Below, in pieces: positions 1 through 64,000 of a DNA stretch of 64,000 nucleotides. The stretch is from Termitomyces sp. T153 (lineage: Eukaryota > Basidiomycota > Agaricomycetes > Agaricales > Lyophyllaceae): contig JACKQL020000002.1 in NCBI GenBank assembly GCA_018296165.2, forward strand, positions 62,001 through 126,000, written 5' to 3'. How positions within the stretch are numbered: position 1 is the first letter of the stretch; every line of letters starts with the position of its first letter. A program made the translations under genes and the position numbers. Below the pieces are notes generated by a model. The model ran no database searches. It saw only the letters and a list, made by a program, of their open reading frames with translations, and was not told the origin of the DNA.

Positions 1-490
1 TGCTCAATGCTTAGCTAATGATCACAGCAAAATTTCTGTATGACTGACAGTTAAAATTTTGTGTATTTTCTAATGTACAGTATTATTAACATTATGCATA
101 GTTGAATTTTCAACATCAAAGAGATAACATCATAAAAGGTCCTGTTAAGGAAGAGCCACATTTCTAATCTGATATACATATTGCTATAACATCCACTTGA
201 AAAAAATTTTAAATGGTTGTTACCTTCATCAATTGTTTGTAAATTTTAATATTAAAAGTCATTATACATATTTATTTGTATTGGAATGAAACAAAGTTCC
301 CTAAATTACATTTCTTTACAAGTGAATATTAATATTGGATCAACATTGGATACTATTATTCATATGGAATAACATTGTATAGCCACTATAACATTTATTT
401 GAATAAACTTGGCAAATATTACTCTTGTTCATCATTGAAATGAACTGTATTACTTGTATTATGCTATTAAGGACAATTAATCTACAGTTT
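1..490. other. AT-rich, CpG-free sequence without a gene
   Basis: No coding pattern, RNA gene or recognisable element was found here. The stretch is very AT-rich and contains no CpG that I could see, like the rest of the left flank. It probably belongs to decayed repetitive DNA. Confidence 0.5.
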
Positions 491-491
491 T

Positions 492-745
492 TTATAGTTT
501 CTTCAGCCAAGAGGTCCAGTGCCATACTTGGACAAATACCAGAGTGACTGCTTTGCTGATGATGTTGAGGATGAGGGGCAAGGATTGTGGTGCACTGATA
601 TCAGCAAGGAAATTCCATAACCAACACAGCTGTTGACCAGTTTCACTAGCTGTAACAAACTCTGCATGGCTGCTTGGTAAGTTGCCTGCTAAGGCAATTT
701 CACTTGTGCTCCAGTTGGCTTCACCAAAGATGTATGGGTTTTGAG
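492..745 (-). mobile_element. Ty1/copia RNase H fragment (decayed)
   Basis: The minus-strand reading resembles the C-terminal RNase H-like end of a Ty1/copia polyprotein. It has a GEANW start, an SSHAEFVTASETGQQLCWL segment that matches the family pattern of a Ser-rich turn, an AE(F/Y)V motif and a WL(R)NFL helix, then a PQS(L/S)P(L/T) stretch. The region corresponding to the DN-(Q/K)-A motif is altered and the frame ends soon after. No LTR, integrase or other pol part is adjacent, so this is a relic. The family call rests on motif order only. Confidence 0.5.
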
Positions 746-984
746 TGAGTATGAAGAGAGGTGCAGGTGCAGGTGGTGGTGGTAGTGAAGGGTATGGAGC
801 ATGGGCAGAGGAGGAAAAGTGGCTTGAGAGGGAGATGGAGACAGAGATAGGGGGTGCTGAGGAGGTGCTGGGGGGTGTAGAGGGGCTGTAGGGATTTTGG
901 TGTGGGAACCAAGGGAAATTATGTGCTTGTGTGTTTTCTTTTCTTTTCTTTTGTGGGTCATGCTGATTTGATATTTTTAAGCAT

Positions 985-1235
985 TGTATAATGTGAATAA
1001 GGATGGGGTGAAGGTTACTGTGCTTACTTTTGCAAAGGGGGCAGATAGGCTTGGGGAGATACTTAAGGGTGTTGTGGAGGTTAATGAGAGGCAGAGTCAG
1101 GCAAGGGTTGTTCAGGTGCATTTTGGGTTTCATCACTATGCTAAAACAGCCATATTCATATTTTCATATGTATATGCACTACATGTAAACAACTCTCAGT
1201 CATCCTCAAAGTGCATGAACCCACCTTTGTTGTGA
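985..1235 (+). pseudogene. Fragment of an unidentified gene (VNERQ segment, copy 0)
   Basis: A short plus-strand coding-like stretch ends in VVEVNERQSQARVVQ and a GT donor. The next 120 bases match the same segment at 22,371-22,540, at 32,070-32,260 and, inverted, at 9,700-9,870. This copy extends about 30 residues further upstream than the others (VKVTVLTFAKGADRLGEIL), so it preserves more of the original exon. I do not recognise the protein. CpGs in the other copies are TpG or CpA here. No intact gene can be assembled. Confidence 0.45.
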
Positions 1236-1239
1236 TTTT

Positions 1240-2275
1240 TTTTGGTTGGTCATTGATGTAATTTATTGTAGTTAACATATGTGTATGATTTACTATTTAT
1301 GTATGCATTATGACTTTGATGTATTAAATAGATGCATCCAGTTTGTGGAGTAGGTTGGCAGCAGTACATTTGAAATTGGAGGTGAATATAACAGGTATTC
1401 ACAGGTAAAGTCTGCATGGGAGTTTGTTGAATATTAGAGGAATGGAGAGTATACTTATGCCTGCATGAAATGTGAGAACAGTCACAAGGTTAAACAATGA
1501 CTACAATGACTGTGTCAATGCCTCAACTTACTGGAACTAGCAGTATTATCCACTTGCCCAAAGTATATGAACCTAAGTGGAATTTGAGTTCTAGAATGAC
1601 AGAAAGCATAGTGTACCATTATGTAGAAAAACCTTAAAAAGAGAGCTCTGAACCCTATTACCCCATCTCAATGACTTATTGTCATACAGAGAATGAGTAT
1701 GTCAAACATGAGTGTCTCAATTGATGTGTTTGATTGGTATATCCACAATCATGGAAGGATCAGCTATAATGATTAATCTTATCATTTTTATCAGAAGGAT
1801 AAAGCATTTGCACTATTATAAGCTTGAGTCAGCTCTGATTCAATTTCAAAATAAATCATTGTAATAATTACCCTTTGCAATCTAGCAGTAGGTAACAGAC
1901 CAGTGATGAGACTTTGATGATAGGGGAAGGTTAAGATGGTAACTGCAAGGCCTGCATGTACATATAAATATAGGTACTTGCATATTATGGTCATACAGTG
2001 CATAGGTTTGCATTATGAAGAGTACTGATGTATAGAACATTGTTAATGAGTGATGGGGAGGTAGTTGGTACTTTTACATAACTCCAACAATAACTTGAAT
2101 GATCACTTCTAGATATTGATGATAGAGTGCCAGTGAGGTGCATCTAGTAAACAGGATTCTGAATAATTTTCAAATTACACAGGTGCTAATACTTATGTCA
2201 AGAATGCTCATGTCAAAAAGGCTCAAGTAGTGATTGAGGTAAAAAAAGTAAAAGGCCCATGAGAGCAATTGCAAG
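1240..2275. repeat. CpG-free repeat flank shared with the NLR 3' flanks
   Basis: No gene is visible. Parts of this stretch, read on the minus strand, match 27,330-28,260 and 36,100-37,100 (the region around 1,540-1,600 matches about 27,840-27,900). It is therefore the left-arm counterpart of the sequence that lies beyond the Tc1 remnant 3' of each NLR-like gene. Confidence 0.55.
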
Positions 2276-2277
2276 GG

Positions 2278-2580
2278 CCAAAATTGCTCCATTCTGGCAG
2301 GAAGTGTCTCATGGTTTGAGGACAACAACATTCAAGTGCCTTTCTGGCCTGCACAATCCTTAGACATTAATCCCCAATGAACACCTGGAGGTGCACTTGA
2401 AGAAGAGGTTGGATTAATACCCAACACCATTAAAAGAAGTACATAAGTTGTAGGAGAGTGTGGTAGAGGAATGGAAGAACATCCCTCAAGAAACATACTA
2501 GAAGCTGCTAGAAGGCCCAAGAAGAAGGATTCATGCAGTCATTGAACCCAAAAGTCATATCAAATATTAGTTAGGATTTT
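2278..2580 (+). mobile_element. Tc1/mariner transposase C-terminal remnant
   Basis: Frames on the plus strand give a decayed Tc1-type DDE transposase end: WFEDNNIQV, then WPAQS-DINP, EHLE-HLKKRL, VVEEWKNIPQE and RRRIHAVIE in order. This matches the family layout (NPIEHLW, LKRRL, EW-IP, RRI-AVIEA). Stops and frameshifts interrupt it and the catalytic N-terminal half is missing. A terminal-inverted-repeat-like CACTGTA lies at 2,737-2,743. The homologous remnants at 27.2 kb and 35.5 kb sit in the same position relative to their NLR-like genes. Confidence 0.75.
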
Positions 2581-2804
2581 AATAGAGGGTGTAATGCTGT
2601 TCCAATGGCTGAATATTTTGTTTTGATTTATTACACAACAATTTCTATAGGAATGAGTTGATCTAGAATGCATTATCAAGCAACTGCATAGGACCTTTAC
2701 ATATATTCATTTGGGAATTAATCATTTATTGATTGTCACTGTATAAGCTGGTCTTTACAAAATGATCAAACATTGAGATAATTTGTTAAACTATTGTGGA
2801 ACTT

Positions 2805-2925
2805 GTTGCTGCATTTATTCAGCCCCTTGAAGCTTTTCAGCTCTGGCTAGAGTCAACCAAAGATTCTTCATGCTACTAAAAATACAAGGATGATCATTTC
2901 CCCACTCTTTGCAGTAACATTGCTT
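2805..2925 (-). pseudogene. Detached TPR unit of the NLR family
   Basis: Minus-strand sequence reads GNDHP, SSMKNL, TLARAEKLQ and MQQQV, one 42-residue TPR unit of the kind in the adjacent NLR-like gene. It has an internal stop and ends at the same point where the other two copies stop, just before the Tc1 terminal repeat. About 670 bp of unrelated sequence separates it from the end of the main gene. Confidence 0.65.
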
Positions 2926-3590
2926 GCAGGCCTATTAACTAGTGGGACTGTAAGCTCAGCCAGTGCAGCCCCTTGCCTTCTGCATTGCCCTCTCCTTTTG
3001 CCTCTTGCTGGACACTTGTCCCTTGCCCAGTGTGCCTTAGGGCCAGCTTACCTGTTGCCACTGGTGGCCTGATGGGTCAGATATTGAGTAGTGGGCTTGG
3101 CTTGGACAATCCATGGTCAATGTTCCCTTACAATGGCCCTGAACTTCAGCAGTGAAGAGGTGAGCATCCAATGAGAAGCAAAGGCAGAGGGCAAGGAAGA
3201 AGGTGAGAAGCCACACTGGCTGAGCATGGAGTCCCACTAATGAATAGACCTGGAAGTGATGCTATTGTCAGCACTGAGGATATTCTATCCTTGAGTCCTT
3301 CCTATATACTACATTGGCTGGCACTATGACTACTACCTAATGACTAAGAGACAGCCACTGACTAAGTGCTATTGACTAAGTAGGCTGGTATGTAACAGGA
3401 GTACAGTAAGCAACAGTAATCAGTGCTGAATAATGCCAAGACAAAGTATGTAACTCGGTATAACATATAGAATGGCTTCTGGAGACCAGAGACCAGCTGA
3501 TCTGTCAGGTGATGATGGCAAGATGGAAGGAGAGTAGGAGTGGGTGGGGTGGCACCAGGGATGGCTAGATAGAGTGCTGAGCCCCAGATG
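2926..3590. other. CpG-poor spacer between TPR remnant and NLR1
   Basis: No gene recognised. Short open frames exist on both strands but none resembles a known protein. The stretch interrupts the TPR array relative to the other NLR copies, so it is probably an insertion or rearrangement junction. Confidence 0.4.
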
Positions 3591-6500
3591 CTAAGTCTGG
3601 ATAGAGTGGAGCCAGTCTAAAACCAGTCTCTTTTCAATAGCTAGGACCTTGTCCAGCATCTCTTCAGCCTCTTGAAGCTTTCCAGCTCTTTGTAGAATGA
3701 CCTTGAGATATTTCATGCTATCAAGAGTATTAGGATGATCATTACCTAATACTCTTTGCTGAATAGCTAGAACCTGTTGCTGCATCTCTTCAGCCTCTTG
3801 AAGCTTTCCAGCTCTGAATAGAGTGTTTCCAAGATTGTTCATGCTACCAAGAGTATCAGGATGATCATTTCCTAATACTCTTTGCTGAATAGCTAGGACT
3901 TGTTGCTGCATCTCTTCAGCCTCTTGAAGCTTTGCAGCTCTGAAGAGAGTGACACCAAGGTTGTTCATGCTATCAAGAGTGTCAGGATGATCATTACCTA
4001 ATATTCTTTGCTGAATAGCAAGGAGCTGTTGCTGCATCTCTTCAGCCTCTTGAAGCTTTCCAGCTCTAGATAGAGTCAATCCAAGATTGTTCATGTCACC
4101 AAGAGTATCAGGATGATCATTTCCTACTTTTCTTTGATTGATAGCAAGGACCTGTCTCTGCATCTCTTCAGCCTCTTGAAGCTTTCCAGCTCTGGATAGA
4201 GTGTTTCCAAGGTTGTTTAAGCTATCAAGAGTATCAGGATGGTGATTTCCTAATTCTCTTTGCTTAATAGCTAAGACCTGTTGCTGCATCTCTTCAGCCT
4301 CTTGAAGCTTTGCAGCTCTGAATAGAGTCAACCCAAGGTTCTTCATGCCATCAAGAGTATGAGGATGATCATTACCTAATACTCTTTGCTGAATAGCTAG
4401 GACCTTTTGCTGCATCTTTTCAGCCTCTTGAAACTTTCCAGCTCTGAATAGAGTGTTGCCAAGATTGTTCATGCTACTAAGAGTACCAGGATGATCATTT
4501 CCTAATAATCTTTGCTGGGTAGCTAGGACCTGTTGCTGCATTTCTTCAGCTTCTTGAAGCTTTCCAGCTCTGCATAGAGTGCTTCCAAGATTGTTCATGC
4601 TACCAAGAGTATCTGGATGATCATTTCCTAATTCTCTTTGCTGAATAGCTAGGACTTGTTGCTGCATCTTTTCAGCCTCTTGGATCTTTCCAGCTTTCTG
4701 GAGAGTGTTTTCAAGATTGTTCATACTACCAAGAGTATTAGGATGATCAATACCTAATATTCTTTGCTGGATAGCTAGGAGCTGTTGCTGCATCTCCTCA
4801 GCCTCTTGAATTTCTCCAGCTCTAGATAAAGTCAATCCAAGATTGTTCATGCTACCCAGAGTATCAAGATGATCATTTCCCAAATCTCTTTGCTTAATAG
4901 CTAAGACCTGTTGCTGCATCTTTTCAGCCTCTTGAAGCTTTCCAGCTCTGAATAGAGTGTTTCCAAGATTGTTCATGCTACCAAGAGTATCAGGATGATC
5001 ATTTCCTAATAATCTTTGCTGGGTAGCTAGGACCTGTTGCTGCATTTCTTCAGCTTCTTGAAGCTTTCCAGCTCTGGCTAGAGTGATCCCAAGATTCTTC
5101 ATGCTACCAAGAGTATCAGGATGATCACTTCCTAATACTCTTCTCCAAATACCTAGAACCTGTTGCTGCATGACTTTAGCCTCTTGAAGCTTTCCAGCTA
5201 TGGATAGAGTGGTTCCAAGACTGTTCATGCTACCAAGACTATCATGATGATCATTTCCTAATACTCTCTGCCTGACAGTTAGGACATGCCTCTGCATCTC
5301 TTCAGCCTCTTGAAGCTTTCCAGCTCTGGCTAGAGTAATCCCAAGACCATTCATGCTATCAAGAGTATCAGGATGATCATTACCTAATACTCTTTCCTGA
5401 ATAGCTAGAACCTGTTGCTGCATGTCCTCAGCCTCTTGAAGCTTCCCAGCTCTGCATAGAGTGCTTCCAAGATTGTTCATGCTACCAAGAGTATCAGGAT
5501 GATCATTTCCTAATACTCTTTGCTGAATAGCTAAGACCTGTTCCTGCATCTCTTCAGCCTCTTGGAACTTTCCAGCTCTGGCTAGAGTCAATCCAAGATT
5601 GTTCATGCTACTGAGAGTATAAGGATGATCATTTCCTAATTCTCCTTGCTGGATAGCTAGGACCTGTCGCTGCATTTCTTCAGCCTTTTGAAGCTTTCCA
5701 GCTTTAGTTAGAGTGTTTCCAAGGCTGGTCATGCTAACAAGGGTATCAGGATGACCATTTCCTAATACTCTCTGCCGGATAGCTAGGACTTTCCCTTGCA
5801 TCTCTTCAGCCTCTTGAAAATTTCCAGCTCTTTCTAGAGTGTTTTCAAGATTGTTCATGCTACCAAGAGTATAAGGATGATCATTTCCTAATACTCTTCG
5901 CTCAACAGCTAGGACCTGTTGCTGTATCTCTTCAGCCTCTTGGATTTTTCCAGCTTTCTGTAGAGTGTTTCCAAGATTGTTCATGCTACCAAGAGTATCA
6001 GGATGATCATTTCCTAATTTTCTTTGCTTAATAGCTAGAACCTGTCTCTGCATCTCTTCAGCCTCTTGAAGCTTTCCAGCTCTGGATAGAGTGTTTCCAA
6101 GATTGTTCATGCTACCAAGAGTATCTGGATGATCATTTCCTAATTCTCTTTGCTGAATAGCTAGGACCTGTTGCTGGATTTCTTCAGCCTCATGAAGCTT
6201 TCCAGACATATTCAATGCATGTCCTAGCCTGTTTTGCCAGGTGTAAAGCATGTCAGGTTCTTTTTTTTTGATACCATCTATGATTTTTTCCAACTCCTTT
6301 ACAATCTCACTCCACAATTCAGCTTTCCACAAGAATTCAATAAAGACCTCAGCAGTTTTCAACTCTAATAATGTGTCATGATGCAATCTTCTCACATGAG
6401 GCAGCCACAATTGTACATCATTGTAGAGGAAGTCCTTCTTTCCCAAGCAATAATATACTTGTGAAGCAAACTGATGTATCTCCTCCTTTTCTTTTTCTGA

Positions 6501-8824
6501 TAAAAACTCATGACAACATTGTTGAACTAGAGGATGTATTGTTACCAGGTTGTCTCCAATCCTTTCAACCAATGAATAAGATGAAAGCAATTTCATTGTA
6601 TCATCCATTAGCATTTCATCCCACTTTACATCATGAAAAAATAAAGTTAGAAGCCTCAAAAGCTCCTGGCCTTGATTTCTTTCATCAGTACTGACATTGT
6701 TCCATGCTCTGTGGAACATATCTATAGGAATTCTGCTATAATGGCAAACACTCCAAAAGTTGAGTGTTGCCTTTGCCTTGACATCAAGTTTGTCATAGCT
6801 AATTTTCCAAGTGGAGTAAACTGACAAGGAGTAATTATCAACTTTTTGCCTTGATTCATGTTTCAAAAACCTCTTTTTATTTGCTCTATACTTCTCAATA
6901 TATTGGTCAAATCCCATCCATTTCTCTTGTAACAAGTAATGACCAGCTTGCACAATAGCTAGAGCAAAATAGCCAAGTTCTTGAACTAGATCTTTGGCTT
7001 CTGTACTTGGAGATAACTCAGATTTGCCACAAATTTTGTATAGAAGATCAATTGCATCATCTTCTGTCAACTCCTCAATCCTGTCATTTTGGTGAGGAGC
7101 ATGAATTGTGCAATCTTGATTTCTTGTAGTGATGATAATGTTCCCATGTTGGCAGGAGGGGAAAAAAGACTGTAGAGCAATTCCTGGGTCATCTGCATTG
7201 TCAAATATCGATAATCAATCTTTCTGCTGGTGGTACAGGATTTTAATGCCAGCAGCAGAATTTGGTTCAGGAACTTTTGCCTGACTAGCAATAAACTTGT
7301 AGAATTGTTCTATAGAAACTCTTGAGCTTGCATCAATCAAATATACAGATTCAAATCTTAACAACTGTTCAGATGTAGTATAGTATATCACAACACCTCA
7401 CCTACCTTGACTTATGCATTGCTAAAAACTGCAGCACAATTTGTGTCTTTCCAGCTCCTCCTAAACCATACAAAACATATCTTTTCTGCACTTTTTTCTT
7501 CACTGATCCATGATCTGTGGCAAAGTAGTAATCTAACTTTGTCAAGATATCTTTTCTTCCAGTAAAGACTTGAGTAGGTGCAGGAATCTGATAAATGTCT
7601 TCTATAACAGCAGTTTGGACATCTTGAGACAGCTGAGACCCTCTGAAATTTCCTACAGAAATCTTGCAGGGACCGGCATGTAAAGCTTGCACTAGATCAT
7701 CAAGATGGCCATCAACACTAGGGTGATGCAAGTAAGCCAAAGTGTGTGACTTGATCTCTGATAGCTTCTTTGGATCATCAAAAGTAGCATTCTGTAGACC
7801 TTGGTCTACATTCAGCCTATAAAACACACCAGAAATGTGCTTAAATTGCCTTGTCAACTCTGCAGCAACAGTTTCACTGTCAGTTGCAATCCTACTGACA
7901 AGGTTCAACATCTTGCTTGCATCAGTAGATTGCAATGAAATTGGACCAAGCTGCCCACAACCAATGCTAACAAGGCAGGCCACATGTGCAGAGGGACCAA
8001 ACACACTCTCTACTTCCTCAAGAAGAAGTTTGGTAGGGTTACTAAATCCCAGATTACCACCAATGAAAGATTCTTGGATACCCCCATCTTTAATCAGTGC
8101 AGGCTTAAAAAGTCCAGGGATAGCAGTGGTCACACGTGCTGCCTCTACAATGGTGCAATTATAACCCTGATTTGCACCCACCATGTATGAACGAAAAAGT
8201 CGTGGTGTCATGTGTACTGCAGGGAGTGCCACAACAAAACTAGAAATTGCAAATTTAGCTTCATTCTATCCAGTAACAGAAAATCAGACAAACCTCCTAC
8301 AACACTTATCATCTTGTAACAGAGCATTGGGAAGCAGTCCACAAGACTTGATTATTGCCTTCATCCCATCTTCAAAAACTGAGGCTTTAAACATCTCCTT
8401 TTTGTTTCTTGCCTTCCTATCTAAGAAGACATGAGAAGTGAAGCGAACATATTCCTCAATGGCCTGGTCAATAGGCATCCCAAGTCGTCCAAGAATCAAT
8501 GCAATAAGACTAATATTACTGGTCAGTAACTAACAATATTGACAATAGGTAGATCATTTAAAGACGTACCCTCCTGTGCCAACACCACCAATGAGATCAA
8601 AATACTCGCAGGGTTTTGGAACTGTGTTGGCATGAGTAATGAACTTAAGCCTGTTCATGAGCTCCTGAATGATCAGCAGCTCGGAGAGACCACGGGTACC
8701 GCCATCGTCTACGTTGATTGTGCCAGATTAGTACTATGAGTAACATGACAAGAATCAGCCTACCAAGAGCGAGAAGCCTGAGCCCACGTTGAGCTTGTAC
8801 AATTTCAGTATCAGTATTCTGCAT
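3591..8824 (-). pseudogene. NLR1: patatin/NB-ARC/TPR NLR-like gene with one premature stop
   Basis: Five exons can be placed at 8824-8764, 8708-8570, 8509-8294, 8239-7406 and 7356-3591, all with GT-AG introns identical in position to NLR2. Together they make 1,671 codons. The N-terminal patatin-like domain has DGGTRG (oxyanion loop) and GVGTGG where an active patatin has GTSTGG. The NB-ARC follows with P-loop GLGGAGKT and IFDNADD. The rest is about 20 kinesin-light-chain-type TPR units of 42 residues. The Trp codon before the Walker B motif is TGA at 7215-7217, the only break I found. A sequencing error or readthrough cannot be excluded. Related fungal NLRs (such as PLP-1) act in cytoplasmic allorecognition and cell death, so a similar role is inferred. 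CpG is nearly absent below position 8,130. Confidence 0.85.
3620..6235 (-). repeat. Array of about 20 TPR-coding 126-bp repeats in NLR1
   Basis: Each unit is 126 bp and encodes 42 residues with the pattern LQEAEEMQQQVLAI-QR-LGN, then DHPDTL-SMNNLG-TL-RAGK. I count about 20 intervals, plus a divergent first unit (LHEAEEIQ) and a last one (LQEAEEMLDKVL). Neighbouring units differ by only a few residues, mainly at the positions after LG and TL and in the helix after VLA. This suggests recent amplification and exchange between units. Confidence 0.9.
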
Positions 8825-9109
8825 GGTGCGATTTCAATCCTGGCGATAGGTCTGAGAGATGGCAAAAAGATGGGAGATGGCAAAAAGATGGGTGCGAACT
8901 TGCCGGGGTAAATCAGATAGAACCAAAACAACTGATCTCACGCTTTGACCGACGCCGCTGTCCTGCCTTCCAGAATGTTCTAACGCTGGAAAGATAATTC
9001 TAAATGGAGCTCAAGCACAAGCCCGATTGTTAAAGGAAACTGTGTGCCTTTTGTTCTCTCACCCTTTCCAAATCCAAAGACATCCACCAGCTCGCAGTAG
9101 ACGTTACAG

Positions 9110-9395
9110 GGTATGTTGACGCCGCCGCACGGGACCGCAAGACCGCGAAAAGGAACGCGAGAGGCTCGACCGCGAACGAGAAAACAACAACAATAGCACA
9201 TCCTCTCCGAACACCTCTGCGCCAATGACCCAGCCACCACCGATTTCAGCATCTGCTCCTCTTCTGACAACACCAATTTCCCTCAGTCGCGGGTCCAAGT
9301 CATCCTCCACTCCATCACAGGCCGACGCGACTCTGCACACTGGCCCGACTTCCCCCCCAGCCTTTCTCCTAGCCCCGTCCAGGTAGGGTCGGATG
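9110..9395 (+). pseudogene. Fragment of an unidentified gene (Arg-rich/Ser-Pro-rich exon)
   Basis: A plus-strand frame reads DREKERERLDRERENNNN followed by a Ser/Thr/Pro-rich stretch and ends at a plausible donor (CCAG/GTAGGG near 9,387). Charge and codon use look like a genuine exon of a low-complexity regulatory protein. The mirrored copy at 23,195-23,400 (minus) has lost the frame. No start or further exon is visible, so it is a duplicated gene fragment. The protein is not recognised. Confidence 0.4.
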
Positions 9396-9448
9396 GCGTA
9401 AGGACTACATGGCAGCAACCGATCCCCGGATTAGCGTTGTGCGTAAAC

Positions 9449-9872
9449 TCACTGGCGTAAAATGTAAACTAGCACTCGAACAAGGTGGCAAGGAAGGCGA
9501 CATTTGGCCAATCCAAGTCCCCTGGCACATCCTGCCCCACCCGCACCTGGTACACCGGCGCTGCGTCGGAGGGTATATCCAGCGCGAACGTCGTGCGCAG
9601 CGCCGGGAGCAGATGGGACGAGTGGTGCTCCGCGTGGACGTGCTTGAGCTCGCGGGTGGGTGTCGTCGATGAAACCGTGGATAGGAGGGATTTGTACGCT
9701 TCGAGGATAGCTGAGAGCTGTTCGTGTTCGCGCATACACGTATAAGAATAAGAATATGATTATTTTAGCATAGTGATGAATACCAAGAAACCAAAAGCGT
9801 AAACACACCTGAACGAACCTCGCCCGACTCTGTCTCTCATTAGCCTCCACAACACCCACAACTTATATAATT
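9449..9872 (-). pseudogene. Fragment of an unidentified gene (VNERQ segment, copy 1)
   Basis: Minus strand: GVVEANERQSRARFVQ, a short intron starting GTGTGTTTACGC and ending near 9,735, then REHEQLSAILEAYKSLLS, a TPTRELKHVHAEHH segment, PALRTTFALDIPSDAAP and VGQDVPGDLDWPNVAFL. This is the least decayed of four copies and looks like two adjacent exons of one helical protein. It ends in a stop without a normal gene end. I could not name the family. It lies convergent with the Arg-rich fragment just to its left. Confidence 0.45.
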
Positions 9873-10240
9873 GTTGGACACAACAAAGTTCAATGAACCT
9901 GAGGCTTCTCTAGGTCTCTGGTCCGCCGTGCTTGTCAATGGTCCACACTTGATGATGGATTATCTTAAAAGTAAGGCTCAAAGTATTTGTCTATTGTGCC
10001 ATGGGCTTGACTGTATCATTGTATCAGACAACAATAGGTTGGAAATATGGACAGCCAACTTAGTCTTGACTTGAGATCAAGAGAGGATCTCATTAAAAAT
10101 GTACATCAAGTTGGATGTCAGGTACAGTGTACTGATCAAGTAAGCCGAATATTGTGGACAAGGCTCACAGCTGTCCATGTAGAACAAAAAAGGATGCATA
10201 ATAATTGGGATTCATTTTTTTTTTAAAAAAAGTAAAACAA
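9873..10240. repeat. Inverted-arm spacer (match to 22,020-22,365)
   Basis: No gene. This segment matches the right arm around 22,020-22,365 in inverted orientation (for example the stretch with CTCTAGGTCTCTGGTCCGCC). The right arm has an additional 1.2 kb (20.84-22.02 kb) that is absent here. Confidence 0.6.
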
Positions 10241-10290
10241 ATGTACCCCTAGCGTACCACCCATTCAAGTGGGTCATTTTAGAAGATTGT
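10235..10290 (-). promoter_or_regulatory. Orphan GGN-family promoter box (left arm)
   Basis: Contains the near-palindrome GTACCCCTAGCGTAC at 10,243-10,257, followed by the CCATTCAAGTGGGTC block shared with the promoters of the GGN-protein genes. No GGN gene follows on its downstream (minus) side. The mirror position in the right arm (20,711) is an orphan too. Confidence 0.6.
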
Positions 10291-10879
10291 CAAAGAGAAT
10301 GATGTACTAGGTCCCGGTGGTAGATGGATAGCTGTCCAACGCCGCATGCGTTCCACACGACCGCGATGATGGAGGTTGGTGGTTAGACAGCTCACGGTCA
10401 CGCCCGCTACTTCACACGTCGAAATACGTCTCCCCTCCCCCCGTCCCTCCTTCCGTAGAGACGTCATGCATGCGATTGGATGCGTTGGACACATAGGCTG
10501 TGAGCTAAGTACTTGTGATGCATGATCGGTAATGGAGTCGTTGTTTTTGTGATGAGGGCCTTGAAAACACGTACGGACTACACGCATTGCTCGTCGACTT
10601 TGAAGGTTCCCAAATCGTGTTAATAAGGCTCACCGCTCAGCTCCTGTGCTTCGAAGAAAGCTGTGAGTGTCAAAGACAAATATTTCATACTAAGCCATCA
10701 TGGCGCGCGACGTCATAAAAATAGGTAAGACTACTGCCTTGCCCTCTCAAAAGCTCAAAAGACAAATCTCTGAGTCCATTAGCAATAATCATTATTAAAA
10801 CTGTAGTATTAAGTAACCCAAGGCCCAGGAAACAAACAGCCCAACTCGAAGATGTAGCATAAAGATGTAGTGTAGACCA

Positions 10880-11272
10880 GGCATCTACCACCTCCATTAC
10901 CACCGTTTCCACCGTTCCCGCCGTTTCCACCCTATGATCCACCACCCCCATTCCCACCGTCCCCACCGTTCCCACCATTCCCACCGTCCCCACCGTCCCC
11001 ACCGTTCCCTCCATTCCCACCGTCCCCACCCCGAGACCCACCGCCACTATTTCCGCCATTTCCTTCGTTCCCACCATTACCACCGTTCCCACCCAAGATC
11101 CACCGCCACCGTTTCCATCATTTCCTCCGTTACCACCATTACCACCATTACCACCCCAAGATCCACCGGTCCCATTTCCACCATTCCCGCCATTCCCGCC
11201 TTTCCCACCGCCCCACCACCCGCCATAGTCGTTCCAGTCATTATAGCCTCCCCATCCACCATTTCCGGCAGT
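10880..11272 (-). pseudogene. GGN-A: broken Gly/Asn-repeat protein gene
   Basis: Minus-strand sequence encodes the family pattern GNGGWGGYNDWN, YGGWWGG, then GGN repeats and GGGGSW blocks. It carries at least two lesions: a one-base loss inside a GGSW block near 11,090 (TCTTGGGTGGG where relatives have TCTTGGGGTGGG-like sequence), and a TAG where relatives have TGG near 10,935. The signal-peptide exon and start region are missing because the promoter box at 11,272-11,287 joins directly to the repeat region. The 3' flank matches that of GGN-D at 20.2-20.5 kb. Confidence 0.8.
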
Positions 11273-11350
11273 GCACCCCTAGCGTACCCCTTGACCATTC
11301 AAGTGGGTTGATCAAACCTCTTAAAAGTGCACATATGATTTAGTATTACT
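11265..11350 (-). promoter_or_regulatory. GGN-A promoter remnant
   Basis: Contains GCACCCCTAGCGTAC (about 11,273-11,287), CCATTCAAGTGGGT, and further upstream the GTGCACATATGAT block shared with the other family promoters. The TATA and transcription-start part is deleted. Confidence 0.6.
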
Positions 11351-11439
11351 TGGTATGATATTTTTCTTTCCGATTTGTGAAGGTGAAAGGTGGTGCTGGA
11401 GCGCCACAACGTGACATTGGGATGTGATGAACAGGGGAT

Positions 11440-11945
11440 GATCTGAACTTCTTAGGAGAAATTGGTATGCGCGTCAGACAAGGACAGGGGACCCTTCAAG
11501 AGAAGCATTTGATTTACCTCCGGGTCGAGTGCTTCTGCATTTATGGGTTTTCAATAGTAGCAGTCTCAACACAACTGCTCAAGCCTCAAGTATTAAAGAA
11601 ACAGCGAAGGGGAGAGTATTTTTAATCCTCCTCAGCTTGCAGCAAAACTTTAAAATGCTGTGGCAAGCACGGGGTGCGGGTGGGCAGACACTATTAAGTA
11701 GCCACATCACGATCAAAACGATACATCTTTATCAAGAATACCAATGCTCCTGGTGGTTTGAAAAAAAGCCGCAAGTGCACATGGTGCGAAGAAATCTCGT
11801 AAAGCGCCCTACAATGCCCTTCGGGTAGACAAAACTTGCGTAGGACTGTGTCACGGCGCTATTTGGCCAGTTACATCAAACAATAATTTTCGGTATGCCC
11901 CAGACTCGGAATACACCAACTGGTTGGTCACTGGTATGCCTTGTG
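11440..11945 (-). repeat. Promoter-distal block shared with 18.81-19.25 kb; contains dispersed repeat
   Basis: The minus strand of this block matches 18,815-19,250 over most of its length (shared landmarks: the TGCACTTGCGGCTTTT region, CTCAAGCC/GGCTTGAG, and CAATAGTAGCAGTCTCAAC). It is the upstream region of GGN-A, as 18.8-19.3 kb is of GGN-D. Its inner half also matches 39,580-39,860, outside the inverted arms. Open frames across it are not conserved, so I call it non-coding. Confidence 0.65.
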
Positions 11946-12256
11946 AATCGCCGGAATGCGTTTTTAGAAAAACACGATTGAGATGATAGTATTCACCCAA
12001 TAGAACGGTGGCGCGCAACTAATGATGAACGATATTTGTTCATCTGGATTGATCGCGCCGATGTTATCGCAAAATTATGAGAGGCGGAATTGTCACTGAA
12101 CACGTTTTACGAGTTGCCGTGACATTCATCTCAAACATAAGCAATATTGCCATCTTATTCCATTAAAAAGGAGAATCATTGGCAGTTCAGCAGTTCAAGT
12201 GATAACCAGAATACAATACGAAGATTAAGAATCAAGAAGTTTGGTAGACCAAACAT

Positions 12257-12748
12257 CTACCACCAACCCGATCCACCCCCATTGCCGCCGTTACCACCAT
12301 TGCCACCGTTCCCCCCGTTCCCACCCCAAGACCCGCCACCCCCGTTGCCCCCATTGCCACCGTTCCCTCCATTCCCGCCGTTTCCGCCCCAAGACCCACC
12401 ACCTCCATTGCCTCCGTTCCCGCCATTTCCTCCATTTCCACCGTTCCCGCCCCACCACCCGCCGTAGTAATTCCAGTCGTTATAACCTCCCCATCCACCA
12501 TTTCCGCCGTTTCCCCCGTTGCCGCCATTGCCGCCATTTCCGCCTGAGGGGTACCAGTTGTTGTATCTGTAGTGGTTGTAGTACCCCCGCTGAATATGGG
12601 GTAGAGTTAATATTTGTAGGAATGAGAGAATGAGTTAATAACGAACAGGAACAATGTTGTTGATGTTGTTGGAGGCGACAGCGGGTAAAGATGTGATGAG
12701 TGTTACGTGGGCAACGAGAATGCTGAACACAGCGAGGAAGAATTTCAT
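12257..12748 (-). CDS. GGN-B: secreted Gly/Asn-repeat protein, 144 aa
   Basis: Two exons, 12748-12647 and 12589-12257, are joined by a short intron with an unusual GTTCGT donor and a TTCAG acceptor. Exon 1 is a signal peptide (MKFFLAVFSILVAHV..., likely cleaved near residue 20-26) plus a short Asn-rich stretch ending NIVP. Exon 2 begins RGYYNHYRYNNWYPSGG. It continues with GGN triplets, an aromatic block WGGYNDWNYYGGWWGG, three GGN runs separated by GGGGSWGG, and ends GSGWW. Gly and Asn dominate and there is no Cys. The regular triplet suits polyglycine-II/PPII packing, which is inference. I know no function for the family. The promoter has the shared box at 12,888-12,903 and a TATA-like ATATAAAAG near 12,860. 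Confidence 0.85.
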
Positions 12749-12849
12749 TGTTGTTGAGATATGGGTGAGTTTGAGTTTGGACTTGGAATTGAGTGAGGTG
12801 TGTTGATGGGGTTGGGAAGCTGGGAAAGCTATCGTTTTTTGTCGAACTC

Positions 12850-12990
12850 GATGTTCTTTTATATCTGGGAAAGTTGGTGAAGATAGTGTACCCCCTAGTG
12901 TACCTCTCGACCATTCAAGTGGGTCGATGGATATGGATATGCTTGAAACGCCCCTTTCCTCCTGAAGATGTGCATATGATATTTTTTTTT
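12850..12990 (-). promoter_or_regulatory. GGN-B promoter
   Basis: Read on the minus strand, it has a GTGCATATGAT-type ATCATATGCACATCTT block near 12,965-12,985, CCACTTGAATGG near 12,912, the near-palindrome GTACACTAGGGGGTAC at 12,888-12,903, and a TATA-like box near 12,857-12,865. The ATG follows about 110 bases further on. The same order occurs before GGN-C and GGN-D. Confidence 0.7.
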
Positions 12991-13079
12991 GATCTGAAGA
13001 GGCGAAAGGCGCCACATTGAGATGTGTTAATGAATAGGAGATTAATTTTTTTTCTTCTTGAGTATGCGCCTCAGACAAG

Positions 13080-13850
13080 GATGAGGAGTATTCTATCGAT
13101 GTCGCGTCGTTGAAGTCACGTCACTCGATACGCGACACGACACGTCATCAAACCCTTTTAGAAATTACTAATGCAGGATCGCATGCGATAGATTTAATGC
13201 GCTTGTTTAATGCGCTTGACCTTAAACCATTCGGAAGGACTCGCCATCAGATTTACTTAGACCGAGCAGTCTGTACTTCGACTCTCGATCATCAACCTTT
13301 GATGACTCGGCACGGAATCCTTGGGATAGACGCATGACCACGGAGGAGAGAAGTACGCCGATTACTTGTCCCTCTCAGTACTCACGTGTTTCAGGAATCC
13401 CGATGTCTGGTTGTTACTTTGCCAGCAGAAGTAATCACAAGAATTCCCAAGTATTTGCACTGGCGTGATCTTCCTACCTTGCGTCGAGTATGTCCATTGA
13501 TCCTCGCTGCGAAAAATAGCACGCAATTAATCGGGATTTACAGGTTTGCAAGCAACTGAATGAAAATTCGCGAGTAAGAACAGTATGGACAATCCAATAT
13601 CACTGTTATGTTGCAGAAAAGGAATTCCCACGCATGTTTGGGGAGCCTCTTGAACTTGGACATCTCTGGAACTGGAATCTTGGGGTTTAAGAAACGTTGA
13701 TTTGGAATTGGGACGTGCGGGGCAACCTGTTTGAGAGCGCAGGATCTCTTTGGAGGAACATTCATGACCATTCATACTAGTACCAGGTGGGCGTTGGCTT
13801 CTTGTCGCCATGCGTGACAGTTCAGTGCTCTGCTGTGACCTTGCGGATGC
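13080..13850. other. Loop side of the inverted duplication; no supported gene
   Basis: Normal CpG content. Open frames here do not resemble known proteins and show no splice pattern I would trust. A minus-strand frame at 13,527-13,865 is left uncalled. Confidence 0.35.
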
Positions 13851-13854
13851 CAAT

Positions 13855-15063
13855 ATGCGGAGCACGGTCTTGACACCGCCGCGTCATGACCCCTACGAAG
13901 GGGCAATCTATCGAATCACCATTGATATTGATCAAACAAGCCCAACGTTGAGGTTCACCAAGGCCACCATTGGTGAGCTATATTAGCATTCGAAATACTT
14001 AGATATTGCGCACGGTGACATTCTGTGGATCTAATACTGCCCTTTATTAGATCCCTTGATATCATATTTTGGTGTGTCAGTCTGTGCAGACATGGAATTT
14101 CAGCATATCTGGAAACGACTTTTACGCGCTCATTGGAACTCCCCTCTAGTGGTACATCGGTCAGTCTGCATGGCCCTTTATGTGCTAGTATCATACACAC
14201 ACCATCGTACCGAATTTATATCGAAGTTTTTGACTGGACGTCGTCATGTCCACATTCCTTCTTATTCTCATCATTAACATGTTTATCAACAACCAGAATG
14301 TCTCAGGTCTCTCTAAAGCTGCTCCTAGGCCACCGATTGGCGTTTCTAGGCTGTCTGCGCCTTTGCGTGTACGGCGTCAGCTCTATGCTTGACGATCAAC
14401 CCACTGCCCCAACTATTCTGTCTTTTCCGTCAGACACTCAATGGAAAATATCTCACGATGGGCACTACCAATTCCATGACCATCAACTAATTATGGATAC
14501 CGAATCCGTTTCATTGCTCATGACCTCTCCAGAAGCGATATACCGATTGGTCATTCCCCACGATGTTGAATATACACCTTATCTCACAGAACATGTGAGA
14601 ATACAATACATTTTCGGAGCTGTGACTTTACACATGGCACAGAGAAAACACTGGTGAGAAATGGAAGGACGACGACCTTCGTTCAAATTGGCTTCCACTC
14701 CCGGAATGAGTCAGAATCGGGCACCATGACAATACACGAATTCGGTATTTCTTCCCATTTAGCTGAGATTCTGTCGAATAATCCATTCACTACGCCTAAA
14801 ATGGACGGATTGTACTGTCGACTTCGAAGACGATATTGGTTCCTGATTCTCACAGCTTTTTCAACTCTACAATACCGAGTTAATACATGTCAGCTGCACA
14901 GTGTTCACTGTCCTTGTTTATCCCAACATAGCCAATTTAACAGCATGTCCATATTCTGCAGCGCCCTAAGTAATGTCTCTGACATGGTTCAGAACAGTTC
15001 AGTCTCACCTCTATATCCTGAAGTATCACATCATATTTGCGTCCATCGCACCGAAAACCCAGG
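13855..15063 (+). CDS. Unrecognised multi-exon gene (tentative)
   Basis: A plus-strand stretch beginning MRSTVLTPPRHDPYEGA and continuing YRITIDIDQTSPTLRF ends at a GTGAGC donor near 13,973. Further coding-like stretches follow near 14,300-14,650 (SFPSDTQWKISHDGHYQF, IPHDVEYTPYLTEHV) and 14,700-15,060. Alternation of beta-type hydrophobic patterns and donor/acceptor-like signals suggests a spliced protein of perhaps 250-300 residues. I could not settle the exon chain and do not recognise the family. It lies convergent to chk1 in the loop between the two arms. Confidence 0.3.
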
Positions 15064-15645
15064 TTGACCGCTTGTGAGACAGTTGTGAGACAGTGAACCT
15101 CAGTATATGTGTTATACATGGCTATACTTTTGCCCCAGTAACAGTTTCTCCAATCAGCTCAACTTGAACTCGGAACTGATAATCCTCTACGCCAACTCTT
15201 AACACTGACAGATACCACACAGTTAGCAGTCAGTAATAGGAAATTGCCTAGGACGGTAAAGCTCACACGTCAAGGCACTGCCAGTGAGGAATTCGGACCT
15301 CGAGGTTCATGGTTTCCTACTACGTCGTGGTTTCTTGTCAATGCCTTGCAAGTGTTAACCTCAACGACGTGCCAGAGTCGCCCATCTCGTGCATCAGCAA
15401 ACATCCCTCCCAACCCCCCTCCCACATAAAAAGCATAAACAGCTATTGGTTGGCTGGTAGGTCGTTGGGGTATACAAATATCTCCGAATCTACAATCTAC
15501 ACTTACTTACATTTTTGTTCTACGGCTACGGCTACATGAATCTATATACACTTTCATACTCGTCCTCGCCTCAAAAACACCAAAAACAACACACACACAC
15601 ATACACACACCAAAAAGCACACAACACACAAAGAGACGAGGAGCC

Positions 15646-17700
<2,055 letters not shown>

Positions 17701-17759
17701 GACAGAAAACAAAACAATCAATGACGCGTCGCGTCGCGTGACAAGTGACGCGCGATAAT

Positions 17760-17900
17760 CAAGTCCCCTACCATCTCAAAAAATATCATATGCACATCTT
17801 TAGGAGTAAGGGGGCGTTCCATACCCATCGACCCTCGAGGGGTACACTAGGGGGTACACTGCCTTTTCCAACTTCGCCAGGTATAGAAGAACATCAAGTT
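17760..17900 (+). promoter_or_regulatory. GGN-C promoter
   Basis: Carries ATCATATGCACATCTTTAGG (17,788-17,807), the near-palindrome GTACACTAGGGGGTAC (17,842-17,857) and a TATA-like GGTATAGAAG near 17,880. It lies in the intergenic space shared with the divergent chk1 start. Confidence 0.7.
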
Positions 17901-17974
17901 CGACCTCAAACAGCAGTTTCCCAGCTTCCCAACATCGCAAGTCCAAACCCAAACCCACCCATTTCTCACCAACA

Positions 17975-18465
17975 ATGAAATTCTCCCTTGCTGTGCTCAG
18001 CACTCTCGTTGCCCACGCAACACTCATCACAGCTCTACCCGCTGCTGTCTCCGACAACAACAATAATATAGTCCCGGTTCGTCATTATTCCAATCCTCAT
18101 ACCTACCAATACTAACTCAACCCGATATACAGCGGGGATACTACAATCACTATAGATACAACAACTGGTATCCTTCAGGCGGAAACGGTGGTAACGGCGG
18201 AAACGGGGGGAACGGCGGAAATGGCGGATGGGGAGGCTATAACGACTGGAATTACTATGGCGGGTGGTGGGGCGGGAACGGTGGAAATGGAGGAAATGGT
18301 GGGAATGGTGGGAATGGAGGTGGCGGGTCTTGGGGCGGGAACGGAGGCAATGGAGGGAATGGCGGCAATGGTGGCAATGGTGGTGGTGGGTATTGGGGCG
18401 GGAACGGTGGCAATGGTGGCAATGGCGGCAACGGCGGCAATGGGGGTAGCTCGGGTTGGTGGTAG
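17975..18465 (+). CDS. GGN-C: secreted Gly/Asn-repeat protein, 144 aa
   Basis: Exons 17975-18076 and 18133-18465 are separated by an intron with a GTTCGT donor, a TACTAAC branch-like motif and an ATACAG acceptor. The lengths are identical to GGN-B. The signal peptide begins MKFSLAVLSTLVAHATLITA. The mature part begins RGYYNHYRYNNWYPSGG. It continues with GGN triplets, WGGYNDWNYYGGWWGG, GGN runs broken by GGGGSWGG and GGGGYWGG, and ends SSGWW. It is the mirror partner of GGN-B. Secretion and structural use in the wall or matrix are inferred from the signal peptide and composition only. Confidence 0.87.
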
Positions 18466-18479
18466 ATGCTTCCCACCAA

Positions 18480-18810
18480 AGTTGTTGAATCTTGATTCCG
18501 ATATTGTATTGTATTGTATTCTGCCACCACCTACTGACTTTTAATATGTAACTGACTATTCTTTCTCATGGACCAGGATCGGTAGTGTTGCTTCTGTTTG
18601 AAATGGATGGTATGACCATATTTTGTAAAACAGGTCCAGAGAGAAGGGCCGACCTCCTTGATCTTCTAAAAATATTAACGTAACCAACTCAGATGAATCA
18701 ATATTAATCATCACTAGTTGCGCGTTCCGTTCTGTTGGTTGAATATTTGTATCTCGATCGTGCCTTCTCAAACTGGAATCCGGTGATTTCACAAGCTATA
18801 CCAGTGACCG
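18480..18810. other. GGN-C 3' region
   Basis: No gene. The first 60 bases match the 3' flank of GGN-B (12,180-12,250, inverted), including a TTGATTC/GAATCAAG landmark and a short ATTGT repeat. Confidence 0.5.
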
Positions 18811-19250
18811 AGTACTTCGAGACTGGGGCACACCGAAAATTGTTGTTTGATGTAACTGGTCAAGTAGCGCTGTGATTACAACCCCTCACAAGTTTTGACT
18901 GCCCAAAGTTTCGTAGGGAGCTTTACCAGAATTCTCTGCACCATGTGCACTTGCGGCTTTTCTTCTTCAACTACCGGGAGGATTGGCATACTTGATAAAG
19001 ATGTGTCTCACTCTGACCGTGATGTGGCTACTTAATATCGCCCGACCGCCCGGGCCCAAATTTTGCTGCAAGCTGAGGAGGATGAAAAGAATTCTTGCAT
19101 TTGCCGTTTCTTTGGTACTTGAGGGCTTGAGCAGTTGCGTTGAGACTGCTACCATTGAAAACCCATAAATGCGAAGCAAGTTGACCTCTCTTGAAGAGTC
19201 CCCTGTCCTTGTCTGAGGCGCATACCAATTTCTCCTAAATAATTGTGGAT
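18810..19250 (+). repeat. Dispersed repeat and GGN-D distal promoter block
   Basis: Matches 11,440-11,945 (inverted) along its length. Its first 240 bases also match 39,580-39,860 in direct orientation: GGGGCACACCGAAA, a TAGCGC motif, CATGTGCACTTGCGG-like, CAACTACCGG, and a GCCCG-rich end. Frames across it are not conserved. A non-autonomous element is possible, but I found no terminal repeats. Confidence 0.6.
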
Positions 19251-19344
19251 CCCCTATTGATCACATCCCAATTGTCACGATGTGGCGCTCAAGCACTGCC
19301 TTCCACCCCTAGAGATCGAAAAAAAATATCATACTAGTTAATAC

Positions 19345-19450
19345 TAAATCATATGTGCACTTTTAGGAGGTTTGATCAACCCACTTTCACGGTCGAGGGT
19401 ATGCTAGGGGTGCACTGCCCTCACCAACCTTGACAGATATAAAAGAACAC
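19345..19450 (+). promoter_or_regulatory. GGN-D promoter
   Basis: Has ATCATATGTGCACTTTTAGG near 19,350-19,369, the near-palindrome variant GTATGCTAGGGGTGCAC at 19,400-19,415, and TATA box GATATAAAAG near 19,436. The ATG lies 100 bases downstream. Confidence 0.7.
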
Positions 19451-19535
19451 GAAGTTCGTGGACAAATGGCATCGTCCCACTCCACACTCACTAGCAATTC
19501 ACACTCAAAGTCAAATTCAAATCTACTCACCCACA

Positions 19536-20155
19536 ATGAAATTCTCCGCCGCTGTACTTATCACTCTCATCGCCCACACCACGCTCTCCACATCTCTACC
19601 CACCACCGAGTCGTCATCCTCTAATAACAACATCCTCCCAGTTCGTCATTTTCTCAATTTGCATTCATAACGATACTAATCTTTTACTTCCAGCGCGGAT
19701 ACTACAACAACCACAGATGGGGTAGGTGGTACCCTTCAGGCGGAAACGGCGGAAACGGCGGCAACGGGGGGAACGGCGGAAATGGAGGATGGGGAGGCTA
19801 TAATGACTGGAATTACCATGGCGGGTGGTGGCGCGGTGGAAATGGCGGGAACGGTGGAAATGGTGGAAATGGCGGGAACGGTGGTGGTGGATCTTGGGGT
19901 GGCAACGGCGGAAATGGTGGTAACGGAGGAAACGGCGGAAACGGTGGCGGTGGGTCCTGGGGTCGCAATGGTGGCAATGGTGGCAATGGCGGGAATGGCG
20001 GAAATGGTGGCGGTGGGTCTTGGGGTGGTAACGGCGGTAACGGCGGGAACGGTGGTAATGGGGGTAACGGGGTCGGTGGATCATGGGGTGGAAATGGCGG
20101 CAATGGTGGGAACGGTGGAAATGGTGGAAATGGAGGTGGTTCGGGTTGGTGGTAG
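19536..20155 (+). CDS. GGN-D: secreted Gly/Asn-repeat protein, 188 aa
   Basis: Exons are 19536-19640 and 19694-20155, with the same GTTCGT donor and phase-0 junction as its paralogues. The signal peptide starts MKFSAAVLITLIAHTTL. The mature part begins RGYYNNHRWGRWYPSGG. It continues with WGGYNDWNYHGGWW and five GGN runs separated by GGGGSWG-type blocks, ending GSGWW. It is 44 residues longer than GGN-B and GGN-C because it carries two more run-plus-spacer modules of about 22 residues. It is the mirror partner of the broken GGN-A. Confidence 0.87.
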
Positions 20156-20689
20156 ATGTCTGTTAACCTACATCTTTATTTATGCCTTATCTTCGACCTG
20201 AGCTGTTTATTTTTTGTGTTTGGGTTACTTAATACTAAAATGGCAAATATGACTATTTCTAATGGATTCAACAATTCGTCGTTTGAGTTTTCGAGAGCAA
20301 AGGCAGTAGCATTTCCATGTCGTCGCGCGCTATGGTGGCTCAGTATGAAATATTCTCCTTGACACTCTCGCCTTTCCTGGAAGTCAAGCAGTCGAGCGAT
20401 TGAGCCTTGGTGACTCAATTGTTAACTCAATTTGACAGCTCTCAAAGTGGTTGGGCAATGCGTGCAGTTCGTACGGGATTTCAAGGCCTTCATCACGAAA
20501 ACAACAACTTCGTTACCGTTCATGCAGCACAAGTTCTTATCTCACAGCCCAGGTTTTCAACTCTATGACAATTATTTAAAAATAATTGTAATAGTCAGAA
20601 GCGCACATCAGTTCTCCTATCCGTCGAAACTCGACATGTGCAAGCGTGGCGCAACATGTTCACATGTGCACCTTAGTTAGAAGGTTCCA

Positions 20690-20790
20690 TCGACCCGCTC
20701 GAATGGGTGGGTGTACTAGGGGTACACCGCCTTCGCCAACTTTGACAGGTATAAAAGAACATCAAAGTCAGCGTCAAATGGCAGCTTCCC
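20690..20790 (+). promoter_or_regulatory. Orphan GGN-family promoter (right arm)
   Basis: GTGTACTAGGGGTACAC at 20,711-20,727 and TATA box GGTATAAAAG near 20,748 are intact. About 60 bases further on the sequence leaves the GGN family and runs into the duplicated block that starts near 20,843. No GGN coding sequence follows. Confidence 0.65.
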
Positions 20791-21394
20791 AGCTCGAGGT
20801 TACGCTCCAATGTAAGAATAGACATTCACAAGCGAAAGTGTATTCAAATACTCCACGAGCTCTCTACATAAATTGAGTGGACTCTTGATATGGCTCTGAC
20901 GGAATGAGTGCAAGGCCGGAGGAGAAAGAGTTTCGCAAGCTCAGGGCAAGAATTCAGGACTTCACAAACGAAACTCTATAAAACAGTCCACGAGCTCTCT
21001 ATATATGTTCCGTTATGGCTCACAGCTAGGAGAAGTCAGAAAGTCCCAAGGGTGAGGATTTAGGAGTAAGGACATTCGCGAATTGTGTTTCAACAGTCCA
21101 CAAAGTCTGGATATAGAAGTGTTAAAATCCCGTAGAAGGAATGTATACGGGCACATCAGGGGTTGAAGCAAATCCGAATACATGGGAATGGGAGAATGGA
21201 AGTCCACATGGCTCTTCGTTAAATGGTCCCCTTTCGGCATGGAATATCCAAGTTCTGTTCTGACTAGATGAATATCATATATCCCATCTGCATCCTGCAA
21301 CTTAGGAGTTCAATCACCTTATCCGATGAAACCTTGTCCTCTGCCATATATAAGAATCAGCACATCGTCCGTTACTTTCTCGTCTCATAATCGT

Positions 21395-21940
21395 GGCACA
21401 AGAACCTCCTCTCCTTCCCCTCACGCAAGGAACGTACAAGATCGTCAATAATGATTCTGGTCATGTTATCACCCTGTCCACTGTAGACAATCAAACCAGT
21501 ACATCAAATTATTTCCCATTCAATTGATCTTTGAACCAAATGATTTATGGTCATTGTCCTAGTCACGGCTTCCCCATACATGAGTCTGAGTCAGGACAAT
21601 CAGAAGGTAAGATATAGTCTGTGGTTGGTTTCATTGTCGAATGGTTCTTTGTATCAAGTGGATTGCGGAGATTCAGATGGAACGAAGAATGAGTACTCGC
21701 TCGCTACGCAGTCTTTAACAGACTGATCAGAATGAAATTATCTACCTTGGCTACAACGAGAAACACCCCTCCTGTAAATAAAAATGATACAAAACTTCGA
21801 CTGGCAGATTTCTATAAAAGTTCCTCTCAGCTCTGGTCGTTCATAGAGATTTCGGACTCGACCACTTCTGATGGGGTCGAGCATGTCGGTATGTGTTCAG
21901 TCCAGCCAAATCATTCGCAAGAATGACAAGCTAATTGCAC
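21395..21940 (+). pseudogene. Remnant of a small possibly beta-trefoil (lectin-like) protein gene
   Basis: A frame reads AQEPPLLPLTQGTYKIVNNDSGHVITL, then a stop, then a donor-like GTAAGA near 21,605. An exon-like NEIIYLGYNE follows at 21,730-21,770. The GTYKI-N--SG pattern is typical of first strands in fungal ricin-type beta-trefoil lectins and mycocypins, but that is weak evidence. The expected start is GTG rather than ATG, and the frame is interrupted, so it is probably dead. A TATA-like CATATATAAG precedes it at 21,344. The partner copy at 30,950 is also broken. Confidence 0.35.
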
Positions 21941-22370
21941 GATACATGCAGGCCCTCTCATCGCTGCCATATGCTAGTACTTGCAATCGACTCAAACATT
22001 TCTTTACTTTCACTTTTTTTTTTCAAATAAATCCAAATTACTATGCATCCTTTTTTGGTTCTACATGACAGCTGTGAGCCTTCTCCACAATATTCACCAT
22101 ACCTGACATTCTACATTTTTAATGTGATCATTTGTTGATCCCAAGTCAAGACTAAGTTGGCCGTCCATATTTCCAACCTGTCGTTCTTCCCTATTTCCAA
22201 CCTGTCGTTCTGGTCTGATACAGTGATACAGTCAAGCATATTACACCATAGACAAATACTTTGAGCCTTACTTTCAAGATGAAATGGACCATTGACAAGC
22301 ACGGCGGACCAGAGACCTAGAGAAGCCTCATGTTCATTGAACTTTGTTGTGTCCAACAATTATATAGGTT

Positions 22371-22760
22371 GTGGGTGTTGTGGAGGTTAATGAGAGACAG
22401 AGTCGGGCGAGGGTCGTTCAGGTGTATTTACGCTTTTGGCTTCTTAGTATCCATCACTATGCTAAAACAATCATATTCATATTCTTATACATGTATGCAC
22501 GAACACGAACAGAGCTGAGCCATCCTCGAAGCGCACAAATCCCTCCTACCAACAATTTGATCGACGACACCCATGCGCCAGGTCAAGCGCGTCCACGCGG
22601 AGCACCACTTGTTGCATCTGCTCTTGACGCTGCGTACGACGTTCACACCCTCCGACGCAGCGCCGCTGTTCCGGTTGTGGGTGGGGCAGGAGGGACTTGG
22701 ATTGGCCAAGTGTCGCCGCGGACAAGACAGGCGTCAAAGCCGATACGGCGAGATGGATGT
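22371..22760 (+). pseudogene. VNERQ gene fragment, copy 2
   Basis: Mirror copy of 9,449-9,872: GVVEVNERQSRARVVQ, intron-like segment, then a frame with HAEHHLLHLLLTLRTTF. It is disrupted relative to copy 1. A GA-rich stretch of about 270 bp (roughly 22,720-22,980) is present here and in copy 3 (33.6 kb) but absent from copy 1. Confidence 0.45.
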
Positions 22761-23194
22761 GGTGATGGGGAAGGTGGAGGGGCGGCGGAGGGTGTGCTGA
22801 TGTGGAGGAGGGGGGAGTGGGTGAAGTGGGCTGAGAGGAGAGTGGGTCTGAGAGGGAGATGGTTATTGGACGAGAGTGAGAGGACACAGAGGAGATGGAG
22901 TCGGAGTCGATTCCGGCGCGGTTTGGGGTACTAGTAGAGGCTGAAGAGGTCCGGTGAAGATAAGGCTTTTGGCAACCTTCCTTCTCACCTTGTTTGAGTA
23001 CTAGTTTGCAGTTTACGTCAGTGAGTTAACCCACGATGCGAATTCGGGGATCGGTTGCTGCCATGTATGCTCACGCTATCCGACTCTACTTGGTTGGGGC
23101 AGAAGTCGGGCCAGTGTGCAGAGTCGCGTCGGCCTGTGGTGGAGAAGGATGAAAGTTTGGCGGTGGAGGATGATTTGCACCTGCGACTGAGGGA

Positions 23195-23400
23195 AAGTGG
23201 TGTTGTCAGAAGAGGAGCATATGTTGAAATTGGTGGTGGCTAGGTCGTGGGCGCAGAGGTGTTCGGAGGGGTTGACGTGCTATTGTTGTTGTTTCTCGTT
23301 CGCGTTTAAGCCGTTCGCGTTCCTTATCGCGGTCTTGCGGTCCCCTGTAACGTCGCATGCTGGTGAATGTCTTTGGATTTGGAAAGTGAGAGCACAAAAG
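23195..23400 (-). pseudogene. Arg-rich gene fragment, copy 2
   Basis: Minus strand: GPQDRDKERERLKRERE, the counterpart of the Arg-rich exon at 9,110-9,395, but the following Ser/Pro part is out of frame. Not functional as it stands. Confidence 0.4.
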
Positions 23401-23732
23401 GCACGGACACGAGTGGGATGGGGTTCGGTTGGCAGTTCCCGCCGGCGAATGTAAGTGTGCGGCCTTTCGACGTAACCTTCGCTTTCGGTGCTCGATTGAT
23501 TTGATCTACTTTTTATGGTCATGGATACACTTACAGTTCACTTTAACAATTGAGCTTGTGCTTGAGCTCCATTTAGAATGATCTTTCCAGCGTTAGAACG
23601 TTCTGGAAGGCAGGACAGCGGTGTTGGTCAAAGCGTGAGATCAGTTGTTTTAATTCTATCTGATTTACACAGCAAGTCCGCACCCATCTTTTTGCCATCT
23701 CTCAGACCTATCGCCAGGATCGAAATCGTACC

Positions 23733-26700
23733 ATGCAGAATACTGATACTGAAATTGTACAAACTCAACGTGGGCTCAGGCTTCTTGCTCTTGGTAGGCT
23801 GATTCTTGTCATGTTACTCATAATACTAATCTGGCACAATCAACGCAGACGATGGCGGTACCCGTGGCCTCTCCGAGCTGCTGATCATTCAGGAGCTCAT
23901 GAAAAGGCTTAAGTTCATCACTCATGCCAACACAGTTCCAAAACCCTGCGAGTATTTTGATCTCATTGGTGGTGTTGGAACAGGAGGGTATGTCCCAAAT
24001 GATGTACCTATTGTCCATATCATTGGTCACTGATCAGCAATATCAGACTTATTGCATTGATTCTTGGACGACTTGGGATGCATATTGACCAGGCCATTGA
24101 GGAATATGTTCGCTTTACTTCTCGTGTCTACTCAGATAGGAAGGCAAGAAACAAAAAGGAGATGTTCAAAGCCTCAGTTTTTGAAGATGGCATGAAGGCA
24201 ATAATCAAGTCTTGTGGACTTCTGCCAAATGCTCTGTTACAAGATGATAAGAGTTGTAGGAGGTTTGTCTGATCTTCTGTTGCTGGATAGAAGGAAATTA
24301 AATCTGTAATTGCTAGTTTTGTTGTGGCACTCCCTGCAGTACACATGACACCACGAATTTTTCGTTCATACACAGTGGGTGCAAATCAGGGTTATAATTG
24401 CACCATTGTAGAGGCAGCACGTGTTACCACTGCTATCCCTGGACTTTTCAAGCCTGCACTGATTAAAGATGGGGGTATCCAAGAATCTTTCATTGGTGGT
24501 AATCTAGGATTTAGTAACCCTACCAAACTTCTTCTTGAGGAAGTAGAGAGTGTGTTTGGTCAGTCTGCACATGTGGCCTGCCTTGTGAGCATTGGTTCTG
24601 GGCAGCTTGGTCCAATTTCATTGCAATCTACTGATGCAAGGAATATGTTGAACCTTGTCAGTAGGATTGCAACTGACAGTGAAAATGTTGCTGCAGAGTT
24701 GACAAGGCAATTTAAGCACATTTCTGGTGTGTTTTATAGGCTGAATGTAGACCAAGGTCTACAGAATGCTACTTTTGATGATTCAAAGAAGGAATCAGAG
24801 ATCAAGTCACACACTTTGGCTTACTTGCATCATCCTAGTGTTGATGGCCATCTTGATGATCTAGTGCAAGCTTTACATGCCAGTCCCTGCAAGATTTCTG
24901 TAGGAAATTTCAGAGGGTCTCAGCTGTCTCAAGATGTCCAAACTGCTGTTATAGAAGACATTTATCAGATTCCTGCACCTACTCAAGTCTTTACTGGAAG
25001 AAAGAATATCTTGACAAAGTTAGATTACTACTTTGCCACAGATCATGGATCAGTGAAGGAAAAAGTACAGAAAAGATATGTTTTGTATGGTTTAGGAGGA
25101 GCTGGAAAGACACAAATTGTGCTGCAGTTTTTAGCAATGCATAAGTCAAGGTAGGTGAGGTGCTGTAACATACTACACTATATCTGAACAGTTGTTTAGA
25201 TTTGAATTTGTATCTTTGATTGATGCAAGCTCAAGAGTTTCTATAGAACAATTCTACAGATTTATTGCTAGTGAGGCAAAAGTTCCAGAACCAAACTCTG
25301 CTGCTGGCCTTAAAATACTGTACCACCAGCAGAAAGATTGGTTATTGATATTTGACAATGCAGATGACCCAGGAATTGCTTTGCAGTCTTTTTTCCCCTC
25401 CTGCCAACATGGGAACATTATCATCACTACAAGAAATCAAGATTGCACAGTTCATGCACCTCACCAAAATGACAGGATTGAGGAGTTGACAGAAGATGAT
25501 GCAATTGATCTTCTATACAAAATTTGTGGCAAATCTGAGTTATCTCCAAGTACAGAAGCCAAAGATCTAGTTCAAGAACTTGGTTATTTTGCTCTAGCTA
25601 TTGTGCAAGCTGGTCATTACTTGTTACAAGAGAAATGGATGGGATTTGACCAATATATTGAGAAGTATAGAGCAAATAAAAAGAAGTTTTTGAAACATGA
25701 ATCAAGGCAAAAAGTTGATAATTACTCCTTGTCAGTTTACTCCACTTGGAAAATCAGCTATGATAAACTTGATGTCAGGGCAAAGGCAACACTCAACTTC
25801 TGGAGTGTTTGCCATTATAGCAGAATCCCTATAGACATGTTCCACAGAGCATGGAACAATGTCAATACTGATGAAAAAAATCAAGTCCAGCAGCTTTCAA
25901 GGCTTCTAACTTTATTTTTTCATGATAGAAAGTGGGATGAAATGCTAATGGATGATACAATTAAATTGCTTTCATCTTATTCATTGGTTGAAAGGATTGG
26001 AGACAACCTGATAACAATACATCCTCTAGTTCAACAATGTTGTCATGAGTTTTTATCAGAAAAAGAGAAGGAGGAGATATGTCAGTTTGCTTCACAAGTA
26101 TATTATTATTTAGGAAAGAAGGCCTTTCTCTACAATGATGTACAATTGTGGCTACCTCATGTGAGAAGATTGCATCATGACACATTATTAGAGTTGAAAA
26201 CTGCTGAGGTCTTTATTGAATTCTTGTGGAAAGCTGAATTGTGGAGTGAGATTGTAGAGGAGTTGAAAAAAATCATGAATGCTATTAAAAAAACAGAACC
26301 TGACATGCTTTACATCTGGCAAAACAGACTAGGACATGCATTATATATGTCTGGACAGCTTCAAGAGGCTGAAAAAATGCAGCAACAGGTCCTAGTTACC
26401 CAGCAAAGAGTATTGGGAAAAGATCATCCTGATACTCTTGGTAGTATGAACAGTCTTGGGATCACTCTACAAAGAGCTGAAAAGCTTCAAGAGGCTGAAG
26501 AGATGCAGCAACAAGTCCTAGCTATCAGGCAAAGAGTATTAGGGAATGATCATCCTGATACTCTTGTTGGCATGAACAATCTTGGGGTCACTCTACAAAG
26601 AGCTGGAAAGCTTCAAGAGGCTGAAAAAATGCAGCAACAGGTCCTAGTTACCCAGCAAAGAGTATTGGGAAAAGATCATCCTGATACTCTTGGTAGTATG

Positions 26701-27156
26701 AACAGTCTTGGGATCACTCTACAAAGAGCTGAAAAGCTTCAAGAGGCTGCAGAGATGCAGCAACAAGTCCTAGCTATCAGGCAAAAAGTATTAGGGAATG
26801 ATCATCCTGATACTCTTGTTAGCATGAACAATCTTGGGGTCACTCTACAAAGAGCTGGAAAGCTTCAAGAGGCTGAAGAGATGCAGCAACAGGTCCTAGT
26901 TACCCAGCAAAAAGTATTGGGAAAAGTTCATCCTGATACTCTTGTTAGCATGAACAATCTTGGGGTCACTCTACAAAGAGCTGGAAAGCTTCAAGAGGCT
27001 GAAAAAATGCAGCAACAGGTCCTAGTTACCCAGCAAAGAGTATTGGGAAATGATCATCCTGATACTCTTGGTAGCATGAACAATCTTGGAGTCACTCTAC
27101 AAAGAGCTGGAAAGCTTCAAGAGGCTGAAGAGATGCAGCATCAAGTTCTACATTAG
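23733..27156 (+). CDS. NLR2: patatin/NB-ARC/TPR NLR-like protein, 1,068 aa
   Basis: Exons are 23733-23793, 23849-23987, 24047-24262, 24317-25150 and 25200-27156, all GT-AG and in frame. The patatin-like domain (about 15-330) has DGGTRG at 22-27. Gly64 sits at the nucleophile position (GVGTGG for GTSTGG), and FIGGNLGFSNP has Gly199 where the dyad Asp is expected, so phospholipase activity is doubtful. NB-ARC: P-loop GLGGAGKTQ (397-405), LLIFDNADD (465-473), IIITTRNQD, and a GLPLA-like ELGYFALAIVQAG. From about residue 785 there are 6.5 TPR units of 42 residues. The last stops abruptly (MQHQVLH) beside a Tc1 terminal repeat. Fungal proteins of this architecture sense partners through the repeats and trigger cell death in allorecognition or defence, which is inference here. 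Only this copy is fully open. Confidence 0.88.
26340..27150 (+). repeat. NLR2 TPR array with a 252-bp higher-order repeat
   Basis: About 6.5 units of 126 bp. Units 1-2 and 3-4 form a nearly identical pair of 252-bp blocks: a VLVTQQRVLGKDHP unit followed by a VLAIRQ-VLGNDHP unit. This shows duplication of two units at a time. Confidence 0.85.
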
Positions 27157-27203
27157 TTCAACAAATTGTCTCAATGTTTGGTCATTTTGTAAAGACTAGC
27201 TTA

Positions 27204-27335
27204 TACAGTGAAAACTAATCAATGATTAATTCCAAAATTGATATATGTTTCTATCAGCTTTGAGTATGTCTCTGGAGGGATGTTCTTCCATTCCTCTAAT
27301 ACTCCCTCCCACAACTTATGTTGGAAAGTACCAAC
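27204..27335 (-). mobile_element. Tc1/mariner remnant 3' of NLR2 (internally deleted)
   Basis: A TA followed by CAGTG terminal-repeat start lies at 27,204-27,210, about 50 bp after the NLR2 stop. Then comes only a piece of transposase end on the minus strand (VV-EW-NIP). Most of the transposase seen at 35.7 kb is deleted here. Confidence 0.6.
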
Positions 27336-28300
27336 AACCTCCCCATTCCTCATTAACAATGTCCTATGCATTAGTACTCTTCATAATGCAAACATATGCA
27401 CTGTATGACCACAATGTGTGAGTGTTTATATTTATATGTGCATGCAGGCTTGCAGTTACCATCTTGGGTGCAGTGAGTATTTTGAACCTTCCCCTATCAT
27501 CATAGTCTCATCACTGGCCTGTTACCTACTGCTAGATTGCACTGGGTAAGTATGACAATAAATTTACTTCAAAATTGAACCAGAGCTGACTCAAGCCTAT
27601 ACCAGTGCAAATTGTTAATCCCTCTGACACAAATGATAAGATTAATAATTATGACTGATCCTTCCATGATTGTAGATAGGCTGCTCAAACACATGGATTG
27701 AGATGCTCATGTTTGACATACTCATTTTCTGTATGATGGTGTTCAAGTTGTTGAGATAGTATAATAGAGGTTTGGAACTTTCTTTTCAAGGTTTTCCTAC
27801 ATGATAGTACAGTATAATTTTTGTGTAAATCTTCCTTCTAGAACTCAAATTCTACTTAGGTTCAATATACTTTGGATAAGTGGATAATACTGCTAGTTCC
27901 AGTAGAGGTGAGGCATTGACATTGTCATTGTGGAATCATGGTTGTTGTTGAGCTTGTGACTGTCCTCACATTAGTATACCCTTTATTCCTCTGATATTCA
28001 ACCAGCTCCCATGCAGACTAGACCTGTGAATACTTGCTATATTGACCTCCAATTTCAAAGTACCACTGCCAGCCTACTCCACAAACTGGATCTATCTATT
28101 CAATTTTACATCAAAGTCATGATGCCTAAGTAGTATGTAAATCATACACATATGAGAACTACAATAAATGACATCAATAACTAATCAAAAAAAATCACAA
28201 CAAAGGTGGGTTTATGTACTTTTAGGATGGTTGACAGCTGTTTACATGTAGTGCATATACATATAACAATCTGCATAAAGAGTGGTCACTTGATATAGTT
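27336..28300. repeat. CpG-free repeat flank (matches 36,160-37,110 and 1,240-2,050 inverted)
   Basis: No coding signal. The sequence is about 90% alike to the flank of the third NLR copy and recognisable, inverted, left of NLR1. It marks how far the NLR duplication unit extends on the 3' side. Confidence 0.6.
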
Positions 28301-28318
28301 TGTGGTCCTACAACCAGC

Positions 28319-29870
28319 TTGACTCAGCATCTTCATATCTTTTTTACTGAAGTGTGCCCACACTTTGAAACCAAGGAAACACCTAAGGATGCTGAGGCAT
28401 CATCACTACAAAAAGGAAAAGCAGCTGTAGCAGCAAATAAATCAGGAAAGATAAAGCCTTCAAAATCTGAATCAACTGGATCTTCACATAAGAAGCAGGT
28501 CTTCAATCTTGACACTCCAAAAATTCATTCAATTATGCACTATCCTAATTCAATACAATGCTTTGGCACTACAGACTCATACTAAACTCAGATTGTAAGT
28601 TATTACACTACTTCTTATAGAGTATATTGATCCAATAATATCAGGGTGAACAAGAGCATAAGCATGTCAAGGAATTTTATGCTCAAACAAAAAAAATCAA
28701 TTTGAGGGAAAAATTGCACAGCAAGAGCATCATGAAGCATGATCAATGGCAATGGAACAAGCTATTCAAGAGAATACTGAGGATGAAGAGCTTCCACCTA
28801 CTAATCTAGAAAGAACATCACTATATCTCCAAGGCAAAACACACATCATTGAATCTCTTCTAATGGATAAAGGATCATGAGAAGGATCCAGCTATCATGG
28901 TAAGCCTAGAAAGTGTATCAATCCAAGCTAAGAATTGATAAAGATCATTAGAACTTCAAATATAAATTAAATGAGCACCTCTTAATATGCTTACTTTCTT
29001 CCAACACTGAAATCACTGACCAAAATTGTGGAAACTCATTATTAGAGACAACATGATATATCAACCCAAAACTATCCATATCAACTATACAACCTATGAC
29101 AATCAATGTGGCCAAGACACTCTCAATCCACAATGGCAATCAGATGTAATGGTCATTGCAGACAATAATGCTCACCCCTATTGGTCCTTCAGGATTGTGA
29201 AGACCTTTCATGCACTGGTATGGCTCAATGAGAGTGGGCAGGAGTTCTAGCAAGTAGAATTTGTATTGGGTGGTGGTATGGAGTTGATGATGATACCAAG
29301 TCTGGATTTGCTGCCAAGCATTGCTATCAAATTGGTTTTATCAAAGGAGAAGATACCTTTGGATTTGTTGACCCTGCAGATGTTCTTTGTGCTGTATCTC
29401 ATTCCACAATTTGCAGGATCTCATACCAATGACTTGCTGGCTCCATCTATGGCTTGACACATAGATGAAGGCAATTTGGACCATGAACAATACTATGTTG
29501 AGATGTTAATAAATTATTCATTTTTTGATTGATTACTCATTAAATTTCAGGTTTGTGGACAGAGATACCTTTGTTTGATTTACTGGGGGTGGGCTTGGAC
29601 ATCACACAACATGAGATGCCACACACCCATTTCAAAAAGATATAAAAAAAGGTTTTTTATTGGATGAAGAAAACTCATCTACATACACAGATAATTTGGA
29701 GACTCAGTATTAAGAGGAGAGCACAAGTGGAAGTGAGAAGGAGGAAGATCCATATGAAGAAATCCCAGAAGAGGATGAAGACATGAGTGAAGAGGAAGAG
29801 GAAGAGAATGAGAATGAGAACAATTTGGTTGATGATTTTTTGGCCTATGCAGGATCGTAGTTCATTACAA
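28319..29870 (+). pseudogene. KDZ-type transposon ORF remnant
   Basis: Scattered frames in order: FNLDTPKIHSIMHYPNSIQCFGTTDSY, EQEHKHVKEFYA-T-KIN, INYTTYDNQCGQDTLNP, SDVMV, HPYWSFRIVKTFHALVW, and FGFVDPADVL-AVHLIPQFA-like pieces, ending in an acidic tail. This order matches the C-terminal half of the large protein common in Agaricomycete Kyakuja/Dileera/Zisupton elements. Stops and frameshifts are frequent. One of the few CpGs in the block is near 29,856. Confidence 0.65.
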
Positions 29871-30463
29871 GAAATAACTCTACATATGAATTATGTTTCA
29901 TGATCACTGTGCAAGATCTGTGCTGAATAATGTGCTAAGCTGACTCAAATAGTATATACATTTCAAAGTCATGAAATCCTGGAGCAAACATTCTTGTAGA
30001 TGTAAGCATTGATTATTATACACTGATATTATGTTTTAAAAATCATGTAGATCTTGGAATTCTCAAAACTCATGTTGGTTATATTGATATATATTGAAAG
30101 GAGAATTATTTAACATCATATTCCAAAAGCAAGCTCATATTAGCATTTTGTTTCTAGTCATTGAGGTCCTTAAGTAACATTTAAAAATAAGAAACCATTA
30201 ATATGATATGACCTTATATAATTTAAATCATCCTGGTTGGTTTGTGATAATCTTATACCCCAGTAGTACTTTATTTTCCTGTAAACTCAGGGATTTTTTG
30301 AAAACTTGAAAACTCTCATTGTAAAGAGGTATTCTTACTGTGGGTTGATCTAACATTGTGTTTATGAACAAGTATAAGACCTCAGAATTATCTTTCTTGA
30401 AAATAAGAGGTCCCAGGCCATACATGGCCAAATATGTTCACAGCCTTTTTTATGATGGTAATC
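29871..30463. other. AT-rich, CpG-free spacer
   Basis: No gene or repeat recognised between the KDZ remnant and the start of the duplicated block. Confidence 0.4.
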
Positions 30464-30949
30464 AAATACTCCACAAGTTCTCTATCTAGATTCTGTGGAC
30501 TCTTGTCATGGCTCTGATGGAATGAATGTGAGGCCAGAGGAGAAAGATATTTGTAAGCTTGTAGCAAGAATTCATAACATTCACAAACAAAACTCCATCA
30601 AACAGTCCATGAGTCAAGGGTAAGGATTCAGGAGTAAGGACATTTGGGAATGAAAATTGTGTTTCAACAGTCCACAAAATCTTGATATAGAAGTGTTAAA
30701 AACAAATAGAAAGAATTGTATATGGGTATATCAGGAGTTGAAGCAAGCCTGTGAATGGATGGGAATGGAATAATGGAAGTCCACATGGCTCCTCATCAAA
30801 TGGTCCTCTTTTGGCATGGAATATCCAAGTTCTGTTCTGACTGGATGAATATCATATATCCCATCCTGCAACTTAGGAGTTTGATTACCTGATCCAATGA
30901 CACCTTGTCCTCTGATCAGCACATTGTCCATTGATTTCCCATCTCATAC

Positions 30950-31700
30950 TCATAGCACAAGTACCTCCACCCCTTACTCAAGGAATGTACAAGATCATCA
31001 ACAATGATTCTGGTAACATTATTACCCTATCCACTGTGAACAGTCAAACCAGTATGTCAAATTATTTCTCAGTCAATTGATTTTTAAACCAAATGATTTA
31101 TGATTATTGTCCTAGTCATGGCTTCCCCATACATGAGTCCAAGTCAGGACAATCAGACATGGCTTCCCCATACATGAGTCCAAGTCAGGACAATCAGAAA
31201 GTAAGATATAGTCTGTGCTTGGTCTCATTGTCAAATGATTTCTTGCATCAAGTGGATTGCAGAGATTGTAAATGGAACAAAGAACAAGTACTCACTATGC
31301 AGTGTTTACTAGACCAATCAGAATAAAGTTATCTACTTAGGCTACAACAAGCAGCATACCTCCTCAGGGGATGATGTTGTTGGTATCCCAGACCATTGCA
31401 CAGTCTTTATTCTTAGTGATTACTGCAAGGTAACTGTATTTATTGTTGCTCTCCCAGCTACCTCACTGAAGCTGATCTTCTGTGCCTACTTAGGATCACT
31501 CCTGATTCAGACCTTCAGCTGGTAGTCATAGCTCATAAAATGATACAATTTCAATAAAAGTTCCTCTCAGCTCTGGTCATTCATAGAAATTTCAGACTAG
31601 ACCACTTCTGATGGGGGTCAAGCATGTTGGTATGTGTTTAGTCCAGCCAAAATCATTCACAAGAAGAACAAGCTGATTGCACAATACATGCAGGTCCTCT
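30950..31700 (+). pseudogene. Second remnant of the small lectin-like gene
   Basis: Partner of 21,395-21,940. It retains more of the 3' part, with YLGYNKQHTSSGDDVVGIP and CTVFILSDYCK ending at a GTAACT donor-like site near 31,430. The start codon is lost (ATA). A 41-bp direct tandem repeat (31,117-31,157 and 31,158-31,198) breaks it. Confidence 0.35.
31117..31198 (+). repeat. 41-bp tandem duplication
   Basis: Two head-to-tail copies of a 41-bp unit beginning CATGGCTTCCCCATACATG. The partner block at 21.56 kb has one copy, so the duplication arose after the block copied. Confidence 0.85.
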
Positions 31701-32060
31701 CATTGCTGCCATATGCTATTACTTGAGATTGACTCAAACAGTTCTTTACTTTTTCATTTTTTCATTTAAATAAATTCAAATCATTATGTATTCTTTTTTT
31801 TTCATGACAGGTGTGAGCCTGTCCACAATATTTGGCTTATTTGATCAGTACACTGTACCTGACATTCAAGTTGATCCTCTGTTGATCCCAAGGTCAAGAC
31901 TAGGTTGGCTGTCTATATTTCCAACCTATTGTTATTGTCTGATACAGTGATACTGTTCAGCATATGTCACAATAGACAAATACCTTGTACCTTGCTTTTG
32001 AAATGATCCATCATCAAGTATGGACCATTGACAAGCACAGCAGACTAGAGATCCAACAAT

Positions 32061-32260
32061 TATATAGGGTGTGGGTGTTGTGGAGGCTAATGAGAGACAG
32101 AGTCAGGCAAGGGTTTTTTAGATGTGTTTATGCTTTTGGTTTCTTAGTATCCATTACTATGCTAAACATTCATATTCATATTCTTATACATGTATGCATG
32201 AACACAAACAGCTCTAGCCATCCTCAAAGTGCACAAATCCCTCCTATCTATGATTGAATC
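32061..32260 (+). pseudogene. VNERQ gene fragment, copy 3
   Basis: CpG-stripped copy of the VNERQ segment. The sequence between here and 33,430 contains about 1.1 kb that is not in copy 2, without a recognisable gene, so this copy has been split by an insertion or rearrangement. Confidence 0.5.
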
Positions 32261-32269
32261 AACTCATGT

Positions 32270-33435
32270 GCCAGCTCAAGCATGTCAGGTACCACTGACC
32301 ATGGGGGCTCAGCTACACTGGGCAAATCCTTTCTAGGCAGACATGATGTCCTACACTAATAACTGGGCATTCAGAGAAGGTCTAGACATTGAGGACTTGT
32401 GAGGATAAGCAATGGAGAGTAATCCAAACAAGTCCAGAGTGGTCCAGAGAGGTCTAGAATGAGTTGTGGAGAAGGTGTCAGACTTGATGAGGGTGTCAGG
32501 TACAAGCCCAGAAGCAAGTATTAGAGGTGCAGGGCAAACAGAGGCTATGCAAGTGATAGGAGCAGGGCTGGAGTTTGATGGGGGATCAATGGATGTTGAC
32601 AGCTTTTGGAGCTGAGCAAATAGCAAGGTCCAGAGTTGCTTTCAAGAGTGTTTGAGTTTGTCATCATAAGCATGGAGTTTGTAAAGGCATTAAAGCTAAA
32701 AGGACTTGAGCACAGTAATGGAAACAGAGTCAAACAAGACAAGACAGAGTCAAGATGAGATTGAGACAGGAATGAAAATAGATTCAAGCAGAAATACAAA
32801 ATGATAACAAGAACAATAATGGAAATAGAGACAAGACAAGACTGAGAGACTGAGATAAGGCTGGGAGACTGAGAGAAGAGGAAATGTAACACAGAACACA
32901 AAACACAAGACAGAAACAATCAGACCATAGGTAACATTAAGCAATATCAAGACTAGAGTACAAGAAGCTACTCTACAACTTATATATTAACTACTGGAGA
33001 ACTCTGGGGGACAGTGGGTGTGGTGGCAGGGCTTGACAGAGTTGTGCAGAGTCAATGGGTGTTGGTTGTGATTAGGGGATGGGCTGCAGTGATATTCTGA
33101 TGGGATCAGTTGAGGATGCAGGCTGTTCTGGGGTTGTCATGATGCTCTGGGGTTGGTTGGGCAGACTAGGGGGAGGAGTTGGTGACATGCAGCAGAGTCA
33201 GAAATGATGGGGGAAGGTCCCAGGGGCTCAGGAGAGTCAAGGGAAGCATTGATGGCTGTGGAGAAGGCATCAGAGTTAGCCAGGGAGCTGTTGGAGTTTG
33301 CCAGAGAAGTGTTGGAGTTACCTGGGGTGGGTGTCAAGGGTGTACAATAGTTGGGAGAGTTCAACAGGGCATTGGGGGGAACTCCAAGGAAGCAAGCAGG
33401 TTGGTAATGATGTTCAGGAGTCTAGGGAGTGGGTC
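32270..33435. other. Insert splitting the third block copy
   Basis: About 1.1 kb is absent from the partner block. It is GA-rich on the plus strand, CpG-free, and without recognisable coding potential. Open frames on either strand are low complexity. Confidence 0.45.
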
Positions 33436-33542
33436 ATGACAAAGCATGTTCATGCAGAGCACCACTTGTTGCATCTGCTCTCAATGCTCTGTTCACACTC
33501 TCTAGCACAGCACTGATGTTCCAGGTGTAGGTGGAGCAGGAC

Positions 33543-34016
33543 ATGCTGGGGGACTTGGATTGGCCAAGTGTTGCTGCAAGCAAGACAGGTGTCAAAACCA
33601 ATATGGTGAGGATGGATGTGGTGATGAAGAAGGTGGAGGGGTGTGCTGATGGGGAGGAGGGGGGAGTGGGTGAAGTGGGCTGAGAGGAGAGTGGGTCTGA
33701 GAGGGAGATGGGGGTGGCTAGATCTTTGGCACAAAAGTCTTTAGAGAGGTTGAGGTGCTATTCTTGTTGTTTTCTCATAATGCTGGGGGACTTGGATTGG
33801 CCAAGTGTTGCTGCAAGCAAGACAGGTGTCAAAACCAATATGGTGAGGATGGATGTGGTGATGAAGAAGGTGGAGGGGTGTGCTGATGGGGAGGAGGGGG
33901 GAGTGGGTGAAGTGGGCTGAGAGGAGAGTGGGTCTGAGAGGGAGATGGGGGTGGCTAGATCTTTGGCACAAAAGTCTTTAGAGAGGTTGAGGTGCTATTC
34001 TTGTTGTTTTCTCATT
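33543..34016 (+). repeat. Perfect 237-bp tandem duplication
   Basis: Units 33,543-33,779 and 33,780-34,016 read identically. The unit contains the end of the VNERQ-related segment and the GA-rich stretch. The partner copy at 22.68 kb has it once. Perfect identity means it is younger than the CpG decay. Confidence 0.92.
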
Positions 34017-34519
34017 CACATTTTTGAGCCACTTGTGTTCCTTCTTGTGGTCTTGCAGTCATGTGCAATGGCAGCCAACATACCCCTGTAATGGTCTACT
34101 GCAACCTGGTGGATGTCTTTGGATTTGGAAAGGGTGAGAGTACAAAAGGCACAGATACTGAAGCCACAATGAGTGGGATGGGGTTCAGATGAGGGCAGTA
34201 CCTAGTGAATGTAAGTGTGTGGCCTTTTGACATCAGCTTTGCTTTTGGTGCTCAATTGGTTTGCTGTTTGATCTACTTTTTATGGTCATGGATACATTTA
34301 TAGTTCACTTTAACAATTGGGCTCATGATTGAGCTCTATTTAGAATGATCTTTCTAGCATTTGAACATTCTGAAAGGCAGGACAGCAGTGTTGGTCAAAG
34401 TGTGAAATCAGTTGTTTTGGTTCTATCTGATTTACCCCTGGCAAGTTTGCACCCATCTTTTTGCCATATCCCATCTTTCTGTCATCTCTCAGACCTATTG
34501 CCAGGATTGAAATTGCACC

Positions 34520-35470
34520 ATCCAGAATACTGATACTGAAATTGTCAAGATGTTGAACTTTGTCAGAAGGATTGCAACTGACAGTGAATCTGTTGCTGCA
34601 GAGTTGATAAGCCAATTGAAGCACATTTCTGGCATGTTTTATAGGCTGAATGTAGACCAAGGTCTACAGAATGCTACTTTTAATGATCCAAAGAAGCTAT
34701 CAGAGATTAAGGCACACACTTTGGCTTACTTGCATCATCCTAGTGTTGATGGCCATCTTGATGATCTAGTGCAAGCTTTACATGCTAGTCCCTGCAAGAT
34801 TTCTGTAGGAATTTTCAGAGGGCCTCAGCTGTCTCAAGATCTCCAAACTGCTGTTATAGCAGACATTTACCAATTTCCTGCACCTACTCAAGTCTTTACT
34901 GAAAGAAAGGATATCTTGACAAAGTGAGATTACTACTTTGCCACAGATCATGGATCAGTGAAGGAAAAAGTATAGAAAAGATATGTTTTGTATGGTTTAG
35001 GAGGAGCTGGAAAGACACAAATTGTGCTGCAGTTTTTAGCAATGCATAACTCAAGGTAGGTGAGGTGCTGTAATATACTACACTATATTCTGAACAGGTT
35101 TTTAGATTTGAATTTGTATCTTTGATTGATGCAAGCTCAAGAGTTTCTATAGAACAATTCTACAAGTTTATTGCTAGTCAGGCAAAAGTTCCTGAACCAG
35201 ATTCTGCTGCTGGCATTAAAATCCTGTACCACCAGCAGAAAGATTGGTTATTGATATTTGACAATGCAGATGACCCAGGAATTGCTCTACAGTCTTTTTT
35301 CCCATCCTGCCAACATGGGAACATTATCATCACTACAAGAAATCAAGATTGCACAATTCATGCTCCTCACCAAAATGACAGGATTGAGGAGTTGACAGAA
35401 GATGATGCAATTCAGCAAGAGCTGGAAAGCCTCCAGAAGCTGAAGAGATGCAGCAACAAGTTCTACATTA
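34520..35470 (+). pseudogene. NLR3: deleted copy of the NLR-like gene
   Basis: Compared with NLR2, the start ATG is ATC. Exon 1 is fused to the middle of exon 4, removing the equivalent of about 23,758-24,640. Two stops follow (TTA to TGA near 34,925 and CAG to TAG near 34,974). The NB-ARC is intact to TEDDAI, where a second deletion joins it to the last half TPR unit and the shared terminal stop. The P-loop and IFDNADD segments are still readable. Confidence 0.9.
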
Positions 35471-35519
35471 GTTCAACAAATCATCTCAATGTTTGGTCAT
35501 TTTGTAAAAAACTAGCTTA

Positions 35520-36080
35520 TACAGTGACAACCAATAGATTATTGATTCCCAAATCAATATATATACAGATCCTATGCACTTGCTTCAGAATGCACTCTAG
35601 ATTATTTGATTCCTATACAAATTGTTATGTAACAAATCAAACAAAATATCTGGTCATTGGAACAGCCTTTAACCCTCTACTAAAATCTTAACTAATACTT
35701 GATATGTCCACTGGATTTGATAACTGCATGAATTTTCATTGTCATGCCTTCTATCAGCTTCTAGTATGTCTCTGTAGGGATGCTCTTCCATTCCTCTTTC
35801 ACTCTCTGCTACAACCTATGGAATCCCTTTGATGGTGTTGGATATTAATCCAACTTCTTCAAGTACACCTACAGGTGTTCAATAGGATTGATGTCTGAGG
35901 CTTGTGTAAGCCAGAAAGGCACTTGAATGTTGTTGTCCTCAAACTATGAGGCACTTTCTGCCAAAATGGAGCAATTCTGGTCCTTCCAATTACTCCCATG
36001 GGCCTTTACTCTCTTTTACCCTCAATCACTCCTTGAGCTATTTTTGGTATGAGCATTTTAGTCATGAATATTAGCACCAG
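35520..36080 (-). mobile_element. Tc1/mariner remnant 3' of NLR3
   Basis: The TA-CAGTG end is at 35,520-35,526, 50 bp after the NLR stop, as at NLR2. The minus strand then carries the transposase C-terminal pieces (QVPFWLTQASDINP, EHL, LKKLD and EEWK-I) with stops. It is the best preserved of the three remnants besides 2.3 kb. Confidence 0.7.
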
Positions 36081-37590
36081 TGTAATTTAAAATTAATCAA
36101 AATCCTGTTTACTGGCACTTTATCATTAACATCTAGAAGTGAACATTCAAGTTATTGTTTGAGGTGTGTGAAAGTACCAACTACCTCCCCATCACTCATG
36201 TACAATGTCTTATGCATCACTTTTCTTCAAATGTAAACTTATGCACTGTATGACCACAATATGTGAGTGTTTATATTCATATGTGCATGCAGGACTGCAG
36301 TTACTACTTTTGGTGCAGTGAGTACTTTGAACCTTCTCTATCATGATAGTCTCATCACTGGTCTGTTACCTACTGCTAGATTGCACTGGGTAAGTATGAC
36401 AATGAATTTACCTCAGAATTGAACCAGAGCTGACTCAAGCCTATACCAGTGCAAATTGTTCATCCTTCTGACAAATGATAAGATTAATGATTATGGCTGA
36501 TCCTTTCATGATTGTGGATAGGCCACTCAAACACATTGATTGAGATGCTCATGTTTGACATACTCATTTTCTGTATGATGGTGTTCAAGTTGTTGAGATA
36601 GTATAATAGAGGTTTGGAACTTTCTTTTCAAGGTTTTTCTACATGATAGTACAGTATAATTTTTGTGTAAATCTTCCTTCTAGAATTCAAATTCTACTTA
36701 GGTTCAATATACTTTGGACAAGTGGATCATACTGCTAGTTCCAGTATAGTTGAGGCATTGTCATTGTCATTGTGGAATTATGGTTGTTGAGCTTGTGACT
36801 GTCCTTGTATTTTATGTAGGCATAAGTATACTCTCTATTCCTCTGACATTCAACCAACTCCCATGCTGACTTTACTTATTAACACCTGCTATATTTACCT
36901 CCAATTTCAAAGAACTACTGCCAACCTAATCCACCAACTAGATGTATCTATTTAATTTCACATCAAAGTCATAATGCATAAGTACTATGTAAATCATACA
37001 CATATGTGAACTACAATAAATTACATCAATAACCAATCAAAGAAAAATTCACAACAAAGGTGGGTTCATGTACTTTTAGGATGGCTGAGAGCTGTTTCCA
37101 TGTAGTGCATATATATCACATAGAGACATACATATTTAGTGTGTCATACAGTACAGCAGAGCATGCTTTGTGTGGTATTCTATGTCACTGGCAGAGTCTG
37201 CTACACCATAGCAGAATCCCCACAATGTAACATATGATATGGGTGCCATGGAGGCCATACATTGTGCTGTAATATACATATCCAGTGGAGGCCTTTGACC
37301 AGGATCTGGAGCTGCTAATACAATCAGGTCTGTTGCAATTACCATTAGCTGGAAGCCACTTGAATGGACACATTTGGCCCAGATTCTCTCCACATGGCAA
37401 GATGGGAAAAGTGATATGAAGATCTATTTTTAACTCAAGAAATAATAATTAAGGAACAGAAACACAGCATCATGCCAGTTTAACAAAATCAATGGAGAAC
37501 ACATCACATTGGTGTTTTCTTAGATTGAACTTGAGGCAATGATAAGAAGCAATGTAAAAGAATGATTGGGAAACCATAGTGAGAGTTTTT
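36081..37590. repeat. CpG-free repeat flank of NLR3
   Basis: The first kilobase matches 27,336-28,300. From about 37,120 to 37,590 I see no gene. Confidence 0.5.
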
Positions 37591-37599
37591 TTGGCAAGC

Positions 37600-38270
37600 A
37601 TTGCAGGAAGAAATTTGATTACTTGAGTCACTAAATATCTTGTGTTGGCCCATCCACTGATGGAGAGAAGGGGCTGAACTCAGGCCACTAGTGCTGTGAA
37701 GTCCTGAAGAGCCAGATGCTTGCACATTCTGTACCACCTGTCAGCTGTGTCAACAGGTGAAAGGGGGCAATCAACCCCCTTCAGGGAAGTTGCACTCCCT
37801 GCCCATACCAGTAAAACCCTGGAATTTGATAGGGATGGACTTCATAGGTCTGTTCCCTCAGTTGAAAGGGTATAACTACCTGTGGGTAGTTATATGTCAG
37901 ATGATGAGCATGGTGCACCTTATCCCAGTGCACACTACTATGACAGCATTGCAGCTGTCCTGGATCTACATGTGTGAGATTGTGAGGCTACATGGCCTCC
38001 CAAGCTCAATCATCAGCAATCAGGATTCAAAGTTCATGTCCAAATGGTGGCATGAACTTCACAAGTTGTTAGGAGCAAAGCTCCTAATGTCTACATTGTT
38101 CCATCTGCAGATGGACAGTCAGACTGAATGTGCCAATAGAAACATTAGTCAGATCCTTCATACTGTGGTACAACCAGACCAAAAGGATTGGTTAAATTGT
38201 ATAGACTTAATGGAATTTGCAATAAATGCAAGTATCTCTGAAATGATGTGCTTTGCACCATTGATTTAGC
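37600..38270 (+). mobile_element. Ty3/gypsy integrase fragment
   Basis: An H2C2-like lead-in with YWP-type sequence is frameshifted. Then a 170-residue open stretch forms an integrase core: PWNLIGMDFIG (first Asp), VVICQMMSMVHLIP, IVRLHGLPSSIISNQDSKF (second catalytic Asp position is Asn in SNQD), and a HLQMDSQTECANRNISQIL end with the catalytic Glu. It is cut off at FAPLI. No LTR or reverse transcriptase is adjacent, so it is an inactive fragment. Confidence 0.85.
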
Positions 38271-39200
38271 AGTGTAAAATTCAATGAGTATGCACTGCTG
38301 TTTGTGAGTTTAAGGCCTATGGCCCTTGTCTTACACATGGTTTCCTCTAGTTCACCATTTTCAGTATTGGCTAGCATGGAGCCCTTTGTGTTGAGGTCTG
38401 CCAGTGCCCTGTTGAGGGCTTCATGGAGGTTGGTGGTCGTCACAGGTGAGGGGTCTTTGGGGGTGGTAGTATTGTTGTGGTGAAATGTTACTAGTACCAT
38501 TCAAGCACTTTGGAGAACTCTTTGCTGGACTTGTGTGTGTTCTGCACTTGTGAGGGCATCAGGGCTTGCTGTGGGAGTGGTACCTGGTGAAGGAGTGGGG
38601 GGTAGACAGCCTTGGGATTTTAAAATTGAGGCCCAGGTGGTGGTGGGCATGGGTGTGACTGCTGGTGTCAATGGGGTGTTGATTAGCTTGTATGATGGTG
38701 CCTAACAAGCTTGTGACACCCTCCAGCATTGTAGAGGCTGACTGGATGGCGAGGGACAATTCTGCTCTCTTGGCATTGTTAGCCACCAAGAAGTCTACCA
38801 TCTTACCAAGCTTCTCCACTAGGCTACCAATCTTATTCAATGTCTTTGTGGCTACAGCTTCTGCCAAGGTGTCTGAAACAATATCTGTGATATCAGCATC
38901 CAAAAGGCAACTGCGATAACGGTGTGCTTCAATTCTGGGCCCTTGGTGGTGAGCATGACGGTAGCAAGGATGTTTGATGTTCATGAGTTTGGAGCAACTG
39001 TAGGGGTCAGTGGCCAGGATCAAACCTTTTGATTCCAACAATTTGCGGGCTTCCTGCACTGATTTAACCGGACCAGTGTCGATTGCCATGAGGGATTTCA
39101 GGTCAGTGTGGGTCGGAAGTGTTCGGGAACGATCCGGGATCCCACTCTGGGTGGAACCACTAGTGGGGGGGCCCGCTGACGATGTTCTTAGAGGAGACAT
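38207..39200 (-). pseudogene. Retroelement ORF1-like helical protein, disrupted
   Basis: The 213-residue start portion (39200-38559) has a Ser/Pro N-terminus, QEARKLLESKGLIL, a D-Y-C-SKL segment and long amphipathic helices (TLAEAVATKTLNKIGSLVEKL). A shifted frame continues with NLHEALNRALADLNTKG. I associate this layout with repetitive Agaricomycete ORFs that precede reverse-transcriptase genes, but I cannot prove it. The CpG border at about 38,900 falls inside the reading frame: its first 300 bases have CpG, and the remainder hardly any. Confidence 0.45.
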
Positions 39201-39344
39201 CGGAGGGGGAGCAGGAGAGTTGCTGATGATAGTTGGGCCTTATAGGGCAGCTCGAGAACTAGGAGGCGAAGGGGAAAGCAGAGCGAGTAGGGGTAGGTAC
39301 GCTAGCTACTACCAAAAACTACTAGAACCCTGGACGGGATGATG

Positions 39345-40440
39345 GTGGTTTAGGATCAAGAAGCATTTTTCCCCCGCTTGTTTGCGTCGTGTGATACGAA
39401 TACTCACGATTTTCTAATGATATCAATAAAAACAAAGATTTGTTCAACCAACATTGATGTACATACATATTCTCTCTTAGCTGAGGGCAAAGTATTCATC
39501 AAGAATTAGCATATTAATAAGTAGTATCTCCATACTTCAAACGTGTTGTGCTCAGATAACATTCCACATGTTATGACACGGATATATTCCGAGCCCGAGC
39601 CCGAATCGGGGCACACCGAAATCTGTTCCAAGTAGCGCCGTGCCACAGCCTTCGCAAGTTTTGGCTGCCCGAAGAATGATCTGGGGCGCTTTACCGTAGA
39701 CCTTTGTTCAAGGTAGTTGCTTAGCACCACATGCACTTGCGAGTCTTTTTTTTCTCAACTACCGGAAAGACTGGGGATTGACAAAATGTCGTTTGATCGT
39801 GATGCAATGGCTATTCAGTAGCGCCCGCCCGGCACGTGCTTTCCACAGCATTTCAAGGTTTCACCATATGTAATCATATCTCGACAGAATCGTCTGTGTC
39901 CAAGTCGCTGCCAGCATGAAATAGAGCCCTGGGATGGGCGCTCGACGTAAATAAAATTAGAGATGAGTACGAGCCTAGGAAGACGTTCGACGAACAATTG
40001 GAGGCGTTTTTGGAGTTGTAATGTCACGATCAGGACGATAGATTGACTCGACGCTTCGTATCCGGCCGCAATTCAGTCTGATTTGATGTGGGTACGTTAC
40101 CCTTGTCTGAGGGGTCCAAGAACAGCCCCAAGACCAATCCCAGGGATCCGACAGAGCGACGAGGTAACGATCACTTGATCCATTGTGATAAAGTTACGAC
40201 ACCACGGTCGAGCTAGAATTAGGAAACTAGGGTCAGATAGATCGCATGTGTACTAGTTTCATTGGCTAATAAGGGAGTCAAGCAAACAAGACTTCATTCA
40301 ATTCACAGCTTGGCGAGCCTCGTTGTCAGCTAGTCCTACGACTGGCAGAAGGTGTATTACACTTCGCCGGTCTTTTAGCCTCTTTCGTGCTCATCCACCA
40401 ACTAAGAGAATCCGCTCTTCACGTCTCGAGAAAAATGATC
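39345..40440. other. Intergenic; includes a dispersed repeat at 39,580-39,860
   Basis: No gene. 39,580-39,860 matches the block at 18,810-19,060 (and 11,690-11,940 inverted), the only copy outside the inverted arms. CpG content is normal from here on. Confidence 0.55.
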
Positions 40441-40447
40441 GTTGACT

Positions 40448-41335
40448 CTATCGACTTCGTACGAAACTCGCAGCAGGTCCATTCCGTCTCATAACACCCA
40501 GGTTTACTACAAGAACACCAACATGAGCACTGGGCCAGACATGAGAGCTGGGCACGTACCGGGTCGTCGTTCCCATCCTCGTTTCTTGGGACCAGGGCCT
40601 TTAAGGCCCAGACTGCGGTCAAGAAACTTCCTGACTTTGGTTGTTGGTAGTGTAGACGCCCCAGCAACTGCACCGGATGACAGCGTTCTAATTGTACGTG
40701 ACCTATTACCGGTGCATCTTCAGTATGGATACATCCCAAGAAGTAGACACGTACCCAATGAGGACATCTTTGGGCGCTGCATCACTGCGGGCTCGTTTTC
40801 TGGGTTTACTGCGCGTGGCCGGGTCTTCCTTTGTTTTGCGTTTCGAGGCTGCTTTTGTGTTTGTAGAGGCAAATACGGAGGTGAAGAGGTGGTCTGGAAG
40901 ATGGTTGGGATTGGTTGTTGGGGTAGTTTCTTCATCAGTATCCATTGCTTCATCGTCATCCTCCAAGTCTGCATCTAAATTATCGCTTCCTTGCCCCGAG
41001 TCATCATCAGCTAGACCCTTGAACTCTTCTCCATCCTCATCACCGTCACCATCCATCTCCTCGGTTGCCTCTTGCATAGCCCTCTCCATTCGAGCCAAAA
41101 GATTCGCATCGCCATCATTACGCTTTTCCCACTTGCGCTTGCTGTTCTCCGCCTGCGCTTTCAACCTCTGATCTTTTTCCTTGTTTCGCAGCTTTTTCTT
41201 TATTTTCTCCGCGGCGTGAGCTCGTTGCAGCGCGTCATCGCCTTGTTTTATGCTCCGTTTTGATTGGGCGAGTGAAACGGTCTCTGGTGCGTCGTCTTCA
41301 CTACTGGAAGCAGAATCCTCATGAGATAGTGCCAT
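40448..41335 (-). CDS. Candidate U3 snoRNA-associated nucleolar protein (Utp16/Bud21-like)
   Basis: Exon 1 (41335 to about 40770) encodes an N-terminal Ser/acidic segment and a Lys/Arg-rich helix (HAAEKIKKKLRNKEKDQRLK). Next come acidic runs, NPNHLPDHLFTSVFAST, and KDVLIG before a GTACGT donor. Exon 2 continues SRTIRTLSSGAV, KVRKFLDRSLGLKG and KKRGWERRP. A last exon gives NLGVMRRNGPAASFVRSR and a stop at 40,448. The exon 2/3 junction is uncertain (GTACGT would break the frame; GTGCCC keeps it). The pattern suits nucleolar 18S rRNA processing factors of the U3 snoRNA-associated family, a call from layout rather than strong motifs. Confidence 0.6.
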
Positions 41336-41339
41336 GTGA

Positions 41340-42515
41340 GATGTACTAAATATGTAGTGTTAATACTGATGCGGTGAAGATACCGTTGTGACTTACTTTG
41401 ATATTCTGAACAACTTATGAGAACGTTGGGTTGTTGGAACTGACAAGGAATCGATCGATTTTTCACACGATGTAATCGAAAATGGTCACAAACTGACCAG
41501 GTTACTCTGGACTTGGACGTGGGATAATTGCGCGTGGACGTAGCTGACCCAGCGTCTCACATGCAGCAGCAATGATTTGTTTCTCGTCCTCAATGACACC
41601 GTGCACAGCCAACAGTTACACTTACTCGGTAAATCTCAGGCTGCAACCCCGTTCAATTCGACAGACGCCCACACCTGTACTTGTGATGAGTTGAAGGCTA
41701 TGATCCCTTACGTTGCACTGGCTTTTCAGACTTCATGGATCGAGAGCTTCGTTTCAAGACCACATAATACAGTAACAAGGGCGAGCAAGGCACAGTCATT
41801 CTGTATCATAACTTAGATGCAGCTAACAACCTACACACTTGAAACCCATAGATCTACGGACACACATAGGAACGTATTCCCCATACGAAAAACATGAAAC
41901 TAAAATCTACGGTCTCACCTGTGGTACAGTAAGGTGCCGATGGGCTGCTTATCGGGCCGCTGCGTTTAGGGTGAAACTTCTACTATGAGCCTAGAATTTG
42001 TGGGTGAGCACAGTTTTCTCTTCAAAGCTAATGGCTACTCTATATCAAGTTGGTTTGTTTCTTGCAACGCACACCCATTTAGTATCAGCGTCAATCTCTA
42101 TATGAAGTATGACTCATATGTAGAGAACGCCAGGATATCGATCCGACATCTGAATACAAGCATCGTGAGTTTCTGTACTCTTCCCAGAAAAAAATGTGAT
42201 CGGCTACATCTCAGCCGAGCAATTTTGTGTGTCTGTCAGAGCTGTGCTACAATAATAGATCAAGAATGTAAATTTAGAGCAGGGCCTGTACTTGGTCTAT
42301 TCATCCTGATTCATGCTCCTCCGTATCTAGAGGAGATTATCCCTGAACCAATCCCCGGTGGGTTTCAAACTAGTCCCCGTTCTGACTCGAACGTTCGGCG
42401 CAATAACTAACTTCCGTGGCGCAACACGTGAAGCTGTACAACATTTACTTATAAATTCACACATAAACCAACTCTACTGCCACTGTTGTTGCCCTTCATA
42501 TCACTGATCCAACTC
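41340..42515. other. Intergenic, no supported gene
   Basis: Short plus-strand frames (41,577-41,816 and 41,985-42,410) have no recognisable domain. I see nothing else but ordinary intergenic sequence upstream of the P450. Confidence 0.4.
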
Positions 42516-42519
42516 AAGC

Positions 42520-44931
42520 ATGCTGCTTCGTCTGTTTTTTACATCGGTTGCTCTCGGCCTATTCTATCGTATAGGACGCTGGGTGTTCGAATTATTCTTC
42601 GTAGAATCACCATTCAAGTATATACACGGGCCCCCATCGGAATCTTGGTTCAAAGGTGAGAGTGGTTGTGTCCCTTTCAGGCACCTTCCGATGTGTTTTC
42701 AAGGTAATCTTGGTCAACTTTTTAATTCAAAGGGCCTTCCCTTTCACCAAGAGCTCGTTGAGCGTTTCGGGGGGATGGTCAAAGTCCATGGATTTTTCGG
42801 GGTGAGTCACCACTGTCACCTCTTGGTCGAGTCGAAACCTCAAACGCATGATCAGGACGAACAGCTTTACGTTTCCGATCCGAGGGCTCTCCACAGTATC
42901 ATAGTTAAAGACCAAGACGCATTTGAAGAAACGGCCGTTTTCGTAGAGTGAGTACCCAAGCAGTCTCTACGACTTTCGCTGGCTAAGCAAGAGTATTGGA
43001 AGAACAAATAAAGCTATTTTCGGTCCGGGATTAGTGGCGACAATCGGTCTGCTTCTTCTGTCCAATAATATGACGAAGGCTCATTTTCTTCTAGGGGACC
43101 ATCACAAGAAGCAAAGGAAGATTGTCAACCCCGTTTTTTCCGTAACTCAACTTCGGCAGTTAACCCCAATTATATATGAAGTTGCAGACAAAGTATGTTT
43201 ACTCTTGAGTCATAGTTCGTTTCCTGTTCCTGTTTCTGATTCTGCAGCAGCTATCAGGTGTTCTCGATAGAGAGGCTACGCGCTGCGAGGAAGAGACTGG
43301 TAGGAGCGTTCTGGACATGTCCGAATGGATGTCCCGAGTAGCTCTGGAGACGGTGGGTCAGACCATTCTGGGGTACTCATTCGATCCACTCGACTCTCCG
43401 GCCACAAATCCATACACAGCTGCTGTCAAAGAACTTATGTATGATTCAAATACTCGTACAAAACTCTGGTCATTTTCTGACAAATTTATCCCTCTAGTCC
43501 AACCATCTTCTCTCTTTCTCTTGTTCGGCAATTCGCTCCTTTCCTATCGCGACTCGGCACTCCCGCGTTCAGGAGAAAACTGGTTGAATGGACTCCTAAT
43601 CAAGCCGTTCAAAAGGTCAAAAGTATGTCCGATGTGATGCATGAAACAGCTCTCGAAATTCTGCGAAGGAAGCGGGAGGACATCACTCATGAGATTGAAA
43701 CTGAGTCTCTCGAGTCATCCCCTGCAAAGGACATTATTAGCGTCTTACGTGAGTCATATTCATTACATCTCATCCGCGCGGCTGAAACCGGATTCATGCA
43801 GTACGTGCGAACAACCGAGCGACTGCCGCTGAGAAGCTCAGCGAGGCAGAGTTGACTGGACAGATGACGTGAGTCAACGTTCACTGCGGACGCAGGTGAT
43901 ACTCGTGCTAATCACAGTTCTGTCTAGCGTCCTTATCTTCGGAGCGCAGGACACGACATCTTCTGCTCTTTCCAGGATACTCTACCTCTTGTCAATACAC
44001 CCTGCTGTTCAAGAAAAAGTCCGGGACGAAATCCGCGAGAAGCTCCGTCTGCAGCGGGCCGAAGGTGATTTTTCTGGGCGTTTGAACTATGATGATGTTA
44101 TGGCTTTGCCTATTCTGGATGCCATAATCAAAGAAACCCTCCGACTGTAAGTCATATTTCTAGACTAGCGCTAGTTCTGTATGCTTATGTTGACACCTTG
44201 CAGGTATCCACCGGTTCCTTTTGTGCGACGCACGTAAGCTCGACTTCTGTTCTTCGGCAGAGTCCGAAAACTCACTTACCTGCATAGAGCTGTGAAAGAA
44301 AAGACTATTCCGTACTCAGATGCCGACGGAGATCTTCACCCTTCGACAGTCACGATACCCGTTGGAACAACCGTTTTCGTCGGCATTGCGGGCAGCAACC
44401 GCCTTGAGTCCGTATGGGGTCCTGACGCGAAGGAATGGAGACCTGAGCGATGGTTGACGGAAGCTGTCCCTACATCAAATTCTCAAGTACGTCTGCCAGG
44501 AATCTATTCTGGAATGTGAGTCATGAGACAAAAAATGGATGTATCACCCTTTGCTCATCACCTTTATTTGTCAGGATGTCGTTCCTTGGTGGCGGGAGGT
44601 CGTGTGTGTGAGTAATCAGCTGTCTTCCCTCTACATACAATTGTTGACATTTTCGCGCAGCGGTTACAAGTTTGCGCAAGTAGAAATGAGTAAGCGAAAC
44701 TGCGCATACTAGATCTCACTCTCCATCTGACCTCATTTCTCAGAGATTTTACTGTCCGTCTTGCTCACCAGCTTTGAATTCTCTTCGACGGACGACAAGA
44801 TTGTGTGGAACCTTTCTCAAATTATCTCGCCATCTGTGCAAACATCCCGGATGACTCCCACAGGGCCTGTGACAGACGAAAAGAAAGGTCTTCCTTTGGT
44901 TGTCCGCCGTCTGGCTGACGAAGAAAATTGA
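42520..44931 (+). CDS. Cytochrome P450 monooxygenase, 567 aa, 14 exons
   Basis: Exons: 42520-42655, 42704-42801, 42856-42947, 43003-43046, 43095-43192, 43248-43438, 43498-43748, 43802-43868, 43928-44146, 44204-44233, 44288-44515, 44575-44607, 44661-44689, 44744-44931. All phases agree. An N-terminal membrane anchor (about 1-25) precedes the FKYIHGPPSESWFKGNLGQ hinge. Key motifs are I-helix GAQDTT (331-336), ETLR (395-398), PERW, and heme loop FLGGGRSC with Cys495 as the thiolate ligand. The family is typical of fungal class II microsomal P450s using CPR. The substrate is unknown, and no biosynthetic cluster partners are adjacent. The GGRSC-V junction and a 29-nt exon show very fine exon splitting around the heme region. 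Confidence 0.9.
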
Positions 44932-45374
44932 TGTCGGACGCTGTAAAATTCTCATTCTGAACATTGTACAAGTACCAAATATTCCAGATTAGTGATTGCT
45001 TAAAATCCAAGTTTCATAGGCAGAGTATCAGCATGTAGCCCTAGCATATAGACCCATCTTCAACTCGTAGCTTCTAAAATTCTAATCTGTGTAGATGTAG
45101 AGTCAAAAATAATAACAGACATGTTGTGCTTCAAGTCGAATAGTCTGAGGCTTGACATGGTCATCATGGGCCTTTGTAAAATGGTTTACTGTGAGTATAC
45201 CAGGTTTTCAACAATGAATAAACACTATTCGAGGTTAATAACAAAATAAAACAAATGGGAGTTGGCTCAGAACAAATATTTCTTTCAGATCTGCGGAGTT
45301 GATGCCTTCACGTTGTCGGAGTATCCAGGGGAGCTATTTCAGATAGTTCCAAGGTAGAAAAATGCCAAAAAGCA
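44932..45374. other. 3' region of the P450, no gene
   Basis: No supported gene before the tRNA. Confidence 0.4.
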
Positions 45375-45462
45375 GGGCCTCACTGGGAGTTGAACCCAGG
45401 ACCTCCTCGAGAGTTGGTACTTAAAGCCCAAACGAGGAATCATACTACTAGACCATAAGGCC
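45375..45462 (-). tRNA. tRNA-Pro(UGG) with a 16-nt intron
   Basis: Minus strand: acceptor GGCCTTA pairs with TGAGGCC (one G-U). The D arm is GTCTAGTAGTATGA and the anticodon stem CCTCG pairs with CGAGG. The loop reads TTTGGG, giving anticodon TGG. The T arm is CTGGG-TTCAACT-CCCAG. Removing CTTTAAGTACCAACTC leaves a 72-nt mature body with a 7-nt anticodon loop. The intron holds CCAA, which can pair with the anticodon TTGG, as expected for eukaryotic pre-tRNA introns cut by the splicing endonuclease. An A box and a B box (GGTTCAACTCC) are present for Pol III. Confidence 0.88.
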
Positions 45463-45469
45463 TTGAGAA

Positions 45470-46760
45470 CAGAGCAATGTAACCGCATGGAGAATAATTC
45501 TTTAAGATCACGCGCAGATACAATAAGTCCGAGTTCCGACCCGACATTCGAGCCGGTATGGAGACTCAAAGCCAAGCATTGGTATGAAATCTTCTTTTCC
45601 TCTGCCGACTGACCTTTTTATGACCTCCCTTTTCGGCCGACACAATAAGTATGTACTGGCATCATGGCATGTATCTACATTCATCACCGACAGTCTTCCT
45701 CGCAGTTTTATCAAGACAATTGCCTCTGGTAACATGATCAGATACCAGTGTGCCTTTGAATTCCTTTCAGGCAACTATGGCGATGTGTCAATGCCACTGA
45801 CCTAGACGACTACATACTTGGTAATCATTGCCAGCACTGCTTGTCAGATAATCTTCAAACTGTTCTATCAGAACATCACTAGCATACCCGTTCTCAGATC
45901 GTGCTTTTTGCCACTGCGGTGACACCCTCCTTCTGAGAACTACGTATGATACAAAAGTGTAATCACTGCTCATAGATGTCCTCTCGAAGTCTATCTTATC
46001 GATTCGAAAGGTCAACGGTTCACATGTGTACATATTAACTGGGGACTACACCAGCCACCCCACAATCTTTTGCTAGGTCAACAAAGAACGCCAATTTCGG
46101 ACAGCATGAATTTACTCAAGGAGTTTGTGAAGAATTTGTTTGGATACACGCTTAAGCCTTGTGTCCTTGAAAGTACAAGTGACTGTCATTTCATTTCCTC
46201 TGTCCCTGAATCAATGTGTTGATTCGCTTCTCCGAGTTCGGAGACTTACAAACCAGAACAGACAGAACAGACAAGAGCCTTCTAGGGTGTTCTAATCAGT
46301 TCCTTGGCGAGAAAACATTCATGATCCATGTCGATATGGATTATAGAGAGTTTTCCAGAAGGCACTCCAAGACACCCTCAAAGTCAGCCATGAATTGAGT
46401 GACCGTGCATGTACCACGCGTGTTTTTCTTTCTCTCCACAAGGGTGGTCATTGCCAAATCAGGCGCAAATGTGTGGAAAAAGTGGAATGGGTATAGATCC
46501 GACGCGTGCCTGTCCGCTTTTAGACCGTGCCAAAAGGCAGCAAAAGGCCAACCAAGACCATCAATAACGTTCTTTCATCCCATCACCAATTTCTTTGCAT
46601 CGACGAAGCGCCATGGAGGCTTGAGCTGCTGAGGTCCCAAGGGTCCTCCCCTACTCAATCCACTTTGTCATTCTAATCCTTGGTCACTCGACCGACTCTC
46701 GAGCGTCGAACTTTCGTTTCAACCCTTTATCACCCGTATGACGGGGCCTCAGTAAGGCCC
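45470..46760. other. Intergenic, no supported gene
   Basis: Several short frames occur without domain similarity or splice structure. The last 150 bases form the GCN2 5' region. Confidence 0.4.
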
Positions 46761-46762
46761 AT

Positions 46763-49700
46763 ATGGATAACACTACTCGAGAACGTCAGGAGCTAGAGAT
46801 TACCGCACTCAAATCAATTTATGAAGAGAATTTCCTCGAGATGCCACCCCCCAAGGCTTGGAAAGTTGGTGGCTTGTTTCTCTGAAATGTAAACCGCGTT
46901 GACATTCTACGAGGGGGCTACGCGCTTGCCAGAGTTTACTATACGGGTTACGCACCCATTTCACGGCAAGATCAGCTTCCACCTAAACGTCAAGTAAGCT
47001 CGTGCATCTATTACTACCAAGCCATGAGTCTGGAACTTGATACCTTATACAGATTGCCAAAGACGTATCCCGCCCTTGCGTGCCCAATCTTTACTCTGCA
47101 GAAGCCTATCGAGGGCTTGAGAGACGATGATGTTACGACGCTCTCACACAAGATCACCTCAGAGGCTCAGAAGAATCGAGGGACAGAAATGGTCTTTGAG
47201 ATCGTCAGTCTATGTCAGGATTGGATGGAGAACAATGTCAAGCCAAAGAATGAAGTGACTGGGTCGCTGGCAGTGCAAATGACTCACAGAGCTGAGGAGG
47301 AGGAGCGGGTGAGTTGAGCCACGGTTTTCCTCTTTTCGACATTGATCACGATATGAAGGCGAGGAGACGGCAAGAAGCGGAAGAAGCGGAACGAGCGAAA
47401 CGCGAAGCGCTGGCGAGGGAGGAAGAGTTCAAGGAGGAAGCTTTGCGACAGCTAGCTGAGAGAGAACTCCAATACAAAGCTCGAAAGCGCGCTAATTCCG
47501 AGTCGACGATGATTCCATCCTCTGGGGACACAATGACAGAGTCGTTCCCTTACAACGTCAAAGTCGATGGTATAACGTTCAACACCGTGAGGTTGTTTCA
47601 TCCTCGACAAGGTATGTCTCCTTTATCTTCCTCCTCGCTATCTTGTCCCAATTCGCCTTAGAATCTCTGGGAACAGTGTACATGGCCGACCCCGTCTGTG
47701 ACGACATCAACGCTACGTTGCCACTAGAGCTCTACATCGTCAACTTTTATTCGCAATACTATGCCACTAACCAGGGTCATAAGAAGCTCAAACAAGTCGA
47801 GGCTGAGATCCAGCGACTGACGCTTATCCGACACCCCAATCACACAAGTGTCTTTGCCGTCAAGCTGACCCAGTCCCACTCAAGCGGGCCCTCGCAGCTT
47901 ATCGTCCTTTCGGAACAAGCTCCTCCACTGACGTTGCAGGACGTTCTTGAAGATACCCAATCTCTTCGTGAAGAGCGCGCATCGGTGTGTATTTGTGTCT
48001 CACTGTTAAAACTTCCAGATAATATAACTAGTACACCAGGAATACCTAGCGCAAATCCTCTCAGGTCTGAACGCTATCCATGCAGGGGATCTTGTCCACC
48101 GAGGTACGATCGTATGCACCTGCTTTCATTGTTATGTTCTCAATATGTACAGGTATCAATGCTCGATGTATCGGCCTTGTCCCCGGCAACCGCCCACACT
48201 CAAAACAAGTCAAACTTGGGAGGGTGGGATACCCAACCCGGTTATTGGATTTGCATCGATCCAACCCTTTCGGGACAAATCTGCCCCCTACAGAGGAGCT
48301 GCCCATTCCTGAGGGATGGTTAGTGTTCCTTAGCATTGCTTTACAATTAAAGGTTGACGCAATATATGTTCGTAGGTTGTCGAGAGAGGAGAAGAACGAG
48401 TCTGCGTTACTTTACACTCGTCAACGTGACATACATGCTGTTGGAATCGTGTTACTTCAGATGCTCCTAGGTCTGGATGTGACAGAACGATACTCGAACA
48501 TTCCCGAGGCCCTCCAGTCCTGTACGCCTCCTTCTCATTCACATCTACATGATCATTATTACTCACTATTTCTCAACCAGCTTTTCTCTCAAGCTCCCTT
48601 GCGCGTTATGCGACTAACATGATCCTCCCCTCTAAAAAGATGCACGCATCCTGTTTGAGTCTCCTAGCCGACCTCGCAGAGGCATCACTTCAAAGCGGCA
48701 ATAGCATACAAGCGCCTTCTCGGGCAATTCCAGTGCCTTCGCCTGCGGGGTTGAGAACACCCGTGCCGTTTATGCATGAGGGCTCGCCCGAGGTATCGGC
48801 ATTCTTTTGGCCGCCGCCGAGGCCACAGCAAAAGAGTCGGTGGAAGGAGGATTGGGAGGAATTGGAGCTTCTGGTTTGCGATTCGTCTCTCTTCGTGTGT
48901 TAGCATTCTTATAACGGTTAATATCAGGGAAAAGGCGCTTTTGGGTCTGTGGTGAAAGCGAGGAACAAGATCGACAATCGTATCTATGCAGGTAGATCAC
49001 CTTTATTTTCGTCCTTTCTCCGAATGCTAACAAATATATCCTTTCAGTCAAGAAAGTACGCCTAAAGACCGAAGGTAGTGACGTGAAAATTTTCCGCGAA
49101 GTCAATGCCCTCAGTCGCCTCTCCCACCGCTATATCGTCCGATACTTCACTACCTGGATTGAAATCTCCGATGAACCCATCTCCAATACTTCAGATGACT
49201 CTGAAGAATCGGGGACTGATACTGGCTCAGGAATGACTTCTGTCCCCAATTCTGTCCCCAATTCAAGCGAGCGGTACCTTCCACAAAACGGTGGAGGTCT
49301 CACAATTGACTATGATGATCTGACGGGTCGAAGATCATCGTCATCCAAATCTTCGTTCCCGAGCATCCACTTTGAGGCGTCATCCTCGCCTGAGACGGGC
49401 GAGTCTAGCGGGAGTGATGAAGAGGGATTGGAAAACTTGTTTAGGTCGAGGATGCCTGTTACGCCGCCGCCAATGCAATCAAGGACATTGTATATTCAAA
49501 TGGAGTTCGTTGAACGGCAGACGTTGAAGGAGGTATGGACCTTTGTGTGGAATATATGTAATGGTCTCATGGCTGATCTGTTTCAATAGCGCATCGATGA
49601 AGGAATTACACAGGATGAAGCTTGGAGGCTCTTCCAGCAGATCGTTGACGCCCTTGCCTACATGTCGACCCTTTCGATTTTGCATAGGGATATCAAGCTA

Positions 49701-52700
49701 ACCAACATCTTCATCGGTAAGGATCTGTCATTTCTTCCGCTTTCGACAGTAACATCAGCTTCCTCGCAGATGCTCAAGGAGATTGTAAAGGTTCGTATCT
49801 ATAGTTCGAAAGATCAGCGATATAATTCATTCTTGTCTTAGTCGGTGACTTTGGACTCGCCACTTCCAGTTTGGCTGCTGTGGATCCCTCAGATGTGTCT
49901 CCCACAGCAATGGCCACAGAAGACATGACCCTTGGTACAGTTGCTCATCTTCTGTCCGCCGATCACCACTGATGTATCTGCACCAGAGGTTGGAACCAGA
50001 CTATACATTGCTCCCGAAGTCCAGTCGCGAAAGCGTGGTCCCAGAAACCACAACAAGGCGGACATGTACAGTCTTGGAGTACGTCAAATCGCGGTCCTCG
50101 TCATATACTGTCGTCTCTGACTCTTCTATAGATCGTCTTCTTCGAGATGAATTACAAGTTCTCAACGGGTGCAGAACGCATTGAGGTCATTGAAGATCTG
50201 AGGAGACCCGAGATATTCTTCCCCAGTGGATGGGATCCCTCTCGCCAAAATCAGCGTGAAAGTGAGTAATGCTCCGTCAGTCATCCCTGATACCCTTCTT
50301 ACTCGTCTATGGAAGTCATTACGTGGCTTCTTCAGCATCGTCCAGAGGACCGGCCTACGGCTGTTGAGCTCTCACAGAGCCCTCTCTTACCTTCGAAAAT
50401 CGAAGACGAGTACTTCAAAGGAGCTTTGAACCTAATGAGTTTGTCGTGTTTTGTCCTCATTCTCATGGCTTCACTTACTGTCCTTTTAGCCAAGGCTGAC
50501 TCACCTCATCAGCGGGCCGTACTCAATTCTCTCTTTAGTCAGCCTCCGCGGCCCACTCGAGGCTTTATATATGACCTTGAAGCTGATCCACCCGAATATG
50601 CTGCTCTGAACGACACAGTGCATGATCGACTCGCGGCCCTTTTCAGACTTCATGGTGCTGTAGATATGGAGCCTCCACTGCTCATGCCTGTGATGGACAT
50701 CGAAGATGAAAGTAAGAAGGCTGCGTTCATTGATCGGAATGGAGACATTGTGACACTACCTGACAATCTCATCGTTCCGTTCGCGAGGCTCGCTGCTCGT
50801 GAAAATATCACCCGAATCAAACGGTATCATATCGCCAATATCTTCCGACCAAAGTCAGTTTCTGTTCTGGTCGCCTCGATTGCTCCTGTTGATTGGCTAT
50901 GAAAGTCCGGTTGCAGGTCATCCGAATGTTCAGAAGGCGGCAATTTTTGATATCATTACCTATGACCTCGAGTTCGGCCCCATTGCAGCTAGTGCTGAAC
51001 TTATCGCGATTGCCAACGATTGTCTGAACAGCTTCCCTAATCTTGCGTCAAACTATGATATTCACATCTCGCACTCCAGCAGTATGTTCTCTTTTGTCCA
51101 TTAAACATTCTTACTTAAGGTAATCCCCGGTCAGTCGTGGAGCTAATCCTTACTCGGCTTCCTTCGGGTCAACGTCATGCCGTCACTGACATACTCACTC
51201 AACCAAAGTCGACGATTTCTCAGAAACGTGCTCTTCTCCTCAAGCGTGGTTTGCTTCGTAGCACAGCCGACGAATTAGAACTTTTGACCGATATAGGTAC
51301 GTTGGATCTCTGTCGCTTTCCCCGCGCTCCTTATTCAGTAGTCATAGATGAAGATATTGATGATTTCATGTCCCGTGTGGAGAGATTATCCCCTGCTCTC
51401 GTAGAATTGATGGACCCTTATATCCAAGAAGTGAAGAAGACTATAGAACTTGCCAAATCGACGAAGGTTGCAAAGTCAATCCTATTCCGTCCACTCATGC
51501 TTGGAAACCAAAATACCTATTTCAAAGATGGAATATTGGTTGAGGTTGTTCGAAAGAATAGGTATTCAGATGTACTTGCTGCAGGCGGCCGGTATGCTTC
51601 TCTATATTCTCGGCTACTCTATGTTAACGACGTGGATTTCAGTTACGATCACCTCGTCAGCCGTCATGGTTCTCTTAAGTCACAATCACGGAAAGTTTGT
51701 GGCATGGGTCTACAGATTGCTGTAGAGAAGGTTACAGTCGCACTAGCATCATATCAGAGCTCTTCCGTTAAGGCGCTTGTGAAGGAAGAACGTTCTTTTG
51801 GGTATTGGAGCCCGCGTCGGTGCGATGTCTACGTTGTGTCATATCATCAGGGACACCTTCAGGATCGGCTGGAGGTGGTGTCCTATCTTTGGGAGCATAA
51901 CATCAGTGCCGATCTTATGTACGAGTCAGGTTTACCTGATACCGATGCTGAAAATCATCTTGACATGTGCGCACGAGAAGGAATACTGTGCGTATTGTCA
52001 TCTATACTGTTTACCCAGAGTTGACATTTTCTCACAGCTTCACCGTTTATCCTCGTCCTCGCTCTGCGCGCAGGGACCAACCTGCCTTCAGGGTGAAAAG
52101 CATATTGAAGGGTTCTGAGACCGATTGTTCGTGGTTTCCCTACTTATTTTCACCCGAAATCTGATTTTCTCCATCAAGTAACGCGACAGGAACTAGTGGG
52201 ATGGTTACAGCACGAAATCGCAGAACAGAAGAGAATAGACCTTGCCACATCTGGTGCTCCGATTGTCTCAGACTCAAGCTCACAGCTTCTCCCCACGAAA
52301 GACCTTGCTATCTCATCAAACGTCCAACTTCTTCTGCCACCAGCGGATATTAAGAAGCAACGCAAGTATGTCAAACAACTCTTTTATGATCGTGGTAAGC
52401 TCGCTCTATGGATTTCGACTTGCTGTACTAGACTCATGATCGTTCATTTCAGCCTTCGAAACAGGCGCTGAGCTCAGATCGGCCTTCCAGACAGGTTTGC
52501 CAACTCTCGCGGTTGACGTGTTACCCGCGGTGTTCGATGCCATGACGGGCAATTCTGCGTGGATCGCAGAGGAAGACCCATGGAAATCTATTGTATCAAT
52601 GTTCCCAAGTTCTTATACTACCTATGCCCATCAAGTCCGTGAAGCGATCCTCAAGCGGAAGGCTGAAGGCCACCGCTATATGCTTTTATTCGCTGTTCGT

Positions 52701-52757
52701 GAGGACCGCGTCCAGCTCCTCAATCTATCGGACAACGTACGGGATGGATCCAACTAA
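46763..52757 (+). CDS. gcn2: eIF2alpha kinase GCN2, about 1,589 aa
   Basis: 24 exons fit one frame (starts include 46763, 46914, 47053, 47359, 47662, 48040, 48153, 48376, 48581, 48928, 49048, 49590, 49770, 49842, 49987, 50132, 50316, 50490, 50906, 51135, 51643, 52038, 52179 and 52453). Domains in order: RWD (about 1-145, ELEITALKSIYEENF), pseudokinase (about 230-520, with LAQILSGLNAIHAGDLVHRG), and active kinase from GKGAFG (562). The kinase has VKKV, a long acidic insert, HRDIKLTN (776-783), DFG (796-798) and GTRLYIAPE. Then come a HisRS-like domain (about 940-1400, LAAGGRYDHL) and a C-terminal dimer/ribosome-binding region. It senses uncharged tRNA and phosphorylates eIF2alpha in general amino-acid control. 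A 45-nt in-frame segment near 51,298-51,342 may be a retained or unneeded intron, giving 1,574 aa if spliced. Confidence 0.95.
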
Positions 52758-53247
52758 TTTTCGTGTTACAATTGTATCATCTGATGTATAACTTTTTTCC
52801 CTATCGTACCTCTACATTCATATCTTCATTATTTGCATTCTTATCATACTTCCGTTTGACATAGAAATCTACGAAATACCGTTGGGCCATGATTTGGAAT
52901 GATGGAACTGCATAGCCCAGCTTTCGCCAAAGCAATTAATTCGCCATGGTGTAAGTGATTTGAATCAGTTGTGGGAAGAACATGCGATTTCACTTCAATT
53001 TGACGCATGAAAAGGCTTAGTCTAAACATGTACTTACGAGAGAATTGGACCTAAATAAAATGGATATAGGTCATCGGTTCCAGCTTCAGAAGCCATATCC
53101 GTTTTTTTGCGGCAGTCAGACTCGATCATACATTGGTCCACCCACTGGGTCATCGTGCAGAGTGACCTCTTCCTTACCGAATATATACTAGCATTGATGC
53201 ATGTTGAGTAAGTCATGTGCGATTGATCCCGTATATATCCTTCGTAT

Positions 53248-54381
53248 CTAACGCCACCCGATCCTGTAATATGCATATTCAATGTGATCCTGTCCTCTAT
53301 CCGGTTCCGCATCGCATAATACGCAATCTCTCGAAATTATGACCAAATGTAGCCCGGGAGGACCATCTGGTGTCGGCGCAGCGAAAACGTTATCAATGGT
53401 ACTGGATTCGAAGGAGTGGGTAGGTCGGAGAGGGATCATCAAATGAAATAGCGGATCTTGTGAGGAGGTTGGTTTTCGAAGGAGTCTTGTAAGACAAGAC
53501 TTGATCCAGATAGCATGCTGTGCTTCGTAAACTATATCCGCGCCCAAGATTAGATCAAAAGGTGTATCAAATGACGGGTCTGTGGGCTCGCTGGGAAACG
53601 ACGACCAATCGAGGGATCGAACTTGAACAGTGTCTGAGCTCGGAAAATTTGTTTGTATATTTGACGCAAGGTTTTCCATCACTGATGGATAGTAGTCTGT
53701 TGCTATGATAGTCCTCGGTGGAATCAGAGGACCTGCGCCTTCGAACAGCTTTCCCAACGCTAGACTGACAAGGCCAGTGCCAGCTCCAAGCTCCAAGATG
53801 CGCAAACCGTGCGTATCGAAAAGTCCGAAGGCTTCAGGATCATCAAGGATTATTTCGGTGAGGACACATGCTCCGCCCCATGTCTGCGCTCCAACGCTTC
53901 CATAGTCCTTGTTATCGAGAGAAATATCCTTCACCTGTATATTCAACGTCCGTTCCATCCCTTTTCCATGCTTGAATACGAAATCTCGAACGACCACCCC
54001 GGCGCCGGCGGTTCCAGAGCACACTGCCAGCAGTGACGCGGCTTCTTGAATAAGACCTTCCCACTCCCTTGATCGAGTGTCATCTGAGTTAGACTCTAAG
54101 TCCCAGTCAGCAGTTAGAGACACAAGAGAAGTGAGCCATCTCATGGCGTAAGATCGCTCGAAGGTATCTGATCGCAATTCGTCAAGTCCATCTATATTGC
54201 TGATCTCGAGCTGTGTGGTTTCATCAGAAGTTGAAGGTTGTTTTTGTCGACATCGACGGGAACCTTGAACTTGAGGGTTATATAAATGGCGTAGGTATAG
54301 TAACGCTTCCCGAAGTTTGTTGATAGAGTACGATGCGACGCTGTGAATCGGTGGAAGTTGAGAAGTGGGTGGTAGAATCAT
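53248..54381 (-). CDS. Family-16 protein methyltransferase (METTL21-like), 377 aa
   Basis: A single open exon. The N-terminal helical region is followed by VGAQTWGGACVLTEIIL (about 163-179), which matches the lead-in of the Methyltransf_16 group. SAM-binding motif I is LELGAGTGLVSLALG (196-210), then an acidic (A)TDYYP, and FDLILGADIVYEAQHAIWI with the post-motif used by lysine methyltransferases of this group. The C-terminus carries HLMIPLRPTHSF. The substrate is probably a translation or chaperone protein, by family, but cannot be fixed. It shares a 90-bp start-to-start gap with the divergent gene at 54,471. Confidence 0.82.
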   Translation of the reverse strand: MILPPTSQLPPIHSVASYSINKLREALLYLRHLYNPQVQGSRRCRQKQPSTSDETTQLEISNIDGLDELRSDTFERSYAMRWLTSLVSLTADWDLESNSDDTRSREWEGLIQEAASLLAVCSGTAGAGVVVRDFVFKHGKGMERTLNIQVKDISLDNKDYGSVGAQTWGGACVLTEIILDDPEAFGLFDTHGLRILELGAGTGLVSLALGKLFEGAGPLIPPRTIIATDYYPSVMENLASNIQTNFPSSDTVQVRSLDWSSFPSEPTDPSFDTPFDLILGADIVYEAQHAIWIKSCLTRLLRKPTSSQDPLFHLMIPLRPTHSFESSTIDNVFAAPTPDGPPGLHLVIISRDCVLCDAEPDRGQDHIEYAYYRIGWR

Positions 54382-54470
54382 GCTCTGCTATTGATCAGTA
54401 TAAACCTTGTGAATTATACCCCATTCTACGCACCTCCGGTCAGGTGGGTGCGAAATTCTCTTTTTTTTAC
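54382..54470. promoter_or_regulatory. Short divergent promoter
   Basis: Only 89 bp separate the two divergent start codons. No clear TATA box is seen on either strand. Confidence 0.5.
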
Positions 54471-55179
54471 ATGTCGATGGAAGCCAAATTCAGAGAGCCA
54501 CGTGCGTCGGACTCAGAGATCCAGTCAGAAGGCTTGCCCATCATGTTGCCCAACACTCAGGCAAGCTCAAGTCTGAGCGGGTATGCGCCTGCAGTGCAAA
54601 GTGGATTCCCTGCTGGCCCGGCATTCCCGAATCAACCAGGGTTTATATCCTCAGAACAAAATCTCCACCAAGGAACTGATCCAAATTCTCCTGCCTCTTT
54701 TCACCAAAATCTGCAAATCGTCCAAGAACATGTGGCGCGTCTTCAAAATCTTGCACGCAATACATTATCCGGAATGTGAGTGTTCCTTTGAGACGCGTGT
54801 CCTTTGTACGCTCAAACGTATGCAAACCCTGTAGACAAAATGCTTACCATCCAGGCAACAGCCTGGTACAAACTCAAGGTTCTAATAAGACATCTCCAGC
54901 TGTTCTTTTTCCTTCTCACACGCTTTGTCAGCGAATCTAGGAACACTCAAAGAAGAGATAGAAGAACTTTCGCAATTGATGCTGCGGAGTGGTGTCGGTG
55001 CACTGCCTCTGCTCCCCATACCTGCCCCAGGTGAAACTATGTCACCCCCGACGGAACAGCAACTGCTAGCAGAAGTCAATGACTCGATTCGCTCTGCGTT
55101 CGAACAAATGAAACGCAGTCAGGATAGCGCTTCTGTTGTTGCCAACCTTCTGGGAGCACCAGATCGTATTTCAAAGTGA
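54471..55179 (+). CDS. Unrecognised small protein, 198 aa
   Basis: Exons 54471-54775, 54835-54878 and 54932-55179 give one frame from MSMEAKFREP to GAPDRISK. The N-terminal third is Ser/Gln/Pro-rich and disordered-looking. Two helical segments follow (QIVQEHVARLQNLARNTLSGI and LGTLKEEIEELSQLML), then a short Pro-rich linker and a helix (LLAEVNDSIRSAFEQMK). Coiled-coil use is plausible. I do not recognise the family. It is divergent from the methyltransferase, probably with a shared promoter. Confidence 0.65.
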
Positions 55180-55796
55180 GCCGTCGGGCTCCTTTAAACT
55201 CACATTTGTCCCATTATGGGTGCCTATCAGTGGAGGATTCTGCAGAGAAGAACAGGCGCTCGCATTCATGCACGTACAGGCCATCGTTCGCGTTACTCAA
55301 CGACAAGCTTCTTTTCGACTATCGCCCAAATTCCTTCATCAATTACCCCTTCCCCTGGCCGGCCTGTCTGCTAGACCATACTGCCTATGTGAGCGCTGAA
55401 TTGATTTTACTCAGTATCAAATACTCCGATATAAATCTCGCATTTGAAATGGGTCATCCCGGCTTTTTGTCAATCATTTTCGAACGTGCTTTCCGGAAAG
55501 CCTTTTACTACTCAGATGTGATGTTCATCCTAACAATTGGCCCGATATTATTTGCTATCTTGTGAATATCAATGATCAAGATGTATATGAACGCAGGATT
55601 TCGGGATAATTCTCAGTTCATCCATTGTTATACATCCATAGTATCGAGCGCCAGATCGAATCTGTCATGACCTTAAGCATGAAGCTTGAAATGCGGTAGC
55701 GCCGGTCCTCCTTGTGCTAGACCTGATCTGACCCTTGAAAGAGATTTCAGAACGACACCAACAGCGTCTCCTTGTCCGGTATTTGAAAAGTAGTCC
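55180..55796. other. Intergenic, no supported gene
   Basis: A plus-strand frame (55,176-55,565) overlaps the stop of the preceding gene and has no domain. I treat it as 3' sequence. Confidence 0.4.
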
Positions 55797-56250
55797 TTAC
55801 CCAGTATTTGAAACGTACTTCTCACCGGATACTACAAAGGCTGGAATAGCCTGACTACTTCCAAGTTCCATGTGAGTTGTCAGTTCCTCGTGATCATAAG
55901 AGTCAAGGATCTCGCGTGCCGACCATCGCATAATTGATTTATCAATAGGACTCCACCAGATATCTATCAACGTGGATATTAGACGTGGTGCTGGGGCAGC
56001 AGAGCTCCATTCATATGGATCCATGAGCCCCATCCGTGTATGACCGACAGGTTGAGGCTGTGCATGTGGATTAGTTCTCTGTCTTGATCAGCTCGATAAA
56101 TCCGGACCACTTACGAGAGTGCCATTAAGATTAAGACTCATCATGAACGTGCATTCTGCCCCGGCAGGGACGAGGTCAGGGAGATATGACCTCTGGCGAA
56201 AGCATCAGGACGCATGGAGAAAGAAAGCTGGTGAATCGCTTATATCAAAA
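55797..56250 (-). CDS. Hypothetical spliced gene, partial
   Basis: Minus-strand frames read RSYLPDLVPAGAECTFMMSL and NLNGTL, then a GTAAGT donor near 56,115. After an intron the reading continues PQPVGHTRMGLMDPYEWSS, LISTLIDIWWSPIDKSIM and WSAREILDSYDHEEL, then GTAAGG near 55,796. Codon use and donor signals look real, but neither end is clear and I do not recognise the family. Confidence 0.35.
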
Positions 56251-56567
56251 TGTTATGAAGAGGTGAAATGAGCGGAACATCCGACGACAGCAATCAGGAA
56301 GTTCTACCCTGGACTTGTACACAGAGATTCTAATCGGGCTTAAACTGACCAACGAATTTTCAGCATGAACCTTATTGGTAGGAGGCGAGTCGTTGTTGCT
56401 TATACAATGCACAAGCAATTACAGCATATGTCCAAGAAAGATTGCTAACGGATACGCTGTGAGTCTTTGACCAATCCAGCTGTCAATGTAGAAGCAAGTT
56501 TCTCACAAGCATTGAAATTTTGAAGCAGTGCAACAACCAAGTTCCTCATAATGGAATACACAAGAAT

Positions 56568-57993
56568 TTAATACCATCCACGTTTTACAAAGTCGGTCAA
56601 GCTGTCCCGCGTCACTTGTTCCTGATTCAAATATGTCAGACCAAGGATCCTTGCCGCTTTACGAGTGTCAAACTCGACAGGCAACTTTGCTGTGTCTGCA
56701 AGCCCTGGATACCCAATGGGAAGCTTGGAATGTGAGGGGATTGGCAATGAGAGCGAATTTGCTACATCAACTGGTGCACGGTCAGCAATGTTGAAATGTG
56801 GTCCAGTGGGCAAGCACTTACCCCATTGCTGCCAAATGAATGGTCCCGCTGAGATGATAATTCGCTCACCCCCCGCTGCTTCATTTTCCAAGGCTAGAAC
56901 GTTCGCTTCAGCGACGTCACGCACATCGATGAAGGCTAAGCCCGTCTTGAGAAAGTCTTCAGTTTGGCCTCCGACAACCACAACGTCGTACCAAAGCCGT
57001 AATGAGGTCCCGAGGGCATCAGAGCTCTTGAGCTCGTGTACGGGAGGCTCATAGAAAGTCAGCCTTGATTCATTTACACGCGTCACTTACTCACCCCAAA
57101 GACCTGCGTCTCTTAATCTATAGCTTATATTATCATGCGGGAGGGTACTCACGTAAGAAGGGTTGAGAACGGAGAGGTCCCATGAAATCCCAGTCTTGTT
57201 GTCCTCGTAGAATTGCCAGGCAGCTGGAGAAGAAACATAATGCTTGCGTCCGCTTAGAACGGGATGTAAAAAGGCAACTTACCTCTCTCCGCGGCAGTCT
57301 TGGATGCATAATATTTCACGTAACCCGCAGCATCAGCACCCTTTTCCTTGATTTCTATGACAGAAGGCTCGTTCCAGTCGTCCTCATTCAAGAGTTTGTA
57401 CACGCTAAAGTCAGAGACAGCCGCCACAGAGGATATCACTACCACACGTTTTACCTCTTGCCTGAAAGGTAGACAGTCAGCAAAAGAGGATAGTGTTGCG
57501 AAAAAGGACCGTGGACCGACCCGTAAGCAAGAGCACTCTTCAGGATGCCAACAGTTCCATTCACTGCCGGTTCCAAAAGTTCTAGACACCAAGCTAGAAA
57601 TCAGCCGGTAGCTCTTCGGGTTTTGACGGCTTTCTTGCCATTTACTGATACAGCATCGAAATTGCAAGGGGATGCCGTATGTATGATAGCCTGGATACCT
57701 TTGACAGCTTCGTCGAAGGCACCGGACTGAGCCACAACATGAGTCATTAATCAGCCTCTGTTCAAAGTCTCGAGCACGAATGGTCAAACCTTTGCAATGT
57801 CCTCAACAATTATAAATTCGAATTTGTGTCCATAGGCCTTGAAATATTCCTCGAGATACTTTGCTTTGTCGGCAGAGCGTACGGTCCCGCGCACCGCGTA
57901 TCCTTTCTCAAGCAATTTGCGTACGATCCACATGGCAATAAAACCATTAGCTCCTGTTACAAGGACCTTGTCACCCGAAGAGATAGTGTGCAT
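56568..57993 (-). CDS. NADP-dependent extended SDR reductase (cinnamoyl-CoA/dihydroflavonol reductase-like)
   Basis: Exon 1 (57993-57790, 68 residues) has [21 protein letters not shown], the NADP-binding Rossmann start, and VRGTVRS that selects NADP. Later exons give [48 protein letters not shown] (catalytic Ser), [12 protein letters not shown] (YxxxK), and [10 protein letters not shown] 9-nt exon VFG (57,082-57,090 on the plus strand) and PPVHEL follow, then [16 protein letters not shown]. The C-terminal end is [11 protein letters not shown]. Fungal members reduce aldehydes or ketones in detoxification or secondary metabolism, and the substrate is not predictable. The donor/acceptor near 57,600 could not be fixed with certainty. 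Confidence 0.85.
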
Positions 57994-57999
57994 AGTCGT

Positions 58000-60265
58000 C
58001 AGAAGGACGAGGGTAAACGCGCGCTAGTACTATTGAATGTCACCCTGCCACTGCATTTCCACGTTTTATAAGAAACTAAAGAGCCGAATTTGTGTTGTTC
58101 CGGCCTTGAGCGCAGCCATTGGCCTGGAACTGGCACGTTCTTTGTGATGTTGAGTCAGGTGGACTTGACCACAGAGGGAGTTTATGTCAAGGCCAAGAAA
58201 CCAGAGCCAGGTTAACTCTATTGGCACGAAAGTATGATCATTTACGTGATTAGTGGGGATAAAACTCGAATCCAACTTGACAGATTGGCTCCGGCTCCGC
58301 CCGTTCGAAAGTAGGCTTCTGTCCAGCTTGTCTTTGGGCTTGGCCCAGGTTTTCCACGCGTTTCGTGCAAGTATCGTGTGGCGCAATTTGAAGTGCACTT
58401 TTGGTTCCGATGTTCTTCCAAATAACATTCGCCTACTAACAGTAATATTCTCTCTTAAATGGCCAGGGGAATCATATTGAAATCACTTTTCCCTAAGAAA
58501 CGGCATCCTGTGGGGTAGGTGTAACAAAATTCGGCCAATAAGCAAAAGGCTTATCGCACACTTCCTGCGTCTTTAAAATAGGTGGATTGAACCACAAATG
58601 AAGATCGATAGATTACACAAGTTCTGAGACAGGTCAACAATCAATCTTGTGTGGGCGTGTCTGAGTGGGATTTTCAACAATAACCTTCTGTGCGGAAACT
58701 TCGAGTTGTTCAAGCGCAAAATCAACCTATACATACCTGAAATGTTCAAAAGTAGGAATCCTATCACATGTTACCTGGTGTCTTGAGACTGCACAGGAAT
58801 TGTGCTTGAGTTAGTACTAGTGATATACAGGTCCCGCTCAGTCTAGAAGTCGCAATTTGGGCTCGGCAGATATGAACAGCCGGTCCTGATGACGAGGCTC
58901 AGGCTTGGGTGCGGCTTTGGATGAAATTCGAGTTCTATATCCCTCTTTTAGCAACAAAAAGATGGGGATCTAACTACGTAAGAATGTCCCTGATCACACA
59001 GTCTTTGCTTCTGATCAAGGATATCAGCCACCCGACCTATTTTTGCTGATTTTCGACCTTTAATATTCAGGAATCAGAGTAGATCCAGGAATGGAATTGC
59101 ATTTATTCATATTACAGGATGTGTTTATGTGTATAATATTGGCTATGTGGCGCAGTTGGGTGAAGTCAATGACTGTATCGATATCTCTTTAGCGAGCAAC
59201 TCTTAACTTTCGGTAGCTCTCCTTCTCAGAACCTCCATTCAGATCGGCAGAATAACTCAAGCTGATGCTCCATCTCTGTCGGATATGGGTCAATGCCACT
59301 GTTACTTTATTACTTTATTTGATATCTACCTATTGTTTACCTGCACTTCCAAATGATTTGCACTTCCAAATGATTCCAAATGACATCTGGATCCCTTGTA
59401 CTGACTGAACTTGCCCAAATTAGGCAGCTTCGAAGTTCCGCCTGTTTGGCCAGATGCCGGGTTTGCCGAAGGATAGAATGAGTACATCAAACGCATGAGG
59501 ATCTTGTGATGACATTCATCCCTATGAGTTGCACTTATCAAGAAGTATTGATACAAGGCGCTGGTGTACCTCGTGTTTCGGCGAGCCATTCAAGCGTGTC
59601 CGGACTTGTCAGCCGGAATTGGCGGATGTCTGTTAACCAACAAACTCAATGGCATTGAAGTAACCCGTTGTGAGCATCCTGGAAGTCGGCTCTCTGGATA
59701 TGTGACACCTCATATTACATAGAGCAAGAAGGTAAGTGATTATGCTAAGTTTACACGAGCCACTCTTCGACAAGCCCGGCATGAGGCTAAACATGCGGAA
59801 CTTGTGAAAGTCCAGTCAGTACAAGGGATCTGAATACCATTTGGAGGTGCTAAACGGTGGCATTGACCGTATGAGACGGAGATAAAGCGTCAGTTCTGTC
59901 AATCTGAGTGGAGGGAAGGAGCTGCCAAGAGTCAAGAACCGTCACTGACTAAAGAAATATTGATCAGTCAATTGCTTCACCCAACGGCAGCCTGGGCTGC
60001 TTCTTTAATGTGAAAGCAGCGCGAATTATGCATCCAAATGTGTGCGCCGAGGTGCGCCGGGATGTGCCAAGCAGCTCGATATTCCCCATCTCTTCAAAGC
60101 AGTCGAAGTGTGGTTCGATTTTGCTAATAATGGAGATCTCTACCCACCACGTCATGTGGTGTGACATCTTGTGACCCAGGTCAGCTGACTTCCATAAATT
60201 TAATCAATTCCGAGGTCTTGATCCCCCGTCAAATTTTGTCTTCAATTTTGTTTCCATGTGACTTG
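58000..60265. other. Long intergenic stretch, no supported gene
   Basis: Frames at 58,066-58,428 and 59,326-59,589 have no recognisable domains. CpG content is normal. I see no tRNA or repeat family shared with the rest of the window. Confidence 0.45.
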
Positions 60266-60271
60266 ACCCGT

Positions 60272-60490
60272 GATGTATAGCCGACGATATAGCCAGAGGT
60301 TGTCTTCAATTTTCACTCTGTACTGGTTACCTTTTCAATATACACATGATGTATAGCCAACAATATAACTGGAGGCTGTCTTCAAATTTTGCTCTCTTTC
60401 AGTTACCTTCCCGTTATGCATGTGATGTGTATCGAACAATATAGCTGGAGGTTGTCTTCATATTTTGCTCCCTTCCAGTTGCCTCCCCAC
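60272..60490 (+). repeat. Three tandem units of about 75 bp
   Basis: Units start near 60,272, 60,348 and 60,422. Each begins GATGT(A/G)TA and contains a TATA(G/A)C-(A/G)GAGG-TGTCTTCA core and an (A/C)AGTTACCTTCC-like end. They diverge by roughly 15-25%. They lie exactly where the CpG content falls. Confidence 0.75.
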
Positions 60491-60785
60491 CAACTGCCTT
60501 CTATCTTTTTTATATTGTTATTTTTTATATTTTTATTTTTGTTTGTATTATTTTTTGTTATTTTTTATTTTCCATATACTTGACTGTTGCTATTTAGATG
60601 ATGGATACATCCATAACTCACAACTATAAGATAAAAGTGTTACATAAATATTATAGTGATCCCTATCTCACCAGTCAATACATGTCAGCAGATGAGAACA
60701 TGTGGTTCCATGATGGTCCAGTAACAAATTACCAGATGGTCAAAAAAGGAGGTCTTTGAACAGCATAAACAGGTTGGAAAGCAAA

Positions 60786-61362
60786 TTCAAAAGTGTGACA
60801 ATTGCAGTGTATGTGCTTGCAGACCAATTTGTCATCTATATCACATCAAATAACAGCATTGGATTTGAACAAACTAAAGCAGTCCTGAATATGGAATGAT
60901 CAATTTGATATGGCAGTTACATGATTTGTCATGTACTATTGCAGCAATTGGTTTATAATCAGTCACATGATCACCATTACATCAACATTGATGTAACAAT
61001 AAGTGATATTCTACTGATTGATTTGTAATCATTTGCTCTAGCACCTGTTTAGATAATCACAACACACATATTATTGATCTAGGTTTTACTGTCCTACTCC
61101 ATCCAGCTTTTTTGTGTTTTGTATATCCATAGACATGTCACAATGCAGGTCCAAAGGTGTGACAATTGCAGTGTATGTGCCTGCAGACTAACTTGTCATT
61201 TATATCACATGAAATGACAAGCATACAAATGACAGCATTGGATTTTAACAAACTGAAGCAGTCCTGAATATGGGATGATCAGTTTGATATGGCAGTTGTA
61301 TGATTTGTCATGTACCATTGCAGCAATTGGTTTATCACATAATCATCATTACATCTCTATAG
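60786..61362 (+). repeat. Two direct copies of a 200-bp CpG-free sequence
   Basis: About 60,790-60,990 and 61,147-61,362 match over most of their length (shared start GTGTGACAATTGCAGTGTATGTG, broken here only by single changes). A 160-bp spacer separates them. Identity unknown, perhaps a decayed element. Confidence 0.7.
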
Positions 61363-61369
61363 TATGAGC

Positions 61370-61656
61370 TATGGTCTAAGGAGTGTGTTGCCTCTCATGC
61401 TGTCCAATGTCCAATATCACCTCCAGTAATCCAAATAAAAGTATCCCTGTCCACAAACCTAAAATTATATTAGTGAGCAAGAAAGACTGCTGAAGTTACT
61501 GACATCTCAACATAGTACTATTTATAGCCCAAATTTTCCTCATCTACATGGTGAGCTATAAATGGGCCCAGCAGGGTATTTGTATAGGATCCTGCAAATT
61601 ATGGAATCAGATGGACTGCATAAAGAACATCTGCTGGGTTGACAAATCCAAAAGCC
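61370..61656 (-). mobile_element. KDZ ORF fragment cut by a gypsy LTR
   Basis: Minus strand: FGFVNPADVL, ICRILYKYPAGPIYSS, and further on VCGQGY-Y-DYWR, the same part of the KDZ-type protein as at 29.34-29.6 kb. The match stops at about 61,656, where the LTR-like TGTTAGGGAAC begins. The upstream half of the KDZ gene is missing. Confidence 0.55.
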
Positions 61657-61992
61657 TCCTCTGTTAGGGAACTTCCATTTCTGGCCTCTGTGGCTTGCTC
61701 TAGACCTCTGCAGCTTTCTCTAGACCTCTATGGCTTGTTCCTAACCCCTGGAGATCTCCAGAGACCCCCAGAACTTCCTGCATTACCTCATAAATTACTT
61801 CTCTAGGGTTAGGGCTAGCTCCAATCTTCTGTATAGTCATTCCCATGCTTCTGCTACTCCCTGATGCAATGTACTGAGCAGTGGGAATCCTTAGACTTGT
61901 TCCCTTCAGATTCCCCTCTGCTAGGTGATTGGTTACTGTTGTATTGTTGTCTACTACTTGCTAATATACTTCAGATTTCCCTCTGCTAGCTG
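61657..61992 (+). repeat. Candidate 5' LTR of a Ty3/gypsy element
   Basis: Begins TGTTAGGGAACTTCC and could end GCTAGCTGCA, giving TG...CA termini. It is followed by about 140 bp and then the gag frame. The start is supported by the break in the KDZ fragment. The 3' end and primer-binding site are guesses because the second LTR is outside the window. Confidence 0.4.
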
Positions 61993-62136
61993 CATAATTG
62001 AGCCACCACTCCTAGAGGTTGCTCTTATAGCAGAACAAGTCTTTATCTCTAGTCTGGAAGCCCCATGTAGCCTGATAGGAACCTCTAGGCCCCTATCTGT
62101 CACTTCCACACCAGACTTAAGCACCTGCAGAATTCT

Positions 62137-64000
62137 ATGTCTCAGCTTGTTAATCCAGACAATCCCCTGGAGGCTCCAGCCCCTCAGGACAAAGCCAGGA
62201 CTCACTTGCTACACCAAGAGAACCAGGTGCAACTGACTCAATTATTCCTCACTCATCATACAACTGAACTCTCTACTTTCCACCAGACCACTGATCATAT
62301 TTCCCAATCCCTTCAGGCACTGCTAGAATGCCTCCCTCCTATCTCCACACAACTCCTGGTGGTTCTGGTAGTTGCTTCCATAGCTCTGCTGTCCTTCCAA
62401 CTGCAGATCCCATGCTCTGTGCTCCTAGATACATACAACAGTGCTTGCTCTGGTGGGGAGCACTTCCTCCAGTCCTGTCTCACTTACATCCACCTTAGCA
62501 GAGACACCTTTGACTCTGATGCATTGAAGAAAGCTTGGGTGCTGTTGTATATGAAGACTGGATGGGCCTCCACCTACATGTTATAGGTGTTCCACTGCTC
62601 TAGAGGTGTCAGAAGTTTTGCAAATTGAGCTACCTTTAAAAAAGACTTCTGGACAGAGTTTTCCCTATTGACCCTGCCAAAACTGCTGCTTTAGTGCTAT
62701 GTGACAGAGAGCAGTATGAGCAAGGGAAGAGGATGCTAGACAAGTACATTGACTGTTTCTAGGCACTAGTCAAGCAAGCCATCTACTCTGACAGTCTCCA
62801 CCTATGCTTCATGTTCCAGAATAGCTTGCACCCCATGCTGATAGAGTGCATTGATAACTTGGCCAAGGGCTGCCCAGATAATGAAAGGATTGACTCCTGG
62901 TACAAGGTGGCCTGGAATCAGTGGCAGCTCATGGAGATCTAATAAGAGCTCTGCTGGTTGCACCCAATGCAGCACCCTGCTCCAGTTGCTAGTCTCCATT
63001 ACTCCACTCCTGCACTCACAGCATCTGCTCCTGCTCTGGCTGCCCCTGCACCATGCTCCTTGCTGCCAGGCACTCCCATGGACATAGATGCAGCCCAATA
63101 GCACTGCCCTGCACTGCTGCTATGCTAGAGATGCAAAAAACCAAGGAACTTTGCATAATACTGCCTGCTGGGTCTGGAGATACACTACCTCTCTATGGCT
63201 GAGCAGGAGGAGCTCCTCCTGCAGCTATTGGCTACAAAGGATGCTGCTGGAGCTCTGTCACTCAACAAGCTGGCAGCAGAGTTAGCTTTGGAGGAGATCA
63301 GTACTTGTGCACCTACTCCAGGCCTGAAGGAGGATTTTCAATTAAGCAATGGATGAGGTGTATGCCTTCATTGCTGAGTACTAACAGGTTCTCATGTCCA
63401 TCATTTGAAAATGAAATTGCCCTTTTTGATGTCAATCATTTTAAGACAGAAGAACCTCAGTGCCCACCTTCAGACATACAAATGCCAACTAAGGAGTCCA
63501 AGCCAAGCCCCCTGATACCAGCTAGGCTCCACTGGTGCTGCTCTGCCTAGGAGTGTTGACTGCCCCAGAGGTATGTAGTGGCCTCAAGCCCTTCTACCAA
63601 CTCACTGTGGCTTGATGTAGAAATTGAGACCATAGACACCCAACAAACTTGCAGAGTCACTGCTCTCCTAGATAGAGCAATGGAACTGTTCCTGGACTCA
63701 GAGTTTGTGAGGTGCCATGGCCTAACCACACAGCCTCTTCCTCAGCCCATTTTAGTGTTCAACATCAACAGAATGCCAAACAAAGCAGGCACCATAAGCT
63801 CTATGGTAGATCTTGTCCTATGCTATAGGAATCATGCTGAGCATGCAGTCTTTGCTGTTACCAGTTTAGACAAGCAGGACATGATCCTTAGTTTCATATG
63901 GCTCTGGGAGTACAAGTCCAGAGTAGACTGGGCCTAGAGCAAGGTAATAATGAGCTGGTGTCCTCAGAGGTGCTCTGCTTGTGCCTCCAAGGCCAAGGAA
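62137..64000 (+). mobile_element. Ty3/gypsy gag and protease, decayed and cut by window end
   Basis: Gag-like: LEAPAPQDKARTHLLHQ, a helical region, then KTGWASTYML, TFKKDFWTEFFPIDPAKTAA, MLDKYIDCF and DSWYKVAWNQWQLME. A zinc-knuckle region survives only in pieces (CY-RD-KNQG). Protease-like: LWLDVEIETIDTQQTC, and FLDSEFVRCHGLTTQPLPQP with the D(S/T)GA site destroyed (LLDRAMELF). It ends in MILSFIWLWE-K--VDW. Multiple stops separate the frames. CpG loss explains several of the changes. Reverse transcriptase would lie beyond the window. Confidence 0.8.

What the first reader, a model, noticed from the sequence alone, without database searches (positions are those of the whole stretch)
1..64000. 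Three blocks almost without CpG alternate with normal DNA
On reading, 24,430-38,900 contains only about three CpG (near 29,856, 38,436 and 38,747); 1-8,130 about seven; 60,500-64,000 almost none. 8.5-24 kb and 39-60 kb have CpG at ordinary density. Paired duplicated segments show the direction: CpG in 20.8-24.4 kb is TpG or CpA in 30.5-34.5 kb. Established knowledge: cytosine methylation with deamination, or a RIP-like process acting on repeats, gives this pattern in basidiomycetes.
Basis: partly seen in the sequence, partly recalled or inferred. Interest (0 to 1): 0.9.

Follow-up and report, generated by a model that had tools for sequence, protein, structure and literature searches.

The report
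CpG-free blocks in Termitomyces genome
In a termite-farmed mushroom's genome, repeated DNA and the bodies of some immune-receptor-like genes have lost nearly every CG letter pair, probably because methylated CG mutates away there very fast, while the starts of those genes and ordinary genes keep theirs.

Summary
In detail: CpG observed/expected is 0.02, 0.01 and 0.00 in the three blocks and 0.89 in both blocks between. The host is a Termitomyces. The mosaic is genome-wide: of about 130 kb in 13 preset samples, 75.5 kb is depleted, 48.1 kb normal and 6.1 kb intermediate. The change is CpG to TpG/CpA, without a classical CpA-type RIP signature. Repeat copies lost CpG independently; young copies are caught part-way. 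Rough estimates put CpG loss 40-250 times above other sites. Two DNMT1-RFD-like loci and one DNMT5-like locus are present. Best reading: CpG methylation of repeats, then deamination; a known kind of process in extreme form.

What looks new: six of six patatin-NB-ARC-TPR (NLR-type) genes whose 5' ends were read keep CpG at the start and first ~0.1-0.6 kb, then have an almost CpG-free body. Bodies are under purifying selection. A copy lacking the gene start is CpG-free throughout. This resembles gene-body methylation with a protected start. No methylation data could be examined.

The parts
1..8101 (.). CpG-depleted block 1: repeats at 1.1-2.9 kb and the body of the left patatin-NB-ARC-TPR gene
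8115..8678 (.). Graded switch zone inside the 5' coding part of the left NLR-type gene (7 CG of 105 CG+TG+CA)
   Evidence: homologous position in the right gene
3591..8763 (-). Left patatin-NB-ARC-TPR gene: start near 8,718-8,763 by alignment to P0124, likely intron at 7,359-7,404, TPR array of about 20 units of 126 bp, one in-frame TGA in the NB-ARC exon
8682..23901 (.). CpG-normal block between the two divergent NLR-type genes (822 CG of 3,028)
23794..27156 (+). Right patatin-NB-ARC-TPR gene (inverted duplicate; about 6 TPR units; start near 23,794-23,839); CpG-normal 5' end, CpG-free body
23916..24498 (.). Switch zone in the right NLR-type gene (7 CG of 114)
24524..38902 (.). CpG-depleted block 2 (3 CG of 2,514)
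28300..30400 (.). Multi-copy repeat within block 2 (55 matches listed, 40 candidates scored)
30458..35439 (+). Third, incomplete copy of the 20.8-25.5 kb segment; it lacks what corresponds to about 23,780-24,642 (gene start and first ~0.8 kb) and breaks off in NB-ARC; no CpG at all, also in the upstream part that is CpG-normal in the other two copies
37713..38262 (+). Fragment with a weak integrase match (rve, 22.8 bits, under its 32.6 cut-off), in a repeat family with at least 38 copies
38908..60438 (.). CpG-normal gene block (1,054 CG of 4,054) with a Methyltransf_16 gene at 53,248-54,381 (-)
60446..63995 (.). CpG-depleted block 3 (0 CG of 625); 61.4-63.9 kb is a multi-copy repeat (51 matches listed, 40 of 1,998 candidates scored)

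Best explanation
The nuclear genome is split into two compartments. Repeats, and the bodies of some repeat-bearing NLR-type genes, are persistently methylated at CpG in the germ line, kept so by DNMT1-RFD and DNMT5. 5-methylcytosine deaminates to T on either strand, so each CpG becomes TpG or CpA at random. In this compartment CpG is lost roughly 40-250 times faster than other sites change, until almost none is left; ordinary genes stay unmethylated and keep theirs. SHOWN: the two compartments, the CpG-specific direction, independent loss per repeat copy, partly decayed young copies, the enzyme genes by domain matches. INFERRED: that the CpG is or was methylated, and that deamination is the mutagenic step.
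For: At 124 CpG-derived sites of nine repeat copies there are 469 TG, 431 CA, 48 TA, 27 other and 3 CG among 978. All 36 pairs disagree at 39-63% of these sites although transversions elsewhere are only 1.0-4.7%, as expected if each copy arrived with CpG and lost it on its own. Nine copies of a younger, gypsy-type family retain 3-59% of the CpG-derived sites they cover (22-32 of 32). In four near-identical copies, about 5 loss events fall on 10 CpG sites (3 ambiguous sites set aside) against 7 variable columns in 1,350 others. Share of CG in depleted DNA: 76 of 13,567 CG+TG+CA in the samples and 9 of 4,450 in the window, which at equilibrium means about 90- and 250-fold (my arithmetic). No CpA-type RIP signature. 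One methylase locus with SNF2 (C37, DNMT5-like) and two with RFD (C4, also BAH; C121); two DNMT1 and one DNMT5 without DIM-2 or RID is the complement listed for Coprinopsis, Laccaria and Agaricus (PMC7862722, passages). Each of the four depleted stretches searched has other copies over most of its length.
Against: No methylation data. The speed exceeds what I recall for mammals (about tenfold), so plain deamination may need weak T:G repair or an active deaminase; the one UDG-family match looks like UNG by a recalled motif, but lack of TDG was not shown. A mild 5' preference T>A>C>G at mutated CpG in the repeat copies (47 sites; not significant in the 91 sites of the window pair) could hint at an enzyme. 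37.1-37.7 kb, depleted, showed no second copy among the 40 scored. The rate estimates rest on few events or on equilibrium, and the HMM picks the depleted DNA by its low CpG.
Confidence: 0.75

Rival explanations
1. A RIP- or MIP-like pre-meiotic process recognises duplicated DNA and mutates CpG in bursts, perhaps through a methyltransferase that also deaminates.
For: The four depleted stretches searched are repeats over most of their length; CpG mutation is very fast relative to other sites; mild T-before-C preference, a weaker form of the TpCpG bias reported for Pucciniomycotina (as cited in PMC4014442, passages).
Against: Young copies show different, graded degrees of loss (3-59% retained), though RIP too can be partial; no classical RIP index; no RID-like locus seen, with the sensitivity caveat.
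Confidence: 0.17
2. Assembly artefact: methylated C miscalled as T in the reads.
For: A miscall on either strand would also give TpG or CpA.
Against: The two window NLR-type genes share their TpG/CpA states: 4 TG/CA disagreements in 2,730 aligned columns (5 further sites have CpG in the left copy only), and a 237-bp tandem pair at 33,543-34,015 is 100% identical, so the states are inherited. Copies of one repeat family differ freely, so it is not an error fixed by context. In the left body 56 arginines are coded AGR and 3 CGN, against 4-7 AGR and 15-23 CGN in three CpG-normal coding stretches; miscalled CGN would have replaced arginine.
Confidence: 0.02
3. For the NLR-type gene bodies only (a sub-question): a heterochromatic domain seeded by downstream transposons spreads into the gene and stops at its promoter, so the body is a bystander.
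For: The 3' flanks of both window genes are CpG-depleted repeats.
Against: The switch sits near the start of the coding sequence in 6 of 6 members read, at 5 separate places (window, C24, two on C12, C108), and synonymous divergence between some members is near saturation, so it is a stable property of the family. The 3' flanks outside the window were not read.
Confidence: 0.35
4. Codon or protein selection, not mutation, removed CpG from the NLR-type bodies.
For: Arginine is kept through AGR codons in both window genes.
Against: Non-coding repeats and the short intron in the same blocks are equally CpG-free.
Confidence: 0.03

Closest known systems
CpG-biased RIP-like mutation with 5mC of transposons in Ganoderma sinense (PMC4457147, passages)
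   Same: Agaricomycete; C-to-T change preferring CpG in transposons that are almost all methylated; 98.7% of 5mC at CpG.
   Different: CpA is the second target there and the authors call it RIP; the passages I saw show no near-zero CpG compartment and no NLR gene-body pattern.
CpG hypermutation between nuclei of Rhizoctonia solani AG8 (PMC4014442, passages)
   Same: Agaricomycete; CpG to TpG.
   Different: Seen as heterozygous SNPs at similar levels in genes and repeats, about 40% CpG; here the ordinary genes sampled keep CpG.
CpG signature with Masc2/DNMT1-class genes in Pucciniomycotina transposons (PMC4352252, passages)
   Same: CpG-only signature, no RID, DNMT1-class enzyme; a MIP-like methylation then deamination was proposed.
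   Different: About 40% of copies or fewer carry it there; here CpG is nearly exhausted.
RIP and concerted evolution of NACHT-WD40 genes in Podospora anserina (PMC1805685, passages)
   Same: Multi-gene NLR family with internal repeats exposed to a repeat-linked mutator.
   Different: There RIP is CpA-type and clear in two pseudogenes, only suggested for live repeats; here bodies of apparently live genes are CpG-free with the 5' end spared.
Animal CpG islands and gene-body methylation (recalled)
   Same: CpG kept at the gene start, lost in the body.
   Different: Seen here in one NLR-type family; the CpG-normal genes sampled keep CpG in the body.

Membership tests
Classical RIP (Neurospora type) | CpA to TpA bias: TpA/ApT raised, (CpA+TpG)/(ApC+GpT) lowered (index recalled) | tested here: not met
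   TpA/ApT 0.76, 0.69, 0.81 in depleted and 0.70, 0.69 in normal DNA; second index 1.62-1.75 against 1.17-1.21.
Classical RIP (Neurospora type) | RID-class methyltransferase | tested here: inconclusive
   PF00145 matches at three loci, one with SNF2 and two with RFD; no RID-like locus, but DNMT2 was not found either, so sensitivity is limited.
Classical RIP (Neurospora type) | Limited to duplicated DNA, in the sexual cycle | tested here: inconclusive
   4 of 4 depleted stretches searched are multi-copy over most of their length; 37.1-37.7 kb showed no second copy among the 40 scored. Timing not testable.
CpG methylation-deamination of repeats (Agaricomycete DNMT1-RFD/DNMT5 type) | Mutation concentrated at CpG, both strands | tested here: met
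CpG methylation-deamination of repeats (Agaricomycete DNMT1-RFD/DNMT5 type) | DNMT1-RFD and DNMT5 genes | tested here: met
   (domain matches exon by exon; transcripts not confirmed).
CpG methylation-deamination of repeats (Agaricomycete DNMT1-RFD/DNMT5 type) | Graded loss with copy age | tested here: met
   (two repeat families).
CpG methylation-deamination of repeats (Agaricomycete DNMT1-RFD/DNMT5 type) | 5mC at the affected sites | not testable with these tools
   No methylation data held.
Patatin-NB-ARC-TPR NLR-type genes | Patatin, NB-ARC and TPR in this order | tested here: inconclusive
   In the window, Pfam finds TPR strongly and NB-ARC weakly (right ORF, 21.0 bits, under the 23.5 cut-off); the patatin-side ORFs 7,402-8,232 and 24,324-25,154 have no Pfam match. 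Both genes align from residue 16 of P0124, which carries all three domains, so patatin rests on that homology.
Gene-body methylation with protected promoter | Methylated, expressed gene body | not testable with these tools
   Only the mutational footprint and selection were measured.

The most novel reading that the evidence does not exclude
This fungus has true germ-line gene-body CpG methylation on a family of functional NLR-type immune or allorecognition genes. The promoter and first few hundred coding bases are actively protected; the bodies have been methylated for so long that they were rebuilt almost without CpG (arginines kept as AGA/AGG) while staying under purifying selection. Loss of the gene start lifts the protection: the copy in the window that lacks it has lost CpG upstream as well. 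NLR-type genes would thus live half in the silenced compartment, with a CpG-island-like switch at the start.
Probability: 0.45. Interest if true: 0.75.

Novelty: new variant of a known kind. Interest (0 to 1): 0.6.

Why it matters
CpG decay of transposons is known in basidiomycetes, but here it has run nearly to completion over more than half of the sampled DNA, so CpG content alone may map the long-term germ-line methylome from sequence. That lets one ask, without methylation data, which host genes have lived in the methylated compartment. The answer found here, NLR-type gene bodies with spared 5' ends, bears on two open questions: whether fungi have functional gene-body methylation, and whether repeat-directed defence shapes fungal NLR repertoires. 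The high CpG mutability also makes young Termitomyces transposons useful clocks.

Tried and rejected
Classical RIP was rejected on indices. A miscalling artefact was rejected on inherited states. I first took the C121 methylase matches for noise (note); the RFD search showed a second DNMT1-RFD-like locus. A search for TET/JBP oxidases gave nothing, but its controls did not ring, so it says nothing. The UDG search gave one match, which I read as UNG from a recalled motif; absence of TDG is not claimed. The boundary-crossing ORF at 38,562-39,200 (-) has no relatives (223 candidates, none at E 0.001 or better). Of 17 boundary-crossing ORFs listed I scanned 6: five had no Pfam match and one is the gypsy-type frame of L020. 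So the spared-5'-end pattern could not be tested on other genes. Differences between gypsy-type subfamilies outside CpG ran in both directions and looked like old, mostly silent changes, not a second mutation context. Copy L036 was dropped from the repeat alignment because it is rearranged. Purifying selection was not significant in the patatin-side exon (dN/dS 0.56, 0.29-1.17), nor for left against third copy over 102 codons (1.04). Ten paper searches were answered, three of them naming Termitomyces; none of the listings showed a report of this in Termitomyces. The T. cryptogamus map paper has 0 hits for CpG, methylation, RIP or transpos- in its main text (PMC10021994, find). The library holds only openly licensed papers. 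Horns et al. 2012 is not held.
Full report
WHAT IS THERE. The window is bases 62,001-126,000 of contig C2 in a 72.4-Mb, 307-contig genome. A window protein is 98% identical over its full length to one of Termitomyces sp. 'cryptogamus', the next full-length match being 66%, so the host is a Termitomyces close to that species. Three blocks have CpG o/e of 0.02, 0.01 and 0.00, and the two between them 0.89 each. A three-state HMM puts the switches at 8.1-8.7, 23.9-24.5, 38.90 and 60.44 kb.

IT IS GENOME-WIDE. In 13 ten-kilobase stretches at preset coordinates (not random, but chosen before anything was known of them), 75.5 kb is depleted, 48.1 kb normal and 6.1 kb intermediate. Of 260 windows of 500 bp there, 143 have o/e of 0.1 or less, 96 have o/e of 0.6 or more, and 21 lie between. 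The window is an ordinary sample of the genome.

WHAT IT HITS. Four depleted stretches of the window were searched in the genome (counts are lower bounds). 28.3-30.4 kb gave 55 matches and 61.4-63.9 kb 51. In 36.2-38.3 kb, the part 37.7-38.3 kb has at least 38 copies, 36.2-37.1 kb has 3, all within the window, and 37.1-37.7 kb showed no second copy among the 40 scored. The NLR-type segment 24.4-25.5 kb gave 7 matches including itself. Three of the seven intermediate segments were also searched, and are repeats with many relatives (79, 54 and 44 matches).

DIRECTION AND TARGET. Between the normal copy at 20.8-23.8 kb and the depleted copy at 30.5-34.5 kb, 114 aligned CpG of the first correspond to 48 CpA, 46 TpG, 20 other and no CpG. 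The main RIP index moves the opposite way from RIP; TpA/ApT rises slightly in blocks 1 and 3 only. There is a mild preference for T, then A, before the mutated C (443 outcomes at 138 sites pooled; carried by the repeat copies, which are related, so the errors are too small; not significant in the 91 sites of the window pair alone).

TEMPO. Nine copies of one repeat (weak integrase match) have 124 CpG-derived sites with 469 TG, 431 CA, 48 TA, 3 CG and 27 other among 978. Sites were chosen as having both TG and CA, or a CG; with nine copies few are left out if loss is independent. All 36 pairs disagree at 39-63% of sites, while elsewhere transversions are 1.0-4.7% and transitions 4.7-11.5%. So each copy arrived with CpG and lost it by itself; set against those transitions, the loss is about 40-105 times faster (my arithmetic). 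A younger, gypsy-type family is caught on the way: nine copies retain 3-59% of the sites they cover (22-32 of 32). Four of them differ at only 7 columns of 1,350 but show about 5 CpG losses at 10 sites, with 3 further sites ambiguous between loss and gain. That is about 70-fold over other C-to-T changes (5 of 10 against 4 of about 580 C/G sites; my arithmetic, roughly 20-270). The share of CG in depleted DNA gives about 90-fold (76 of 13,567, samples) to 250-fold (9 of 4,450, window) at equilibrium (counts). The estimates agree in order of magnitude; none is precise. The young element is itself CpG-poor (o/e 0.09 over its open frame), with 58 AGR and 12 CGN arginine codons.

MACHINERY. PF00145 matches lie at three loci. 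C37 is followed by an SNF2 domain on the same strand (DNMT5-like). C4 has RFD, BAH and methylase. C121 has an RFD match 2.6 kb upstream of its methylase matches. This equals the 2 DNMT1 plus 1 DNMT5 listed for Coprinopsis, Laccaria and Agaricus, without DIM-2 or RID (PMC7862722, passages). DNMT2, listed there as present, was not found, so the search can miss genes. The ten-kilobase stretches around C37, C4 and C121 have CpG o/e of 0.90, 0.90 and 1.01.

THE UNEXPECTED PART. Two switches fall inside a divergent pair of genes whose products align with patatin-NB-ARC-TPR proteins of other Termitomyces (P0124, P0126). In the window itself Pfam sees TPR and, weakly, NB-ARC, but not patatin. The genes are an inverted duplicate (5.4-9.0 kb against 23.5-27.2 kb, 92% identical) with the switch at homologous positions, 8,135 and 24,420. 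In both the start lies in CpG-normal DNA and the body is almost or wholly CpG-free. The same holds for relatives at C24 (84% DNA identity), C12:912 kb and C108 (about 40% amino-acid identity to the window genes in the NB-ARC exon). C108 is the weakest case: o/e is 0.58, 0.58 and 0.48 over the first 600 bp and only about 95 bases upstream of the start were read. I then predicted the pattern for the member at C12:482 kb, which is 85-95% identical to the J132 protein, and read 1.6 kb: o/e 1.12 before the start and 0.45 at it, then 0.00-0.15. So 6 of 6 members whose 5' end was read show it; about ten further match clusters, some of them fragments, were not read. The third copy in the window lacks the gene start and the first ~0.8 kb (what corresponds to about 23,780-24,642), breaks off in NB-ARC, and has no CpG at all, also over the upstream segment that is CpG-normal in the two longer copies.

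ARE THE CpG-FREE BODIES ALIVE? The left and right bodies share TpG/CpA states (4 disagreements in 2,730 aligned columns; 5 further sites have CpG in the left only), so depletion preceded their split, or gene conversion has spread it. Since then dN/dS is 0.42 (0.33-0.60) over 650 codons of NB-ARC and TPR and 0.32 (0.19-0.57) in the first 379. In the patatin-side exon it is 0.56 (0.29-1.17), not distinguishable from neutral. Right against C24 gives pN/pS 0.28 (0.20-0.36) at dS 0.45 in the NB-ARC part, and 0.39 (0.31-0.48) over 600 codons. Right, C24 and C12:912 kb have no stop in 601, 601 and 472 codons; the left gene has one TGA, and C108 has three stops in 637 codons. Left and right also share two stops in the patatin-side stretch; members nearly identical to annotated proteins show stops at a similar place, so introns are likely, but this is not proven. 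The left copy may be dying, and the right has a short TPR array. Arginine is kept as AGR (56 of 59 left, 28 of 28 right). A 756-codon open frame of about 14 WD40 repeats in another, fully depleted sample (L016) hints that other NLR-type genes share the state, though it does not show the AGR shift (5 AGR, 5 CGN); its 5' end could not be read.

WORKING MODEL. Repeats and NLR-type bodies are kept methylated at CpG by DNMT1-RFD and DNMT5; methylated C is lost by deamination; transcription starts are protected. The first two steps follow known biology of Agaricomycetes (PMC13297926, PMC4457147, passages); the protection is inference. Whether the bodies are methylated as such or lie in a domain spreading from downstream transposons is open. 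Most fungi are said to lack gene-body methylation, with exceptions (PMC7862722, passages), and a rust shows gene-body CpG methylation tied to lower expression of an allele (PMC12129025, passages).

VERDICT. The finding is real and its main reading is right in kind. The process is known; I saw no account of a form this extreme in the passages read. The NLR-type gene pattern is the part worth following up.

Noticed in passing
window 5,406-27,150: Large inverted duplication centred near 16 kb; arms are 92% identical in the NLR-type genes but 75-80% in the CpG-normal part between them.
   Followed up: partly
window 10,883-12,544 and 18,178-20,140: Tandem 9-, 18-, 27- and 63-bp repeats in both arms of the inverted duplication, CpG-normal; by eye of a Gly/Asn-rich coding type.
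   Followed up: no
window 33,543-34,015: Two perfect 237-bp tandem copies inside CpG-free DNA, so probably duplicated after the CpG loss.
   Followed up: no
L016:7,730-9,997 (-): 756-codon open frame with about 14 WD40 repeats in a CpG-depleted 10-kb stretch (frame o/e 0.065); perhaps another NLR-type gene.
   Followed up: partly
L045, L046, L047, L049: Young gypsy-type copies sit at contig ends, so the youngest transposons probably break the assembly and may be under-represented.
   Followed up: no
L020:145-4,008 (-): Gypsy-type element with an open 1,288-codon frame that is CpG-poor (o/e 0.09), as if adapted to CpG loss.
   Followed up: partly
G000 contigs C2, C4, C12, C24, C41, C56, C96, C108: About 16 patatin-NB-ARC-TPR match clusters, some fragments; four have open frames of 1,540-1,748 aa.
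   Followed up: partly
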